Under the pieces are notes generated by a model that was not told the origin of the DNA, ran no database searches, and worked only from the letters and a program-made list of their open reading frames with translations. Made by a program: the position numbers and the translations under genes. Source: Pseudolabrys sp. (GTDB lineage Bacteria; Pseudomonadota; Alphaproteobacteria; Rhizobiales; Xanthobacteraceae). Taken from it: DNA of 64,000 bases. Shown here piece after piece: positions 1-64,000 of this stretch; position 1 is the stretch's first letter, and each line of letters opens with the position of its first letter. The stretch lies in contig JAFIGS010000018.1 of assembly GCA_017849615.1 (NCBI GenBank), positions 1-64,000 on the forward strand, in the 5' to 3' direction.

Positions 1-351
1 GACCTGGCGGTCGCCGATCTGCACGATGATGACGATATGAAGCGGCGACGTTTCGGTCAGGCCCTGTCCGAAGCGGCAGCGCAGATCGACGATCGGAACG
101 ATGGCGCCGCGCAGATTGAGCACGCCGCGCACATAGTCCGGTTGCCTGGGCAGGTGAGTGATGTCCGACCAGCCCTTGATTTCGCGCACGGCCATGATGT
201 CCACGCCGTATTGCTCGTCACCGATTGCGAAGCTGATGAATTCGGTGACGTTCGGCGCCGCGTGAGAACCGCCATCATCCACCAAAGGTTGTAAGTTATC
301 AGCAACTAGAGGTTTAGTAATCAAGGTATCCGGCGAGGAAGCTTGCGCCAT
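1..351 (-). CDS. cheW: CheW-type chemotaxis coupling protein, C-terminus cut by window edge
   Basis: The leftward frame opens with ATG at 351 and stays open for 117 codons to the window edge, so the C-terminal part is missing. After about 35 low-complexity residues it reads as a CheW domain: FISFAIGDEQYGVDIMAVRE, then LPRQPDYVRGVLNLRGAIVP and IVDLRCRFG, the family's classic core. CheW is a cytoplasmic adaptor joining methyl-accepting chemoreceptors to the CheA kinase. The longer open frames on either strand here are shadows without family features. A weak AAGGGAA lies upstream of the start. No other chemotaxis gene is visible, so the rest of a che cluster would lie to the left of the window. 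Confidence 0.9.
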   Translation of the reverse strand, partial: MAQASSPDTLITKPLVADNLQPLVDDGGSHAAPNVTEFISFAIGDEQYGVDIMAVREIKGWSDITHLPRQPDYVRGVLNLRGAIVPIVDLRCRFGQGLTETSPLHIVIIVQIGDRQV

Positions 352-732
352 TTGAGGTTCCCTTGTTGTCCGGCACGATGGGCAATAGTCGTCGTTATGC
401 GCGGCTGGCAGGGCCGAACATGATGCGGCGCGGTCGAATAATTTCACCGCGCGAGCATGTAGGAATATAATGAGGTATTTACCTTAAGTTGCGATTGAGA
501 AGATTCATAAAGTAAATGCTACATAAACATTGATTATACAACAATAAGTTGTTAATTCGTGCGGTGCTCCATGAATGAATTCTGAGCAAATCCATATGCT
601 TGCGCAAAGCGGCGCCGCCTCCCTGTGTCGGAATTCACGGCGGTTTGTCGGGATATTCTTAAAACAGGGAGCCGTGGCGAGGGCCCTGTTGGCGAATCGT
701 TCAGCGCCGCGGCTGCGGTGCCGGTCGCCACG
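352..732. other. AT-rich intergenic region upstream of cheW
   Basis: No convincing gene is present. The stretch at about 465-560 is markedly AT-rich against the GC-rich surroundings, and it lies upstream of the leftward cheW. It probably carries the cheW promoter, but no hexamer pair is clear enough to name. Confidence 0.4.
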
Positions 733-759
733 AAAAAAAGCCGGGCGTTTTGGCCCGGC
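733..759 (-). terminator. Rho-independent terminator of the TPR gene
   Basis: On the minus strand a 7-bp GCCGGGC/GCCCGGC stem with a six-base loop is followed by a run of seven T. It lies about 45 bases past the stop of the TPR gene. Confidence 0.85.
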
Positions 760-804
760 CTCTTTGTGATGCTGGTCGCGTCGCCCTTCAGGGCATGCGG
801 ATGC

Positions 805-1350
805 TCAGTAGGTGCCGGTGCCGTCGATCACGGCTTTGAGCTCGACATACTCCCGGCAGTTCGTGTTGCCGCAGAGCGAGGCGACCTTGGTCAGATACTC
901 GCGCGCCTTGACGCGATTGCCCTGTTCGGCCTGCCACATGCCGTAATAGGACCAGGTGCGGGTGTGCTTCGGGTCGGCTTTCAGCGCCGCCTCGTACCAG
1001 AGCTTCGATTGCTCGTAGTTGCCCATGCGGCGGTTGGCGTAGCCGATGTAGTTGGCGACGTCGGCGTTGCCATCGCGGCCGAGCGCATGCATCGCCGCGA
1101 TGCCCTTGTCGTACTGGCCGGCGAGGATCAGATCGCGGGCGGCGCGGTAGCCGCGTACGAAGGCGTCGTAGTCGGCCTTTGCGAGCTGGCGGTCCTGTTG
1201 TTCGATGGCGCTGCCCTTCTTGTCCTTCTTCTTGTCGTCGGTGGGTGTGTCGGTGCCGGCGGCATGCACCGTCTTGAGGCCGACCGCGGTGACGAGCAGG
1301 GCGGTGGCGGCGATCGCGGGGAGGTGGCGAATGGTGCGGGAGAGGGTCAT
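805..1350 (-). CDS. exported TPR-repeat protein
   Basis: A 181-residue protein. The N-terminus has a basic n-region and hydrophobic core (residues 1-30) typical of a Sec signal peptide, then a Lys/Asp-rich linker (DDKKKDKKG). From about residue 60 there are helical repeats matching tetratricopeptide repeats: a repeat around AGQYDKGIAAMHALG, one around ANYIGYANRRMGNYEQSKLW, and one around TWSYYGMWQAEQGNRVKARE. It is probably a periplasmic protein-protein interaction factor. The C-terminal CGNTNC pair could form a disulfide. It stands alone with its own terminator. The substrate or partner is unknown. Confidence 0.8.
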   Translation of the reverse strand: MTLSRTIRHLPAIAATALLVTAVGLKTVHAAGTDTPTDDKKKDKKGSAIEQQDRQLAKADYDAFVRGYRAARDLILAGQYDKGIAAMHALGRDGNADVANYIGYANRRMGNYEQSKLWYEAALKADPKHTRTWSYYGMWQAEQGNRVKAREYLTKVASLCGNTNCREYVELKAVIDGTGTY

Positions 1351-1628
1351 GGCGGTTAGCCTCTGTGGTTGGAGCGGGGCGACGACAGGTTACGCCGAGG
1401 CGCGGGCCTCGGAGGAAAAACATTCCGTGAAGTCGTTTAGTCCCGGCGGGGTGAAGAATGTCCGGTTCCGCGTGCGGGTCGAGCGGAATCCAACCTGAAC
1501 GGCGGATAACGGCCGGTCTCAGATCGCATTCAGAGCCGGCGGCCTAGAAAGGGGCCCATCAGCCGGCATGTCGCCGGTTCGCCGGGATAACCAGAGGGTG
1601 CCGGCCACCCGCCAAAAGGAAGACTTCG

Positions 1629-1922
1629 ATGTTCAAGTCCATCTCCGCCGCCGCCATCGCGCTCAGCCTGATCGCCGCGCCGGCGCTCGCCCAGGTCAAT
1701 GCTCCGGCCGCGACCCCGGCTCCCGTGACCGCGCCGGCCAAGCCGGTCGTGCAGAAGACCCACAAGGTCCAGAAGCACGTCGCCAAGCACAAGGCGGCCA
1801 AGCACATCGCGCACAAGCACGTGGCCAAGAAGCATGTCGCCAAGCACAAGGTGGTCAAGCTGAAGACCGCGAAACTCAAGGCCACCAAGGCCACCAAGAC
1901 CGTCAAGCCGAAGGCCATCTAA
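1629..1922 (+). CDS. exported Lys/His/Ala-rich small protein
   Basis: A 97-residue protein with a clear signal peptide (residues 1-21, cleavage after ALA). An Ala/Pro/Thr linker (about 22-40) is followed by a tail made almost wholly of Lys, His, Ala, Val and Thr, with a degenerate HVAKHKAAKH-type repeat. The mature form would be strongly basic and unstructured. An AAGGAAG stretch 8-9 bases before the ATG serves as ribosome-binding site. Comparable histone-H1-like or cell-wall/polyanion-binding tails are known, but no family can be named. The His-rich part could also bind metal; that is inference. Confidence 0.65.
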   Translation: MFKSISAAAIALSLIAAPALAQVNAPAATPAPVTAPAKPVVQKTHKVQKHVAKHKAAKHIAHKHVAKKHVAKHKVVKLKTAKLKATKATKTVKPKAI

Positions 1923-2027
1923 CGTTCGTCCCGGCATCGACATATCCAGTGCCTTCAGGCGCCGCGGTCCAGCGATGGGCCGCGGTGCTTGACTCACGTT
2001 AACGTTCCATTGAATTATCGCGGCCGT

Positions 2028-2258
2028 GCTGGTTCCCCGGGTCGTACCGGGGACGAAAGAGGGAACACGGTTATGTGCATGATCGTTCGCGATCCTGCGC
2101 CATTCCGTGGCTGCCCCCGCAACTGTGAGCGGCGAGCCCGCGTCCACGTGGCCACTGGGATTTCCTACGGAGAGTTCTCCGCCGGAAGCCTGGGAAGGCC
2201 GGACGCAACAAGGCGTTTTTAAAGCGCCAGGCTATGACCCGCGAGCCAGGAGACCTGC
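2028..2258 (+). promoter_or_regulatory. cobalamin (adenosylcobalamin) riboswitch
   Basis: The region has the hallmark order of the B12-riboswitch core: GGGAACACGG near 2061, GCTGCCCCCGCAACTGT at 2110-2126, CCACTGG at 2152-2158, GGGAAGGCCGGACGC near 2192, and GCGAGCCAGGAGACCTGCC at 2241-2259. It lies about 230 bases upstream of a BtuB-type receptor gene in the same orientation. By family knowledge, cobalamin binding reduces expression of that gene. Confidence 0.95.
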
Positions 2259-2487
2259 CAGCACAGTCACCCAACCGGTGGACGGGCGGTCCATACGGAG
2301 CGGCGCTTTCGCAGCGGTGACGTCAATACCGGTGCGATGGTCCGTTGGAATCTTTCTTCCCGCGAACATCGACAGGTGAGCGTCACGAGGCGTAATCCGT
2401 CCGCGTTGCGTTCGCATGTTCCCGCACCGGGTTTGGTTTCACCCGGCGCGCCCGTCGACGACGGCCGCCATCGAAGGAATGTGCGTT

Positions 2488-4428
2488 ATGGGGGCTCGTT
2501 TTCGTCTGGCTGCCGCGAGCGCGGTGGCCGTCATTGCCGCGCTGGAGGCGGCATCCGCTCAACAAGGCGCATCGGTCGTGCTGCCGGAAGTTACGGTCAG
2601 CGCCACCGGCATCGCGACGCCGCTCGACCAGGTCGGCAGCTCGGTGACCGTCATCACCGCGGCCGACATCGCCCGCACCCAGCGCCGCACGCTGCCCGAT
2701 GTGCTGAACAACGTGCCCGGCCTCAATGTCGTGCAGACCGGCGGCCCGGGCGGCCAGACCGCGATCTTCATGCGCGGCACCAATTCCAATCATGTCAAGG
2801 TCCTGCTCGACGGCATCGACATCGGCGACCCGAGTACGCCGAACGGCGCCATCGACCTCGCGCATATCGCCACCGGCGACATCGATCGCGTCGAGGTGCT
2901 GCGCGGCCCGCAAGGCGGCCTCTACGGCGCCAACGCGATCGGCGGCGTCATCTCGATCACCACGAAGAAAGGCGAGGGCCCGGCCAAGGCCAGCGCCACG
3001 CTCGAGGGCGGTGCGCTCGGCACCTTCAACCAGTCGGCGGCGCTCAGCGGATCGAAGGACCGTTTCGACTACGCCTTCAGCGTCGCGCATCTGCGCTCGT
3101 CGCATGTGGACGTCACGCCGACCTATGTGCTGCCGCCGGGCCAGTCGGCGAATCCGAATTCCTACGACAACATGACTTATTCGACGCGGCTCGGCGCCAA
3201 GGTCACCGACGATCTCAAGGTCAATCTGATCGGCCGCTACACCGATATCCGGCTGAAATATTCCAACGACGATCCGACCGCGTTTCCGTCGTCGCCTTAT
3301 GCGACCCGATCCGACTACGGCAACAAGGCGTTCTTCGGGCGCGCCGAGGCCGTCTATGCCGCGCTCGACGGCCGCTTCATCAATACGCTCGGCGTCAACA
3401 TCGCCGACAACCGTCGCACCAACCAGGACCCCAACACCAACCCGCCGACGACCAATGACGGCACGCGCACCGCGGTCAACTGGCGCGGCGAGGTGGCCGT
3501 CGCCAAAGGGCACACCCTCGTGCTCGGCGCCGAGCGCTCGAGCGAGCGCGCCAATACGCAGACCTATGCGATGTTCGGCGGCGCGCCGTTGTCCTATTCG
3601 GCCAAGAACGGCAACACCGCCGGCTATGCCGAGCTGCAGTCGCAGTTCGCCGAACGCTTCTTCATCGTCGGCAACGTGCGCGTCGATGACGACGACAAGT
3701 TCGGCAGCCACAACACCTGGCGCGTCGCGCCGGCTTTCCTGGTGCCGGGCACCGAGACGAAGCTGAAGGGCAGCTACGGCACCGCCTTCAAGGCGCCGAC
3801 CTTGTACGAGCTCTACGGCGTCGGCGATTTCAATTACGTCGGCAATCCGAATCTGCGGCCGGAAACCAGCCGGGGCTGGGAGCTCGGCTTCGAGCAGCCG
3901 CTGCTCGGCGACCGCCTGCGCTTCGGCGTGACCTACTTCCGCAACGACATCAAGGATCTGATCAACAACGTGTTCGCGCCGGTGAACACCTATGTGAATG
4001 TCGGCAAGGCCAAGACCGAAGGCTATGAGGCCTTCGTCGACGTCAAGGCGAGCGAGCGGCTGCGCTTCCACGCCGACTACACCCGCACCGACGCGACCGA
4101 CGAGATCGCCAACACCGAGCTGTTGCGCCGGCCCAAGCACAAGGCCAATTTCACGGCCTCGTACCAGGCCAATGATGCGCTCGGCCTGTCGGCCAGCGTC
4201 GTCTATGTCGGTCCGTGGATGGATTTCGACCGTCAGGGCCTCTGGTTCCCGGCGCGCGACTTCCAGGGCTACACGGTGGTCAACATCGCCGCGAACTACG
4301 TCGTCAACCAGCAGGTCACGGTGTTCGGCCGCGTCGACAACCTGTTCGACAAGCGCTACGAGGTGCCGGTCGGCTGGAAGGCGCCGGGCGTCGGCGTGTT
4401 CGGCGGTATCAAGGTCTCGACCTTGTAG
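2488..4428 (+). CDS. btuB: TonB-dependent outer-membrane cobalamin receptor (BtuB type)
   Basis: A 646-residue outer-membrane receptor. A signal peptide (about 1-22) is followed by a TonB-box/plug region: VTVSATGIATPLDQVGSSVT, then TLPDVLNNVPGLNV, FMRGTNSNHVKVLLDGIDI and the plug end VLRGPQGGLYGANAIGGVIS. The remainder is a 22-strand-type barrel ending VFGGIKVSTL with a TonB-receptor C-terminal motif (VFGRVDNLFDKRYEVPVGW). The start at 2488 is preferred over ATG 2479 because GAAGGA at 2473-2478 is then nine bases upstream. The cobalamin riboswitch directly upstream supports vitamin B12 or another corrinoid as the substrate. No TonB, BtuCD or BtuF gene is in the window. Confidence 0.9.
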   Translation: MGARFRLAAASAVAVIAALEAASAQQGASVVLPEVTVSATGIATPLDQVGSSVTVITAADIARTQRRTLPDVLNNVPGLNVVQTGGPGGQTAIFMRGTNSNHVKVLLDGIDIGDPSTPNGAIDLAHIATGDIDRVEVLRGPQGGLYGANAIGGVISITTKKGEGPAKASATLEGGALGTFNQSAALSGSKDRFDYAFSVAHLRSSHVDVTPTYVLPPGQSANPNSYDNMTYSTRLGAKVTDDLKVNLIGRYTDIRLKYSNDDPTAFPSSPYATRSDYGNKAFFGRAEAVYAALDGRFINTLGVNIADNRRTNQDPNTNPPTTNDGTRTAVNWRGEVAVAKGHTLVLGAERSSERANTQTYAMFGGAPLSYSAKNGNTAGYAELQSQFAERFFIVGNVRVDDDDKFGSHNTWRVAPAFLVPGTETKLKGSYGTAFKAPTLYELYGVGDFNYVGNPNLRPETSRGWELGFEQPLLGDRLRFGVTYFRNDIKDLINNVFAPVNTYVNVGKAKTEGYEAFVDVKASERLRFHADYTRTDATDEIANTELLRRPKHKANFTASYQANDALGLSASVVYVGPWMDFDRQGLWFPARDFQGYTVVNIAANYVVNQQVTVFGRVDNLFDKRYEVPVGWKAPGVGVFGGIKVSTL

Positions 4429-4501
4429 CGCGCATGACGCGGCGCGCGGCCATGACCCGCCGCGCGTCGCGTTGCGAAATTTGCTAGCGTCGCCGCCGGC
4501 A

Positions 4502-4945
4502 ATGATTCAGTCGGAGGCGGTGGTGCGGGCAGGTTGGCTGGTCTTGACGGCGGCGCTCTTTCTGGCCGGTTGCATCTCGGACGATGTCGGGCCGAGCCCG
4601 GCGGAGCTGAAGGCGCGCTGGGATGCGCAGAACGTCGCGCCGGTGAACTACAAGAACGATCTCGTGGCCTTCCTGCGCACCTATCTCAACCAGCCGGTCG
4701 GCGTGCGCAACGCGCAGGCGTCGCAGCCGCTGCTCAAGCAGGTCGGGCAGGGCGATCGCTTCATCGTCTGCATCCGCTATCGCGAGCGCAAGGCGGACAG
4801 CAGCTACGCGCCGGCGAAAGACGGCGCCGCGACTTTCGTGTCGGGCAGGCTCGATCGTTTTCTGGATGTGCCGCGCGAGGTCGCCGCGCTGTGCAAGGAC
4901 GTGCCGCTGGAGCCGTTCCCCGAACTGGAGAAGCTCACGCGGTGA
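4502..4945 (+). CDS. putative lipoprotein of unknown function
   Basis: A 147-residue protein. The N-terminus has a hydrophobic stretch ending in a lipobox L-A-G-C (Cys24), so it is probably lipid-anchored in the envelope. The rest is soluble, with a conserved-looking core NDLVAFLRTYLNQPVGVRNA and FIVCIRYRERK. It lies 73 bases after the receptor gene and could share its riboswitch control, though a GC-rich hairpin (about 4436-4468) sits between the two. No family is recognised. Confidence 0.7.
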   Translation: MIQSEAVVRAGWLVLTAALFLAGCISDDVGPSPAELKARWDAQNVAPVNYKNDLVAFLRTYLNQPVGVRNAQASQPLLKQVGQGDRFIVCIRYRERKADSSYAPAKDGAATFVSGRLDRFLDVPREVAALCKDVPLEPFPELEKLTR

Positions 4946-5012
4946 CGGCCGGTCCGCCGCAAGCTCGGGACGGATAACTAATAACCGCCGGGGTGACCCG
5001 ACGGTTCGCATT

Positions 5013-5045
5013 GTTCATCAAAGTCGAAGTTCATCAAAGGTCGAA
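5013..5045. repeat. short tandem duplication, two units of 16-17 bases
   Basis: GTTCATCAAAGTCGAA is followed at once by GTTCATCAAAGGTCGAA, differing by one inserted G. It lies between the convergent lipoprotein and cspA genes. Confidence 0.7.
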
Positions 5046-5065
5046 AGTGTCCCCGGGCTGCGAGG

Positions 5066-5269
5066 CTACTTAACCTTGAGGTTCTCCGCCGACGTCTTGC
5101 CGCGGTTTTCGACCAGTTCGAACTGCACGGACTGACCTTCGTTCAGCGTGCTAAGTCCGGCGCGCTCCACCGCCGAAATATGAACGAACACATCCTTGCC
5201 GCCATCCTGCGGCTGGATGAAACCGTAGCCTTTGGTCGGATTGAACCACTTCACGGTGCCCTGAGGCAT
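5066..5269 (-). CDS. cspA: cold-shock-domain protein (CspA family)
   Basis: A 67-residue single cold-shock domain. It carries both RNA-binding motifs: RNP1 as KGYGFIQP and RNP2 as [10 protein letters not shown]. Such proteins bind single-stranded RNA or DNA and act as RNA chaperones. The start at 5269 gives [14 protein letters not shown], the normal family N-terminus, with CGGAGAT as ribosome-binding site. The open frame extends further upstream, but that extension has no family counterpart. It ends NLKVK, as in other alphaproteobacterial CspA proteins. Confidence 0.95.
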
Positions 5270-5426
5270 GCTAGATCTCCGAAGTATTACGAGTAGGTAG
5301 CAATGCTCAGTTTGGCACACTCTTGAACCGGCGAACAAGCGTTCCGAGTGCCCGGCGAGTGTGACAATTGGTTCAATTTTGGGCCAAATCGCCGGACGGG
5401 CGCCGAATTCGCCGCCAGAACGGCTG

Positions 5427-5501
5427 TGGTGCCGGCTGAGGGGATTGAACCCCCGACCTTCGGTTTACAAAACCGCTGCTCTACCGCTGAGCTAAGCCGG
5501 C
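5427..5501 (-). tRNA. tRNA-Thr (anticodon UGU)
   Basis: On the minus strand the cloverleaf opens GCCGGCT and closes AGCCGGC-A-CCA. The D-arm is GCTCAGCGGTAGAGC, the anticodon loop TTTGTAA, and the T-arm GGGGGTTCAATCCCC. CCA is encoded. Confidence 0.95.
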
Positions 5502-5640
5502 CTCGGCGCGTGACGCCCGGATAGCGGATTAGGCGTGCCAAATCAATTGTATGGCGCCAAGCTCGGCGCGCTGCCTGGTGCCGCGTGGCGTCCGGTTACC
5601 GGGCCGGCATGGATGTGGCAGGTGCGGCTTTGGACACATG

Positions 5641-5672
5641 AAAACGCCCCGTGGCTGGCCGGCCGCGGGGCG
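5641..5672 (-). terminator. Rho-independent terminator of the MFS gene
   Basis: The minus strand reads a CGCCCCG/CGGGGCG stem followed by TTTT, about 55 bases past the MFS stop. Confidence 0.75.
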
Positions 5673-5727
5673 TCTTGTTGCGAAAGGTCGGCGGCGGCCC
5701 GTTTCCGGCCGCCGCCGTTATGGGTCA

Positions 5728-7386
5728 TCAGGACGTGATATCGCGGTCCTTCGTCTCCGGCAGGAAGAAGAAGCCGACGACGACCGTGATCGACGCGAAG
5801 ATGATCGGGTACCAGAGGCCGGCATAGATATCGCCGGTCGAGGCCACGATGGCGAAGGCGGTCGCCGGCAGGAGGCCGCCGAACCAGCCGTTGCCGATGT
5901 GATACGGCAGCGACATCGAAGTGTAGCGGATACGGGTCGGGAACAGTTCGACCAGCATCGCGGCGATCGGGCCGTACACCATCGTGACGAAGATCACGAG
6001 GATGAGCAGCAGGCCGATCACCGCCGCGGGTGCGGCGCGGAAGATGTCGAAGGGATGCGCCATCTTCACGATGTTGGCGTCGCCGGCCTTCGGATAGCCC
6101 GCGGCCTGAACGGCGGCGAGAACCTTGGCGTTGTCGGCGGCGGCGGCGTACGGAACGTCGGTGCCGTTGACCTTCACGACAACCGGCGAACCGGCGGCGC
6201 CGTAGGAGGTCGAGTACTTGACCGACTGCTGCGACAGGTAGGCGCGGGCGGTGTCGCACGGCCGGGTGAAGACGCGCGTTCCGACCGGGTTGAACAAGTC
6301 GCCGCAGGCTGCACGGTCAGCCACCACCTCGACCTTCACGGTCTCAATGGCTTTCTCCAGCGCCGGGTTGGCGTTGCTGGTGATCGCCTTGAAGATCGGG
6401 AAGAAGGTGAGCGCCGCGATCAGACAGCCGCCGAGGATGATCGGCTTGCGGCCGATCTTGTCGGACAGCGCGCCGAACACCAGGAAGAAGCCGGTGCCGA
6501 GCAGCAGCGACCAGGCGATCAGCAGGTTGGCGGTGTAACCGTCGACCTTGAGGATCGATTGCAGGAAGAACAGCGCGTAGAACTGGCCGGTGTACCAGAC
6601 CACGCCCTGGCCCATCACGCCGCCGAGCAGGGCGATGAGCACGATCTTGCCGTTCGACCAGTTGCCGAAGGCTTCGGTGAGCGGCGCCTTCGAGCCTTTG
6701 CCTTCGTCCTTCATGCGCTGGAAGACCGGCGACTCGTTGAGCTTGAGCCGGATCCAGACCGAAACGGCCAGCAGCAGCACGGAGACGAGGAACGGAACGC
6801 GCCAGCCCCAGGCCGCGAAGTCCTTTTCACCGACGATCGTGCGGGTGAAGAGAATGACCAGCAGCGACAGGAACAGGCCGAGCGTGGCGGTCGTCTGGAT
6901 ATACGAGGTGTAGTAGCCGCGCTTGCCGTGCGGGGCGTGCTCCGCGACGTAGGTCGCGGCGCCGCCGTATTCGCCGCCGAGCGCGAGGCCCTGCAGCAGA
7001 CGCAGCGCGATCAGGATGACCGGCGCGGCAAAGCCGATGGTGGCGGAGCCGGGGAGCAGGCCGACGATGAAGGTCGACATACCCATGATGAGAATGGTGA
7101 CGAGGAAGGTGTACTTGCGGCCGACGATGTCGCCGACACGGCCGAACACGATGGCGCCGAACGGACGGACGAGGAAGCCGGCGGCGAAAGCGAGCAGTGC
7201 GAAGATGTCACGCGTTGCCGGCGGATAATCGCTGAAGAACTGCGCGCCGATGATCGCGGCGAGCGAGCCGTAGAGATAGAAGTCGTACCACTCGAAAACA
7301 GTGCCGAGCGATGATGCGAAGATGACTCGCCGTTCGTCGGCGGTCATTCCGCGGTCCTGGACTCCGGACGCGGTGGTCGTTGTCAT
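5728..7386 (-). CDS. MFS permease of the metabolite:H+ symporter (MHS) family
   Basis: A 552-residue inner-membrane transporter. The N-terminal SLGTVFEWYDFYLYGSLAA and the loop motif GRVGDIVGRKYTF are MHS-family signatures, as is RLLQGLALGGEYGGAATYVAE. The second half carries a matching loop, GALSDKIGRKP. The family normally has about 430-450 residues and 12 helices; here a hydrophilic insert of roughly 110 residues (about 350-460), containing two Cys, separates TM8 from TM9 and should face the periplasm. MHS members import organic acids and osmolytes such as citrate, ketoglutarate or proline/betaine. The substrate cannot be read from sequence. It is monocistronic with its own terminator. Confidence 0.85.
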   Translation of the reverse strand: MTTTTASGVQDRGMTADERRVIFASSLGTVFEWYDFYLYGSLAAIIGAQFFSDYPPATRDIFALLAFAAGFLVRPFGAIVFGRVGDIVGRKYTFLVTILIMGMSTFIVGLLPGSATIGFAAPVILIALRLLQGLALGGEYGGAATYVAEHAPHGKRGYYTSYIQTTATLGLFLSLLVILFTRTIVGEKDFAAWGWRVPFLVSVLLLAVSVWIRLKLNESPVFQRMKDEGKGSKAPLTEAFGNWSNGKIVLIALLGGVMGQGVVWYTGQFYALFFLQSILKVDGYTANLLIAWSLLLGTGFFLVFGALSDKIGRKPIILGGCLIAALTFFPIFKAITSNANPALEKAIETVKVEVVADRAACGDLFNPVGTRVFTRPCDTARAYLSQQSVKYSTSYGAAGSPVVVKVNGTDVPYAAAADNAKVLAAVQAAGYPKAGDANIVKMAHPFDIFRAAPAAVIGLLLILVIFVTMVYGPIAAMLVELFPTRIRYTSMSLPYHIGNGWFGGLLPATAFAIVASTGDIYAGLWYPIIFASITVVVGFFFLPETKDRDITS

Positions 7387-7534
7387 AGGCGTTTACCCCT
7401 GAGTTGACACGTTATGGTCGTGTGTCGGGCGACGCCGTGATTGTCTGTTATGTCGGAGTCGCCTTGGTGCTAGCGATACGCTGCGGTCCGCAACCGCGTC
7501 TGTCCGTCTCGCGTCTTACGTCTTTTGTCGAATG

Positions 7535-7580
7535 CGGATTGTATAAGTTATTGAAAATATTATGGTATATCACGAATGAA
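7535..7580. promoter_or_regulatory. AT-rich control region upstream of the MFS gene
   Basis: A roughly 45-base AT-rich island contains ATGGTATATCAC, resembling half of a GntR/IclR-type TGGTATACCA operator. It lies about 150 bases upstream of the leftward permease. The assignment as its promoter/operator is tentative. Confidence 0.3.
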
Positions 7581-7661
7581 GACGGCCGCCGGGGCGCGGC
7601 AGATTTTAACAGTTCGGCAACTTCTGCACGGGGAGGGACGCCCGTACCGGAAAGGTAGCCG

Positions 7662-7967
7662 TCAGATACTGACGGCCAGCCGCTCCAGAACGTCGATCAA
7701 CCAGGCGGCCGCATGCAGAACCGCCAAACGCTGGGACAGCTTGGCCTTGCGGAAGCTCTCGTTGAGCAGCTTGAGCGCGCGCTTGTGGCCGGGATGCGCC
7801 TGCGCCACGGTGCTGAGGCGGTTCAGCCGCGCGAGCAGGGCGTCGCGTTGCCCCTCGACGTCATCGTAGCGTCGGCGGAAATTGTCGCGCGGCGCGGGGG
7901 CTGCGGCGCTGCTGGCGGAAGGCTTGCTCACGGAAGGCTTGCCAGACAAGGACTTGCGATCTGCCAT
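7662..7967 (-). CDS. conserved small basic protein of unknown function
   Basis: A 101-residue protein starting MADRKSLSGK. The first 35 residues are a Ser/Ala/Pro-rich linker. The remainder is a predicted amphipathic helical hairpin (RRRYDDVEGQRDALLARLNR and HKRALKLLNESFRKAKLSQR), suggesting a coiled-coil or cytoplasmic adaptor. The start at 7967 is chosen because the upstream open frame is out of character (Thr/Arg-rich) and covers the AT-rich spacer. No enzyme motif, signal or membrane segment is seen. Confidence 0.6.
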   Translation of the reverse strand: MADRKSLSGKPSVSKPSASSAAAPAPRDNFRRRYDDVEGQRDALLARLNRLSTVAQAHPGHKRALKLLNESFRKAKLSQRLAVLHAAAWLIDVLERLAVSI

Positions 7968-8140
7968 TCCGATTAACTTTAACCGCGGTCTCGTGGTGTC
8001 AGCCCCGCGAGTCTTGTCGCGGATGACGATGCCGAAATCAAGGCCGGGCGTATGTGGAAAAGCCGGCCGGGTTAATGTTACCTGACGATTGAAAGCGGCC
8101 GAGTAAATCGTTCGTATATTGTTGAGGCGAGACATCATGG

Positions 8141-8542
8141 ATGGATCGCCTTGCGATGCGTGCCCTGCTTGCCATAGCTGTTGTGACGGGAACTTTCGGA
8201 GCGGCCGCGGCGCATGCGGGCGATCTGTCCGGGCGCGCGGGCTATTACGAGTCGTGGCCGGTCCATGCGCCGCAGCTCCTCGTCTACGACGTCGAGCCCG
8301 GCACTGAATATCGCGCCTGGTGGGCGCCGCCGTGGCAGAACCGCCGCTATTTCCCGTTCACCGGCAAGAAGCCGAAGGTCGGACGTCGCGAGGATCTCAA
8401 CGCGCCCCGGCGCATCGCCGCGCCGGCGCCGACCTATTACCGGGAATGGTCCACGCTCTCGCTGCATCCGCCGCGCGTGATCATGCCGCCGGCCGATGTC
8501 ACGCCGGAAAATCCATACCTGCCCCTCTTGCCGCCGAAGTGA
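8141..8542 (+). CDS. secreted protein of unknown function
   Basis: A 133-residue protein with a signal peptide (residues 1-26, cleavage after AHA). The mature part is rich in Pro, Tyr and Trp (YRAWWAPPWQNRRYFPF) and ends in a Pro-rich tail. An alternative start at 8156 (MRALLAIAVV) would still leave a signal peptide. It is followed four bases later by another secreted protein, so the two probably form an operon acting in the periplasm or envelope. No family recognised. Confidence 0.65.
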   Translation: MDRLAMRALLAIAVVTGTFGAAAAHAGDLSGRAGYYESWPVHAPQLLVYDVEPGTEYRAWWAPPWQNRRYFPFTGKKPKVGRREDLNAPRRIAAPAPTYYREWSTLSLHPPRVIMPPADVTPENPYLPLLPPK

Positions 8543-8546
8543 AACG

Positions 8547-9125
8547 ATGACCTTGACGCGCATCAAAATCGCAGCGCTCGCCTTCGCCGCCACCGTGCTG
8601 GGCGTCGGTGCGGCGCAGGCGCAGTATTATTCGTCGGTGCAGGCCGCGCCGCAGCCGCTTTATCCGTACGAGCGGCAAGGGCGCGCACCGAGCCAGCCTT
8701 ATGCCGTTCAGGTCGCGCCGGGCGCCTATGTCATTCACCGGCCCGGCGAGGAGAACGTACGGCCCGCGCGCCGCGTCCATCGCGCCGCGCCGGCGCCGAC
8801 GCCGCAGCCGAAGGCCTCGACCGTCAACACGACGAGGGTCGTCTACAGGAAGCCGAAGGTGGTGGAGACGAAACGTTACGTCGACCTGCCGCCGCGCGTG
8901 GTCGAGCGCTACACCGTCGTCGATGACAGCAAGGGCGACAGCAAGGTCATTGTCGAGCCGCCGTCCGGCGATGCGCAAGGCGTCGTGCGCAAAGGCAAAC
9001 CGGACAAGGGCGAGAAGCGCGTCATCCAGGCCGATGCCGAGATCACCATTCTCGGGCCGGATCGCATGACCATTCAGCTTTATCGCAAGGGCGCGCTCGG
9101 CAAACCCGGCGCGCGGTTGAACTGA
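8547..9125 (+). CDS. secreted protein of unknown function
   Basis: A 192-residue protein. The start at 8547 gives a clean signal peptide (MTLTRIKIAALAFAATVLGV, cleaved after AQA at residue 25). The mature N-terminal half is Pro/Gln/Tyr-rich and disordered. The C-terminal half (about 140-185) looks folded, with VIQADAEITILGPDRMTIQL. It lies four bases after the preceding secreted protein gene and is followed by a terminator at 9153-9184. Function unknown. Confidence 0.7.
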   Translation: MTLTRIKIAALAFAATVLGVGAAQAQYYSSVQAAPQPLYPYERQGRAPSQPYAVQVAPGAYVIHRPGEENVRPARRVHRAAPAPTPQPKASTVNTTRVVYRKPKVVETKRYVDLPPRVVERYTVVDDSKGDSKVIVEPPSGDAQGVVRKGKPDKGEKRVIQADAEITILGPDRMTIQLYRKGALGKPGARLN

Positions 9126-9152
9126 AGTTTATTCGAGAGCTAGTGGGCGGCG

Positions 9153-9184
9153 ACGGCGGGCTGGGGGGCTCGCCGTTTGCTTTT
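9153..9184 (+). terminator. Rho-independent terminator after the two secreted-protein genes
   Basis: A 9-bp stem (ACGGCGGGC with GCTCGCCGT, one G-T pair) is followed by TTGCTTTT. Confidence 0.7.
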
Positions 9185-9194
9185 GGGGGGGGTG

Positions 9195-9342
9195 CCGTAG
9201 GGCGCGTTAGAAAAAGCGGCGCAATACGCTGACGCTATTGCGCCCTACGGGCTGGGGTGAGGGACCTCGATGAACCCGATAGTTTGTAACCCCTCACCCG
9301 GCACGCTTTCGCGTGCCGACCTCTCCCTGTGGGAGAGGTGAA
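9195..9342. repeat. two adjacent palindromic intergenic repeat elements
   Basis: Unit one has perfect 11-bp ends, CCGTAGGGCGC at 9195-9205 and GCGCCCTACGG at 9240-9250. Unit two (about 9289-9342) holds a GGCACGC-TTTC-GCGTGCC hairpin and a CCTCTCCC-TGT-GGGAGAGG hairpin. I recall both types as dispersed non-coding repeats in Bradyrhizobium-like genomes; only one copy of each is present here. Confidence 0.6.
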
Positions 9343-9377
9343 AAGAGTGCGTGGCGATTCAATCCAAACCATGACCC

Positions 9378-10238
9378 TCACGCCCGGCTGGCGATGTAGA
9401 GCGACAGCACCGCGGCGTTCGAGACGTTGAGGCTCTTGATATCGCCCGGCATGTCGATGCGGGCGACCTTGTCGCACAATTCGCGCGTCGACTGGCGCAG
9501 GCCCTTGCCCTCGGCGCCGAGCACCAGCGCCAGCGGCTTGCGCAACGTCATCTCCGGCAGGTCGGCGTCGCCGTCGGAATCGAGGCCGACCACCATGAAG
9601 CCGCGCTCCTTCAGCGCGGCGAGGCCGCGGCCGAGATTCTGCACGGTAACGAGCGGCACCAGTTCGAGCGCGCCGGAGGCGGCCTTGGCGAGCGCCGCGG
9701 TGGCGTCCGGCGAATGGCGCTGCGTCGTCACGATGGCGGTGGCGGCGAAGGCCGCCGCCGAGCGGAAGATCGCGCCGACATTGTGCGGGTCGGTGATCTG
9801 GTCGAGCACCAGCACGGTGCCGCGCGGCGGCACGGCCTCGATCGCCGGCGAGGGCAGGGGATCGGCCTCCAGATAGAGGCCGTTGTGGACGGCGTCGGGC
9901 AGCAGGCGGTCGTCGATGGCCGAGGGGCGCACGATTTCCGGCGCGATGGCGGCGGCGATGCCTTCTTCCTCGAGGCGGCGGGCGGCGTTGTCGGTGACCA
10001 GCAGGCGGCGCAGGCGCCGCTTCGGGTTGCGCAGCGCCGCCGTGACCGTGTGCCAGCCATAGAGAATGACGAGATCGTCGTCGCCGGACGCGGCGCGCAG
10101 GTCCTCGCGGCGGGCGCGGGTGAAGCGCTCGCGGCGCTCGACCTGCTCGCGGGTGGCGCCGGGCTTGGCGCCCGGCTTGGAACTTCGGGGCGCGGATTTT
10201 GCGGGACCAGGGCCGGGGAATGGGGGACGTTTGCTCAT
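9378..10238 (-). CDS. rlmB: 23S rRNA guanosine-2'-O-methyltransferase (RlmB/TrmH, SPOUT family)
   Basis: A 286-residue protein. After a basic Pro/Arg-rich N-terminus (about 1-50) comes the RNA-binding substrate domain (YGWHTVTAALRNPKRRLRRL). The SPOUT methyltransferase domain follows, with motif 1 DQITDPHNVGAIFRSAAAF, motif 2 LALVLGAEGKGL and the trefoil-knot motif 3 IDMPGDIKSLNVSNAAVLSL. RlmB methylates G2251 in the peptidyl-transferase region of 23S rRNA using S-adenosylmethionine. The start at 10238 (MSKRPPFPGPG) avoids translating the palindromic repeat at 10252-10299. It is divergent from tRNA-Tyr, a familiar neighbour of rlmB in related genomes. Confidence 0.92.
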   Translation of the reverse strand: MSKRPPFPGPGPAKSAPRSSKPGAKPGATREQVERRERFTRARREDLRAASGDDDLVILYGWHTVTAALRNPKRRLRRLLVTDNAARRLEEEGIAAAIAPEIVRPSAIDDRLLPDAVHNGLYLEADPLPSPAIEAVPPRGTVLVLDQITDPHNVGAIFRSAAAFAATAIVTTQRHSPDATAALAKAASGALELVPLVTVQNLGRGLAALKERGFMVVGLDSDGDADLPEMTLRKPLALVLGAEGKGLRQSTRELCDKVARIDMPGDIKSLNVSNAAVLSLYIASRA

Positions 10239-10251
10239 CCGCGGACATCTA

Positions 10252-10299
10252 GCGCATGATCCCGAAAAGTGGGACCGGTTTTCGGACAAGATCATGCGC
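10252..10299. repeat. dispersed palindromic repeat, copy 1
   Basis: A 48-base palindrome whose arms are GCGCATGATC...GATCATGCGC around CCGAAAAGTGG...CCGGTTTTCGG. A second copy lies at 49563-49611. It would form a long hairpin and lies between rlmB and tRNA-Tyr. Confidence 0.9.
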
Positions 10300-10490
10300 C
10301 GGGACGGATCCCGGACGTCCGGAACAGCGGGGTCCGGGCAATTTCCGGCAACGGTCCATTGACTTAGGCGGGGTGCCTGCCCCATAACCCCTGCCATCCC
10401 CGCGATCCGTCCGGTCCGGAAAGCCCGATTGTCCATCGGGATCAATGGTCTAGGCGGTTTCATGACCGAAGGTCATGTGTTGGGGATCGG

Positions 10491-10575
10491 GGGCGAGTGT
10501 CCCGAGCGGCAAAGGGGGCGGACTGTAAATCCGCTGGCTATGCCTTCGTAGGTTCGAGTCCTACCTCGCCCACCA
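10491..10575 (+). tRNA. tRNA-Tyr (anticodon GUA)
   Basis: The class II cloverleaf opens GGGCGAG and ends CTCGCCC-A-CCA. The anticodon loop is CTGTAAA, there is a long variable arm, and the T-arm is GTAGGTTCGAGTCCTAC. CCA is encoded. Confidence 0.95.
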
Positions 10576-10630
10576 TTCCTGCCGACCTTCCGAAAGATTG
10601 GTGCGTTTGGGCCCGCCCGCAGGCGTCGCC

Positions 10631-11629
10631 TTACTGCATCGTGATGCTGCGTTTCCTGATGATGTCGGCCCATTGCGCGGTTTCACGCTCGATCCGCGCG
10701 GCGAGCGTCTGCGGCGGTTCGATCGACACCGCGAGGCCCTGCGCCTGCAGCTTGTCCTTCATCTCCGGCTGCTCGAGGACGTCTTTGGTCGCCGCGAACA
10801 ATGCCTCAATCGTGCCCGCGGGCACCGCCTTCGGCGCCAGCATGCCGTACCACGACGTGACGTCGATGCCTTCAACGCCGGCTTCCGCCAGCGTCGGCAC
10901 CTCGGGCGCCTGCGCGCTGCGTGCGGCCGTAGTCATCGCAAGCGGCACCACTGTCTTCTCGTTGATGTTGCCGAGCACCGCAGGAAGATTGGTCGCCAGC
11001 ACGTCGATATGGCCGCCGAGCAGATCGGTCAGCGCCTGCGACGAGCCGCGGTAGGGCACGTGCGTCAGGTTCGCGCCTGTCTTTTCCTTGAAGAGCTCCA
11101 TGGCGAGATGCAACTGGCTGCCGACGCCGGGGCTGCCATAGGTCAGCTTGGCGGTTTTGGCCTTGTCGATCAGTTCCTTGATCGACGTAACGCCGAGCAT
11201 CTTCGACGCGACGAAGACATTCGGCGCACTGGCGAGCAACGCAACAGGCGCGAAGTCCCGCAGCACGTCCATGCGCATGTCCGGCATCAAGGTCGGGTTG
11301 ATGGTGAGGTTGCCGGCGGGAATGACGAGCAAGGTCGTGCCATCGGGCGTAGCCTTGCGAACGTAGTCGATGCCGATGTTGCCGGCGCCGCCGGTCTTGT
11401 TCTCGACAATGGCGGCGACGCCGGAGCGCGCCTGATATTCCTGCGCCAGCAACCGCGCCAGCACGTCGATCGGTCCGCCGGCGGTAAACGGCGCCACCAG
11501 CGTCATCTGGCTTTTGGGGAAGCCGGAAGGCACGCCCGCCGCGAACGCCATGCGCGGCGCGGCGGCGGCCGAGGCGAGGAGCGTCAGAGCGGTTCGGCGC
11601 GTGAGGCCCGCCGACGTCCCGGCTTTCAT
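10631..11629 (-). CDS. tripartite tricarboxylate transporter-type (Bug family) periplasmic binding protein
   Basis: A 332-residue protein. It starts MKAGTSAGLTRRTALTLLAS, a twin-arginine-like signal peptide. The mature part is typical of Bug/TctC binding proteins: MTLVAPFTAGGPIDVLARLLA, ENKTGGAGNIGIDYVRKATPDG, then LTYGSPGVGSQLHLAMELFK and HVPYRGSSQALTDLLGGHID. These proteins capture small carboxylates in the periplasm. Its ATG overlaps the Rieske stop codon by one base, so it ends the long leftward operon. No TctA/TctB membrane subunits are present, a common situation for Bug proteins; it may feed another transporter or act as a sensor. Confidence 0.88.
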   Translation of the reverse strand: MKAGTSAGLTRRTALTLLASAAAAPRMAFAAGVPSGFPKSQMTLVAPFTAGGPIDVLARLLAQEYQARSGVAAIVENKTGGAGNIGIDYVRKATPDGTTLLVIPAGNLTINPTLMPDMRMDVLRDFAPVALLASAPNVFVASKMLGVTSIKELIDKAKTAKLTYGSPGVGSQLHLAMELFKEKTGANLTHVPYRGSSQALTDLLGGHIDVLATNLPAVLGNINEKTVVPLAMTTAARSAQAPEVPTLAEAGVEGIDVTSWYGMLAPKAVPAGTIEALFAATKDVLEQPEMKDKLQAQGLAVSIEPPQTLAARIERETAQWADIIRKRSITMQ

Positions 11630-12711
11630 CACATCTTTCCCGCGGCCTGGAGGTCGGCCAGCTGCTGGCGCGCCTGCTGCGCCAGATAGCGGCGCAGGCG
11701 GATCACGCCGGCATCGTGCTGGTACAGCATTTCGAACTTCTCGAGGCCCGGCTTGAGCCCGTCCAGCATCTCGCGATCCTGCTCGAGCACGTGCCAGTGG
11801 CGTTTCTCGAGATTGGTCTTGTACAGGAAGCGCCAGGTGTCGCGCTGCCAGCCGGACACCTTGCGGGTGCGCCAGAAGAACACGCACATGCGGTCTTCGT
11901 CGATCGGCGTGCCGAAACCGGTGATACCGAAATTGCCGCCCGGGCCGCCCGACGGCGGGTAGGGGATTTCGAGGCGCACATAAAGCGCGCCGTTATCCAC
12001 GAGTTCGCTCCAGTCGAAATTCACATCGCGCTGGCCGCTCTTCTCGAAGAAGAAGCCATGGTCGGTGTCGCGCGTGACGAAATGCGCCTGGGTGTCGCCC
12101 TGATACATCGTGTGCGAATTGGCATGCAGGAACGTGCCATGCATGGGATCCATCAGGTTGTCGAAGGCGTAGCGCCACGGCATTTCCCAGTCGGCGTAGC
12201 AGAGGAAGCTCGAATAGTCCGGCGCCGAGATTTCCGCCGGCGGCTCGAAAGCGCCGGCTTCTTCATGCAGTGCGTCGCCGAACCAGACGAAGATCGCGCC
12301 GGAGATTTCGCGGCTCGGATAGGTCTTCACCGCCTTCTTGCCTTCGAGCGGGCAGCCCGGCTGTCCGGGCACGCTCAGCACCTTGCCGTCGGGTCCGACT
12401 TCGACGCCATGATAATTGCAGCGCAGGCGATCGCCCTCGTTGATGCCGCGCGACAGCGGCACGGCGCGGTGCGGGCAGCGGTCGGCCTGCACATGGATTT
12501 CGCCGCGGGAGTCGCGCCACAGCACCAGCTTTTCGCCGAGGCGCATGATGCCGAGCGGCTTGCCGCCGGTCTCGACGAAGCGCGAGGGAAGCACGGCCCA
12601 CCAGCGATTGCGCAGACCGGTGCGCAGATATTGCTGGACCTGCTGATCGGTCGGGCCGGCCGGCGGCGTGGTGGAAGCCGGCTTGCGAGTATCAAGAGCG
12701 GTGACTGACAT
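11629..12711 (-). CDS. Rieske non-heme iron oxygenase, catalytic subunit (phthalate-dioxygenase type)
   Basis: A 360-residue oxygenase. The Rieske [2Fe-2S] ligands are C79-x-H81 and C98-x2-H101 (CPHRAVPLSRG...CNYHG). The mononuclear-iron site is DNLMDPMHGTFLH, giving His191 and His196 with the bridging Asp188. The size and architecture match single-component oxygenases that hydroxylate or O-demethylate aromatic acids using a PDR/VanB-type reductase. The reductase gene lies just upstream, separated only by a 75-codon gene. The substrate cannot be assigned from the sequence. Confidence 0.92.
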   Translation of the reverse strand: MSVTALDTRKPASTTPPAGPTDQQVQQYLRTGLRNRWWAVLPSRFVETGGKPLGIMRLGEKLVLWRDSRGEIHVQADRCPHRAVPLSRGINEGDRLRCNYHGVEVGPDGKVLSVPGQPGCPLEGKKAVKTYPSREISGAIFVWFGDALHEEAGAFEPPAEISAPDYSSFLCYADWEMPWRYAFDNLMDPMHGTFLHANSHTMYQGDTQAHFVTRDTDHGFFFEKSGQRDVNFDWSELVDNGALYVRLEIPYPPSGGPGGNFGITGFGTPIDEDRMCVFFWRTRKVSGWQRDTWRFLYKTNLEKRHWHVLEQDREMLDGLKPGLEKFEMLYQHDAGVIRLRRYLAQQARQQLADLQAAGKM

Positions 12712-12714
12712 GGC

Positions 12715-12942
12715 TCAGGCTCCCAGTTCGCGCATCAGCGTGGTGAATTTCTCTTCGGTCCAGTCGCCGCCGTCGAGCGGCCGGACGCGCGTCTTGTTCA
12801 TGCCGGCGACGACCTCATCGAGCTCGCGCGCTCCTTTGGTGAACACGCTCTCGATGGCGTTGGCGAGTTCCTGCTGCCAGGCGGTCGGCTCGGCCGTGCG
12901 GCTCTGGTGCGGGTCGAGATACGGGTAACGATAGTCAGGCAT
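12715..12942 (-). CDS. 75-residue protein between oxygenase and reductase, possible helix-turn-helix
   Basis: It sits 3 bases upstream of the Rieske gene and 12 bases downstream of the reductase, on the same strand. Sequence features: aromatic N-terminus MPDYRYPYLDPHQSR, then two predicted helices (WQQELANAIESVFTKGAREL and DEVVAGMNKT) and a short DGGDWTEEKFTTLMRELGA end. The second half resembles the recombinase-like helix-turn-helix fold seen in small proteins annotated beside Rieske oxygenases, which I recall only loosely. It may be an accessory or regulatory subunit. Confidence 0.7.
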   Translation of the reverse strand: MPDYRYPYLDPHQSRTAEPTAWQQELANAIESVFTKGARELDEVVAGMNKTRVRPLDGGDWTEEKFTTLMRELGA

Positions 12943-12954
12943 CGCATACCTCCT

Positions 12955-13950
12955 TCAGATATCGAGCACGAGCCGCGCGCCCTTGGCGCGCGACACGCAG
13001 GTCATCATGGTCTGGTTGGCGGCGCGCTCGGACGACGACAGGATGCTGTCGCGGTGGTCGGCTTCGCCTTCGATGATGCGGCACTCGCAGGTGCCGCAAA
13101 TGCCCTGTTCGCAGGAGCGCGGCACGTCGATGCCGGCTTCCGTCATGACTTCGAGAATCGATTTTTCGGGCGGCACGCTCAGCGTGATGCCGGAGACCGC
13201 GCACACCACCTCGAAGGCGCCGCTCACTTGGTCGCTCGGGCGCGAGCGCGGCGCGAACCATTCGAAATGCACCGTGCCTTCCGGCCAGCCGGCGGTGACT
13301 TCCTCGACGGCCAGCATCAGCTTCTCGGGGCCGCAGCAATAAACCACGGTGTCAGCCTGCGGCGTCGTCAGTCGCTGCGCGACGTCGAGCCGGGTGCCGG
13401 CTTCGCTCGCATGCAGCGACAAGGTGCCGCCCAGTGCCTCGATTTCCTTCAGGAACGGCGCGTCTTCGTTGCGCTTGTTGCAATAGAGCAGGGTCCACGA
13501 CCCCTTCCTGGCGCTCAATTCCCGCATCATCGGGATGAAGGGCGTGACGCCGATGCCGCCGGCGACAAAGATGTAGTCCTTGGATGCGACCAGCGGAAAA
13601 TTGTTGCGCGGTGTCGAGACGGTCAGGACGTCGCCGGGACGCAGCCGGCGATGCACGAAGCCTGACGATTGCCCGCCGGTGACGGCACGGATGCCGAGGC
13701 GATAATGCGACAGATCATTCGGATCGCCGCACAGCGAATACTGCCGCAAGGTGCCGTCGGGCAGTTTGACGTCGATATGCGCGCCGGGCTCGAAGGCGGG
13801 CAGCGGCTTGCCGTCGAGCGACGCGAGCTCCAGCGACAGCACGCCCGGCGCTTCCCAGATCAGGGCGCGCAGACGCACGTCGAAGGTCTGCTCGCCGGGA
13901 CGCGGCGCGGCGACCGTCTGCGGTTTGGTCATTTCAGCGGCTTCGCCCAT
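12955..13950 (-). CDS. PDR/VanB-type oxidoreductase (FMN, NAD(P)H, [2Fe-2S]) for the Rieske oxygenase
   Basis: A 331-residue three-domain reductase. The flavin-binding motif RQYSLCG is at residues 69-75, the nicotinamide domain has GGIGVTP at 131-137 and CCGPEKLM near 205-212, and the C-terminal plant-type ferredoxin holds the cluster ligands C280, C285, C288 and C318 (CEQGICGTC...C). It passes electrons from NAD(P)H to a partner oxygenase, here most likely the Rieske protein two genes downstream. Two starts are possible, 13950 and 13932 (MTKPQ). Confidence 0.93.
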   Translation of the reverse strand: MGEAAEMTKPQTVAAPRPGEQTFDVRLRALIWEAPGVLSLELASLDGKPLPAFEPGAHIDVKLPDGTLRQYSLCGDPNDLSHYRLGIRAVTGGQSSGFVHRRLRPGDVLTVSTPRNNFPLVASKDYIFVAGGIGVTPFIPMMRELSARKGSWTLLYCNKRNEDAPFLKEIEALGGTLSLHASEAGTRLDVAQRLTTPQADTVVYCCGPEKLMLAVEEVTAGWPEGTVHFEWFAPRSRPSDQVSGAFEVVCAVSGITLSVPPEKSILEVMTEAGIDVPRSCEQGICGTCECRIIEGEADHRDSILSSSERAANQTMMTCVSRAKGARLVLDI

Positions 13951-13960
13951 GACTCATTCC

Positions 13961-15451
13961 TTACAGCGCACTTTTGGCCCAGGGGTGCGGCGCCTGGGAG
14001 AGGTCGCAGTAAATGGATTTTTGCGCCATCCAGGCGCGGATGCCGTCGCGGCCCTTTTCCCGGCCGAGGCCGGAATCCTTGGTGCCGCCGAACGGCGTCG
14101 AGATCGAGAACTGCTTGTAGGTGTTGATCCACACCGTGCCGGTGTCGAGTGCCCGGCCGATGCGCCAGGCTTTCGGGAAATCGCGCGTATAGACGCCGGA
14201 GGCAAGGCCGTAGTCGTTGTCGTTCGACTGACGGATAAGATCGTCCTCGTTGTCGAAGGGCAACACGGCGAGCACCGGCCCGAACACCTCGTCGCGGCAT
14301 AGCCGCGAGTCATTGCCGAGACCGGCGATGATGGTCGGACGATAATAGGTGCCGTCCTTGTAGTCGCTGCCGGACGGGCGTTCGCCGCCGGTGAGTATCT
14401 TGCCGCCGTCGGCGCGCGCCTTGGCGACATGGTCCTCGATCTCGTCGCGATGCTTCGGCCGGATCAGCGGCGCGACCTGGGTCGTTGCCTCGAACGGATG
14501 GCCGACCTTGAGCCGCTCGGTCGCGGCGACAAGCTTGGCGACGAAGGCATCGTAAATGCCGCGTTCGACGAACAGCCGCGAGCCGGCGATGCAAGATTGC
14601 CCGGTCGAGGAGAAGATGCCGAACATCACGCCGGCCACGGCGAGGTCGAGATCGACGTCGGCGAACACGATGGTCGGCGACTTGCCGCCGAGTTCGAGCG
14701 ACACCGGCATCAGCTTGTCGGCCGCCTTGCGGGCGATGTCGCGGCCGGTCGCGGTGCCGCCGGTGAACGACACCTTCTTGATCGCCTTGTGCGTGACAAT
14801 GCGCTCGCCGACGATCGAGCCTGCGCCGGGCAAGGTCGAGAACAGGCCCTTCGGCAGACCGGCTTCCTCGATGACGCGCGCGAGTTCGAGGCAGACCAGC
14901 GGGCTCCACGACGACGGTTTGAGCAGGATGGCGTTGCCGGCGGCGAGCGCCGGGGCGACCTTCTGGGCGTCCGACGCGATCGGCGAATTCCACGGCGTGA
15001 TGCCGGCGGTGACCCCGAGCGGCTCATACACCGATAAGGTGAGATAATTGCCGCGTGACGGGGTGAGGGCGTCTTCCATCGTCTCCAGCGCCGCCGCCAT
15101 GTAGCGGAAGGTGCCGGAGGCGCTCATGGCCAGCGCGCGGGTCTCGGTCAGGGTCTTGCCGGTGTCGCGCGACTGCACATGCGAGATGCGATCGGCATGG
15201 CGAGCAATGCCCTCCGAGATTTTGTAGAGATAGCTCGCGCGCTCGTGCGGCAGGAGCTTGCGCCAGGCCGGGTCGTTGACCGCATCCTGCGCGCGCTCGA
15301 TGGCGAGATCGACATCTTCCACCGAAGCGCCCGGCAGGGTGGCGTTGTGCAAGCCGTCGGCTGGAAAGTTAGAGGTGATGTCGGCGCCGCGGCCGCGCCG
15401 CCATTCGCCGCCGATATAGAGCTTGTCCTGGAAGGTGACTTTCTGGTCCAT
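13961..15451 (-). CDS. NAD(P)-dependent aldehyde dehydrogenase
   Basis: A 496-residue enzyme of the usual ALDH length. Motifs: PWN with N155, the cofactor-binding Lys178, catalytic base E253 in SLELGGKSP, and catalytic Cys287 in GQSCIAG. It oxidises an aldehyde to the carboxylic acid. The sequence is closest in style to betaine/aromatic aldehyde dehydrogenases, but the substrate is not determinable. It lies 10 bases before the reductase gene and 8 bases after the aspartate-dehydrogenase-like gene. It probably oxidises an aldehyde produced by the ThDP enzyme of the same operon; that is inference. Confidence 0.93.
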   Translation of the reverse strand: MDQKVTFQDKLYIGGEWRRGRGADITSNFPADGLHNATLPGASVEDVDLAIERAQDAVNDPAWRKLLPHERASYLYKISEGIARHADRISHVQSRDTGKTLTETRALAMSASGTFRYMAAALETMEDALTPSRGNYLTLSVYEPLGVTAGITPWNSPIASDAQKVAPALAAGNAILLKPSSWSPLVCLELARVIEEAGLPKGLFSTLPGAGSIVGERIVTHKAIKKVSFTGGTATGRDIARKAADKLMPVSLELGGKSPTIVFADVDLDLAVAGVMFGIFSSTGQSCIAGSRLFVERGIYDAFVAKLVAATERLKVGHPFEATTQVAPLIRPKHRDEIEDHVAKARADGGKILTGGERPSGSDYKDGTYYRPTIIAGLGNDSRLCRDEVFGPVLAVLPFDNEDDLIRQSNDNDYGLASGVYTRDFPKAWRIGRALDTGTVWINTYKQFSISTPFGGTKDSGLGREKGRDGIRAWMAQKSIYCDLSQAPHPWAKSAL

Positions 15452-15459
15452 GGTCCCTC

Positions 15460-16302
15460 TCAGATCGCCACCGCGCCGACGCGGTTGATCAACTCGCGCG
15501 CCATGCTGTAGCCGGCGAGCTGCGAGGTTTTCGGATTGGAAGCCGATGGGCGGCCTTCGAGTCGCACCGAGAAATCGCCGCAGCCCGAGCGCACCGCGAA
15601 TTCGTGAACGTTGCGGGTGACGCCCGGATCGGCGACCAGACGCACCTTGGTCGCGTCGAGCCCGATGCCGGCGATCGCCAGCGTGGCGGCGACATTGGCG
15701 TTGAACGGGTAGGTCTGCGCCGCGTCGCGCGCCGAGCCTTCGAAGAAGACCGCCGCGTCCTTGAGCGTGTCGAGATCGAGCAGCTTCTCCGCCGGCGTGC
15801 CCTTCCAGGCCTTGGGCGGCTTGCGCCCGGTGTAAATGACCTCTTCGAGTCCGGACAATCTGGCCGAGGCCAACGCATCAATGCCGCCAACCGCACCGGC
15901 CGGCAAAACCAGCCGGCCGCCGCCGGATTTTGCCGCCGCTTCAAGTCTGCCGCGAATGGCGTCGTCGGCGAGCGAGCCGATGGAAATGACGATGAGATCG
16001 CAGCCGGCTTCGAGAACCGTCGCGCCGTAATCGCGCACCGCGACGTGGCCGGCGCATTCGGCGACAACATCGGGACGGTCGGCGAGCAGGGCCTTGAGGT
16101 CGGAGTGGACCGCAGTCGCGGCAGCGAGCGCAGGACCGCAACGCTCCAGCAAGACGCGGGCCTGCGGCGCGGCATCCGCGGGCACCAGGATGGCGACATG
16201 ATCGAGCGGCGCATCGAGCGCCTTGACGAGCGACGTCAGCGCCAATTCGGCAATGCCGCCAGCGCCGATCAACCCCAATCGCGTCATCTTCTTTGCCATC
16301 AT
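15460..16302 (-). CDS. aspartate dehydrogenase-like (NadX family) protein
   Basis: A 280-residue protein. The Rossmann motif GAGGIAE is at 13-19. The later parts AECAGHVAVRDYG, LVLPAGAVGGIDALASARL, YPFNANVAATLAIAGIGLD and VRLVADPGVTRNVHEF fit the aspartate dehydrogenase/NadX family, which interconverts L-aspartate and iminosuccinate/oxaloacetate with NAD(P). The start at 16302 gives the classic ATGA overlap with the stop of the ThDP gene. In a catabolic operon it may act on an amino-dicarboxylate or another amino acid rather than in NAD synthesis. Confidence 0.85.
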   Translation of the reverse strand: MMAKKMTRLGLIGAGGIAELALTSLVKALDAPLDHVAILVPADAAPQARVLLERCGPALAAATAVHSDLKALLADRPDVVAECAGHVAVRDYGATVLEAGCDLIVISIGSLADDAIRGRLEAAAKSGGGRLVLPAGAVGGIDALASARLSGLEEVIYTGRKPPKAWKGTPAEKLLDLDTLKDAAVFFEGSARDAAQTYPFNANVAATLAIAGIGLDATKVRLVADPGVTRNVHEFAVRSGCGDFSVRLEGRPSASNPKTSQLAGYSMARELINRVGAVAI

Positions 16303-17999
16303 GCTGTCTTCCCGGCGGCGCCTGCCGGCGGACCGGCAAAGCTCGCGCCAAACGGACCAATAGCGACCATGTCGACTTCGATGAGGCACGGACCGGGCGC
16401 GGCAAGGGCGCGATCGAGTATCGGCTCGAACGCGGCCATATCGGAGACGCGCACATGCGGCAGGCCGACCGCGGCGCAGAGCAGGGCAAAGTCCGGCGTC
16501 AGGATGTTGGAATAGACGTGGCGGCCGCCATATTGCGCATCCTGGATGTTGCGGATGACGCCATAGCCTTTGTCGTTCATCAGCACGAATACCATGTTGG
16601 CCTGCATCTCGACGGCGGTTGCGAGTTCGCCGATCATCAATTGCGCGCCGCCGTCGCCGATCAAGGCGATGGTCTTGGCCTTGACGCCGGCATGGGCGGC
16701 GCCGATCCCCATGGCGATGCCTTGGCCGATGCCGCCGCCCAGCGCGTGCACACCGAGATGCGGTGCGGCGAGGCGGACATAGCGGTTGCCGAAGGTGCTG
16801 TTCGAGATGGTGACGTCGCGCACCCACGGATGGCCGTTCTTTGACACGCGGGCGCTGAGCGCATCGGCGAGCGGCACGTAAGGTCCGAGCACCTTGTGCA
16901 GGGCCGCTTCGGAGCACTGGCGCGCCGCACCGATGTCCTTGAGGAAACCACCATCGGTATCGAGCTTGCCGGGCAGGCGGCTGAGCAAGCCTTCGAGCGC
17001 AAAACGGGCATCGCCGGCGATGAATTGCTCGACCGGGTAATTGCGGCCGCCCTGGCCGACATCGGCGTCGATCTGTACCAGCGGCGGCAGCGGCATGCGG
17101 TTGTTCTGCGTTTCGTTGCCGCGCAGGCGCGAGCCGACCACGATCATGAGATCGCACTTGGCGTAAATGCCGACGGCATCCGGCGTCATGTTGAAGGCGC
17201 CGAGGCTGCTGGCGTGATCTTCCGGCACCACGGCGCGGCCATTGGTCGAGGTGACGATGCCGAAGCCGCGATCGGCCAGAGCCGTTGCCGCCGTCGCGGC
17301 GCCGCGGGCGCCGCCGCCGAGCCACAGCATCGGACGTTTGGCGTTGCGCACCCGGTCCGCCAGCGCATCGAGCGCGGCATCGTCGGGCTTTCTCAAATCG
17401 ACGCTCGGCCAGCCTGAGACGGTGCGCTTGGCCGTCGGCAGCCGCTGCACGTCCACGGGGATTTCCAGCGACACCGGGCCGGTCGGCGCGGTCAGCGCGT
17501 CGCGGGTCGCCGCCAGCAGCGTCTCGACCGCGGCGCTCGGCTCCCAGATGCGGTGATAGGCCTTGCTCACCGCTTTCAGCATGTCGGGCTGTCGCGGCAC
17601 GTCGTGTATGGCGGCGCGGTCGCGGTCGGCGAATTCGCGGTCGATCTGGGTGGTGATGTGCAGCACCGGCGAACCGGCGGTCAGCGCTTCGACCTGCGAG
17701 CCGGCGGCATTGCCGGCGGCGGTGCCGGTCGAGGTGATGGCGACACCGAGGCTGCGCGATACGCGCGCATAGGCATCGGCCATGTTCATGGCGCCGGCTT
17801 CGCCGCGCGCCGGCACGAAGGTGATGCGGCCCTGGCGCGCAATGGCGTCGAGGATCGGCATGTTGTGGATCGAGATGACGCCGAACACCACGGTGACGCC
17901 CATGTCGGCGAGCGCGCGCGCGATGGCGTCGCCGACCGGCTCGGTCGTTACGGCGCTTTGTGAACTTAGTCGCTCGGTGACGACGATGGGAGCGTTCAT
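16299..17999 (-). CDS. thiamine-diphosphate-dependent enzyme (acetolactate synthase/benzoylformate decarboxylase superfamily)
   Basis: A 566-residue protein with the three ThDP-enzyme domains. The N-terminal pyrimidine-binding domain carries catalytic Glu67 in PARGEAGAMNMADAYAR. The middle domain is around 195-345. The C-terminal PP domain has the GDG...N motif at 448-475. It may decarboxylate a 2-keto acid or ligate/cleave a C-C bond; acetolactate synthase itself is unlikely because no small subunit is nearby and the context is catabolic. It is translationally coupled to the NadX-like gene. Confidence 0.88.
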   Translation of the reverse strand: MNAPIVVTERLSSQSAVTTEPVGDAIARALADMGVTVVFGVISIHNMPILDAIARQGRITFVPARGEAGAMNMADAYARVSRSLGVAITSTGTAAGNAAGSQVEALTAGSPVLHITTQIDREFADRDRAAIHDVPRQPDMLKAVSKAYHRIWEPSAAVETLLAATRDALTAPTGPVSLEIPVDVQRLPTAKRTVSGWPSVDLRKPDDAALDALADRVRNAKRPMLWLGGGARGAATAATALADRGFGIVTSTNGRAVVPEDHASSLGAFNMTPDAVGIYAKCDLMIVVGSRLRGNETQNNRMPLPPLVQIDADVGQGGRNYPVEQFIAGDARFALEGLLSRLPGKLDTDGGFLKDIGAARQCSEAALHKVLGPYVPLADALSARVSKNGHPWVRDVTISNSTFGNRYVRLAAPHLGVHALGGGIGQGIAMGIGAAHAGVKAKTIALIGDGGAQLMIGELATAVEMQANMVFVLMNDKGYGVIRNIQDAQYGGRHVYSNILTPDFALLCAAVGLPHVRVSDMAAFEPILDRALAAPGPCLIEVDMVAIGPFGASFAGPPAGAAGKTA

Positions 18000-18017
18000 G
18001 ACTCTATGACCCGGGCC

Positions 18018-18809
18018 TTAGATGAAACGTGACACGCCGCCGGAGACTTCCAGGCTGGCGCCGGTGATGTAGCTCGCGGCTGGCGATCCGAGGAACACGA
18101 TGGCGCGGGCCGGTTCGTCCGGCGCGCCGAGCCGTTGCAGCGGGATGTGCTTGTCGCGCGCCAGCGCCGTGAACCATTCCTCGCGCGTCAGGCTCTTGTC
18201 GGCGCGCGCCTCGAAGCGGCGCTGCCACTGGCCGGAATCGACGAGTCCGAGAAGGATGGTGTTGACGCGGATGCGCGGCGCAAATTCGGTGGCAAGCGAT
18301 TTGAGCAGGTTCTGCACGCCGGCGCGCGCCGCCGAGGTGCACACCATGTGCGGCTCGGGCTGCAGCGACAGCAACGAATTGACGGCGACGATCGCCGGCG
18401 CGGGCGCAGCGTCGAGCAGCGGCTTGAAGGCGCGCAGCGGCAGGATCTGGCTGAAGAACTTCAGATCGAGTTCTTCGCGCCATTGCGCGTCGGTGGTGTC
18501 GGCAAACTTGGAGACACGGCCCTGGCCGGCATTGTTGACCAGAAGGTCGAGCTTGCCGCCGCTCCAGCCCTTCACCTTGTCGGCGAAGGCATTGACGTCG
18601 CCGCCGTCGAGCACATCGCAGCGCTCCGCCAGCACGGCGCCGGGCTTCACCGTATCGAGCTTGGCCTTGGCGGCGGCGAGGCGATCCGCATCGCGGCCGC
18701 AAATGGCGACGCGCGCGCCTTCCTCGATGAGGATGCGCGCGGCCGCAAGCCCGATGCCGGACGTTCCGCCCGTCACCACCGCGCAAGTATTGGCAAGGCC
18801 CAGATCCAT
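18018..18809 (-). CDS. short-chain dehydrogenase/reductase fold protein with altered catalytic residues
   Basis: A 263-residue SDR fold. The cofactor motif TGGTSGIG is at residues 13-20 and the structural NNAG at 92-95. The catalytic Ser is S145, but the Tyr (expected 13 residues later) is Thr158 and the Lys (four further on) is Arg162, in CTSAARAG. The usual Tyr-x3-Lys proton relay is therefore absent. It may bind NAD(P) without normal dehydrogenase chemistry, or use another mechanism. It lies 18 bases upstream of the ThDP gene and 9 bases after the IclR gene. Confidence 0.88.
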   Translation of the reverse strand: MDLGLANTCAVVTGGTSGIGLAAARILIEEGARVAICGRDADRLAAAKAKLDTVKPGAVLAERCDVLDGGDVNAFADKVKGWSGGKLDLLVNNAGQGRVSKFADTTDAQWREELDLKFFSQILPLRAFKPLLDAAPAPAIVAVNSLLSLQPEPHMVCTSAARAGVQNLLKSLATEFAPRIRVNTILLGLVDSGQWQRRFEARADKSLTREEWFTALARDKHIPLQRLGAPDEPARAIVFLGSPAASYITGASLEVSGGVSRFI

Positions 18810-18818
18810 CGTTGCCTC

Positions 18819-19658
18819 TCAACCGCCGTTGCTGGCCGCGCGCGGTGCGGCGCTGGCGTGCCAGCCGAGACGTTGCGAAATCTCACGGGCCGCCGCCGCG
18901 ACTTCGACGGCGAGCTGATTGTGCCGGGCCCCGCCGGCGAAGTCGGCGGCGTGACCGATGACATTGAGCGCGGCGATCGGCGTGCCCGTCGCGTCGAAAA
19001 TCGCCGCGGCGACCGAGCTGATGCCGGCCTCGAAATTGCCCTCGCTCCAGGCGAGCCCCGCCTTGCGGTCAACATCGAGTTGGGCGTGGAGCTGCGTAAG
19101 CGTCGTCGGCGTTCGCGCGGTCACCGCCTTCAGCACCGTTCCGGCATAGAGCCGATCGACTTTGTCCGGCGGCAGATGCGCGAGAATAATGCGGCCCATA
19201 TTGGCGGCATGGGCGGGCAGGCGGCTGCCGACGCGGATATTGCTGGCGAAGGTGTGGTTCGGCACGCGGCGCGCGAGATAGACGATCTCCTGGCCGTCGA
19301 GCGCGCCGAGATGCGACGACAGGCTCAGGTTTTCGGTGAGCCGCGTCAGCACCGGCACCGCGGTCTGCACCAGGTCTTCGGAGAAGAAGGCTTGCGCCGT
19401 CAGTCCGATCAGGCCGATGCCGATGCGCCAGCCCTGGCCGTCCGGCAGCGCTTCGATGAAGCGCTCGACCTCGAGCGTGTGCAGGAGCCGCAGCAATGTG
19501 GTGCGGTTGATGCCGAGTTCGCGCGCCGTCCGCGACATGTTGGTGACGCGGTCGCCTTCGGCGATATGGCGCAGCAGGCGGGCGGCGCGCTGCACCGGCG
19601 GCGAGACGTAAGGATCGCCGCCGGCTTCCGCCGCGGTTTCATCGACGCGTTCAAGCAT
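18819..19658 (-). CDS. IclR-family transcriptional regulator inside the catabolic operon
   Basis: A 279-residue protein. The N-terminal winged HTH (about 20-85) has VQRAARLLRHIAEGDRVTNM and ELGINRTTLLRLLHTLEVER. The C-terminal effector domain has YLARRVPNHTFASNIRVGSR, LPAHAANMGRIILAHL and ISSVAAAIFDATGTPIAALN, the IclR family pattern. IclR regulators bind palindromic operators and respond to aromatic or short organic acids. It overlaps the hydrolase gene by 8 bases, so it is co-transcribed with the pathway genes. Confidence 0.93.
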   Translation of the reverse strand: MLERVDETAAEAGGDPYVSPPVQRAARLLRHIAEGDRVTNMSRTARELGINRTTLLRLLHTLEVERFIEALPDGQGWRIGIGLIGLTAQAFFSEDLVQTAVPVLTRLTENLSLSSHLGALDGQEIVYLARRVPNHTFASNIRVGSRLPAHAANMGRIILAHLPPDKVDRLYAGTVLKAVTARTPTTLTQLHAQLDVDRKAGLAWSEGNFEAGISSVAAAIFDATGTPIAALNVIGHAADFAGGARHNQLAVEVAAAAREISQRLGWHASAAPRAASNGG

Positions 19659-20484
19659 CGGAAGCCTCGATCAGGTTGACCAGCAGACCGGCCACGGCCG
19701 CGGGGTTCTCCTGCGGCAGGGCATGGCCTGCGCCGGGAATTTCGTGGTAACCGGCCGGGCGAGGCAGTGCGTCGTAAAGCTTGCGCGCGTTGGCCGGCGG
19801 CGTAATGACATCATGAGCGCCAACCGCCACGAGCGTGTTCATGGACAGGCTGGCCGCGTCGGCCAGCAGGTCGCCTGCGCCGAGCGCGCGCGCGGCCTGC
19901 ATGTAACCGACCGGATCGACGGCCGCCATGGCCTCACGCACGGCATTGAGCACAGCGGGTTTGGCCTCGGGCTGATAAACAAGTCGCGCCGCGCGTTTGG
20001 CGGCAAAGTCGCGCGCGCCAAGCGCGCGCAGTTCGTCGATGCGGCCCTGCACGGTTTCCGGCATCGTCTCGCCGGCCTTGACTCCATAGCCGAGCGCCGG
20101 TGATAGCAGCGCGAGCGCGCTGACGCGCACGGGGTGGCGCGCGGCGAAGCTGCCGGCGAACAGGCATCCCAGCGAATGGCCAACCAGCGTGACGCGCTCG
20201 AGACCGAGGGCATCGATAAAGCTCAGCAAGGCGTCGGCGTAGTCATCCGGCCGCGGGAAGGAAGCCACCACCGACCGCGAGCCGCCATAACCCGGCGCGT
20301 GCCAGGCGATCGCGTCGAACGCTTCCGGCAGCGTACCGAACAGCGGCTCGAAACTGCCGGCATTGCTGCCGATGCCGTGCAACAGCACGATCGTGTCGCC
20401 GCGCCTGGTGCCCGGGCGGCGCAGGAAGCCGATGCCTGCTTCGCGGCCCGCCATCACGTCGGTGATGTTGGCGGTGACGGTCAT
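19651..20484 (-). CDS. alpha/beta-fold hydrolase
   Basis: A 277-residue hydrolase. The oxyanion-hole HG is at residues 36-37, the nucleophile elbow GHSLG at 102-106 (Ser104), with Asp225 in GAHDVITP and His254 in GAGHALPQ completing a Ser-Asp-His triad. Such enzymes in aromatic pathways hydrolyse C-C bonds of meta-cleavage products, enol-lactones or esters. Here it is a good candidate for the step after ring opening by the extradiol dioxygenase, though the divergent arm encodes that enzyme. ATGA overlap with the permease gene. Confidence 0.9.
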   Translation of the reverse strand: MTVTANITDVMAGREAGIGFLRRPGTRRGDTIVLLHGIGSNAGSFEPLFGTLPEAFDAIAWHAPGYGGSRSVVASFPRPDDYADALLSFIDALGLERVTLVGHSLGCLFAGSFAARHPVRVSALALLSPALGYGVKAGETMPETVQGRIDELRALGARDFAAKRAARLVYQPEAKPAVLNAVREAMAAVDPVGYMQAARALGAGDLLADAASLSMNTLVAVGAHDVITPPANARKLYDALPRPAGYHEIPGAGHALPQENPAAVAGLLVNLIEASDA

Positions 20485-21356
20485 GGCTTAGTCGAGGGCG
20501 CGCCCGCCGCTTTCGGCAGATAGTGCAGGACGCGGCTTTCGATGGCGGTCACCGCCCAGTACATGGCGATGCCGATCACGGTAAGCAGGGCGATGGCGTC
20601 GAACACCATGGCGGTGTTGGCCTGGCCCTGGCCGAAGCTGATGAGATAGCCGAGGCCGATTTCACCGCCGACCAGTTCGCCGACGGTGATGCCGATCACC
20701 GCGAGCGTTGCGCCGATGCGCAGGCCAGCAAGCAAATTGGGCATCGAGAACGGCAGCATGATCTTGAAGAAGATCTTGGTCCTGCTCATGTTGTAGGCGC
20801 GCGCCAGGTTGACCAGATCGCGGTCCATGATGCGCATGGCCTGCAGCACGTTCACCAGGATCGGGAAGAACACCACGAGGATGGTGACGATCAGCTTGGG
20901 CCAGGCGTTATAGCCGAACCACAGAATGAACAGCGGCGCGAAGGCGACCTTCGGCGCGATCTGCAGCGCCAGGATGTATGGCGACAGCACCTTCTCCCAT
21001 GTTGGCAGCAGGCCGAGCGCGTAGCCGAACACGGCCCCGAGCAGGCCGCCGAGCACGAAGCCGACGATCGACATCGACGCCGTCGACATGAAGTGCTTGA
21101 GCAGATTCTCCTGATTCCAGAGACGGATCATCTCCAGATAGAGATCGCTGACGCGCGGGATGATGTATTTCGGCACCCCGAGCATCGGCGGCAGATATTG
21201 CCAGGCGATCAGCACGACGACGGCGACGGCGACGCTGGCCAGCGGCGCGCCATAGCTGGGCCGCCAGAGCCGCCCCCCGGAGGGGGCGAGCGCCGGGCGT
21301 TGCAGCGTTACGGTGCGATTGGCCGGTTTGCTCATCGCCGTCTCCGCGTATGTCAT
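20481..21356 (-). CDS. ABC transporter permease (NitT/TauT type)
   Basis: A 291-residue inner-membrane permease with about six helices. It contains the EAA-type cytoplasmic loop after IMDRDLVNLARAYNMSRTKI with the FFKIMLPFSMPNLLAGLRIG motif that docks on the ATPase. The start at 21356 makes an ATGA overlap with the binding-protein gene; a shorter start is at 21335. It forms an uptake system with the NMT1-like binding protein and the ATPase encoded beside it. Confidence 0.92.
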   Translation of the reverse strand: MTYAETAMSKPANRTVTLQRPALAPSGGRLWRPSYGAPLASVAVAVVVLIAWQYLPPMLGVPKYIIPRVSDLYLEMIRLWNQENLLKHFMSTASMSIVGFVLGGLLGAVFGYALGLLPTWEKVLSPYILALQIAPKVAFAPLFILWFGYNAWPKLIVTILVVFFPILVNVLQAMRIMDRDLVNLARAYNMSRTKIFFKIMLPFSMPNLLAGLRIGATLAVIGITVGELVGGEIGLGYLISFGQGQANTAMVFDAIALLTVIGIAMYWAVTAIESRVLHYLPKAAGAPSTKP

Positions 21357-22330
21357 GACACGAACTGGTTGGTGTAGAGATCTTCCACCGGCACGGCCGA
21401 CTGGATGATGTTGTTCTGGACGTAGAAGTCCTGAACCTGCTTGATCCGCTTCGGATCGAAGCTGCCGAGCGCCGACGCCGGCGTGGTGGCGTACACTTCC
21501 TTCACGTAGCGGTTCAGGATGGTTTCGATTTCCTTTTCCTTGCCGGTGTGCTGCGGCACCTGGGCGACGTAGTCCTTCGCCGCGGCGACCGGGTCGGCCA
21601 TGCTGTCGCGCATCGCCTGCAGCACGGCCTTGACGAAGCCGCCGACGGCCGCGGGACGCTCTTTGACCATCTTGTCCGAGGTGAGGATGGCCTGCGCCAT
21701 CGCCGGGAAGGTCTTTTCGATCGGGAAGTAATCGAGCGGCACGCCGCCGGTTTCGATTGCCACCGCCCATTCCGGCACGGCCATGATGCCGTCGAGCGAC
21801 TTGGCGATCATGAGCTGGGTCACGCCGGCGGGGCCGACCGCCTGGATCTGCAGTTCGTCGCGCTTGATGCCGTTGGCCGCGAGCACGGCGAGCAGGGCGT
21901 AGTAGCCGGTGTCCTGATAGCCGATGACGCCGAGCTTCTTGCCCTTGAGGTCGGCGAAGCCCTTCATGCCGACTTCCTTGCGGGTGACGAGCGTGAACAG
22001 CGGGTGCGAGCCGAGCTGCGCGACCGCGCGCACCGGCAGGCCGTTCGGCCGCACGATCATCGAGGTTTCGCCGAGGCCGCCGCCGATATCGGCATTGCCG
22101 GCACCGACCTGCTGGGCGACGTCGGCGCCGCCCTTGCCGGTCTGGAAGGTCACTTCGACATTGTTCTTCGCGTAGTAGCCGCGCTTGAGCGCAAGCTGGA
22201 ACGGCAGGAAGGCCGGCAGGAAGCTCGGCGCCGGGAACAGGTAGGTGATCTTTTCCGGCGCGGCAAAAGCCGGGCGGATGGCGGCGGTGGCAATGAGGCC
22301 GCCAAGTGCGGCGCGGCGCGTGATCTTCAT
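21353..22330 (-). CDS. ABC transporter substrate-binding protein (NMT1/THI5-like)
   Basis: A 325-residue periplasmic protein. The first 24 residues form a signal peptide with a twin Arg (MKITRRAALGGLIATAAIRP). The mature domain follows the SsuA/THI5 pattern: FQLALKRGYYAKNNVEVTFQ, then VGAGNADIGGGLGETSMIV and ADLKGKKLGVIGYQDTGYYA. Related proteins bind sulfonates, taurine, pyrimidines or aromatic acids. Given the neighbouring genes an aromatic or heteroaromatic acid is likely, which is inference. Confidence 0.9.
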   Translation of the reverse strand: MKITRRAALGGLIATAAIRPAFAAPEKITYLFPAPSFLPAFLPFQLALKRGYYAKNNVEVTFQTGKGGADVAQQVGAGNADIGGGLGETSMIVRPNGLPVRAVAQLGSHPLFTLVTRKEVGMKGFADLKGKKLGVIGYQDTGYYALLAVLAANGIKRDELQIQAVGPAGVTQLMIAKSLDGIMAVPEWAVAIETGGVPLDYFPIEKTFPAMAQAILTSDKMVKERPAAVGGFVKAVLQAMRDSMADPVAAAKDYVAQVPQHTGKEKEIETILNRYVKEVYATTPASALGSFDPKRIKQVQDFYVQNNIIQSAVPVEDLYTNQFVS

Positions 22331-22399
22331 GTCAGTGAACTCCCCTTGTGTTGACTGGATGACGTTTGGTGTTGTGCGGGCGATTGTCGTTGACGGCGC

Positions 22400-23194
22400 T
22401 CACGCATCTTCGCGCTCGCCGAGATGCAGGGCGTGGAACAGATGCTTGATGATTTCGCTGGCGCGCGGCGTGCCGGCGCGGGCGATCGGATTGTCGCGGT
22501 CGGGCAGGCCGACATTGATCTCTTCGACGATGCGGCCGGGGCCGTCGCTCATGACCAGAATGCGGTCCGACATTGCGACGGCTTCGGAGAGGTCGTGGGT
22601 GATGAGCAGGGTGGTGAGGTTCGACCCGGCGATGGTCGCGGCGAAGCTCTTCTGCAGCACCAGCTTGGTCTGCGCATCGAGCGCCGAGAACGGCTCGTCG
22701 AGCAGCACCACATCGGGATTGATGGCGAGCGTGCGGGCGAGCGCCGCGCGCTGCCGCTGGCCGCCGGAGATCTGGTAGGGATAGCGATCGGCGAATTCGG
22801 TCAGGCGGCAACGCTTGAGTTCGCGCATGGCGCGCTCGCGGCGCTCGGCCGCCGGCATGTCGCGCGCTTCGAGGCCGAACTCCACATTGTGCAGGACCGT
22901 GCGCCAGGGCAGCAGCAAGTCCTTCTGCAACATGAAGCCGACATGCGAACTCGGGCCCGCGACCTCGACGCCATGCAGAGAAACAGTGCCTTCGCTGGGT
23001 TGGTCGAGACCGGCGACGAGATTGAGCAGGGTGCTCTTGCCGCAACCCGACGGTCCGACGACCGAGACAAACTCACCTTCCCCGACATTAAAGGACAAAT
23101 CGCGGACGGCCGTGAACGGCGGCGCACCCGCGGACCGACCGGGGAAGCGGCGTGCCACATCGCGCAGTTGAAGAACGGTCGAGGTCACAGTCAC
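22400..23194 (-). CDS. ABC transporter ATPase (NitT/TauT type)
   Basis: A 264-residue ATPase. Walker A GPSGCGKST is at residues 47-55, Q-loop near Q90, signature SGGQRQRAALA from 143, and Walker B VVLLDEP at 162-168. It is the first gene of the leftward arm and energises the permease and binding protein that follow after a 69-base gap. Its upstream region carries the two GTTCA-N4-TGAAC palindromes. Confidence 0.94.
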   Translation of the reverse strand: MTVTSTVLQLRDVARRFPGRSAGAPPFTAVRDLSFNVGEGEFVSVVGPSGCGKSTLLNLVAGLDQPSEGTVSLHGVEVAGPSSHVGFMLQKDLLLPWRTVLHNVEFGLEARDMPAAERRERAMRELKRCRLTEFADRYPYQISGGQRQRAALARTLAINPDVVLLDEPFSALDAQTKLVLQKSFAATIAGSNLTTLLITHDLSEAVAMSDRILVMSDGPGRIVEEINVGLPDRDNPIARAGTPRASEIIKHLFHALHLGEREDA

Positions 23195-23213
23195 CTAGCG
23201 TTCACTCCGATTT

Positions 23214-23227
23214 GTTCAAATATGAAC
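23214..23227. promoter_or_regulatory. perfect 14-bp palindrome GTTCA-N4-TGAAC, site 1
   Basis: GTTCA AATA TGAAC, 20 bases upstream of the ATPase start on the divergent intergenic segment. It is a candidate operator for one of the two IclR regulators flanking it in the locus. Confidence 0.6.
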
Positions 23228-23249
23228 TTGTCGTTCGTACTTTAAACAA

Positions 23250-23263
23250 GTTCACACCTGAAC
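23250..23263. promoter_or_regulatory. perfect 14-bp palindrome GTTCA-N4-TGAAC, site 2
   Basis: GTTCA CACC TGAAC. Its centre is 36 bases from that of site 1. Same arms, different spacer, which suggests selection on the arms rather than a chance duplication. Confidence 0.6.
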
Positions 23264-23481
23264 GCGGAGCGAGTCAATCCGCGCGATGATCGAAATTTCA
23301 TCGTGCAATGCACCATTTGTTTGCACTGCGGCGCGACAGCACAGGGGATTTTGGCTGTTCTATCTCTCGTTGGCGACGCGGCTGGACGGTCTTTTTAAAC
23401 TGCCTGCAATTTCCGCTTTCCAAAAAATAGTTTTATCTGGTATACGATGTTTAATTAGCGCAACAAATTGAATGGCGCGCG

Positions 23482-24357
23482 ATGGCCAGGAACGAGACTT
23501 CGCCCGAGAATTCAACGCTCAGTGCCGCCTCGGGCGTGCCGAGCGACGAGCGCTACCTCGTGCCGGCGCTCATTCGCGGTCTGACGATTCTTCAGCGCCT
23601 GTCGGGCGAGACTCGCGGTCTCACCTTGTCGGAAGTCGCAGCGGCGCTAGGCGTCACGCGGTCCTCGGCCTACCGGCTGCTGTTCACGCTCGGCCACATG
23701 GGCTTTGTCGTCTTCGACGCCGACACCAAGACCTACGCGCTGGGTCCGGAAGTCCTCCGCCTCGGCTATGGCTACCTGGCATCGCGCGATCTGGTCGAAG
23801 TCGCGACGCCGCATCTCGTGCGTCTGCGTGACCGCACCGGCTGGTCGGCTCATCTCGGGGAACTGCAGGGGCGCGACGTGGTTTATCTCGCCCGCGTCGC
23901 CACGCGGCGCTCGATCGCCAGCACCGTTCATGTCGGCACCCGGCTGCCGGCGCGCGCGACCACGATGGGACGCATTCTGCTGTCGGGCCTGAGCTCCGAC
24001 GAAGTGCGCGATCTCTATCGCGACCAGCCCTATTCCGGCGAAGCCGGGCAGGGCAGCCTCGCCGATCTCGATGCCCAGCTCGCCACCGATCGCGCCAATG
24101 GCGTGGTCGTGCAGGTTTCGGGCTACGAGCCCGGCGTTGCCAGCGTCGCGGCGCCCGTGCGCGACACCAGTGGCCAGATCATCGCCGCCATCAACATCTC
24201 GGCTGTCGCCTTGCTGACCACCGAAACGGATCTGCAAGGCCCGCTCACCGCGGAAGTCGTGGCGACGGCGCAAGCTATTTCACGTGACCTCGGCTTCAAG
24301 GCCGTGGGCGAAGTGGATGGTGCCGGAGGGACGCAGGCGCGTCATTCGGCACGTTGA
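23482..24357 (+). CDS. IclR-family transcriptional regulator opening the rightward arm
   Basis: A 291-residue regulator. After about 25 flexible residues comes the winged HTH (ALIRGLTILQRLSGETRGLT, then EVAAALGVTRSSAYRLLFTL) and the effector domain (YLARVATRRSIASTVHVGTR, LPARATTMGRILLSGL, GVASVAAPVRDTSGQIIAAI). It is divergent from the ATPase gene across a 287-base spacer that holds two palindromes. It is similar in layout to the other IclR at 18819 but clearly a different sequence, so the two may sense different metabolites. Confidence 0.93.
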   Translation: MARNETSPENSTLSAASGVPSDERYLVPALIRGLTILQRLSGETRGLTLSEVAAALGVTRSSAYRLLFTLGHMGFVVFDADTKTYALGPEVLRLGYGYLASRDLVEVATPHLVRLRDRTGWSAHLGELQGRDVVYLARVATRRSIASTVHVGTRLPARATTMGRILLSGLSSDEVRDLYRDQPYSGEAGQGSLADLDAQLATDRANGVVVQVSGYEPGVASVAAPVRDTSGQIIAAINISAVALLTTETDLQGPLTAEVVATAQAISRDLGFKAVGEVDGAGGTQARHSAR

Positions 24358-24399
24358 AGACCAGCGAACAGTAAACCCGGCATACCAAGGAGTTGAAAC

Positions 24400-24924
24400 A
24401 TGGATGATGTGACCCGTCGGTCCTGGGACCGCCCCGAAGGCGCAAGCTTCGAAGACTGGATGAAGAGCCGCGTCGCCCGCGTCTCGGACCGCGCCTATGA
24501 CTGGAACGCGCTCAAGTTCCAGGCCGATTTCGATCCGAAGTATCGTCGCGCGCAGAAGCGCTTCATCGGCACCGGCGGCACGGGCGTCGCGAAGGACACG
24601 AATGTGATCCCGGCCGAGCATTTCACGCTGTCGAACATGATCATTCCCGCCGGCGGCGAAGGCCCGATGCATCTGCACACCGATGCCGAGGAAGTCTTCT
24701 TCGTGCTGCGGGGCAAGATCAAGGTCATGGTCGAGAAGGACGGCGAGTATTTCGAGACCATCCTCAATGAGCGCGATTGCGTCTCGGTGCCGCCCGGCGT
24801 TTATCGCGGCGAAATCAACATCGGCGAGGAAGACGCGATCATGATGGTGATGATCGGTTCGCCCAAGCCGGTGACGCCGACCTATCCGCCGGATCATCCG
24901 CTCGCCAAGGTCAAGCGCGGCTGA
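24400..24924 (+). CDS. cupin-domain protein
   Basis: A 174-residue protein with one cupin barrel (about 70-150). The metal-binding motif 1 is GPMHLHTDAEEVFFVLRGKI, giving His91, His93 and Glu97/98. Motif 2 is around VSVPPGVYRGEINIGEEDA, where the usual His is replaced (Tyr-Arg). Cupins of this size include dioxygenases, isomerases and ligand-binding proteins. An AAGGAG sits upstream of the start. In this operon it may act on a ring-cleavage intermediate. Confidence 0.85.
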   Translation: MDDVTRRSWDRPEGASFEDWMKSRVARVSDRAYDWNALKFQADFDPKYRRAQKRFIGTGGTGVAKDTNVIPAEHFTLSNMIIPAGGEGPMHLHTDAEEVFFVLRGKIKVMVEKDGEYFETILNERDCVSVPPGVYRGEINIGEEDAIMMVMIGSPKPVTPTYPPDHPLAKVKRG

Positions 24925-25021
24925 GGTCGCATGACGGCTCCAGCGGCCGCCGCTCATGCGGTGGCGGCCGCTTCTGACTTGTTGCTGTATCCGGTCCGGC
25001 CGGGACGAGGGAGTTTATGAC

Positions 25022-25972
25022 ATGTCGCTAATGGGCATCGATGCCGTTGTTTTTGGCGTTGAGGATATGGCGGAAGCCAAGCGCTTCCTCGCCGACTGGG
25101 GGCTGACCGAGGTCAGCGCCGATGCCGGCAAAATCGTTTATCGCACCCGGGACGGCGCCGAAGCCATCGCCCGTCCGATCGATGCGGCCGATCTGCCGCC
25201 GGCGATCGAAGGCGGCAAGACGGTGCGCGAAGTGGTCTGGGGCGCGGCCAGCCAGGCGGAACTCGACGAGACCTTGTCGCGGCTGAAATCGCTGCCGAGC
25301 TACAAGGTCGGCGCCGACGGCCTGCCGCGCGTCACCGATCCGAACGGCATGAGTCTCGCCTTCCGGGTGACCAAGCGGACGCCGCTCAAGGTCGAGCCGA
25401 CCTTGCCCAACGCGCCGGGCTCGCATAACCGCGTCAACAAGCGCTCGCCGATCCACGACCAGGCGCATCCGATCAATATCGGCCATGTCGTCCTGTTCGC
25501 CAACGACTTCGCCGCCATGCGCGCCTTCTATACCGAGAAGATGGGCTTCTCGATCAGCGACGAATATCCCGGACACGGCGTCTTTATGCGCTGCCAGAAG
25601 ATCGGCGACCACCACAATACATTTGTCCTCAACCGCCCCGGCAAACCCGGCATCAACCACGTTGCTTTCACCGTCACTGACATTCACGAACTGATCGGCG
25701 GCGGCATCGCCATGGCGAAGAAGGGCTGGAAGACGGAAATCGGTCCGGGCCGTCATCCGATCTCGTCCGCTTACTTCTGGTACTTCGAGAATCCGCTCGC
25801 GGCGCCGCTCGAATATTACGCCGACGAAGACTTCTGCGGCGAAGGCTGGAAGCCGAGCACTTTCGAGCGCAAGCCGGAACTGTTCGCCGAATGGGCCATC
25901 GTCGGCGGCATCGACGGCACGACGCGCCGGCAGGCTTCGGGCATCGACAAAAGCGGCCGTGGACACGCGTGA
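25022..25972 (+). CDS. extradiol ring-cleavage dioxygenase (VOC superfamily, two domains)
   Basis: A 316-residue protein with two glyoxalase/VOC modules. The N-terminal one (about 5-118) is degenerate. The C-terminal one (about 148-270) holds a full class I extradiol active site: iron ligands His155, His213 and Glu264, and likely acid-base residues His198, His245 and Tyr254. The spacings His213-His245-Tyr254-Glu264 closely match the BphC pattern (210-241-250-260). It should cleave a catechol-like ring next to one hydroxyl, using Fe(II) and O2. It follows the cupin gene by 97 bases. Confidence 0.88.
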   Translation: MSLMGIDAVVFGVEDMAEAKRFLADWGLTEVSADAGKIVYRTRDGAEAIARPIDAADLPPAIEGGKTVREVVWGAASQAELDETLSRLKSLPSYKVGADGLPRVTDPNGMSLAFRVTKRTPLKVEPTLPNAPGSHNRVNKRSPIHDQAHPINIGHVVLFANDFAAMRAFYTEKMGFSISDEYPGHGVFMRCQKIGDHHNTFVLNRPGKPGINHVAFTVTDIHELIGGGIAMAKKGWKTEIGPGRHPISSAYFWYFENPLAAPLEYYADEDFCGEGWKPSTFERKPELFAEWAIVGGIDGTTRRQASGIDKSGRGHA

Positions 25973-25980
25973 GGGCTGAC

Positions 25981-26346
25981 ATGCGTCCCGATCTGCGGCG
26001 CATCGTGGCGGTGGAAGCGCATCGGCGGCGGTCCGGGCGCATTCCCTCGCGCGTCCATTCGCTCGGCACCGGCGAGACATTCGCCATAGAGCCGGCGCCG
26101 GATGGATTCATCGATGTCGAAACCGGTATGACCATCCGCAGCCGCGGCAGCGCCATCGTCTTGCCGGACGGATCGGAGCCGGTCGAACTGACGCTGATCG
26201 GCGACATTCTGTTTGAAGGTATCGAACGCCCCGGCGGCGAACCGTTCTTCGGCCGCGCCGGCGGCGGATCGTCGGTCACGCTCTACGACCGGGCGCAGAA
26301 CGACTACTTCCAATACGCCCTTGGCACCGAAGAAGATCGCATTTGA
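25981..26346 (+). CDS. protein of unknown function in the catabolic operon
   Basis: A 121-residue protein starting MRPDLRRIVAVEAHRRRSGR. It lies 8 bases after the dioxygenase and 8 bases before the SDR start. The sequence suggests a small beta-rich fold (ETFAIEPAPDGFIDVETGMT, SAIVLPDGSEPVELTLIGDI) with a Gly-rich turn (GRAGGGSSVTLYD). No signal, membrane segment or known motif is seen. It could be an accessory or regulatory protein of the pathway. No homologous family is recognised. Confidence 0.7.
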   Translation: MRPDLRRIVAVEAHRRRSGRIPSRVHSLGTGETFAIEPAPDGFIDVETGMTIRSRGSAIVLPDGSEPVELTLIGDILFEGIERPGGEPFFGRAGGGSSVTLYDRAQNDYFQYALGTEEDRI

Positions 26347-26354
26347 GTGAGCCC

Positions 26355-27107
26355 ATGACACAGCGCTTTGCCGGCAAACGGATCGTGGTGACAGGGGCGG
26401 GGCGGGGCCTCGGCTTTGCCTTTGCCGAGCGGCTGGCCCGCGAAGGTGCGAGCGTCATCATCGCCGAGATCGACCCGGTGACCGGTGCCGAAGCCGAGAA
26501 AAAGCTGCGTGACGCGGGCCTTGCCGCGCGCTTCGTCCAGACCGATATCGCTTCGGAAGCGTCGGTCGCGGCGATGGCGCAGGAAGCCGCGCGGGATTGC
26601 GACGGTATCCACGGCCTCGTCGCCAATGCCGCGCTGGCCAACAATGTTGGCGGCAAGACCTTCGACGAAATCACGGTCGAGACCTGGGACCGTCTCATGG
26701 CCATCAATGTCCGTGGCACCTGGCTGACGGTGCGGGCCATCGGGCCGCTGATGAAGAACGGCGGCTCCATCGTCACGCTTTCATCGGACACGATCTACTG
26801 GGGGCCGCCGCGGCTCCTGCACTATGTCACCAGTAAATCGGCGATCGTCGGCATGACGCGCTCGCTGGCGCGGGAATTCGGCGAGCGCATGATCCGCGTC
26901 AACTGCCTGCTGCCGGGCCTGACCATGGGCGAGGCGACCAAGGACATTCCACAGACGCGCTGGGCCGACTATGCCGAGCGCACTATCCTCAAACGCACGC
27001 AGCAGCCGGACGATCTCGACGGCGTCGTGGCGTTTCTGATGTCGGACGATTCGAAATTCATCACTGCCCAGACGCTGGCCGTCGATGGCGGTTTCTCGAT
27101 GCATTGA
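26355..27107 (+). CDS. short-chain dehydrogenase/reductase
   Basis: A 250-residue classical SDR. Cofactor motif TGAGRGLG near residues 14-21, structural NAALAN in the NNAG position, catalytic Ser in LSSDTIYWGPPRLLHYVTSK with Tyr and Lys in YVTSK. NAD(P)-dependent oxidation of a hydroxyl, or the reverse, is expected. The ATG at 26355 is preferred; a TTG at 26343 would overlap the preceding stop. It is canonical, unlike the SDR at 18018. Confidence 0.92.
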   Translation: MTQRFAGKRIVVTGAGRGLGFAFAERLAREGASVIIAEIDPVTGAEAEKKLRDAGLAARFVQTDIASEASVAAMAQEAARDCDGIHGLVANAALANNVGGKTFDEITVETWDRLMAINVRGTWLTVRAIGPLMKNGGSIVTLSSDTIYWGPPRLLHYVTSKSAIVGMTRSLAREFGERMIRVNCLLPGLTMGEATKDIPQTRWADYAERTILKRTQQPDDLDGVVAFLMSDDSKFITAQTLAVDGGFSMH

Positions 27108-27116
27108 GGGGGATTC

Positions 27117-28244
27117 ATGAAGATAGGCATCAACGGCGGCGGCATCGGCGGTTTGGCGGCGGCGATCGCGTTGCGTCAGGCCGGTCATGAGGTCGAGGTG
27201 TACGAGCAGGCCTCGGACTACAGGCGCGTCGGCGCCGACATCAATCTGACGCCCAACGCGGTCGCGGCGCTCAAGAGCCTGGGCGTATTCGACGACCTGC
27301 AGGAGACCGCGGCGCGGCCGAGCCATCGTATCAGCCGGACCTGGGACACGGGCGAGGAGACCTCGCGCCTCGAGATGGCGAATGCTGCTGAAGAGAAATA
27401 CGGCGCGCCGCAGCTCACCATTCACCGCGCCGATCTGTTGCAGGCGCTGCGCCGGCAGTTGCCGGACGATGTCATCAAGCTCGGCTATCGCATCGAGGCG
27501 CTTGATCTGAACAGCGAGCGACCTTCGGTTCGTTTCGCCAATGGCGAGACGCGTACGGTGGACGCGCTGGTCGGCGCCGACGGCATCCACTCGCCGACGC
27601 GCACGGCGATGTTCGGACCGGAGCATCCGCAATTCACCGGGCTGGTGTCCTATCGGGCCGTGGTCGATCGCAGTAAGCTCAATGTGCCGAACCTCGATGC
27701 CTTCACCAAATGGTGGGGGCCGACGCCCGATCTGCAGATCGTGACTTTTCCGCTCAACCGCGGCCGCGAGACCTTCATCTTCGCGACGACGGCGCAGGAC
27801 GACTGGCGTCACGAATCCTGGACCATGGAGGGCGATGTCGAGGAACTGCGCCGCGCCTATGCCGGCTTCCATCCCGAAGCGCGCGCCTTGCTCGACGCCT
27901 GCGACAGCGTGACCAAATCCGCGCTCTACATTCGCGAACCGTTGCCGCAATGGTCGCTCGGCAGAACGACGTTGCTGGGGGATGCCTGTCATCCGATGGT
28001 GCCGTTCATGGCGCAGGGCGCCTGCATGGCGATCGAGGACGCGGTCGTACTCGGCCGCGCCCTACGCGGCGTCACCGAAGCCGGTGTTGCCGATGCCTTC
28101 AAGCGCTACGAGAACGCACGCAAGGAGCGCACCGCCAAGGTGCAGATCGGCTCGCGCGGCAATGAATGGCTCAAGCAGGGCGGCAACGCCGACTGGGTCT
28201 ATGGCTATTCCGCCAGCACGGTCGCGCTCGACGCGGTCGCCTGA
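27117..28244 (+). CDS. class A FAD-dependent aromatic monooxygenase (6-hydroxynicotinate 3-monooxygenase-like)
   Basis: A 375-residue flavoprotein. It shows GGGIGG at residues 7-12 with the ribose-binding Glu30, the DG motif VGADGIHS (155-156) and the GD motif LLGDACHP (288-289). Long stretches match NicC in style (TKWWGPTPDL, MAQGACMAIEDA, then ADWVYGYS near the end). NicC active-site positions differ: the His of GIHIGPN is Asn here (DINLTPN), so the substrate is probably not 6-hydroxynicotinate itself. It likely hydroxylates an aromatic or heteroaromatic acid, perhaps with decarboxylation, to give the diol cleaved by the dioxygenase. Confidence 0.9.
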   Translation: MKIGINGGGIGGLAAAIALRQAGHEVEVYEQASDYRRVGADINLTPNAVAALKSLGVFDDLQETAARPSHRISRTWDTGEETSRLEMANAAEEKYGAPQLTIHRADLLQALRRQLPDDVIKLGYRIEALDLNSERPSVRFANGETRTVDALVGADGIHSPTRTAMFGPEHPQFTGLVSYRAVVDRSKLNVPNLDAFTKWWGPTPDLQIVTFPLNRGRETFIFATTAQDDWRHESWTMEGDVEELRRAYAGFHPEARALLDACDSVTKSALYIREPLPQWSLGRTTLLGDACHPMVPFMAQGACMAIEDAVVLGRALRGVTEAGVADAFKRYENARKERTAKVQIGSRGNEWLKQGGNADWVYGYSASTVALDAVA

Positions 28245-28256
28245 CCGCTGCCGTTG

Positions 28257-28476
28257 TTACTGACGCGGCGCGGTCGTCTCGGGCATAGTCTCTGTCGGCG
28301 GCGAACTGCGATCGGACTGCGTGATCGCGATCGGCTGATCGCGGATCCTGCGGGCTCTGGTTGGATTTGCCGCTGACCAGGGCGAAAATGACCACGACGA
28401 CGGCCGCGCCGCGCAGGCCGAGCACCAGCCAGTTCGTGGGGTTCTTGGTCTCTGGTTTGCGATTGTCGGGCGCCAT
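28257..28476 (-). CDS. small single-helix membrane protein, probably frameshifted
   Basis: From ATG 28476 the frame gives MAPDNRKPETKNPTNWLVLG then a hydrophobic helix RGAAVVVVIFALVSGK. After about residue 40 this frame runs on into Arg-rich sequence antisense to the monooxygenase gene. The next frame instead gives a natural-looking polar tail (RDQPIAITQSDRSS...TTAPRQ) ending at a stop at 28257. A one-base indel in the Pro/Gln-rich stretch near 28340-28360 would join them. This may be a real frameshift or a sequencing error. No function is known. Confidence 0.45.
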
Positions 28477-28556
28477 TGTCGAGTGGCGGAGGGCAAACGT
28501 CTCCGCACCGTGACCATTCCCGAACAATTTACCACGCCGCCGAGTGCGGGTGACGA

Positions 28557-31274
28557 CTAGGCTCGTCGGCTGAATATGTGGATTGCGGGTGGGGCTGTGA
28601 GAAGCGTCGAGGACGACGACGCTGGGTGATCCAGCGGGATCTCGCCGGACGCCAGTGCAATCGTCGCGTTGAGCGATCGCGGCCAGCGGCGACCATTATC
28701 GGTCAACGGCGCAAAGTGGCGGCCGGCCGCGACCACGATTTCGTCACGCTTCCAGCGGCGCGCAAACGCGATAACGTGTCCGGCGTCGGGGCCCGACACG
28801 TCGAGGCCGACATAGTCGCCGCGGCGGAACAACTCGGCGTGCGCGTGGCGAATGTCGAGCAGCTTGTGCAGCAGGTGCAGCTTGATGCGGCCGTCCTGCC
28901 ACGACCCAGCGAGGCTTTGCCAGTCGGTGTCGGGCTTATGAATTTCGGCCGCACGCTTGACGAAGTCCACCGGCCGCCGATTGTCCGGATCGACCAGCGA
29001 CAGGTCCCAGTATTCGGTGCCCTGGTAAACATCCGGAATGCCCGGGCCCAGCACCTTCAGCGTCAGTTGCGACAGGCTGTTCAGGGCGCCGATGAGCGAT
29101 GTGCGGGTGGCGAAGGCGCCGAACGACGCCAGAAACGCCCCGGAGCGCGAAGGATCGAACAGGGCGCCGATATAAGCGTCCAGCGCCGCCTCGTACTGTT
29201 CGTCGGGCGCGGTCCAGCTCGTTTCTTGTTTGCCTTCGCGTGCCGCCTTGAGGGCATAGGCTTTCATCCGTGCCGTGAAATCATCGTCGGGCGTGTCGGG
29301 CCAGGCGCCAATGAGCGCCTGATAAATCATGTACTGATGCCCCTTGCTTGGCCACGGCTTGCCGCCGTGCCGGGCGAGGCCGCTATTCAAGGCGTCCCAC
29401 TCGTTTACAAGTGTCGCCCATTCGTCCGGCATCTCGCTGAGCGCGAGAATGCGCATGCGAGCGTCTTCGCCGCGCTTGGTGTCGTGCGTGGCGGTCGCGG
29501 TCAGGCCGGCGGGCGACGTTCTCGTCCGCTCCGCCTGCAGGTCGTGGAATTGCCGAGGCGACAACGCGCGCGCATGCGGATGCCCGCCGACCTCGTTGAA
29601 GGCAAGAAAACGGTGGTCTCGGTAGAACACCGTGTCTTCCAGCGCCTTGGCCATCAGCGGACCGGTGAACTGTTGCAGCTTGAGCGCAAAGTTGCGAACG
29701 CGCGGCGCGCTGTAGCCGGAATTGCCGACGAGATCGAGGCTGATGGCGTCGCGCAGGAAATCCATGATGTCCGGATCGGGGCCGCCCCAGCGCGCGCGGG
29801 CGCGTGCGATGGTGGCGTCGATAATGGCGCGGTCCTTGTCCGAGGCGCCGCCCGCCGTGACGTAGGTGCGATAGACCGGGAACTCAAGCACGTAGAGCAG
29901 CAGCGCCTCACGCAGGCGATTGAGCGTGTAGTCTCGTGTGCTGAAATGCCCGGCGGCGATGCGCGCGAGCTGCAGTCCAAGGACGGTGAACTCGCTCGCC
30001 AACATGGTGTCGATCACGCGGCGCTTGGCGGTGTCGAGCATCTCTTCCGGCGTTGCCCGTTCGCCGGTGAAATCGCGCCATATGCGTTCGAGAGTATCGA
30101 GGCCGTCGCCGTCGGCCAGCACATGACCGATGACATTGAGCCATTCGTATCCGGTCGTGCCGGCGACGCCCTTGAATTCCGGCAGCGCTTCGCCGTCGCC
30201 GAGGATCTTCTCGACGCCGATCCAGAACGGGCCACGGCGGTTGGGCCCGCGGGCCTTGGTGACCAACTGGTTCAGGCGCTTGACGTATTGCGCCGGATCG
30301 CGGAGCCCGTCGATGTGGTCGAGGCGCAAGCCCTGCAATTGTCCGGCTGCGATCAGACGCGTCACCAGCGGATGAATGGCGCGGAAAACTGCCGGGCGTT
30401 CGACGCGTAGCCCGGCAAGATCGTTGATGTCGAAGAAGCGGCGATAATTGACGGCCGCGAACGCCACGCGCCAGTAAGCGAGGCGATAATGCTGGCGTTC
30501 CAGCAGGCGATGCAGCGCCGCTGCACCGGCTTCGCCGCGATAGGCGGCAAGGCCGCGATCGATGACACCGGCGGCGCCGTCGATGTCCATGAGGGCCTGC
30601 TTGAGCGCCGGCGCGTCCCGGTAGGCGGGCTTGTTCGGCTCGCGATATTGCTGGGCGAGCGCGATCAGCTTCTGCGCCGGCAATTGATCGGACGCGCCGA
30701 TGGCCGTTACCAGCGAGCGCAGGATCTCCGCGTAACGCTGCGGATTGATCGGCAGCTTGTGCTCGAAGTACCAGACCGCGAAGCTGCCGCTGTCCGGATC
30801 GTAGCGCAATTCGAGTTCGCCGGATTGCAGGGCGTCGCCATAAGGCCGGCCGAGGATGGGCAACAGCACACCGGGATTGCGCCGATACGGGATCGCCTCC
30901 CAGTCGATGTCGAAGGCCCCGGCATGCGGCGAGAGCTCGCCCCATTCCAGCACGTCCAGCCACCACTGATTGTCCGAAAGCCCGACACCCATGTGGTTAG
31001 GTACGAAATCGAGGATAAGGCCGAGATCGTTCGCCCTTAGCGCAGCGCTCATTCTGGCGAAGCCGTCATCGCCGCCGAGTTCGGGATTGAGACGGTCGTG
31101 ATCGACGATGTCATAGCCGTGGGTGCTGCCCGGTCGCGCCTTCAGGAAGGGCGAAGCGTACAGATGACTGATGCCGAGCGCCTTGAGGTAGGGCGCCAGC
31201 GCGGCGGCATCGTCGAAAGTGAAATCCTTGGTGAACTGGATTCGGTAGGTCGCGAGCGGAACGGCCGGGGGCAT
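28557..31274 (-). CDS. treY: malto-oligosyltrehalose synthase
   Basis: A 905-residue GH13 enzyme. N-terminal VPLATYRIQFTKDFTFDDAA is diagnostic, as is LDFVPNHMGVG. The catalytic nucleophile is in LRLDHIDGLRDP, the acid/base Glu in WIGVEKILGDGE, and the third acid in TATHDTKRGEDAR. TreY turns the reducing end of an alpha-1,4-glucan into a terminal trehalose unit. The start at 31274 has GGAG about nine bases upstream and lies 4 bases after treZ. It is the last gene of the leftward operon. Confidence 0.95.
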   Translation of the reverse strand: MPPAVPLATYRIQFTKDFTFDDAAALAPYLKALGISHLYASPFLKARPGSTHGYDIVDHDRLNPELGGDDGFARMSAALRANDLGLILDFVPNHMGVGLSDNQWWLDVLEWGELSPHAGAFDIDWEAIPYRRNPGVLLPILGRPYGDALQSGELELRYDPDSGSFAVWYFEHKLPINPQRYAEILRSLVTAIGASDQLPAQKLIALAQQYREPNKPAYRDAPALKQALMDIDGAAGVIDRGLAAYRGEAGAAALHRLLERQHYRLAYWRVAFAAVNYRRFFDINDLAGLRVERPAVFRAIHPLVTRLIAAGQLQGLRLDHIDGLRDPAQYVKRLNQLVTKARGPNRRGPFWIGVEKILGDGEALPEFKGVAGTTGYEWLNVIGHVLADGDGLDTLERIWRDFTGERATPEEMLDTAKRRVIDTMLASEFTVLGLQLARIAAGHFSTRDYTLNRLREALLLYVLEFPVYRTYVTAGGASDKDRAIIDATIARARARWGGPDPDIMDFLRDAISLDLVGNSGYSAPRVRNFALKLQQFTGPLMAKALEDTVFYRDHRFLAFNEVGGHPHARALSPRQFHDLQAERTRTSPAGLTATATHDTKRGEDARMRILALSEMPDEWATLVNEWDALNSGLARHGGKPWPSKGHQYMIYQALIGAWPDTPDDDFTARMKAYALKAAREGKQETSWTAPDEQYEAALDAYIGALFDPSRSGAFLASFGAFATRTSLIGALNSLSQLTLKVLGPGIPDVYQGTEYWDLSLVDPDNRRPVDFVKRAAEIHKPDTDWQSLAGSWQDGRIKLHLLHKLLDIRHAHAELFRRGDYVGLDVSGPDAGHVIAFARRWKRDEIVVAAGRHFAPLTDNGRRWPRSLNATIALASGEIPLDHPASSSSTLLTAPPAIHIFSRRA

Positions 31275-31278
31275 GGCG

Positions 31279-33036
31279 TCAGGCTCCGATCGCGGCATGG
31301 ACCGACCATGGTGGCAGCGTGTCGGGCGGTTTGGGTCCCCAGATGGATTCACCCCAGGTAAGATTCTTCGGCTGTGGCTTCGCGTCGCCGGTCAGGTTGG
31401 CCAGGAGACACAAGGTTTTGCCTTCCGAAGACCAGCGGGCCGTCATGATGCCGTCGTTGATGGACACGCGACCGGGTCCGGTCATGGACCGGAGCAGCGG
31501 GACGACATGCTTGTGTCTCGCTGCGAGAAGCGAACGCGTCAGTTCTAGCCGATCGGCATGAGCAGGCTGCCGGCGCGCGTTCCAGTCGAGCCTGGCGATG
31601 TCGCGCGTCCGCTCGGCGAGCGGATCGGGAATCTCGTCGCCGTGCCTGGCATAGGCTTCGGCGAATTCGCGCTTGCGGCCGTTCCGAACCGCGTCGGCGA
31701 GGTCGCCGCCAAAGTCGCAGAAGAAGGGGAAGGGCTCGGTGGCGCCCCACTCCTCGCCCATGAAGAGGAGCGGCGGCCCGGGCTGCAGCAACAGCACGCT
31801 GAGCGCGGCGGCGACGGCATTCCCGTCCGCCAGTGCGGTCAGGCGCTCGCCAAGCGGCCGGTTGCCGATCTGGTCGTGGTTCTGAATGAAGTTGACGAAG
31901 GCCAGACGCGGCAGCGCCGCGCTCGGCTTGCCGCGCGGCGTGCCGTTGCGGTGCGGCGAACCTTCGCCCTGGTAGGCGAAACCTTCCGCCAGCGTTCGCG
32001 AAGCATGCCGGGCGTCGTCGTCATAATCCCGGTAATAGCCCTGCGTCTCGGTCGTCAGCAGGACATGCCAGGCATGGTGATAGTCATCGTTCCACTGCGC
32101 CTTGTAATGCCCGGCCGGCGGATCTTCGAGCGGGGCGAGCCGGCTCGCGTTGTTGTCGTCGTTCTCGAGCACCAGATGGATATGGCGCCCGGTTTCCCGC
32201 GCAAGGATGCCGACGGCCTTGCTGATCTCCTCCAGCACATTCGGCTCGCCCGGCGCGACGATGGCGTGCACGGCGTCGAGCCGCAGACCGTCGAAGCGAT
32301 AATGGCGCAGCCAGTGCACGGCATTCTCGACGGCGAAGGCGCGCACTTCCGGGACGCGGTAATCGATGGCGCTGCCCCACGGCGTATGCGCGTCGGTAAA
32401 GAACGACGGCGCGATACGGCCGAGATAATTTCCCTCGGGACCGAAGTGATTATAGACGACATCAAGAAACACCATGATGCCGTGCTGATGCGCGGCGTCG
32501 ATGAGCGCCTTGAGGTCTTCCGGGCGGCCGTAAACGGAATCCGGCGCGTAGAGCAGAACGCCGTCGTAGCCCCAATTCCAGCGGCCGGGAAAATCGGCGA
32601 GCGGCATCAGTTCGAGCGCTGTGATGCCGGTCTCGACCAGGTGGTCGAGCTTGTCGATCATGGCGCGATAGGTGCCTTCGGGTGTGAAGGTGCCGACATG
32701 GTTCTCGAGGAAAACCACTTCTTCCCAGGGGCGGCCTTTCCAGTTGGTCGCGCGCCAGCCGTAACCGTGATCGATCACCTCGCTTGCGCCGGCAACGTCA
32801 TCCGGCTGGAAGTGCGAGGCGGGGTCAGCAATCGTGACCTCGCCGTCGATGCGGAAGCTGTAGCGCGTGCCGGCTTTGGCCCCGGGCACATGCGCGGTGA
32901 ACCAGCCGCCGTTGTCCCGTTGCATCGGGCGGGCGCTGTCGAGCACCAGATCGACCGATTTGGCGGCCGGCGCCCATAGGCGGAAGGCCACGCCATCATA
33001 GGCGATCAGCGGTCCGAAGGTGGGGGTCTCGCTCAC
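31279..33036 (-). CDS. treZ: malto-oligosyltrehalose trehalohydrolase
   Basis: A 585-residue GH13 enzyme. An N-terminal beta domain (FGPLIAYDGVAFRLWAPAAK) precedes the barrel with DGLRLDAVHAI (Asp nucleophile), LVLENDDNN (Glu) and FIQNHDQIGNR (Asp). TreZ releases free trehalose from the chains made by TreY. The GTG at 33036 is chosen because it makes a GTGA overlap with the glgX stop; an ATG at 33081 would overlap glgX by 49 bases. Confidence 0.95.
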   Translation of the reverse strand: MSETPTFGPLIAYDGVAFRLWAPAAKSVDLVLDSARPMQRDNGGWFTAHVPGAKAGTRYSFRIDGEVTIADPASHFQPDDVAGASEVIDHGYGWRATNWKGRPWEEVVFLENHVGTFTPEGTYRAMIDKLDHLVETGITALELMPLADFPGRWNWGYDGVLLYAPDSVYGRPEDLKALIDAAHQHGIMVFLDVVYNHFGPEGNYLGRIAPSFFTDAHTPWGSAIDYRVPEVRAFAVENAVHWLRHYRFDGLRLDAVHAIVAPGEPNVLEEISKAVGILARETGRHIHLVLENDDNNASRLAPLEDPPAGHYKAQWNDDYHHAWHVLLTTETQGYYRDYDDDARHASRTLAEGFAYQGEGSPHRNGTPRGKPSAALPRLAFVNFIQNHDQIGNRPLGERLTALADGNAVAAALSVLLLQPGPPLLFMGEEWGATEPFPFFCDFGGDLADAVRNGRKREFAEAYARHGDEIPDPLAERTRDIARLDWNARRQPAHADRLELTRSLLAARHKHVVPLLRSMTGPGRVSINDGIMTARWSSEGKTLCLLANLTGDAKPQPKNLTWGESIWGPKPPDTLPPWSVHAAIGA

Positions 33037-35132
33037 GACTGGCCCGCGAAAACGACGATCGAGCGCGGTTTGATGGTCCATGGCGACCCGGTGTCGCCGG
33101 GGATGTCCTGCGGACCGTCATTGCCGGTGTCGATGAGATTCTCCCATTTCGGCGCCCCTTCCCAGGCCGGGAAGATCACCTCGACGTCGTGATCGGCGCC
33201 ATTGAGGATGATGTAGAGCGGCGGGTCGCTTGCCTTGGGACCGGCGAGAATGTAGCAGACGAACTTGCCGTCGGGGAAATTCCAGTCCTCGTCCGTCATT
33301 TCCGTGGCGCCGGGCGTGAGCCAAAGCACATCATGGGTACCGTCGGCTCGCTTGCCTTCCAGCCACTTGTTCTGCCGCACCTGGGGATACTGCTGGCGGA
33401 TTTTCGCGAGCGTGCCAACGAAGTCGGTGAGATCGTCATCCGTGCCGAGCGCCGACCAGTCGACCCAGCCGATTTCGTTGTCCTGGCAGTAGGTGTTGTT
33501 GTTGCCGCCCTGCGAATTGCCGACCTCGTCGCCGGCGAGCACGAGCGGGATGCCCTGCGCCAGGTAGAGCGAGGCCAGTTGATTGCGGCGCAACGTGCGG
33601 CGCAGCTCGAGGATGGCGGGATCGTCCGTCGGTCCCTCGACGCCGCAATTGGTGCTGACATTGTCGTCGGACCCGTCGCGGTTGTCCTCGCCGTTGGCCT
33701 CGTTGTGCTTGCCGTCGTAACTATAAAGATCGGCGAGCGTGAAGCCGTCATGCACGGTGACGTGGTTGATGCTGGCGCGCGGTGAGCGGCCGTCGTGCTG
33801 GAATTGCACCGACGAGCCCGTCATCGCGTGGGCGATGTCGCCGATCAGGTCGCCGTCACCGCGCCAGAACCGCCGCAGCGTCCTGCGATAAATGTCGTTC
33901 CATTCCGACCAGCCGTTGGGGAAACCGCCGACCTGATAGCCGCCCATGCCGACATCCCAGGGCTCCGCGATCATCTTGACGTTAGCGAGCACGGGATCCT
34001 GACGCACCGCGGTGAGGAACGGCGCGTTGCGATCGAAAGCCGGGCCTCGGGCAAGCGTTGATGCAAGGTCGAAGCGGAAGCCATCGACCTGATAGGCCTC
34101 GACCCAGTGTCGCAACGAGTCCATGACCATCTGCAGCACGCGCGGATGAGCGAGCTTGAGAGAGTTTCCCGTGCCGGTAAAGTCGTCGTAATAGCGGGCG
34201 TCGTCCGGCATCAGCCAGTAGTACGAGGCGTTGTCGATGCCGCGATAGCACAGCGTCGGCCCCATATGGTTGCCTTCGCAGGTGTGGTTGTAGACAACGT
34301 CGAGGATAACTTCGATTCCTGCGTCATGCAGCGCGGCGATGGTGCCGCGAAAATCGTTGACCTCGGAGCCGTTGGAGTAGCGCGCTTCCGGCGTGAAGAA
34401 GCTGAAAGTATTGTAGCCCCAGTAATTGGTCAGGTTCCGGTCCAGCAGATGCCGGTCATTGAGAAACGAATGTACCGGCAGCAATTCGATCGCCGTGACG
34501 CCAAGCTTGCGCAGGTGGGCGATCATCGCCGGGTCTGACAGCGCGCGGTAGGTGCCGCGCAAGCCGTCCGAAATGTCGGTGCGTTGATGCGTGATGCCTT
34601 TCACATGGGCCTCATAGATCACCGTGTCTTCCCACGGCACATGCGGGCGGTGGTTGGAGCCGGTGTAGGCGTTATCGACGACGACCGATTTGTACATGAA
34701 GCGGGCATTATCGCGCTTGTCGAACGACAGGTCCTGCTGCTTGCTGCCGGTCCGATAGGCGAAGTGAGCGTCGTTCCAGGAGAAGTGACCGCCGAGCTGC
34801 TTGCTGTAGGGGTCGATCAGCAGCTTGTTCGGGTTGAAACGATGACCGGAGCCCGGCTCGTACGGGCCGTGGACGCGGTAGCCATAGAGCTGACCTGGCC
34901 CGACATGCGGCAAGTAGACGTGCCAGACGTCGTCGGTGCGTTCGTTGAGGATGACGCGCTCGGTTTCACGCCGGCCGTCGCGGTCGAACAGACACAACTC
35001 GACCTTCGTCGCGTTGGCGGAAAACAGCGCGAAATTGGTGCCGCGACCGTCCCAGGTCGCACCAAGTGGATAGGGCGCCCCGGCCGCGGATTTCTTGCCG
35101 TTAGGACTCAGGAACGAAAATGAGGGCAGCAA
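33033..35132 (-). CDS. glgX: glycogen debranching enzyme (isoamylase type)
   Basis: About 699 residues, GH13 with an N-terminal CBM48-like domain: [20 protein letters not shown]. Catalytic residues lie in [34 protein letters not shown] and [20 protein letters not shown]. It hydrolyses alpha-1,6 branches of glycogen or limit dextrin. The start is uncertain: no ATG or GTG exists near the expected N-terminus. TTG 35132 is offered because it leaves only a 32-base overlap with glgB; ATG 35207 and ATG 35249 are longer options. Confidence 0.92.
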
Positions 35133-36987
35133 GCGGTGGGAGAACAATTCGAATCTCCTGACTGTCGGGCGTAGCAATGGTTGAAACTCCTCCGGCGTTC
35201 CCGACATTGCTGCCGCCGTAAACGGCTGAATCCGAATTGAATGCTTCACGCCAGCGGCCGGCGAAGGGGACGCGCAGTCGGTAGTCGTGCAGCACCTGAG
35301 GTGTGAAGTTTACAATGAAGACGGCGCGCGATCCGGGCTCGCGGCCCTTGCGCAGCCACGCGAAGACGCTGTTGTCGGCATCATCGGTGACGAGCCATTC
35401 GAATCCTTCCGGCTGGCAGTCGAGGCCGTGAAGCGCCGGAGTGTCACGATACAGATGGTTGAGGTCGCGGATCATGCGCTGGATGCCGGTGTGCTCGGGC
35501 TTCTCCAGAAGATGCCACGGCAGACTGATGTCGTGGTTCCACTCGGTGTCCTGGCCAAACTCGCTGCCCATGAACATCAGCTTCTTGCCGGGGTGCGCGA
35601 ACATGAAGGCGTAATAAGCGCGCAGGTTGGCGAAGCGCTGCCATTGATCGCCCGGCATTCGTCCGAGGATGGAGCGTTTGCCGTGCACGACTTCGTCATG
35701 AGACAGCGGCAAAATGAAGTTCTCGGAGAAGGCGTAGTGCAGGCCGAACAGGATCTTGCCGTGGTGATAGCGGCGGTGGATCGGATCCTTGGACATGTAA
35801 TCGAGGGTGTCGTTCATCCACCCCATGTTCCACTTGTAGCCGAAGCCGAGCCCGCCCCAGTCGACCGGGCGTGAGACCTGCGGCCAGGCGGTCGATTCCT
35901 CGGCGACCGTGGGGGCGTGCGGATAGTGCCGGAACACCTCGGTGTTGGTGCGGCGCAGGAAGTCGATGGCGTCGATGTTCTCGCGACCGCCATGCTTGTT
36001 GGGAATCCAACCGTTGGCGGGGCGGCTGTAGTCGAGATACAGCATCGAGGCGACCGCGTCGACGCGCAGTCCGTCGATGCCATAGCGATCGAACCAGAAC
36101 AGGGCGTTCGACAGAAGGAAGTTCGTGACCTCGGTGCGCCCGTAATTGTAGATCAGCGTGCCCCAGTCGAGATGGCGGCCCTGACGCGGGTCCTCGTGTT
36201 CATAAAGGCCCGTGCCGTCAAAGCGTGCGAGGCCGTGTGGATCGTCGGGAAAGTGCCCCGGCACCCAGTCGAGCAGCACACCGATGCCTGCCTTGTGAAA
36301 AGCATCGACAAGATGGGCGAAGTCCGCCGGCGAGCCGAAGCGGCTGGTGGGGGCGAACAGTCCGGTCGGCTGATAGCCCCACGAGCCATCGAACGGATGC
36401 TCCGAAACCGGCAGCAGTTCGACGTGGGTGAAGCCCATGTCGCGCACGTAGGCCGGCAGTTGCTCGGCAAGCTCGCGGTAGGTCAGCCAGCCGCCATCGC
36501 GCTCGACGCTGCGGCGCCATGAGCCGAGGTGGACTTCATAGATCGAGATGGGCTTGTTAAAGGAGTTGATATCCGCCGGTGCCGGGGACGGATGCGGGAT
36601 CGTCGACGGATCGACCACGACGGACGCGGTGAGAGGGCGAACCTCCGCGGCAAAGGCGACCGGATCCGACTTCAGCGGCAGCAGATGGCCGAAGCGGTCG
36701 ACGATTTCGAACTTGTATCTGTCGCCTGGTTTGGTCCCTGGAACGAACGTCTCCCAATAACCCTGACCACGCACCTGCATGGGATGCCGGTTGCCGTCCC
36801 AGGCATTGAAATCGCCGACCACGCTGACGCGCTGGGCGTTCGGCGCGAACACCACGAAAGCGACGCCTTCCGTACCCTCGCGGGTTGCCAGGTGAGCCCC
36901 GAGCTTGTCGTAAAGCCGAAGCTGGTTGCCTTCGCCGAGCAGGTATAGATCGTAATCCGACAGGATCTGTGCGGCTGGTTGGTTCAT
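35101..36987 (-). CDS. glgB: 1,4-alpha-glucan branching enzyme
   Basis: A 628-residue GH13/CBM48 enzyme. It shows [20 protein letters not shown] in the CBM48 domain, then [29 protein letters not shown] with the Asp nucleophile, [10 protein letters not shown] with the Glu, and [12 protein letters not shown] with the third Asp. It is shorter than the E. coli enzyme (about 730) because the extra N1 domain is missing, as in many GlgB proteins. Start at 36987 makes an ATGA overlap with treS. It puts alpha-1,6 branches on the glucan made by GlgE. Confidence 0.95.
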
Positions 36988-39900
36988 GAGGCGATTACCC
37001 CGCGCTGAAAGAGAATGCGCGCCGTGGCTTCCAGCGGAATATGCGACCACGCGGGGCGATTGGTCAGTTCGTACTCGATCTCGTAGAGCGCCTTCTCAAG
37101 AAGGAAGATATCCAGCAGCTGCCGCGCCTGTTCGGCATCGGCCGGCCATAGCGCGTTGTCGCCGAGCGTTTCGCGATAGGATGTCCAGAAGGCGTCGGTC
37201 AGGCGATCACCCCAGTCGCGCATCAGCGGCGTGAGCACGCTGCGATCTTCGTCGTTCAAATCCGGCGCGTTGGCGATGGCGGCGGTGATGGCGTAATCGA
37301 TCGAGCGGATCAGGCCGGCGACGTCGCGCGCCGGCGGGGCCTTGCGGCGGCGCTCGTCGACGGTTCGGCGAGGCTCGCCTTCGAAATCGAGGATATAAGC
37401 GTCGTCCTTGGCGATCAGGATCTGACCGAGATGGAAATCGCCGTGGTGGCGGGTTTTCTGACCGTCGAAAACCATCGTCTTGCCGGCTTCGATGTGGGCG
37501 AGAATGGCGTCACGCCCCTCGATCAGTTGTCTGGCGACCGGCTGTGTGCTCCGTGGCAGGTTCGCCATGGAGGCGGCGACCAGGTCGAGCCGCGCGCGGG
37601 TCCGTTCGGCGAGATCGTCGGCCCAGAGGGCGACGTCACCGGCGGTGATCGGCTCCGGCGCGAAGTCGGCAATGTCCGGACGGCTGCCGAACGCCATATG
37701 CAATTCCGCCGTACGCTTGCCGATCTGACGGATGCGTTGCAGCAGCACAAGCGTGTCGGGCGTCTCGGTGATCGGCTCGGCGAGGTTGAGCCGCTGCGTG
37801 TCGATCAGGCGCTCGAGCGCGCCGACGATCAGGCTCCATGCATCGCCCTGGTTCTCGACGAAGGCATGGACGACGGCCGCGGCGCTGCTGGTGTCGCCTT
37901 CGATCAGTTCGGCCGAGCCGAGCAAGGCCGGGCCGTTCTGGAACGTAGTCTCGTCGGTGAGGAAGCGGCCGATCTCGATCTCGGGGTGAATGCCCGGCGA
38001 CAGTCGTCGCAGCAGCTTCAAGACGTATCGATCATCGACGATGATGCTCGAGTTGGACTGTTCCCGGTCGACAGCCTTGACGCTATTTACGTCAGGCGGA
38101 GGCGCCGCGGCGAAAGCGCCGGTTGGCCGGAATTCAATTCGCCGGTCGGCGTACCCCGTCACCGTCCCGGCGCGAATGCTCGACAGCAAAGCGGCGATGA
38201 ACTCCGGTTCGGCGGTGGCATCGAGCAAGGTGCCCTCGCGCGGTCCACGGCGGACCGCGGCGAGAACGCCGGCAGGACCGCGGTCCAGGTCGGTATAGCG
38301 GGACCAGCGGACCGTGAGCGGCAGCATGTAACGGCCGGTGCCGGCGCCGCTGGAGGTGTCGGCCACCGTCATCAGGAATCGATCATTGCCGAATTCAACG
38401 GGAATCGCGCTCGAAACCTTGACCGAAGGCGTGCGCTGATCCTTTTCGCCGAACCAGCGCCGGCTGGCGATGAAGCCCGGCAGCACGTCATTCTCGAGCG
38501 TGCGCGAGGTCCAGCCGGACGTCAGCGATAGCAGTGTGGGCCCGAGCACCAGCGTCGAAATCTCGCGCGGCAGCTTGGTTTCCTCAACGGCTCCGCTCTT
38601 TTCATTGAGCTGGAACCAGAAGAACCCGTACGGCGGCAAGGTCACCAGATAGGGCAACTGACCGATGCGCGGGAAATTGGTGCGGCCGAGCATCTCCTGC
38701 GGGATGCGGCCTTCCCACGGCGACATGTCGAGCTCGACGGCCTGCGCCGTGCGCGACAGATTGGCGACGCAGAGGATCGCCTCGTCGCCGAGCTGGCGCA
38801 CGTAGGCGAGCACGGCGCGGTTGGCGGGGCGCACGAAAGTCAATGTGCCACGGCCGAACACCGAGGTCGATTTGCGCACGGCGATAAGCCGCTTCATCCA
38901 GCTCAGCAGCGACGAGGCCGAGCGGCTCTGCGCTTCGACGTTGACTGCGGAGAAGCCGTAAACCGGGTCCATGATGCAGGGCAGGTACAGTGCGGCCGGG
39001 TCGGCGCGCGAGAAGCCGCCGTTGCGGTCGGGAGTCCACTGCATCGGCGTGCGCACGCCATTGCGGTCGCCGAGATAGATGTTGTCGCCCATGCCGATCT
39101 CGTCGCCGTAATAGACGATCGGCGTACCGGGCATCGACATCAGGATCGAGTTCATCAACTCGATCTTGCGCCGATCATTGTCCATCAGCGGCGCGAGGCG
39201 GCGACGAATGCCGACATTGATGCGGGCGCGCGGATCGGCGGCGTAGGTCGACCACAGATAGTCGCGCTCGACGTCGGTCACCATTTCCAGCGTCAGTTCG
39301 TCGTGGTTGCGCAGGAACATCGCCCACTGGCAGTTCGGCGGGATCTCGGGCGTCTGCCGCATGATGTCGGCGATCGGAAAACGGTCTTCCTGCGCGATCG
39401 CCATGTAGATGCGCGGCATCAGCGGGAAGTGATACGCCATCTGGCATTCGTCGCCGTCGCCGAAATACTGCTGCACGTCCTCCGGCCACATATTGGCTTC
39501 GGCAAGCAGCACCTTGCCCGGGGCGTAGGCGTCGAGCTCGGCCCGCAATTTCTTGATGATGGCGTGGGTCTCGGGAAGGTTTTCGTTGCTGGTGCCGTCA
39601 CGCTCGACAAGATACGGCACGGCGTCGAGGCGGAAGCCGTCGACCCCCGTGTCGAGCCAGCGCTTCATCACCTGGGTAATGGCGCTGACGACGCGTGGAT
39701 TGTCGAAGTTCAGATCCGGCTGGTGCGAGAAGAAACGGTGCCAGTAGTAGGCATTGGCCTCGGCATCCCAGGCCCAGTTCGATTTCTCGGTGTCGGTGAA
39801 GATGATGCGGGTTTCGAGAAACCTCTGGTCGGTGTCGCTCCACACATACCAGGCGCGCGCGCTCGAGCCGGGCGGCGAGCGCCGCGCGCGCTTGAACCAG

Positions 39901-40277
39901 GCGTGCTGGTCCGACGTGTGGTTGACGACGAGCTCGGTAATGACGCGAAGGCCGCGCTTCTTGGCTTCGACCATGAAGCGGCGGAAATCCTTCATGGTGC
40001 CGAACTGCGGATTGATGTCGCCGTAGTCCGAAATGTCGTAGCCGTCGTCCCGGCCGGGACTGGGGTAGAACGGCAGCAGCCAGAGGACGTTGACGCCGAG
40101 ATCGCGCAGGTAGTCGAGTTTCTCGGTCAGGCCGGCGAAATCGCCGATGCCATCGCCATTGCTGTCGTGGAACGCCTTGACGTGAAGCTGATAGATGATG
40201 GCGTCCTTGTACCAGAGGCCGTCGTCGGGCGTCTCGGTAAAGGCCGGAACGTTCTCGATGCTTTGATGGACATTCAT
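36984..40277 (-). CDS. treS: trehalose synthase fused to maltokinase (TreS-Mak)
   Basis: A 1097-residue two-enzyme fusion. Residues about 20-570 are a GH13 trehalose synthase: [56 protein letters not shown] and [12 protein letters not shown] supply the catalytic Asp, Glu and Asp. Residues about 600-1097 are a maltokinase with the kinase-fold loop [12 protein letters not shown] and the metal site YILDFEGEP. TreS isomerises trehalose to maltose, and the kinase makes maltose-1-phosphate from it with ATP, feeding GlgE. It starts 7 bases after glgE. Confidence 0.95.
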
Positions 40278-40284
40278 GACGGTC

Positions 40285-42264
40285 TCAAACCTCGCACCGG
40301 AAGAAAAGCGTCGGATCGCGACCCGGTTCGATGCGAACGCGCAGCCCGTTCCATTCCAGCAGGTGCCGCTCGCCCGTGACGAGGTTCTCGACCGCGCGGA
40401 CCGGCCGGCGGTCGTTCTCCGGGCCGATGGTGAGGTCGCCGAAGTGCAGCCAGAACTCTTTCGGCGTTCCCGTCAGCGCAATGGCGCAGGCCACCGCATT
40501 GTCGCCGCCGACCGATTGCTTGAGAAAGCCGGTGACGTTCGGATCATTGGTCTGCAGGAAGCTGAAATTGGCGGTCTGCAGCAGCGCTGGGTTGGCGCGG
40601 CGGATACCATTGAGGCGCTTGAGGTAGTCCTTGATGTTGCCGGGCTTGTCCCAGTCGCGCGTGCGGATCTCGTACTTCTCCGAGTTGATGTATTCCTCGC
40701 GGCCGGGCAGGGGCTCGTGCTCGATCAGTTCGAAGCCGTTATAGATGCCGTAGTTCGACGAGCTGGCGAGCGCGAGCGCGGCGCGCGCCTTGAACAGCCA
40801 CGGATCGCCGTCCTGCAACTGCACGGGCAGGATGTCCGGCGTGGTGACGAAGAAATTCGGCCGGTAATAGTCGCGTTCCGGGTAGCCCGTGAGCTCGGCG
40901 AGATAGGCCTCGATCTCGGCCTTGTGCGTGCGCCAGGTGAAATAAGTGTAGGACTGCGTGAAGCCGAGCTTAGCGAGCCCCTTCATCACCTTCGGCCGGG
41001 TGAACGCTTCGGCGAGGAAAATGACGCCGGGATCGCGCGTCTGGACTTCGCGGATCAACCATTCCCAGAACGGAAATGGCTTGGTGTGCGGATTGTCGAC
41101 CCGGAAGATGCGTACGCCGTTGCCGACCCAGAACAGAAAGACGTCACGCAGCGCGGTCCATAGGCCTATGCGATCGTCGCAATAGAAGTCGGGATTGACG
41201 ATGTCCTCGTACTTCTTCGGCGGGTTTTCGGCGTAGCGGATGGTGCCGTCCGGCCGGTGCTTGAACCATTCCGGATGCTGCTTCAGCCACGGATGATCCG
41301 GCGCGCATTGAATGGCGATGTCGAGCGCGATCTCCATGTCGTGGCGATGGCAGGCGGAGACGAGATCGCGGAAATCGTCGAGCGTGCCGAGTTGCGGCTC
41401 GATGGCATCGTGGCCGCCATGCTCGTTGCCGATGGCATAGAACGACCCGACGTCGCCCGGCTGCGCCTTGACCGCATTGTTCTTGCCTTTGCGGTTGATG
41501 CGGCCGACAGGATTGATGGGCGTAAGATACAGGACATCGAAGCCGAGCTCGGCGATCTCCGGTACGCGTTCGATGCAATCGCGGAAGGTGCCGTGCTCTC
41601 CCGCCACGCGGCTCTGGCTACGCGGTACCATCTCGTACCAGGCGCTAGCGCGCGCGCGCTCGCGATCGGCAACCAATGGCAGGCTCAGCGATACGGTAAG
41701 GTCTTGGCGCGCGCCGTGGGCCGTCATAGCCTCGGCGAGACGATCGTCGAGCAAAACGTCGGCGTCGAGTTCGGCGGCATAGCGACGCCCCGCCGTGTCG
41801 GCGAGGTGACGCGCGGCGGCGTCGCTCGGCAAGAGCTGAAGCAGAAGGTCGTAGCCTTCGCGGGCCTCGAGCGTGACGTCCTGACCGGCGCTGCGCTTGA
41901 GCTTGAACTCCTTGCGCCAGGTGCTGAACTGATCGGTCCAGGCTTCGACCGCGAACAGATAACGTCCCGGCTCGGGCGGCACGAAGCGGCCATGCCAGCG
42001 GTCATTGCCGTGCAACTGCATCGGCTCGCGCCGCCACGTGGCATCGGCCTCGCGCCGCCAGATCAGCGCGGCGGCAAGGACGTCGTGCCCGTCGCGAAAA
42101 ATATCTGCCCACACGTCGACGATTTCGCCGGCAATGCGTTTAACCGCGTAGCGTCCGCTATCGACGCATGGGAAAATGTCCTCGATATGGAATCGAGGAC
42201 CGGTCGGATCGCCTGGGGATGACTCAAGTGCCTGTTTTGAATCCAAGAGACCCATATCTGCCAC
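40285..42264 (-). CDS. glgE: alpha-1,4-glucan:maltose-1-phosphate maltosyltransferase
   Basis: A 659-residue GH13_3 enzyme. Family marks are RFHIEDIFPCVDSGRYAVKR at the start, ASAWYEMVPRSQS, YLTPINPVGRINRKGKNNA, VRIFRVDNPHTKP (Asp nucleophile), IFLAEAFTRP (Glu acid/base) and FFVTTPDILP (third Asp). GlgE adds maltosyl units from maltose-1-phosphate to a growing alpha-glucan. It is first in the leftward operon and divergent from malQ across 112 bases. An alternative start at 42255 (MGLLDSK) is possible. Confidence 0.95.
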   Translation of the reverse strand: MADMGLLDSKQALESSPGDPTGPRFHIEDIFPCVDSGRYAVKRIAGEIVDVWADIFRDGHDVLAAALIWRREADATWRREPMQLHGNDRWHGRFVPPEPGRYLFAVEAWTDQFSTWRKEFKLKRSAGQDVTLEAREGYDLLLQLLPSDAAARHLADTAGRRYAAELDADVLLDDRLAEAMTAHGARQDLTVSLSLPLVADRERARASAWYEMVPRSQSRVAGEHGTFRDCIERVPEIAELGFDVLYLTPINPVGRINRKGKNNAVKAQPGDVGSFYAIGNEHGGHDAIEPQLGTLDDFRDLVSACHRHDMEIALDIAIQCAPDHPWLKQHPEWFKHRPDGTIRYAENPPKKYEDIVNPDFYCDDRIGLWTALRDVFLFWVGNGVRIFRVDNPHTKPFPFWEWLIREVQTRDPGVIFLAEAFTRPKVMKGLAKLGFTQSYTYFTWRTHKAEIEAYLAELTGYPERDYYRPNFFVTTPDILPVQLQDGDPWLFKARAALALASSSNYGIYNGFELIEHEPLPGREEYINSEKYEIRTRDWDKPGNIKDYLKRLNGIRRANPALLQTANFSFLQTNDPNVTGFLKQSVGGDNAVACAIALTGTPKEFWLHFGDLTIGPENDRRPVRAVENLVTGERHLLEWNGLRVRIEPGRDPTLFFRCEV

Positions 42265-42376
42265 ATTGCGGCGCGCGTTTTGATGGATTTACGATTGGCG
42301 GCCTTACCCACGCAGTCAACCGGCGAGAGATGCAGAAGTTCCAAAAACAGCCGGGCGGTAGCAGGGTGAATGCGCA

Positions 42377-44131
42377 ATGAATCAACCGATCGTAGATGCC
42401 GAACGCCTGGGCATTGAGCCCGGTTATCATGACGTTTTCGGCCAATGGCATGCGGTGCCAAATGACACGATCGAGCGGCTGTCGGCGTCGCTGAGCCGTA
42501 GCGGCGCAGAGTCGTCGGCGCCCGCGCCGACCTCGCCGGCGGAGCCGGCGTTTCAGGGCGACGGTCATCGTCTGTGGGGGCTGGCGGTCCAGCTCTACTC
42601 CCTCCGGTCCGCTTGCAATTGGGGGCACGGCGATTTCGGCGATCTCAAGCGGCTGATCGAACTCGTGGCGCCTCTTGGCGCCGCAGCCATCGGACTCAAT
42701 CCACTGCACGCGCTGTTTCCGGAAGCCCCGGAGCGGGCGAGCCCCTACGGGCCGAACAGCAGGCTGTTCCTGAATGTCCTTTACATCGATATGTCGGCCA
42801 TTCCGGAGTTCGACGGTTTGACGGCGGTCGAGGCCAAAGAGGCTGCGCGGCTGCGCGATCTGGAGCTGATCGACTACGGCGCCGTCGCCAGGTTGAAGCT
42901 GGCGGCGCTGGCGCGCGCCTATGATGGCTTCAGGGCCGGAGCGAAGGCTGCCCGTCGGGCGGACTTCCGAACGTTCTGCGACGAGCAGGGTGAGATGCTG
43001 CTGCGCTTCTGCTGCTTCGAAGTACTGCGCCGGCAATTGTCGCCGCGGCCGTGGCCGGAATGGCCGGCGCCGTGGCGCACGCCGGACAAGGTGGCCCTGG
43101 CAGGCTTCTGCGAGCAGCAGGAGTTTGCCTGCGGCTTCATCGCGTTCTGCCAATGGATCGCCGATCGACAACTTGCGGCCTGCAAGGAGACAGCGCGGAC
43201 GCTCGGCATGCGCGTCGGCCTCTATGTCGATCTTGCGGTGGGCATCGATCGCTACGGCGCCGACGCCTGGAGCGATCAGGACACGATCCTGGCGAATGTC
43301 TCCGTCGGCGCGCCGCCGGACGAGTTCAATCCCGCCGGACAGGACTGGGGGCTAGCGCCGTTTCATCCGGCGCGCCTTGCTGCCCACGATTTCGCGTCGC
43401 TGCGCCGGTTGTTACGCGCGACCATGCGCCATGCCGGCGCGGTGCGTATCGACCACGTGCTCGGGCTCAACCGGCTGTTTCTCATGCCGGTCGGCGCGGG
43501 GGCGCGGAACGGCGCCTATGTGCGCTATCCGTTCGAGGCGTCGCTGCGCGTGATCGCCGAGGAAAGCCGAAAAGCGCGTTGTGTGGTGATCGGCGAAGAC
43601 CTCGGCACGGTGCCGGACGGTTTCCGCGACACCATGACGCACTGGGGCCTGTGGACCTATCGGGTGCTGATGTTCGAGCGCCTGCAGGATGGACAGTTCG
43701 CGCCGCCGCAGACCTATCCCGAGCAGGCGCTGGCGACATTTAATACGCACGACTTGCCGACCTTCCGCGGCTGGATCACCGGCCACGATCTTCGCACCAA
43801 GCACGACATCGGTATCGATCCCGGCGAGAACGCCGAGACCCGCACCTGGTGGCAGGGCTCGTTGCGTCGGCTGTTGTCGGAGCAGAGCGGTGGCCGTTCG
43901 GCGGAGGAATTTGCCGCGGTCGCGGCGGTGCTCGGCGCTACGCCGTCGAAGCTGGCCATGGTCGGACTCGACGACGTGCTCGGCATGCTCGAGCAGGCCA
44001 ACATTCCGGGCACGATAGGCGAGCATCCGAACTGGCGGCGCAAGCTGCCGCTCGATCTGGAAGAGCTTGGCGGGCGTGCCGAACTCACCGCGGTGGCGGA
44101 GGCTTTCGCGCAGAGCGGCCGAAAGGCCTAA
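42377..44131 (+). CDS. malQ: 4-alpha-glucanotransferase (amylomaltase)
   Basis: A 584-residue GH77 enzyme. Marks: LYSLRSACNWGHGDFGDLKR, ASPYGPNSRLFLN, VGLYVDLAVGIDRYGADAW, AVRIDHVLGLNRLF (catalytic Asp), VIGEDLGTVPDGFRD (catalytic Glu) and NTHDLPTFRGW. MalQ disproportionates malto-oligosaccharides, moving glucan segments between chains. It is on the opposite strand to the rest of the operon; its stop overlaps the glgP stop by 4 bases, tail to tail. Confidence 0.95.
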   Translation: MNQPIVDAERLGIEPGYHDVFGQWHAVPNDTIERLSASLSRSGAESSAPAPTSPAEPAFQGDGHRLWGLAVQLYSLRSACNWGHGDFGDLKRLIELVAPLGAAAIGLNPLHALFPEAPERASPYGPNSRLFLNVLYIDMSAIPEFDGLTAVEAKEAARLRDLELIDYGAVARLKLAALARAYDGFRAGAKAARRADFRTFCDEQGEMLLRFCCFEVLRRQLSPRPWPEWPAPWRTPDKVALAGFCEQQEFACGFIAFCQWIADRQLAACKETARTLGMRVGLYVDLAVGIDRYGADAWSDQDTILANVSVGAPPDEFNPAGQDWGLAPFHPARLAAHDFASLRRLLRATMRHAGAVRIDHVLGLNRLFLMPVGAGARNGAYVRYPFEASLRVIAEESRKARCVVIGEDLGTVPDGFRDTMTHWGLWTYRVLMFERLQDGQFAPPQTYPEQALATFNTHDLPTFRGWITGHDLRTKHDIGIDPGENAETRTWWQGSLRRLLSEQSGGRSAEEFAAVAAVLGATPSKLAMVGLDDVLGMLEQANIPGTIGEHPNWRRKLPLDLEELGGRAELTAVAEAFAQSGRKA

Positions 44132-46599
44132 GCCACCGGCACGCGCCAGATATCCTCGGCATATTCGCGGATGGTGCGGTCGGAAGAGAACCAGCCCATG
44201 CGCGCCGTGTTGAGGATGCTCATGCGCCACCAATCCGGCGGCGAGTGCCACAGCCGGTCGATGGTTCGTTGTGCCTCCCAGTAAGCGTCGAAGTCGGCGG
44301 CGACCATGAAGCGGTCGTAGTCGCGCAGCGCCAGGACGAGCGGCGCATAGCGATCGCGATCGCCGAACAGGCCCGAGCCGAGGGCCTCGATGGCGGCGGC
44401 CAGGCGCGGGGATTCGGCGATGGCGACCTCGCCGCGAAAGTGCCGCTTCTGCCGCGCGGCCACCTCCTCGGCGGTGAGGCCGAATATCACCACATTGTCG
44501 CGGCCGACCTGTTCGCAGATCTCGATATTGGCGCCGTCCATGGTGCCGATGGTGATGGCGCCGTTGAGCGCCAGCTTCATGTTGCCGGTGCCGGACGCCT
44601 CGAGGCCCGCGGTCGATATCTGCTCGGACACGTCGGCGGCCGGGATGATCGCCTCGGCGAGGCTGGCGCTGTAGTTCGGCACGAACACGACCTTGAGCCG
44701 GTCGCCGATGGCGGGATCGTTGTTGACGGTCTGGGCGATGTCGTTCGTCAGCTTGATGATCAGCTTGGCGCGGTCGTAACTGGCGGCCGCCTTGCCGGCG
44801 AAGATCTTGACGCGCGGGACGTGCGCGCCGCCCGGATTGGCGCGCATCTCCTGATACAGCGCGATGGTTTCGACGAGGTTGAGGAGCTGGCGCTTGTATT
44901 CGTGAATGCGCTTGATTTGCACGTCGAACAAGGCACGCGGATCGACCGTCACGCCGGTGCGCGAGCGCAGCAAGGTGGCGAAAGCCGTCTTGTTGGCCAT
45001 GCGGGCATATTCATATCGCGCCATGAACTTGTTGTCGCCGGCGAGGGAGGCGATCTCGGTGAGGCGCGAGGGACGATCGAGCACGCTTTCCCCCAGCGTC
45101 TCGACCAGCAGCGACGTCAGATGCGGGTTGGCTTCGTAGAGCCAGCGGCGGAAGGTGATGCCGTTGGTCTTGTTGACGACGCGTGTTGCCGAGGTGCGGG
45201 CGAGATCGCCGAAGACATTGTCGCGCAGCAGCCGGGTGTGAAGCGCCGAGACGCCGTTGACGGTATGCGTGCCGATGAAAGCTAGGTTGGCCATGCGGAC
45301 GCGACGCTGATGATCTTCCTGCACCAGCGACACGCGCTCGACCAGTTGCGGATCGCCCAGCCCGCGGCTGTCCAGCTCACGCAGATGCAGCCAGTTGATG
45401 GCGTAGATGATCTGCAGGTGTCGCGGCAGCAGGCGGCCCATCAGATCGACCGGCCAAGTCTCCAGCGCCTCGGGCAACAAAGTGTGGTTGGTGTAGCTCA
45501 AGGTGGCGCGGGTGATGTGCCAAGCCTTGGTCCATTCGATCTCGTTCTCGTCGACCAGGATGCGCATCAGTTCGGCAACGGCGATGGCCGGATGCGTGTC
45601 GTTGAGCTGCACGGCGGCCTGATCGGCCAATGTGTCGAGCGTGCCGAATTCTTCCAGATGACGGCGGGTGAGATCCTGCAGCGTCGCCGAGGTGAAGAAG
45701 AATTCCTGCCGCAGCCGCAGTTCCTGGCCTGCCGCGGTGCCGTCATTGGGATAGAGCACCCGCGATATCGCTTCGGCTCTTGCGCGGGCGGCGGTGGCGC
45801 CGACGAGGTCGCCGCGATTGAAGGTCTCCAGATGGATCGGATCGGCGGCGCGGGCGGACCAGAGCCGCAGCGTGTTGGCGTGACGGCCACGCCAGCCGAC
45901 GATCGGCGTGTCGTAGGGCAGGGCGAAGACGATCTCGTCGGGATACCACATGGCGCGCGCGGTCGGTCCGGCCGGCCCGACATATTCCACGCGGCCGCCG
46001 AAGCCGACCGGGTAGCGCAGCTCGGGCCGCATGAACTCCCACGGATTGCCGGTGGCGAGCCAGTCCTCCGGCACCTCGTGCTGCCAGCCATCGATAATGC
46101 GCTGCTCGAACAGTCCGTTTTCATAGCGGATGCCGTAGCCGAAGGCCGGAATCTGCAAGGCCGACATGCTGTCGAGGAAGCAGGCGGCGAGTCGTCCCAA
46201 TCCGCCGTTCCCCAGCGCGGCGTCGGGCTCGCCGGTGCGCAGGCGATCGAGATCGACGCCGTATTCGGCAAGCGCGCGGCGCGCCGGCTCGACCAGACGC
46301 AAGTTGGTCAGCGCGTCGAACAGCAGCCGGCCGATCAGGAATTCGATGGAGAGATAATAGACGCGCTTCTTACGATGCGCCTTGGCGCCCTGACGCGATG
46401 CCATCCAGACATCGACGACGCGGTCGCGCACCGCCAGTGCGGCCGCGTGATACCAGTCTCTGTCGGTTGCCGTAGCGAAGCTCTTGCCGAGGCCGTAGAC
46501 CAGCTTCTCCTTGATCGCGGCGCTCAGCTCGGCTTCGGCCGGCGATGACGGCATCGGAATGGGAGCCAGTTTGGCCTGCTGCATCGAATCGTCCCGCAT
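44128..46599 (-). CDS. glgP: glycogen/maltodextrin phosphorylase
   Basis: An 823-residue GT35 enzyme of normal length. Marks: VYYLSIEFLIGRLL, AALGNGGLGRLAACFLDSMS, GIRYENGLFEQ, VVNKTNGITFRRWL, DVQIKRIHEYKRQLLN and the pyridoxal-phosphate lysine in EASGTGNMKLALNGA. It phosphorolyses alpha-1,4-glucan ends to glucose-1-phosphate. Leftward, facing malQ. An alternative start is 46584 (MQQAK). Confidence 0.96.
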   Translation of the reverse strand: MRDDSMQQAKLAPIPMPSSPAEAELSAAIKEKLVYGLGKSFATATDRDWYHAAALAVRDRVVDVWMASRQGAKAHRKKRVYYLSIEFLIGRLLFDALTNLRLVEPARRALAEYGVDLDRLRTGEPDAALGNGGLGRLAACFLDSMSALQIPAFGYGIRYENGLFEQRIIDGWQHEVPEDWLATGNPWEFMRPELRYPVGFGGRVEYVGPAGPTARAMWYPDEIVFALPYDTPIVGWRGRHANTLRLWSARAADPIHLETFNRGDLVGATAARARAEAISRVLYPNDGTAAGQELRLRQEFFFTSATLQDLTRRHLEEFGTLDTLADQAAVQLNDTHPAIAVAELMRILVDENEIEWTKAWHITRATLSYTNHTLLPEALETWPVDLMGRLLPRHLQIIYAINWLHLRELDSRGLGDPQLVERVSLVQEDHQRRVRMANLAFIGTHTVNGVSALHTRLLRDNVFGDLARTSATRVVNKTNGITFRRWLYEANPHLTSLLVETLGESVLDRPSRLTEIASLAGDNKFMARYEYARMANKTAFATLLRSRTGVTVDPRALFDVQIKRIHEYKRQLLNLVETIALYQEMRANPGGAHVPRVKIFAGKAAASYDRAKLIIKLTNDIAQTVNNDPAIGDRLKVVFVPNYSASLAEAIIPAADVSEQISTAGLEASGTGNMKLALNGAITIGTMDGANIEICEQVGRDNVVIFGLTAEEVAARQKRHFRGEVAIAESPRLAAAIEALGSGLFGDRDRYAPLVLALRDYDRFMVAADFDAYWEAQRTIDRLWHSPPDWWRMSILNTARMGWFSSDRTIREYAEDIWRVPVA

Positions 46600-46651
46600 T
46601 TCACAAGCGACACAGAAGAAAGTTCCGCTGTGTCATTTGAGTATACGCCTG

Positions 46652-46924
46652 TCATTGCGGCGAAAGAACTCGCAACATCATGGAACTTTCGTGGCGGGCT
46701 ACGGGCAGGTCATTCATCTGTGAATTGTCGCGGCGCGCCTCGAGCGAGCCGAAGGTGTCGGGCGCGTCGCCGTGAAAATATGCTTCGACATGCACGAGCG
46801 AACCGACATCGCTCGCGTTCTGCAGCGGGATGACCGCGAGCAGGTGGCCGTCGATCTCGACGAGCCGGGCTTCGTCGTGTCTACTCGGCGGCTTCGGCCA
46901 TCTCGTTGATGGCGGTCTCGGCAA
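46652..46924 (-). CDS. possible small protein, low support
   Basis: An open frame of 90 codons. The middle (ARLVEIDGHLLAVIPLQNAS, then VGSLVHVEAYFHGDAP) reads like a folded protein, but the first 14 codons lie inside the DUF892 gene on the same strand in another frame and no good ribosome-binding site was found. It may be a short gene starting downstream, or a chance open frame. Confidence 0.25.
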   Translation of the reverse strand: MPRPPSTRWPKPPSRHDEARLVEIDGHLLAVIPLQNASDVGSLVHVEAYFHGDAPDTFGSLEARRDNSQMNDLPVARHESSMMLRVLSPQ

Positions 46925-47381
46925 GGCCCGTCAGGGTCTTGTCGGTTTTTTCTTCCTCGGCAAGGGTCTGCTTGAGCAGCTTGGCGGCATCGGTCATGCC
47001 GAGTTTCTCGGCCCATGCGGCCAGCGTGCCGTAGCGCGAGATCTCGTAGTGCTCGACGGCCTGCGCCGCCGCGAGAAGGCCGGCATCGAGCGCGGGAGAG
47101 CCTTCGTACTTCTCCATGATCTCCTTGCCTTCCTCGATGATGCCCATGATGGCGTCGCAGGTCTTGCCCTGCGGCTTGGCGTCAATCGCGGCGAAAACCT
47201 GCTCGAGGCGCTCGACCTGACCTTCGGTTTCCGCTTCGTGCTTTTCGAAAGCGGCGCGCAGTTCGTCGCTCTGCGCGGCCTTCGCCATCTTCGGCAGCGC
47301 CACCAGAATCTTCTTCTCGGCGAAATATATGTCTTTCAGCGTGTCGTGAAAAAGCGTGTCGAGGGTTTTAACTTTTGACAT
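46881..47381 (-). CDS. ferritin-like DUF892 protein (YciE/YciF family)
   Basis: A 166-residue four-helix protein. It starts MSKVKTLDTLFHDTLKDIYF, a family signature, followed by AEKKILVALPKMAKAAQSDE, EQVFAAIDAKPQGKTCDAI, AAAQAVEHYEISRYGTLAAW and AEEEKTDKTLTGLAE. The conserved Glu and His residues could hold a di-iron centre. Family members are induced by general stress and osmotic stress. It neighbours KGG-repeat stress proteins on the other strand and may belong to the same stress response. Confidence 0.9.
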   Translation of the reverse strand: MSKVKTLDTLFHDTLKDIYFAEKKILVALPKMAKAAQSDELRAAFEKHEAETEGQVERLEQVFAAIDAKPQGKTCDAIMGIIEEGKEIMEKYEGSPALDAGLLAAAQAVEHYEISRYGTLAAWAEKLGMTDAAKLLKQTLAEEEKTDKTLTGLAETAINEMAEAAE

Positions 47382-47633
47382 GTTGCGTCTCCGCTTGAGG
47401 GATTATGCCTCCTAATCCAATTCCCTCGGCGCGGTTCCGTCATGAAACGCAGATGTTTCAATCGCGGCGTTCGTTCTCCGGTCCGTCGTTCGTTTCATGC
47501 GAATTTGTTTTGGCAGCATTGCTGCCGCTCTTCGTTAAATTTCGAAATGCCATGAACGGAATGCGGCGGCGCTTGTTGGCCCCGTGACGCTGCATGGGCA
47601 GCGCCTCCCTCAAATGACAGTGGAGATGTTCCA

Positions 47634-47843
47634 ATGGCAAACGAACAACGTGGTGGTTCCGGCAATTTCGCCAACGATCCGCAGCGCGCGTCCGAGGCGG
47701 GCAAGAAGGGTGGCGAACACAGCCACGGTGGCCAGCAGTCGCAGACCGGCGGTTCGTCGAAGCAGCAGGGCGGTTCGGGTAACTTCGCCAACGACCCGCA
47801 GCGCGCATCCGAAGCCGGCCGCAAGGGCGGGCAGCAAAAGTAG
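47634..47843 (+). CDS. general stress protein with KGG repeats (YciG/Con-10-like)
   Basis: A 69-residue hydrophilic protein. Two copies of the KGG motif are present: GGSGNFANDPQRASEAGKKG near residues 7-26 and again GGSGNFANDPQRASEAGRKG near 46-65. The spacer is Gly/Gln/Ser-rich. Proteins of this family are linked to stress or desiccation and are intrinsically disordered. Divergent from the DUF892 gene. Confidence 0.92.
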   Translation: MANEQRGGSGNFANDPQRASEAGKKGGEHSHGGQQSQTGGSSKQQGGSGNFANDPQRASEAGRKGGQQK

Positions 47844-47848
47844 CGCGT

Positions 47849-47880
47849 CACGGGAGCCTCGGCCGCAAGGCCGGGGCTCC
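47849..47880 (+). terminator. hairpin after the KGG gene
   Basis: A GAGCC-CGGCC stem with GGCCG-GGCTC around a GCAA loop, with one bulge on each side. There is no clear T run, so its role as a terminator is uncertain. Confidence 0.35.
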
Positions 47881-47901
47881 AAAACGATGAGGACTGTCAG
47901 A

Positions 47902-48060
47902 ATGACGACCAGGCAGCAGGACAGGAATATCGAAACCGGCCAGCAGGCCACCCATGAACCGTGGAAGCACCCGGGTCAGGCCTCGCAGGACACCTCGCCC
48001 AAGGTACCGGACAAGAAGGACCGCGATCAGACTTTCGATCAGGCCAGTCGGACCAGCTAG
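47902..48060 (+). CDS. small hydrophilic protein of unknown function
   Basis: A 52-residue polar protein starting MTTRQQDRNIETGQQATHEP. It is rich in Gln, Asp, Lys and Pro, with no signal or membrane segment. An AGGA lies 8 bases upstream of the start; an ATG at 47887 in the same frame is possible. It lies 58 bases after the KGG gene and resembles it in composition, so it may also be a disordered stress protein. Confidence 0.55.
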   Translation: MTTRQQDRNIETGQQATHEPWKHPGQASQDTSPKVPDKKDRDQTFDQASRTS

Positions 48061-48240
48061 GTTTCGTGGCGCTCGGCCGCAGCCGGGCGGCCGGGACAGA
48101 GGCTCGGACCCTGTTCGGGAATGCCTTGGTGCCTGGAGGGGTGCTCGGACGAAAATTGTTGTTTCTCAATTGGTTGACGAACGTTGCGCGCCGTTTTGGT
48201 TGACAGCGCATCGGCAATACGGTTGATGCTGCCCACCAGC

Positions 48241-48314
48241 GCGGGTGTAGCTCAATGGTAGAGCAGCAGCCTTCCAAGCTGAATACGAGGGTTCGATTCC
48301 CTTCACCCGCTCCA
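48241..48314 (+). tRNA. tRNA-Gly (anticodon UCC)
   Basis: GCGGGTG opens and CACCCGC-T-CCA closes the cloverleaf. The D-arm is GCTCAATGGTAGAGC, the anticodon loop CTTCCAA, and the T-arm is AGGGTTCGATTCCCT. CCA is encoded. Confidence 0.95.
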
Positions 48315-48487
48315 GTCTCCCTTTACTCCCTCAGCAGCTCCGATCCCCGCAAAACCGGCCCGAAAGCGCCGGTCTGCCCGGATTTCGCCCGGATCGGGGC
48401 GCCTCTTAAGGCCTTGCAAAGCCGCGCACTATCATGCATGAAGTCGCGGCGGCGGACCCTTCTATGGTCCGCCGCTTCCGCTTCCGG

Positions 48488-48563
48488 AGGGGTGTAGCTC
48501 AGCTGGTAGAGCACCGGTCTCCAAAACCGGGGGTCGCGGGTTCGAACCCTGCCGCCCCTGCCA
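48488..48563 (+). tRNA. tRNA-Trp (anticodon CCA)
   Basis: AGGGGTG opens and CGCCCCT-G-CCA closes the cloverleaf. D-arm GCTCAGCTGGTAGAGC, anticodon loop TCTCCAAAA, T-arm GCGGGTTCGAACCCTGC. CCA is encoded. Confidence 0.95.
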
Positions 48564-48766
48564 AGGCGGCCCGGCTTATTCTGGCCATTTCGGCCAGACG
48601 ACGGCCGGACGCCCGCAGGTCCGGACGGAACGGCTTTTGAGCGATGGACTAGGCGGCTGCATTTGGAGCGACTGCATGGGGCGGCAACTTCGCTCCCGCG
48701 TCACTAGATACTCGGGCGCCCCTGCCCGGAGCAGGCCGTCGCGATTTGATGTTAGGATTGGATTGA

Positions 48767-48961
48767 ATGGCAACGTCTCCGTTCAAGTTTCTTCAGGAAG
48801 TGCGTGAGGAAACGCGCAAGGTCACCTGGCCTTCGCGCAAGGAAACCATGATCACGACGGCGATGGTGTTCGTCATGGTCCTGATTGCCTCGATCTTCTT
48901 TCTGGTCGCCGATCAGGTGATCCGGCTTGCCGTGAGCTTCGTGCTCGGGCTTGGCGGTTGA
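48767..48961 (+). CDS. secE: preprotein translocase subunit SecE
   Basis: A 64-residue single-helix protein. The amphipathic cytoplasmic helix FLQEVREETRKVTWPSRKET is diagnostic, followed by one membrane span (about 30-60). It stabilises SecY in the protein-export channel. It lies between tRNA-Trp and nusG, the usual order. Confidence 0.97.
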   Translation: MATSPFKFLQEVREETRKVTWPSRKETMITTAMVFVMVLIASIFFLVADQVIRLAVSFVLGLGG

Positions 48962-48994
48962 TCCGGCGCCCGACAGCTGAAAGCCACTGAAGCG

Positions 48995-49555
48995 ATGACC
49001 GACACCGCCACTACCACGAGCACCCGGCCCAAGCGCTGGTATATCGTGCATGCCTATTCGAACTTCGAGAAGAAGGTCGCGGAGTCGATCCGCGAGCAGG
49101 CGAAGCAGCGCGGCCTCGAAGACTTCGTCGACGAGGTTCTGGTGCCGACCGAAACCGTCACCGAGGTTCGCCGCGGCCGCAAGGTCAATTCGGAGCGCAA
49201 GTTCTATCCCGGCTACGTGCTGGTGAAGATGGCGCTGACCGACGAAATCTTCCATCTCATCAAGAACACGCCGAAGGTCACCGGCTTCCTCGGCGCCGAC
49301 AACAAGCCAATGCCGATCTCGGACGCCGAAGCCTCGCGCCTCATTCAGCAGGTGCAGGAAGGCATCGAGCGGCCCAAGCCCTCGGTCACCTTCGAGGTCG
49401 GCGAGAACGTCCGTGTCTCGGACGGCCCGTTCGCGTCGTTCAACGGCGTGGTCGAGGAAGTCGACGAAGGGCGTTCGCGCGTCAAGGTCGCGGTGTCGAT
49501 CTTCGGCCGCGCCACGCCGGTCGAACTGGAATTCGGTCAGGTCGAAAAGGTCTGA
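48995..49555 (+). CDS. nusG: transcription termination/antitermination factor NusG
   Basis: A 186-residue NusG. The NGN domain starts KRWYIVHAYSNFEKKVAESI and continues through RKFYPGYVLVKMALTDEIFH. The KOW domain starts at about 130 (FEVGENVRVSDGPFASFNGV). NusG binds RNA polymerase and couples it to Rho or the ribosome. It is 33 bases downstream of secE. Confidence 0.97.
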   Translation: MTDTATTTSTRPKRWYIVHAYSNFEKKVAESIREQAKQRGLEDFVDEVLVPTETVTEVRRGRKVNSERKFYPGYVLVKMALTDEIFHLIKNTPKVTGFLGADNKPMPISDAEASRLIQQVQEGIERPKPSVTFEVGENVRVSDGPFASFNGVVEEVDEGRSRVKVAVSIFGRATPVELEFGQVEKV

Positions 49556-49562
49556 TCGTCGC

Positions 49563-49611
49563 GCGCATGATCCCGAAAAGTGGCTACCGGTTTTCGGATC
49601 AGATCATGCGC
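49563..49611. repeat. dispersed palindromic repeat, copy 2
   Basis: Same palindrome as 10252-10299, differing in a few central bases and by one base in length. It lies between nusG and rplK and could fold into a long hairpin in the transcript. Confidence 0.9.
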
Positions 49612-49713
49612 AGATAGAAGACTTCAGGCCGTGAAGCGGTTTGAAGAATGAAGCGTGGGAGGTGAGGCGGCCTGGCCGGCTGTCAAAATCCGCACCACTA
49701 ACGGAGTAGAAAG

Positions 49714-50142
49714 ATGGCCAAGAAAGTAACTGGATTCCTCAAACTGCAAGTGCCTGCCGGCGCTGCCAACCCGTCGCCGCCGATCGGCCCGGCGCTCGGT
49801 CAGCGCGGCCTCAACATCATGGAGTTCTGCAAGGCGTTCAACGCGCAGACCCAGAAGATGGAAAAGAACATGCCGATCCCGGTCGTCATTACGACCTACC
49901 AGGATCGCTCGTTCACCTTCGAACTGAAGACCCCGCCGGTGTCCTACTTCCTCAAGAAGGCGGCCAAGATTGAAACGGCGTCGAAGAATCCCGGCCGCGA
50001 TTTCGTCGGTTCGGTGACCAAGGCGCAGGTCAAGGAAATCGCCGAACAGAAGATGAAGGACCTCAACGCCAACGACATCGAAGCAGCGATGAAAATGATC
50101 GAAGGCTCGGCCCGTTCGATGGGCCTCAAGGTGGCGGAGTAA
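49714..50142 (+). CDS. rplK: 50S ribosomal protein L11
   Basis: A 142-residue L11 of normal length. Marks: [57 protein letters not shown] and the C-terminal [20 protein letters not shown]. It binds the GTPase-associated centre of 23S rRNA. The ATG has CGGAGTAGAAAG upstream. Confidence 0.98.
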
Positions 50143-50147
50143 GGGTC

Positions 50148-50843
<696 letters not shown>

Positions 50844-50867
50844 GCTTCGCGCATTTGCGACAAATCC

Positions 50868-50897
50868 AAAGCCCGGGCCGCAAGGTCCGGGCTTTTT
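50868..50897 (+). terminator. Rho-independent terminator after rplA
   Basis: AAAGCCCGGGCC, GCAA loop and GGTCCGGGCTTTTT give a stem with one G-T pair and a T run, then more T-rich sequence. It separates the L11-L1 unit from the accessory genes that follow. Confidence 0.9.
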
Positions 50898-51069
50898 GTT
50901 TTGTCTTCTGATTTTCTTCTGAATTCGTATCAAAACGCTGTTTCAACTCGGGAATTTCATCAAAAAAGGTGCGCGGATTGCCGCGCCCGCGGTTTGACGA
51001 TTGCGAGCCGCATGGCAAGGTTGCATAAATTTGGCATAACGAGCGGCGGGCAAAAGGCCGGCCGCCTTG

Positions 51070-54000
51070 ATGCGGCGGGACGGTGGAGTGCGGGGGCAGT
51101 CACGAGTTCGGCGGGCGCATGAGCGCGGCGCTTTCGCGCCGGGCGTGCGCACGACGCTTCTGGTGTCCGCTGCGTTCGTGCTTGCCGCGTTTCCAGCCGC
51201 GGCGCGGACCGCACAGACCTGGAATGGCAGCGCCAGCACGGACTGGTTCGACGGCGCCAACTGGGACAGCACGACGGCACCGGTGGCCGGCGACAGTGCC
51301 ACGCTCGATACCGTCACGCCCAATGCCACCGTCATCAACGGAGGCCCCGCGGTCGATCTCGACGGTCTAAATGTCGGTTTCAACGCCACAGGCCACCTCA
51401 CCATCAACAACGGTGCCAACGTCACCGTCACCAACAACCTAGCCGTCATCGGCGGCGACATGGCCGGCGTCGCCACCACCGCCAACGGCACGGTGATCCT
51501 CGACGGCGCCGGCACGACGTTTACCGTCACCGGCACACCGAGCACAGGCGGCATGATCGTCGTTGGCGCCAGCGGCACCGGCGCATTCACCGTGCAGAAC
51601 GGCGCACAGGCCAGCACGGTCGATAGTTATATCGGCCATCTGCAAGGCGCGAGCGGCACCGTCACCGTGGACAACGGCACGTGGAACAACGGCCGGGACA
51701 TGTTTGTCGGCAATTTTGGCACTGGCGTCTTCAACCTGCTCAACGGCGGTACGGTGAATGTCACTCGCGATACCGTTCTCGGCGCCAACACGTCGGGGAA
51801 CGGCACCATCAACATTTCCGGTGCGACGTCGGTCTGGACCACGACGCGCTACACGATCCTCGGCGGCAATGTGACGACGCCCGGCGTTGGCGGTGCCGCT
51901 GCGCTCAACGTATCGAACGGCGGCACATACAACGCGAACGGCGATATGCTCGTCGGGCTTGTCGGGTCCGGCGCGATCAACATCGCCAGTGGTGGTCAGG
52001 TCAACAGCAGCAGCGGTATTACCTATCTCGGCTACAGTGCCGGTTCGAGCGCCACGGTGGTCATCGACGGCGCTACGTCGGCCTGGAACGACACCGGCTC
52101 CGGGATGGTGATCGGCGGCAACGACGGCTCGACGGCCGGCGGCAATGCGACGGTGACGGTGCGCAACGGCGGTAGGTTCAACACGACCGACGTTTTGCTC
52201 GGCAACGACCGCACACATACGAGCCAGGGTACGGTGACGGTCACCGGCCTGGGGTCCACCTGGAACGCCAGCAGCGTGTTCGTCGGCTGGGACAGCAGAG
52301 GTACGATCAACATCCTCGACCGCGCCACCTTTGCGCTGAGCGGCAATCTTTCGATCGGCACCTGCGATTGCTCGTTCGGCACCGTGAATGTCAGCGGCGG
52401 ATCGACGGTGACTATTGGCGGCAACTGGACCATCGGCGAGGCGTCCGACGGCAGCGGCATCATGACTGTCGCCGGCAGCGGCACGTCGGTCACCGCGACG
52501 GGCGACCTCCGGGCCGGCAGTCTTGGCACCGGCACGTTGAACCTGCAGGATGGCGCCTCGGTGACTGCGGCGAACGCCTATGTCGGCTTCGGCACCGGGT
52601 CGAACGGTAGGCTCAGTATCGCCAGCGCGGCGACAGTGACGGCCGGCATCGTGAACATCGGCCGTGATGTCCGTTCGAACGGCATCGTCAACGTTTCGGG
52701 CGGCGGTTCGATTTTGACCGCCACCGGCGACCTGACGGTCGGCGATAGCGGCACTGGCGTCTTGAACGTGCAGAGCGGCGGCGCTGTCGCGGCGACGAAC
52801 GCCATCATCGGGAGCAATGCCGGCGCAAACGGTGCCGTGAGTGTCGTGGGTGCGGGATCGACGATGACGCTCGGTGGCGCGCTTATCGTCGGCGCCGGTG
52901 GTCTCGGTACGGGGGCGCTCACGATCTCCGATGGCGGCGTCGTCAACGTTACCGGCAACACGTTGAACGGCGATCGCATCACGGTCGGCGCCGGCAGCCT
53001 GCTCAACGCCGGCAATTATTCCGCAACAGGCGGCGTGACGACCAGTCTTGGCCTGCGCAGTTCATCCGCCGGTCAGATCGATGCCGCCGGCGGCGTCGCG
53101 GCTCTGGCCGGCACGCTGGTCGTCACGGGCCATAACAGCGTGCGCACGACCTATACGCTGGTGCGCAGCGGCAATCTCGGCGGTTCGACGTTCGACGCCG
53201 TCGTCTATGAGGCGTCGCTGCGCAATCCGGTGCTCACCTATACGGCCGGCGACGTGCTGCTGACCGTCGACGCCTACCGGCTCGCCGCATCGTTGCCATC
53301 GAACGCGACCGAAAACCAGCGGGCCGTCGCGCAAGCGTTGGACAATGTGGTGGCGGGCGGCACGGCATTGTCGGGCGGCCTCGACTACGTGTTCAACCTC
53401 ACCGGAGATACGCTGCTGGGCGCGTTGACGCAGCTTTCCGGCGAGATCGGGACCGGGCCGCAGCATGCCGCCTTCACCGCCTCGAACCAGTTCATGAACC
53501 TGATGTTCGATCAGGGCGGCAGCGCGCCGGGGGGCGGTGGCGGTGCGATCGGCTACGCGGCCGAGACGATGATCGATCCGCGCGCGGCCGAGGCCTACGC
53601 TGCGGTGACGCCGCGCGATCGCCGTGCGTCAGACTTCATGGCGCGATGGGGCGTGTGGGCGTCGGGTTACGGCGGTTCCGCGACCGTGAAAGGCGACAGC
53701 GGCACCGGTTCGGGCGACGCGACGAGCCGCGTTTACGGACTGGCGGCCGGTGCCGATTACAGATTCACGCCGGACACGGTTGCAGGTTTTACGCTCGGCG
53801 GGGCCGGGACGAATTTCGGCGCCGGCGGCGGCAGCGGACGCGCCGACATTTTCCAGGCCGGCCTCTATGGGCGGCATCGCGCCGGCGCGGCCTACATCGC
53901 GGCGGCGCTGGCCTATGGCTGGCATCAGGTCACCACTGAGCGCACGGTCACCGCGTTCGGCACCGATAGGCTTGAAGCGGGGCTCAACGCGCAGACATTC

Positions 54001-54477
54001 ACTGCCCGTCTCGAAGGCGGCTATCGTTTCGTCACGCCGTGGCTTGGCCTGACGCCTTATGCGGGTCTGCAATCGACCAGCTTCTTCATGCCGTCCTATG
54101 CCGAAACCGCGGTCAGCGGCAGCAACCAGTTCGCGCTATCCTACGGCGCACGATCCTTTACGGCGACGCGCGGCGAACTCGGCGCGCGGTTAGACAGGAC
54201 GATGCTGCTCGGCGGCAGACCGGTCACGTTCAAAGCCAAGGCCGCCTGGGCGCATGACTGGAACAACGATCGCATCGCCACGGCGACGTTCCAGCAATTG
54301 CCGGGCGCGACCTTCACCGTGAACGGCGCGCGGCCGGCGGCCGACTCCGCGCTGATCTCGCTCGGCGCGGATGCCGCGCTTGGCGGCGGCTGGCGGGCCG
54401 GGGCGTCGTTCGACGGCGAGTTCTCGCGCACCACCGCGAGCTATTCCGGCAAGGGCAGCCTGCGGTATTCGTGGTGA
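51070..54477 (+). CDS. autotransporter (type Va) with repeat-rich passenger
   Basis: A protein of about 1135 residues. The N-terminus has a long basic region, then a signal peptide core (VRTTLLVSAAFVLAAFPAAA). GTG 51145 would give a shorter normal signal peptide. The passenger (about 50-780) consists of many units of some 40-45 residues with Gly/Thr/Asn-rich turns (for example GTGTLNLQDGASVTAANAYV), a right-handed beta-helix pattern. The C-terminal 270 residues form a 12-strand barrel typical of autotransporters, ending SLRYSW with an aromatic last residue. It should be exposed on the outer membrane or released from it. No catalytic motif is visible. It lies inside the ribosomal gene block. 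Confidence 0.93.
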   Translation: MRRDGGVRGQSRVRRAHERGAFAPGVRTTLLVSAAFVLAAFPAAARTAQTWNGSASTDWFDGANWDSTTAPVAGDSATLDTVTPNATVINGGPAVDLDGLNVGFNATGHLTINNGANVTVTNNLAVIGGDMAGVATTANGTVILDGAGTTFTVTGTPSTGGMIVVGASGTGAFTVQNGAQASTVDSYIGHLQGASGTVTVDNGTWNNGRDMFVGNFGTGVFNLLNGGTVNVTRDTVLGANTSGNGTINISGATSVWTTTRYTILGGNVTTPGVGGAAALNVSNGGTYNANGDMLVGLVGSGAINIASGGQVNSSSGITYLGYSAGSSATVVIDGATSAWNDTGSGMVIGGNDGSTAGGNATVTVRNGGRFNTTDVLLGNDRTHTSQGTVTVTGLGSTWNASSVFVGWDSRGTINILDRATFALSGNLSIGTCDCSFGTVNVSGGSTVTIGGNWTIGEASDGSGIMTVAGSGTSVTATGDLRAGSLGTGTLNLQDGASVTAANAYVGFGTGSNGRLSIASAATVTAGIVNIGRDVRSNGIVNVSGGGSILTATGDLTVGDSGTGVLNVQSGGAVAATNAIIGSNAGANGAVSVVGAGSTMTLGGALIVGAGGLGTGALTISDGGVVNVTGNTLNGDRITVGAGSLLNAGNYSATGGVTTSLGLRSSSAGQIDAAGGVAALAGTLVVTGHNSVRTTYTLVRSGNLGGSTFDAVVYEASLRNPVLTYTAGDVLLTVDAYRLAASLPSNATENQRAVAQALDNVVAGGTALSGGLDYVFNLTGDTLLGALTQLSGEIGTGPQHAAFTASNQFMNLMFDQGGSAPGGGGGAIGYAAETMIDPRAAEAYAAVTPRDRRASDFMARWGVWASGYGGSATVKGDSGTGSGDATSRVYGLAAGADYRFTPDTVAGFTLGGAGTNFGAGGGSGRADIFQAGLYGRHRAGAAYIAAALAYGWHQVTTERTVTAFGTDRLEAGLNAQTFTARLEGGYRFVTPWLGLTPYAGLQSTSFFMPSYAETAVSGSNQFALSYGARSFTATRGELGARLDRTMLLGGRPVTFKAKAAWAHDWNNDRIATATFQQLPGATFTVNGARPAADSALISLGADAALGGGWRAGASFDGEFSRTTASYSGKGSLRYSW

Positions 54478-54572
54478 GCGCCGCGCCGGCCTCTTTTTGT
54501 TCTCGCCGGCACGCGCATCCGGTGCTTCGCCTCAATTGACCGAATCAGCGGCGTTGAATTTCATGCGCCTCC

Positions 54573-54851
54573 ATGCGTTTGCCGGAAGTCTTCAAGCGAC
54601 AGTTCAAGGACGTTGAGCTCGTGCGGATGTCGAACGGGGATTATTGCCTCGTGCGGCCGCTCGGCCTGGTGCCCGGCGGCAAGGGCATGCGCCATCAGGA
54701 AAACCTGTTGCGGCTGACGGCCTCCGGCATCGCCTCGAAACTCTGGGCCGTGATGCGGCATCGCTTCAGCGCCGCGGTCGTTGCCGAGGCGACGCGCGAA
54801 CTGGCGCGTCAGCAGGTCGCGGCGCGCCGGCCGGATCGGCCCGCTCAATAA
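54573..54851 (+). CDS. small basic protein of unknown function
   Basis: A 92-residue protein beginning MRLPEVFKRQFKDVELVRMS, with GDYCLVRPLGLVPGGKG and a helical C-terminal half (RHRFSAAVVAEATRELARQQ). It follows the autotransporter by 95 bases and converges with mobR. No family recognised; the upstream open frames in other phases look like shadows. Confidence 0.5.
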   Translation: MRLPEVFKRQFKDVELVRMSNGDYCLVRPLGLVPGGKGMRHQENLLRLTASGIASKLWAVMRHRFSAAVVAEATRELARQQVAARRPDRPAQ

Positions 54852-54861
54852 ACATCGGCTG

Positions 54862-55335
54862 TCAGGATTTCGCGGCCGCCGCCTCGCGCAGCGGCGCGCG
54901 GCTGAGTTCGTTGCCGGCGTCGATGGCCTTGCCGAGCAGGCGCATCAACTCCTTGCCTTCCGCGGTGGTGAGGCCGCGCAGCATGCTCTTCTGCGCCGCC
55001 TCGACGGCCGGCTCGATGCCGCGCAAGGTCTTCTTGCCGGCGGCGGTGATCTGCAATTCGTGGGCGCGGCGGTCGCGCGCGCTCGGCTGCCGCGCGACGA
55101 GACCCTTCTGCACCAGCCGATCGACCACCCCGGTTATGGTGGTGCGGTCATAGGCAATGAGCCCGGCGAGGGTGGCCTGATCGAGCCCGGAATTGGTCGC
55201 GATCGCCGCCAGCGCGGCGTATTGCACCGGCGTCAGGTCGTAGCCGGCGTCTTCCACCGCGGCGTGAAACACGGCGACCGCGATCTGCTGGAAGCGCCGC
55301 ACCAGATGTCCTGGTTTTACGTAGAGTTCGCTCAC
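54862..55335 (-). CDS. mobR: MarR-family repressor, MobR-like
   Basis: A 157-residue winged-helix regulator. It contains LTPVQYAALAAIATNSGLDQ, LAGLIAYDRTTITGVVDRLV and RRAHELQITAAGKKTLRGI, the MarR family pattern. The GTG at 55335 is chosen because it has GGAGGAA closely upstream; an ATG at 55395 lacks this and would put the operator inside the gene. It diverges from mobA, which matches the Comamonas arrangement in which MobR represses mobA and is released by 3-hydroxybenzoate. Confidence 0.88.
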   Translation of the reverse strand: MSELYVKPGHLVRRFQQIAVAVFHAAVEDAGYDLTPVQYAALAAIATNSGLDQATLAGLIAYDRTTITGVVDRLVQKGLVARQPSARDRRAHELQITAAGKKTLRGIEPAVEAAQKSMLRGLTTAEGKELMRLLGKAIDAGNELSRAPLREAAAAKS

Positions 55336-55360
55336 AGCCGTTCCTCCGCCGATTTGACAT

Positions 55361-55381
55361 GTATACTGATAATCAGCATAC
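55361..55381. promoter_or_regulatory. MarR-type operator palindrome between mobR and mobA
   Basis: 10-bp arms GTATACTGAT (55361-55370) and ATCAGCATAC (55372-55381) around a central A, with one mismatch. It lies 26 bases upstream of the mobR GTG and 71 bases before mobA. It is the right size for one MarR dimer. Confidence 0.75.
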
Positions 55382-55451
55382 TGAGCAATATCCAAAACAA
55401 CCGCAGCGGCGACATCCGCGTCAGAGGAAGAAAACCGGTTCGGGAGGCGTC

Positions 55452-57359
55452 ATGCAGTTTCATCTCAACGGCTTCGAGCCGGGCGATCCATCCATCGCCG
55501 ATCCCGAGCAGCGTCTGCCGCCGGCCGGCTCGTTGGGGTCGCTGCCGAAGGAAGTCGATGTGCTGATCGTCGGCTGCGGCCCGGCCGGGCTGACGCTCGC
55601 CGCCCAGCTATCCGCCTTTCCTGACATCAAGACCTGCATCGTCGAGCAGAAGTCCGGGCCGTTGCTGCGCGGCCAGGCCGACGGCATCGCCTGCCGCACC
55701 GTGGAGATGTTCGAGGCCTTCGGCTTTTCGGAGCGCGTGCTGAAAGAAGCCTGCTGGATCAACGAGACGACGTTCTGGCGTCCGGACGACAGGCAGCCCG
55801 CGAACATCGTGCGCTCGGGTCGTATTCAGGATGTCGAGGACGGCCTGTCCGAATTTCCGCATGTCGTGCTCAACCAGGCGCGGGTTCACGACTTCTATCT
55901 CGACGTGATGCGCCGTTCGGCGTCGCGGCTCGAGCCGTATTATTCACGCCGCTTCGTCGATCTCCAAGTTCGGGGCGGCAACGATCCCGACGAGCACCGC
56001 GTGACGGCGCGCTTCGAGCATCTCAAGGAAGGCCAGTATCCGGAGATCGAAACCGTCAAGGCGCGCTTCGTTGTCGGTTGCGATGGCGCGCGCAGCGCCG
56101 TGCGCCGGTCCATCGGCCGCAACCTGCACGGCGATTCCGCCAATCACGCCTGGGGCGTGATGGACGTGCTCGCGGTCACCGATTACCCGGACATCCGCAT
56201 GAAGTGCCTGATCCAGTCGGCGAAGGACGGTTCGGTCATCATCATCCCGCGCGAAGGCGGCTATCTGTTCCGCATCTATGTCGAGATGGACAAGCTCGCC
56301 GAGCATGAGCGCGTATCCGACCGAAAGATCGCCGCCGACGACGTGATCTCCGCCGCGCGGCGCGTGTTTCATCCCTATACGCTCGACGTCAAGGAAGTGG
56401 CCTGGTGGTCGGTTTACGAGATCGGCCAGCGTCTTTGCGACAAGTTCGATGACGTCGACGAAGGCGACGGCAAGCTGCCGAGCGTGTTCATCGCCGGCGA
56501 TGCCTGCCACACGCACTCGCCGAAAGCCGGGCAGGGCATGAACGTGTCGATGCAGGACGGGTTCAATCTCGGCTGGAAGCTCGCCGCCGTGCTGCGCAAG
56601 CGCGCGGTGCCGGCGCTGCTGAAAACGTATTCCGCGGAGCGGCAGGCCGTGGCCAAGGAGCTGATCGATTTCGACCGCGAATGGGCGCAGGTCATTTCGT
56701 CGTCAAAGGGCGCGGACCCGGCGCAGACGCAGCGCTATTTTGTCCAGCATGGTCGCTATACCGCCGGCACGGCGACGCGTTATCGGCCGGCGCTGCTCAC
56801 CGGCGCGCCTACGCATCAGGATCTCGCCAAGGGTCTGACCATCGGCATGCGTTTCCATTCGGCGCCGGTCATCCGAGTCGCCGATGCCATGGCGATGGAA
56901 CTTGGACACACGGTGAGGGCGGATGGCCGCTGGCGGTTGTTCGCCTTCGCGCCGCAGGGCGATGCGGGTCAGGCGGGTGGCAAGATCCACGGCCTGTGCG
57001 AGTTTCTGGGCGGCGCGCCGAACTCGCCATTGCAGAAATTCACGCCGGAGGGCGCCGATATCGACGCGATCATCGACCTGCGCGCTGTCTTTCAGCAAGG
57101 CCACCGCGACATCGATGTCGGCGGACTGCCGGCGCTGCTCAAGCCCGCCAAAGGCAGGTTCGGCCTGACCGATTACGAAAAAGCCTTTGCACCCGATCTG
57201 AAAAACGGCCGTGACATTTTTGCGATGCGCGGCATCGATCGGGAGCGGGGCGCCCTGGTCGTGGTCCGGCCTGACCAGTACGTGGCGCATATGCTTCCGC
57301 TGGATGGCTTCGAGGAGCTTTCGGCCTATTTCGCCGGATTTTTGGTGGCGACGGCCTGA
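55452..57359 (+). CDS. mobA: 3-hydroxybenzoate 4-monooxygenase (class A flavoprotein)
   Basis: A 635-residue flavoprotein of the phenol-hydroxylase type. The start MQFHLNGFEPGDP follows GGGAGG and matches the N-terminus of Comamonas MobA. Marks: GCGPAGL at residues 41-47, VGCDGARSAVRRSIGR (DG motif), FIAGDACHTHSPKAGQGMN (GD motif), and a C-terminal thioredoxin-like domain ending in the VVVRPDQYVAHMLPLDGF region. It hydroxylates 3-hydroxybenzoate to protocatechuate with NADPH and O2. The adjacent MarR gene and operator fit this. No protocatechuate ring-cleavage gene adjoins it. Confidence 0.92.
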   Translation: MQFHLNGFEPGDPSIADPEQRLPPAGSLGSLPKEVDVLIVGCGPAGLTLAAQLSAFPDIKTCIVEQKSGPLLRGQADGIACRTVEMFEAFGFSERVLKEACWINETTFWRPDDRQPANIVRSGRIQDVEDGLSEFPHVVLNQARVHDFYLDVMRRSASRLEPYYSRRFVDLQVRGGNDPDEHRVTARFEHLKEGQYPEIETVKARFVVGCDGARSAVRRSIGRNLHGDSANHAWGVMDVLAVTDYPDIRMKCLIQSAKDGSVIIIPREGGYLFRIYVEMDKLAEHERVSDRKIAADDVISAARRVFHPYTLDVKEVAWWSVYEIGQRLCDKFDDVDEGDGKLPSVFIAGDACHTHSPKAGQGMNVSMQDGFNLGWKLAAVLRKRAVPALLKTYSAERQAVAKELIDFDREWAQVISSSKGADPAQTQRYFVQHGRYTAGTATRYRPALLTGAPTHQDLAKGLTIGMRFHSAPVIRVADAMAMELGHTVRADGRWRLFAFAPQGDAGQAGGKIHGLCEFLGGAPNSPLQKFTPEGADIDAIIDLRAVFQQGHRDIDVGGLPALLKPAKGRFGLTDYEKAFAPDLKNGRDIFAMRGIDRERGALVVVRPDQYVAHMLPLDGFEELSAYFAGFLVATA

Positions 57360-57862
57360 TCCGGCTACCGAATTTCGACGAATTTCCGCTTGGCAAGAGC
57401 CGCGGAAGGCACTAAACAGGTGTCCTGAGGGCGTGCCGGCCCGTTTGTCGGCACGCCTTTGCGCGTCTCTCAATCTCAGTGGTGATCGGAAAGCAATCCT
57501 TTTAGAAAGCCTGATGGTCTTCTGGAAGGGGCTTTTCGCCGTCATTTGAGCGTTTTGGGCGCGGACCTGTCCGAGACTGCCGGTGCCGATGGCTCGTTCG
57601 CGAGCCTGACGCTTAATCCCCGCGACGGGGCCAGCACAGACGGGGATGAGACCCGAATTTGCCCGACACATGACCCTCCGTCATGAACAAGGGCCAAGAC
57701 GGTTCGAACCTCGGATACTGACTTTGCCAAGGCAGGGTCAGGGGCAGGCTTCATGGTTGTCCTGCCCACCTGCGTCCACTTGCGGCGCCGATGGCGGGAC
57801 GGCTGGTGCAACCGGCGGCCCGAGCATCGTGCAAACGGCCGCCAAACCGGAAAGAGCTTGCA
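57360..57862 (+). other. gap between mobA and rplJ, with terminator and rplJ leader
   Basis: No gene is seen over about 500 bases. The left part holds the mobA terminator (57429-57461). The right part (about 57600-57862) precedes rplJ and should hold its promoter and the untranslated leader where L10-L7/L12 normally regulates the mRNA. I could not place a specific L10-leader fold by eye. Confidence 0.5.
57429..57461 (+). terminator. Rho-independent terminator after mobA
   Basis: GGCGTGCCG and CGGCACGCC form a 9-bp perfect stem followed by TTTG. Confidence 0.8.
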
Positions 57863-58381
57863 GTGGATCGAGCGGCTAAAAAAGAGTCCATCGCCGAGCT
57901 GTCCGAAGTCTTCAAGACTTCGTCAGTCGTCGTGGTGGCTCACTATGCCGGCCTCACCGTCGCCCAGATGCAGCAGCTGCGCAGGCAGATGCAGCAGGCT
58001 GGCGGCAAGGTGAAGGTCGCCAAAAACCGTCTCGCCCAAATCGCTCTCAAGGACACCGACGTCGCTTCGATCGCGCCCCTTCTCAAGGGGCCGACGGTTC
58101 TTGCCTATTCCAAGGACCCGATCGCCGCGCCGAAGGTTGCAACCGATTTCGCCAAGGCGAACGAACAGTTCGTCATTCTCGGCGGATCGATGGGCAAGAC
58201 TGCCCTGGACCAGAACGGCGTGAAGGCGCTCGCCTCGCTGCCGTCGCTGGACGAACTGCGTGCCAAGATCCTCGGCCTCCTCGTGGCGCCGGCGACCAAG
58301 ATCGCGCAGCTCACCAACGCTCCCGCGGCCAAGGTCGCGCGCGTGGTCCAGGCTTATGCCTCCAAGGGCGAAGCGGCCTGA
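57863..58381 (+). CDS. rplJ: 50S ribosomal protein L10
   Basis: A 172-residue L10 with a GTG start at 57863, giving [20 protein letters not shown], the normal family N-terminus, with GGAAAGAG upstream. Marks: [35 protein letters not shown] and the C-terminal helix that binds L7/L12 dimers ([20 protein letters not shown]). L10 forms the base of the ribosomal stalk and is an mRNA autoregulator in many bacteria. Confidence 0.96.
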
Positions 58382-58429
58382 CGGCCACCTCAAACAACCA
58401 ACTGGTTCGAACCTTAAGGAATACGAAAA

Positions 58430-58807
58430 ATGGCTGACCTGCAGAAGATCGTCGACGACCTGTCGAGCCTGACCGTCCTCGAAGCGGCGGATCTGGCGAA
58501 GATGCTGGAAGAGAAGTGGGGCGTTTCGGCTGCTGCCGCGGTTGCGGTTGCCGGCCCGGCCGCCGGTGGCGCCGGCGGCGCTGCCGCTGAAGAGAAGACC
58601 GAGTTCACCGTCGTTCTCGCCTCGTCGGGCGACAAGAAGATCGAGGTGATCAAGGAAGTGCGTGCGCTCACCGGTCTCGGCCTCAAGGAAGCCAAGGACC
58701 TGGTCGAAGGCGCGCCGAAGACCGTCAAGGAAGGCGTTGCCAAGGACGAGGCCGAGAAGATCAAGGCCACGCTCGAAAAGGCCGGCGCCAAGGTCGAGCT
58801 CAAGTAA
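58430..58807 (+). CDS. rplL: 50S ribosomal protein L7/L12
   Basis: A 125-residue L7/L12. N-terminal dimerisation part [20 protein letters not shown], Ala/Gly hinge around 38-53, and C-terminal domain [20 protein letters not shown] with [20 protein letters not shown]. It recruits translation GTPases to the stalk. It lies 48 bases after rplJ. Confidence 0.98.
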
Positions 58808-59249
58808 CCAAAGGTTGCTGGAGCGAAATCCCCGGGCGAGCACATCGCGAGACCGGGGATCGCCAACAGACTGCAGATCTCCGGGCCGGCGCAGGCCGGT
58901 CCGGGGCTCGCAAAAGCCGCAAGGCTGACTATCTACGGGAAGTGCCGGGTTACCAAGGGCCCGCCATTTCCGACAAAATGATCGATATTTCCGGGAGTTA
59001 GACCGGAACTGTCCGATTTGAAGAGCAGGGCCAGCCTCGACCGCAAGGTCGTTCCGGGTCCGGCAGCCGCGAAATCGCCCCAAAGAGCGGTCCGGTAGCG
59101 ACTTTCGACCTACGTGCGGTTCGGCCGTCTGTGCCGAATCGATTAAGAGAACCGGGTAGCCCCCGACGCCTGTCCTGATTGCCGCGATGGATGCGGCTTT
59201 TCGGAGAGGCGCCCGCGCTTACCCCCGAAAACATTGAGAGAAGCAAACG
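58808..59249 (+). other. rplL-rpoB spacer with stable hairpins
   Basis: About 440 bases without a gene. A hairpin with perfect ATCCCCGG/CCGGGGAT arms lies at 58828-58860 and a GC-rich stem-loop near 58876-58907. As in other bacteria this spacer may hold an attenuator or RNase III site that sets the ratio of ribosomal protein to RNA polymerase mRNA; that is inference. Confidence 0.5.
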
Positions 59250-63380
<4,131 letters not shown>

Positions 63381-63437
63381 CAAGAGCGATTGCCGGGCCG
63401 TCATCCACGCGGCCCGGCGTTCACGCCTTTGTTTTGA

Positions 63438-64000
<563 letters not shown>

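Follow-up and report, generated by a model that had tools for sequence, protein, structure and literature searches.

A divergent gene cluster of Pseudolabrys sp. that probably encodes the catabolism of kynurenate

The window studied here is a 64,000-nucleotide stretch of a Pseudolabrys sp. contig (JAFIGS010000018.1, positions 1 to 64,000). Profile searches of the window proteins place 18 genes at 10631-28244, in two divergent arms:

10631..11629, minus strand: TctC-type periplasmic binding protein (PF03401, E 5e-57)
11629..12711, minus strand: Rieske oxygenase alpha subunit, VanA/DdmC-like (PF00355, PF19112)
12955..13950, minus strand: Rieske reductase with FAD, NAD and 2Fe-2S domains (PF00970, PF00175, PF00111)
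13961..15451, minus strand: aldehyde dehydrogenase, ALDH (PF00171, E 3e-160)
15460..16302, minus strand: L-aspartate dehydrogenase, AspDH, NadX family (above the NF009828/NF009827 cut-offs)
16299..17999, minus strand: ThDP-dependent enzyme (above the NF005470 cut-off)
18018..18809, minus strand: SDR1 (above the NF005468 cut-off)
18819..19658, minus strand: IclR regulator 2 (PF01614, PF09339)
19651..20484, minus strand: alpha/beta hydrolase, PcaD-like (PF00561; best solved relative 2xua)
20481..21356, minus strand: ABC permease (PF00528)
21353..22330, minus strand: ABC substrate-binding protein, NMT1/SsuA-like (PF09084)
22400..23194, minus strand: ABC ATPase (PF00005)
23214-23227 and 23250-23263, between the arms: two GTTCA-N4-TGAAC palindromes, candidate IclR operator (pattern scan)
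23482..24357, plus strand: IclR regulator 1 (PF01614, PF09339)
24400..24924, plus strand: single-domain cupin (PF07883)
25022..25972, plus strand: VOC extradiol dioxygenase (PF00903, TIGR02295 relative)
25981..26346, plus strand: conserved 121-amino-acid protein, matched in related loci
26343..27107, plus strand: SDR2 (PF13561)
27117..28244, plus strand: FAD monooxygenase, NicC/tropone-monooxygenase-like (PF01494; 5eow, E 3e-79)

The starts of the AspDH and ABC permease genes were taken from the reading frame. A preliminary description of this DNA had listed ABC uptake, a Rieske oxygenase with reductase, a FAD monooxygenase, an extradiol dioxygenase, a cupin, a hydrolase, two SDRs, an ALDH, a ThDP enzyme, a NadX-like dehydrogenase and two IclR regulators, and family matches bear out every one of these. 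The list had left out the 121-amino-acid protein and the gene at 10631, which encodes the TctC-type protein, the Rieske gene being the one at 11629-12711. TctC homologues are also present in some related clusters. The cluster is sharply bounded. A genome of the same genus, assembled as one contig, retains the rRNA methylase/tRNA-Tyr and treY genes that flank our locus; between them, approximately 11 kb of other DNA replaces 10576-28665, and the cluster sits elsewhere in the chromosome. A search of 28150-28800 for copies of the tRNA-Tyr end gave no exact match of at least 12 bases.

The search of gene neighbourhoods that the preliminary description had proposed was run on named relatives, with at least 543 confirmed and 80 loci kept. 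All but one small protein of the set recur in Pseudomonas, Herbaspirillum, Cupriavidus and other genera, mostly in one run. Since most members recur across alpha-, beta- and gammaproteobacteria, the gene set is more than a chance assembly. Eighteen of the 80 loci were shorter than 20 kb and were dropped, including one (L063) that runs from the cupin to the VOC gene and has no AspDH match. Among the matches listed for the 62 full-length loci, scored at identity thresholds chosen after a first inspection of related clusters, the hydrolase and AspDH accompany the cupin in 62/62, and all eight scored partners stand beside it in 43. In seven of the 62, again among the matches listed, the hydrolase and AspDH are the only scored partners; for three of these seven (two Pigmentiphaga, one Delftia) SDR1, the ThDP enzyme, ALDH, VOC, the Rieske oxygenase and the reductase are found elsewhere in the genome. 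The cluster genes thus fall into two separable modules, the lower of which consists of the cupin, hydrolase and AspDH. The 121-amino-acid protein is matched in 14 loci (our own included) among the 106 searched; the best hit of its structure model (pLDDT 87) in the PDB has an E-value of only 0.11.

This modularity, together with the presence of one IclR gene in each arm, could suggest that the arms work as separate pathways and are neighbours only by chance. We consider this very improbable: the module split crosses the arms, with the cupin on one and the hydrolase and AspDH on the other, and the genes of both arms make one run in other genera. Operator-like sites also lie between the arms. The GTTCA-N4-TGAAC palindrome occurs twice in the 64 kb, where 0.02 occurrences are expected, both times in this region, and the same intergenic region holds at least one copy in 9/9 related loci checked. 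The palindromes are a candidate IclR operator, and the view that the arms are coupled as one catabolic system, already taken in the preliminary description, is upheld by this common divergent regulatory region and by the single runs.

At the level of the individual enzymes, the Rieske homologues of related clusters share about 47-58% identity, and the solved structures closest to the Rieske protein are those of phthalate, dicamba and carbazole oxygenases, with quinoline oxygenase last of 22, a ranking that speaks against the kynurenate reading proposed below. The ALDH is a relative of BADH and HpaE that scores below the cut-offs of those families. AspDH can be aligned with 2dc1 and 1j5p across the N-H and NPKTS motifs and, judged by this alignment, is a typical member of the NadX family. 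In the cupin H91, H93, E97, E98 and R136 are invariant in 33/33 sequences, the invariant Arg replacing the usual motif-2 His; its structure model (pLDDT 70) was left out of the reasoning. In the VOC dioxygenase H155, H213, E264, H245 and Y254 are invariant in 5/5.

Four characterized pathways were considered for the locus. Among solved structures, the FAD monooxygenase is closest to 6-hydroxynicotinate 3-monooxygenase, NicC of the nic nicotinate pathway, so the label 'NicC-like' of the preliminary description holds for the sequence as a whole and fails at the position aligned with NicC His47, which is Asn here. We take His47 to be an active-site residue. Among the proteins of the block there is no match to the families of NicA, NicB, NicX, NicF or NicE, and with the His47 substitution this led us to drop nicotinate. 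The fde naringenin pathway of Herbaspirillum presumably shares the FAD monooxygenase and extradiol dioxygenase. It was considered and dropped by its description only, in the accessible part of the source (PMC11303751). The iad indole-3-acetate cluster of Variovorax likewise has a Rieske oxygenase, and its accessible main text (PMC10374108) makes no mention of aspartate, thiamine, cupin or aldehyde dehydrogenase. A small HTH_62 protein adjoins the Rieske gene in some relatives of our cluster, as in iad; it has no match among the window proteins, thus no IadE-like small subunit was found. Furthermore, iad is MarR regulated, according to the accessible part of PMC11630574, whereas our regulators are IclR proteins, and iad was dropped. 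The lum riboflavin/lumichrome operon also combines a ThDP heterocycle decarboxylase, a Rieske dioxygenase, an extradiol dioxygenase and a cupin hydratase. However, it uses a P450, amidases and xanthine oxidase, and the accessible text does not contain 'aspartate' or 'aldehyde dehydrogenase' (PMC12746152); it was dropped on these differences.

We propose that the locus probably enables the cell to import kynurenate and degrade it completely, along the route known as the 'quinoline' branch of tryptophan breakdown. Kynurenate is 4-hydroxyquinoline-2-carboxylate, a product of tryptophan breakdown, and its classical degradation consists of 7,8-dihydroxylation, dehydrogenation, extradiol (meta-)cleavage, decarboxylation of a 2-oxo acid and aldehyde oxidation. 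Hayaishi, Taniuchi and Dagley reportedly established this route in Pseudomonas extracts (EC 1.14.99.2, 1.3.1.18, 1.13.11.10). At the family level the enzyme classes fit each of these steps: a ring dioxygenase with reductase, a dihydrodiol dehydrogenase, an extradiol dioxygenase, a 2-oxo-acid decarboxylase and an aldehyde dehydrogenase are all present. The nitrogen-containing, carboxylated aromatic substrate suggested in the preliminary description agrees with kynurenate; its statement that no substrate could be assigned does not stand, given this fit and the genomic co-occurrence described below.

In the route that we infer from the sequences, for every reaction as well as for their order, the Rieske oxygenase (proposed kynurenate 7,8-dioxygenase) and its reductase would form the 7,8-dihydrodiol, and SDR2, as the proposed dihydrodiol dehydrogenase, would yield 7,8-dihydroxykynurenate. 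The VOC enzyme, a putative 7,8-dihydroxykynurenate 8,8a-dioxygenase, would then cleave the 8,8a bond, giving a 4,6-dihydroxypicolinate that bears an oxo-propenyl-carboxylate side chain. Reduction of this side chain may fall to SDR1 or to a different reductase, the ThDP enzyme would decarboxylate the 2-oxo acid and ALDH would oxidise the resulting aldehyde (a formylethyl side chain). The lower steps are our own proposal: the lower module may break the pyridine ring open, yielding a C5 dicarboxylate and iminosuccinate, with the cupin as a candidate for ring opening or hydration and the hydrolase for C-C or lactam hydrolysis of the pyridine half, and AspDH would reduce iminosuccinate to L-aspartate. 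AspDH fits because N1, the C2-carboxyl, C3 and C4 of kynurenate, its pyridine half, correspond to the skeleton of aspartate. The FAD monooxygenase would be an optional ring hydroxylase, perhaps helping the lower module where present. The intermediates are named here from general knowledge; KEGG lists 7,8-dihydro-7,8-dihydroxykynurenate as a compound.

The variable presence of the FAD monooxygenase bears on a related idea: the pathway logic would be unchanged, with a compound closely related to kynurenate as the one degraded, for instance xanthurenate, quinaldate or a different 4-hydroxyquinoline-2-carboxylate. In that case the catechol would arise from 8-hydroxykynurenate through hydroxylation by the monooxygenase, with no need for a Rieske enzyme. 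As it occurs in just 19/62 full-length loci, among the matches listed, it may serve a variant substrate, and a Vibrio plasmid cluster has the cupin, hydrolase, VOC, SDR, ThDP, AspDH and ALDH genes with no Rieske gene in the source's admittedly incomplete table. However, a Rieske homologue lies in the examined stretch of 44/62 loci, among the matches listed, and we regard a relative of kynurenate as an unlikely substrate. The formation of xanthurenate would need kynurenine 3-hydroxylase.

The kynurenate reading predicts an association with tryptophan dioxygenase (TDO) in genomes without kynureninase (KynU), reasoned before the scan and written down afterwards. In 250 genomes of one family, the cluster VOC dioxygenase is present in 7/9 TDO+KynU- genomes versus 15/158 TDO+KynU+ genomes (p = 8e-6, kinship uncorrected) and in 2/83 genomes without TDO; these counts ignore phylogeny and genome size and p-values are per single test. 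Five of the seven TDO+KynU- clusters were fetched, all five carrying lower- and upper-module genes and two lacking a close homologue of SDR1. TDO has an aromatic amino-acid transaminase gene (NF006719) within 6 kb in 6/18 cluster-positive loci versus 0/24 controls (p = 0.0035). The 18 are those of 22 cluster-positive TDO genomes with listed TDO coordinates, and the 24 were chosen, not at random, from the listed ones among 145 negatives, with L152, L153 and L155 on short contigs; two of the six have a second TDO paired with kynureninase. In the Pseudomonadaceae, scored on TDO alone without kynureninase, the association is weak (4/16 versus 20/232, p = 0.056), and none of the 4 cluster-positive and 16 control loci had an aminotransferase beside TDO. 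Kynureninase is near TDO in 11/12 cluster-positive KynU+ loci examined, as in ordinary genomes, so that for most of them a kynurenate route could be dispensable. No TDO, KynU, KynB or aminotransferase was found inside the cluster-holding loci among L001-L128. TDO is absent from the genome that hosts our locus, therefore its substrate must come from outside. These last findings, from the Pseudomonadaceae onwards, weigh against the kynurenate reading, as do the missing SDR1 homologues; the co-occurrence with TDO in the absence of kynureninase points to it.

This pattern is not predicted by a generic meta-cleavage of a monocyclic aromatic acid, of the type of hydroxybenzoate or hydroxyphenylacetate, in which AspDH would have been taken up for some other function. 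The VOC enzyme does resemble HpaD, the ALDH HpaE and the Rieske protein demethylases, yet a 2-oxo-acid decarboxylase occupies the place expected for a hydratase and an aldolase, and we know of no role in monocyclic meta-cleavage for AspDH and the hydrolase, the constant companions of the cupin among the matches listed. We judge such a pathway to be decidedly improbable, somewhat more so than a relative of kynurenate.

Reports from other species touch on kynurenate and on this gene set. In Acinetobacter, A1S_0954 and A1S_0956-0958, found by a locus-tag search of the literature, are induced 2.2- to 3.7-fold by mucin; from their names and order they appear to be the Acinetobacter version of the cluster. 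P. aeruginosa presumably has a similar gene run, and our literature search found no paper with two or more of the six locus tags that we take to be its cluster. That kynurenate nevertheless accumulates in P. aeruginosa, as stated in the accessible part of PMC4938989, counts against the kynurenate reading.

Kynurenate, a metabolite of tryptophan, has neuroactive and immunoactive properties. To our knowledge the enzymes of its degradation have no assigned genes, and in our literature search the process, chemically described in the 1960s, was tied to no genes. For the microbial catabolism of kynurenate, the accessible part of a 2018 review cites just 1960s Pseudomonas and Aerococcus work; a title in its reference list names glutamate, alanine and acetate as products that Pseudomonas extracts make from kynurenate (PMC5770815), which agrees with the kynurenate reading. 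Whether the locus holds the first assigned genes of this pathway along with an undescribed opening of the pyridine ring, by an Arg-for-His cupin, a hydrolase and AspDH, with the heterocyclic nitrogen recovered directly as aspartate, is to us nearly an even call, leaning slightly towards doubt. If true, this would provide genes for the kynurenate-pathway enzymes, offer a new pyridine-ring opening and account for aspartate dehydrogenase genes outside NAD synthesis. With such a gene set, the pathway could also be recognised in any genome or microbiome and probed by deletions.

The preliminary description had listed catabolic genes in two divergent arms, and this is borne out: the locus, at about 10631-28244, holds 18 genes. 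It is bounded by a tRNA-Tyr gene and an alpha-amylase-family gene, the latter read as treY.

10491-10575, tRNA-Tyr gene, left flank
from 23194, leftward arm: ABC ATPase, binding protein, permease, alpha/beta hydrolase, IclR2, SDR1, ThDP enzyme, aspartate dehydrogenase (AspDH), ALDH, reductase, Rieske oxygenase, TctC-type binding protein
from 23482, rightward arm: IclR1, cupin, VOC (extradiol) dioxygenase, 121-aa protein, SDR2, FAD monooxygenase
28557-31352, alpha-amylase-family gene, right flank

A number of adjacent genes share a few bases at their ends, the pattern expected of operons. Curated cut-offs are passed by the ThDP enzyme (NF005470), SDR1 (NF005468) and AspDH (NF009828, NF009827), and the cluster has two types of binding protein.

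The best reading is that this is probably a gene set for the catabolism of kynurenate (4-hydroxyquinoline-2-carboxylate). The classical Pseudomonas route runs from the 7,8-dihydrodiol to 7,8-dihydroxykynurenate, followed by 8,8a cleavage, reduction, decarboxylation and oxidation, ending in 5-(2-carboxyethyl)-4,6-dihydroxypicolinate. The cluster's enzymes would act in a matching order: a Rieske system for dihydroxylation, an SDR, the extradiol enzyme, then a 2-oxo-acid decarboxylase and an ALDH, these last two in place of the usual hydratase and aldolase. The earlier guess of an N-containing or carboxylated aromatic compound was a good one, and fits kynurenate.

Since kynurenate contains an aspartate skeleton (N1, C2-carboxyl, C3, C4), ring opening and C4-C4a cleavage in the lower steps would give iminosuccinate, the AspDH substrate, and a C5 diacid. 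Extracts are reported to form glutamate, alanine and acetate from kynurenate, going by a title (Hayaishi 1961) cited in PMC5770815 and PMC10845093; the alanine could derive from aspartate. In Caballeronia sp. M1242 a RidA-family (imine/enamine deaminase) gene lies between the Rieske and reductase genes (L177, 10329-10745), consistent with imine chemistry.

Were kynurenate the cluster's substrate, one would expect the cluster in genomes that form kynurenine with tryptophan dioxygenase (TDO) and lack kynureninase (KynU), a prediction reasoned out ahead of the scan and first put in writing after it. Among 250 genomes from the family of Comamonas testosteroni, in raw counts that ignore phylogeny and genome size, VOC was present in 24, TDO in 167 and KynU in 162. 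VOC occurred in 7/9 TDO+KynU- genomes vs 15/158 TDO+KynU+ genomes (Fisher p = 8e-6, phylogeny ignored) and in 2/83 without TDO. It was associated with TDO (p = 0.0055, phylogeny ignored) and unrelated to KynU alone (p = 0.82). Five of the seven were fetched, and all five had the cupin, hydrolase, AspDH, VOC, ThDP, ALDH and Rieske genes; no close SDR1 homologue was seen in two of these clusters (L139, L142). Their VOC proteins are 55-89% identical, so the five are not one clone.

Of six TDO loci from TDO+KynU- cluster-positive genomes, four have a gene for an aromatic amino-acid transaminase (NF006719) next to TDO, three of the four also having an arylformamidase, and two further cluster-positive genomes pair it with a second TDO. 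Overall this arrangement is found in 6/18 cluster-positive vs 0/24 controls (p = 0.0035); KynU is near TDO in 19/23 KynU+ controls. Because of this pairing, the route from tryptophan through kynurenine to kynurenate appears to be wired in some cluster-carrying genomes. L143 and L144 each have two TDO genes separated by a few kb; KynU accompanies one and an aromatic aminotransferase the other.

However, several observations count against kynurenate. In Pseudomonadaceae, where TDO only was scanned, it occurs in 4/16 cluster-positive vs 20/232 negative genomes (p = 0.056), and an aminotransferase lies beside it in 0/4 cluster-positive and 0/16 negative loci; these, too, are raw counts that ignore phylogeny and genome size. 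Among the 12 KynU+ loci inspected from cluster-positive genomes, 11 have kynureninase near TDO. TDO is absent from the window's own genome, so the compound would be imported. The closest solved relatives of the Rieske protein are other than quinoline oxygenases. Finally, Pseudomonas aeruginosa cultures accumulate kynurenate (PMC4938989).

The preliminary description had proposed searching other genomes for the same neighbourhood. A cupin scan of public genomes gave at least 80 named loci, and the 62 of at least 20 kb were scored, with identity thresholds fixed after first inspecting related clusters. Among the matches listed, all eight scored partners were present near the cupin in 43/62, hydrolase and AspDH in 62/62, and of the eight these two alone in 7/62. 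Three of the seven were followed up, from two Pigmentiphaga and one Delftia, and in each the other enzymes form a second run elsewhere in the genome: IclR, SDR1, ThDP, ALDH, VOC, Rieske and reductase, with SDR2 in Delftia and none seen in the Pigmentiphaga runs. The cluster is thus one system of two modules, the upper one comprising Rieske, reductase, VOC, SDR1, ThDP, ALDH and usually SDR2, the lower one cupin, hydrolase and AspDH; their genes are intermixed across the window's two arms.

Most of the set also occurs in records from Klebsiella, Acinetobacter, Caballeronia and Novosphingobium. In several of these the Rieske system has three components and is joined by a small HTH_62 protein; no close FAD monooxygenase homologue was seen in L020-L023, and no SDR2 in the Novosphingobium record. 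Two separate plasmids of Caballeronia sp. NK8 bear the cluster (L022, L178); one copy is edged by an IS21 element and followed downstream by a second ferredoxin, HTH and Rieske set. A conjugative Vibrio nigripulchritudo plasmid (L176, 13950-21929) has cupin, hydrolase, VOC, SDR, ThDP (annotated as two pieces), AspDH and ALDH genes; a Rieske gene is absent from its listing.

The same-genus, single-contig genome G004 (L124, L125) keeps both flanks, the rRNA methylase/tRNA-Tyr side and the treY side. Homology runs up to 10575 and resumes at 28666, with about 11 kb of other DNA replacing 10576-28665. Its own cluster lies about 1.2 Mb away, with the eight proteins covered 93-98% identical to the window's. 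The cluster dioxygenase is found in 9/36 same-genus genomes and, at a stricter cut-off, in 2/297 sampled across the order (own genome included in both). The block is thus a discrete unit with a patchy distribution. A search of its right edge for a repeat of the tRNA-Tyr end (exact matches of at least 12 bases, 28150-28800) gave none.

The operator-like palindrome GTTCA-N4-TGAAC has two sites in the 64-kb window (expected 0.02), both between the arms. One site lies between the arms in each of nine related loci checked, a set not all independent (L033 and L128 are apparently one contig; L027 and L028 are near-identical). Across 179 loci there are 16 sites in 14, and the palindrome is absent from 165, among them the majority of clusters from other lineages. 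Two of the additional sites directly precede a gene: the cupin gene on the Vibrio plasmid, and in Caballeronia a FAD monooxygenase gene. A Bradyrhizobium locus (L029, 5803-10507) with two sites has only MFS, AspDH, IclR, hydrolase and cupin genes, and may serve a different substrate.

The VOC enzyme keeps H155, H213, E264, H245 and Y254 in 5/5 sequences, with roles that we take to be those of homoprotocatechuate dioxygenase. In the cupin, H91, H93, E97 and E98 are invariant in 33/33 sequences, as is Arg136 at a motif-2 position where His is usual. The riboflavin pathway offers a precedent for a cupin hydratase (PMC12746152). The FAD monooxygenase, present in 19/62 loci of at least 20 kb among the cupin matches listed, has a residue other than His aligned with NicC His47. 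The conserved 121-aa protein (25981-26346, between VOC and SDR2) is found in 14/106 loci searched and had no match in Pfam or NCBIfam; its confidently predicted structure would be mostly beta, and the model had no convincing match in PDB.

To our knowledge, the enzymes of the kynurenate pathway have assigned EC numbers and no assigned genes, and the non-subscription literature searched gave no paper assigning them. The pathway probably encoded here has been familiar from its biochemistry for sixty years.
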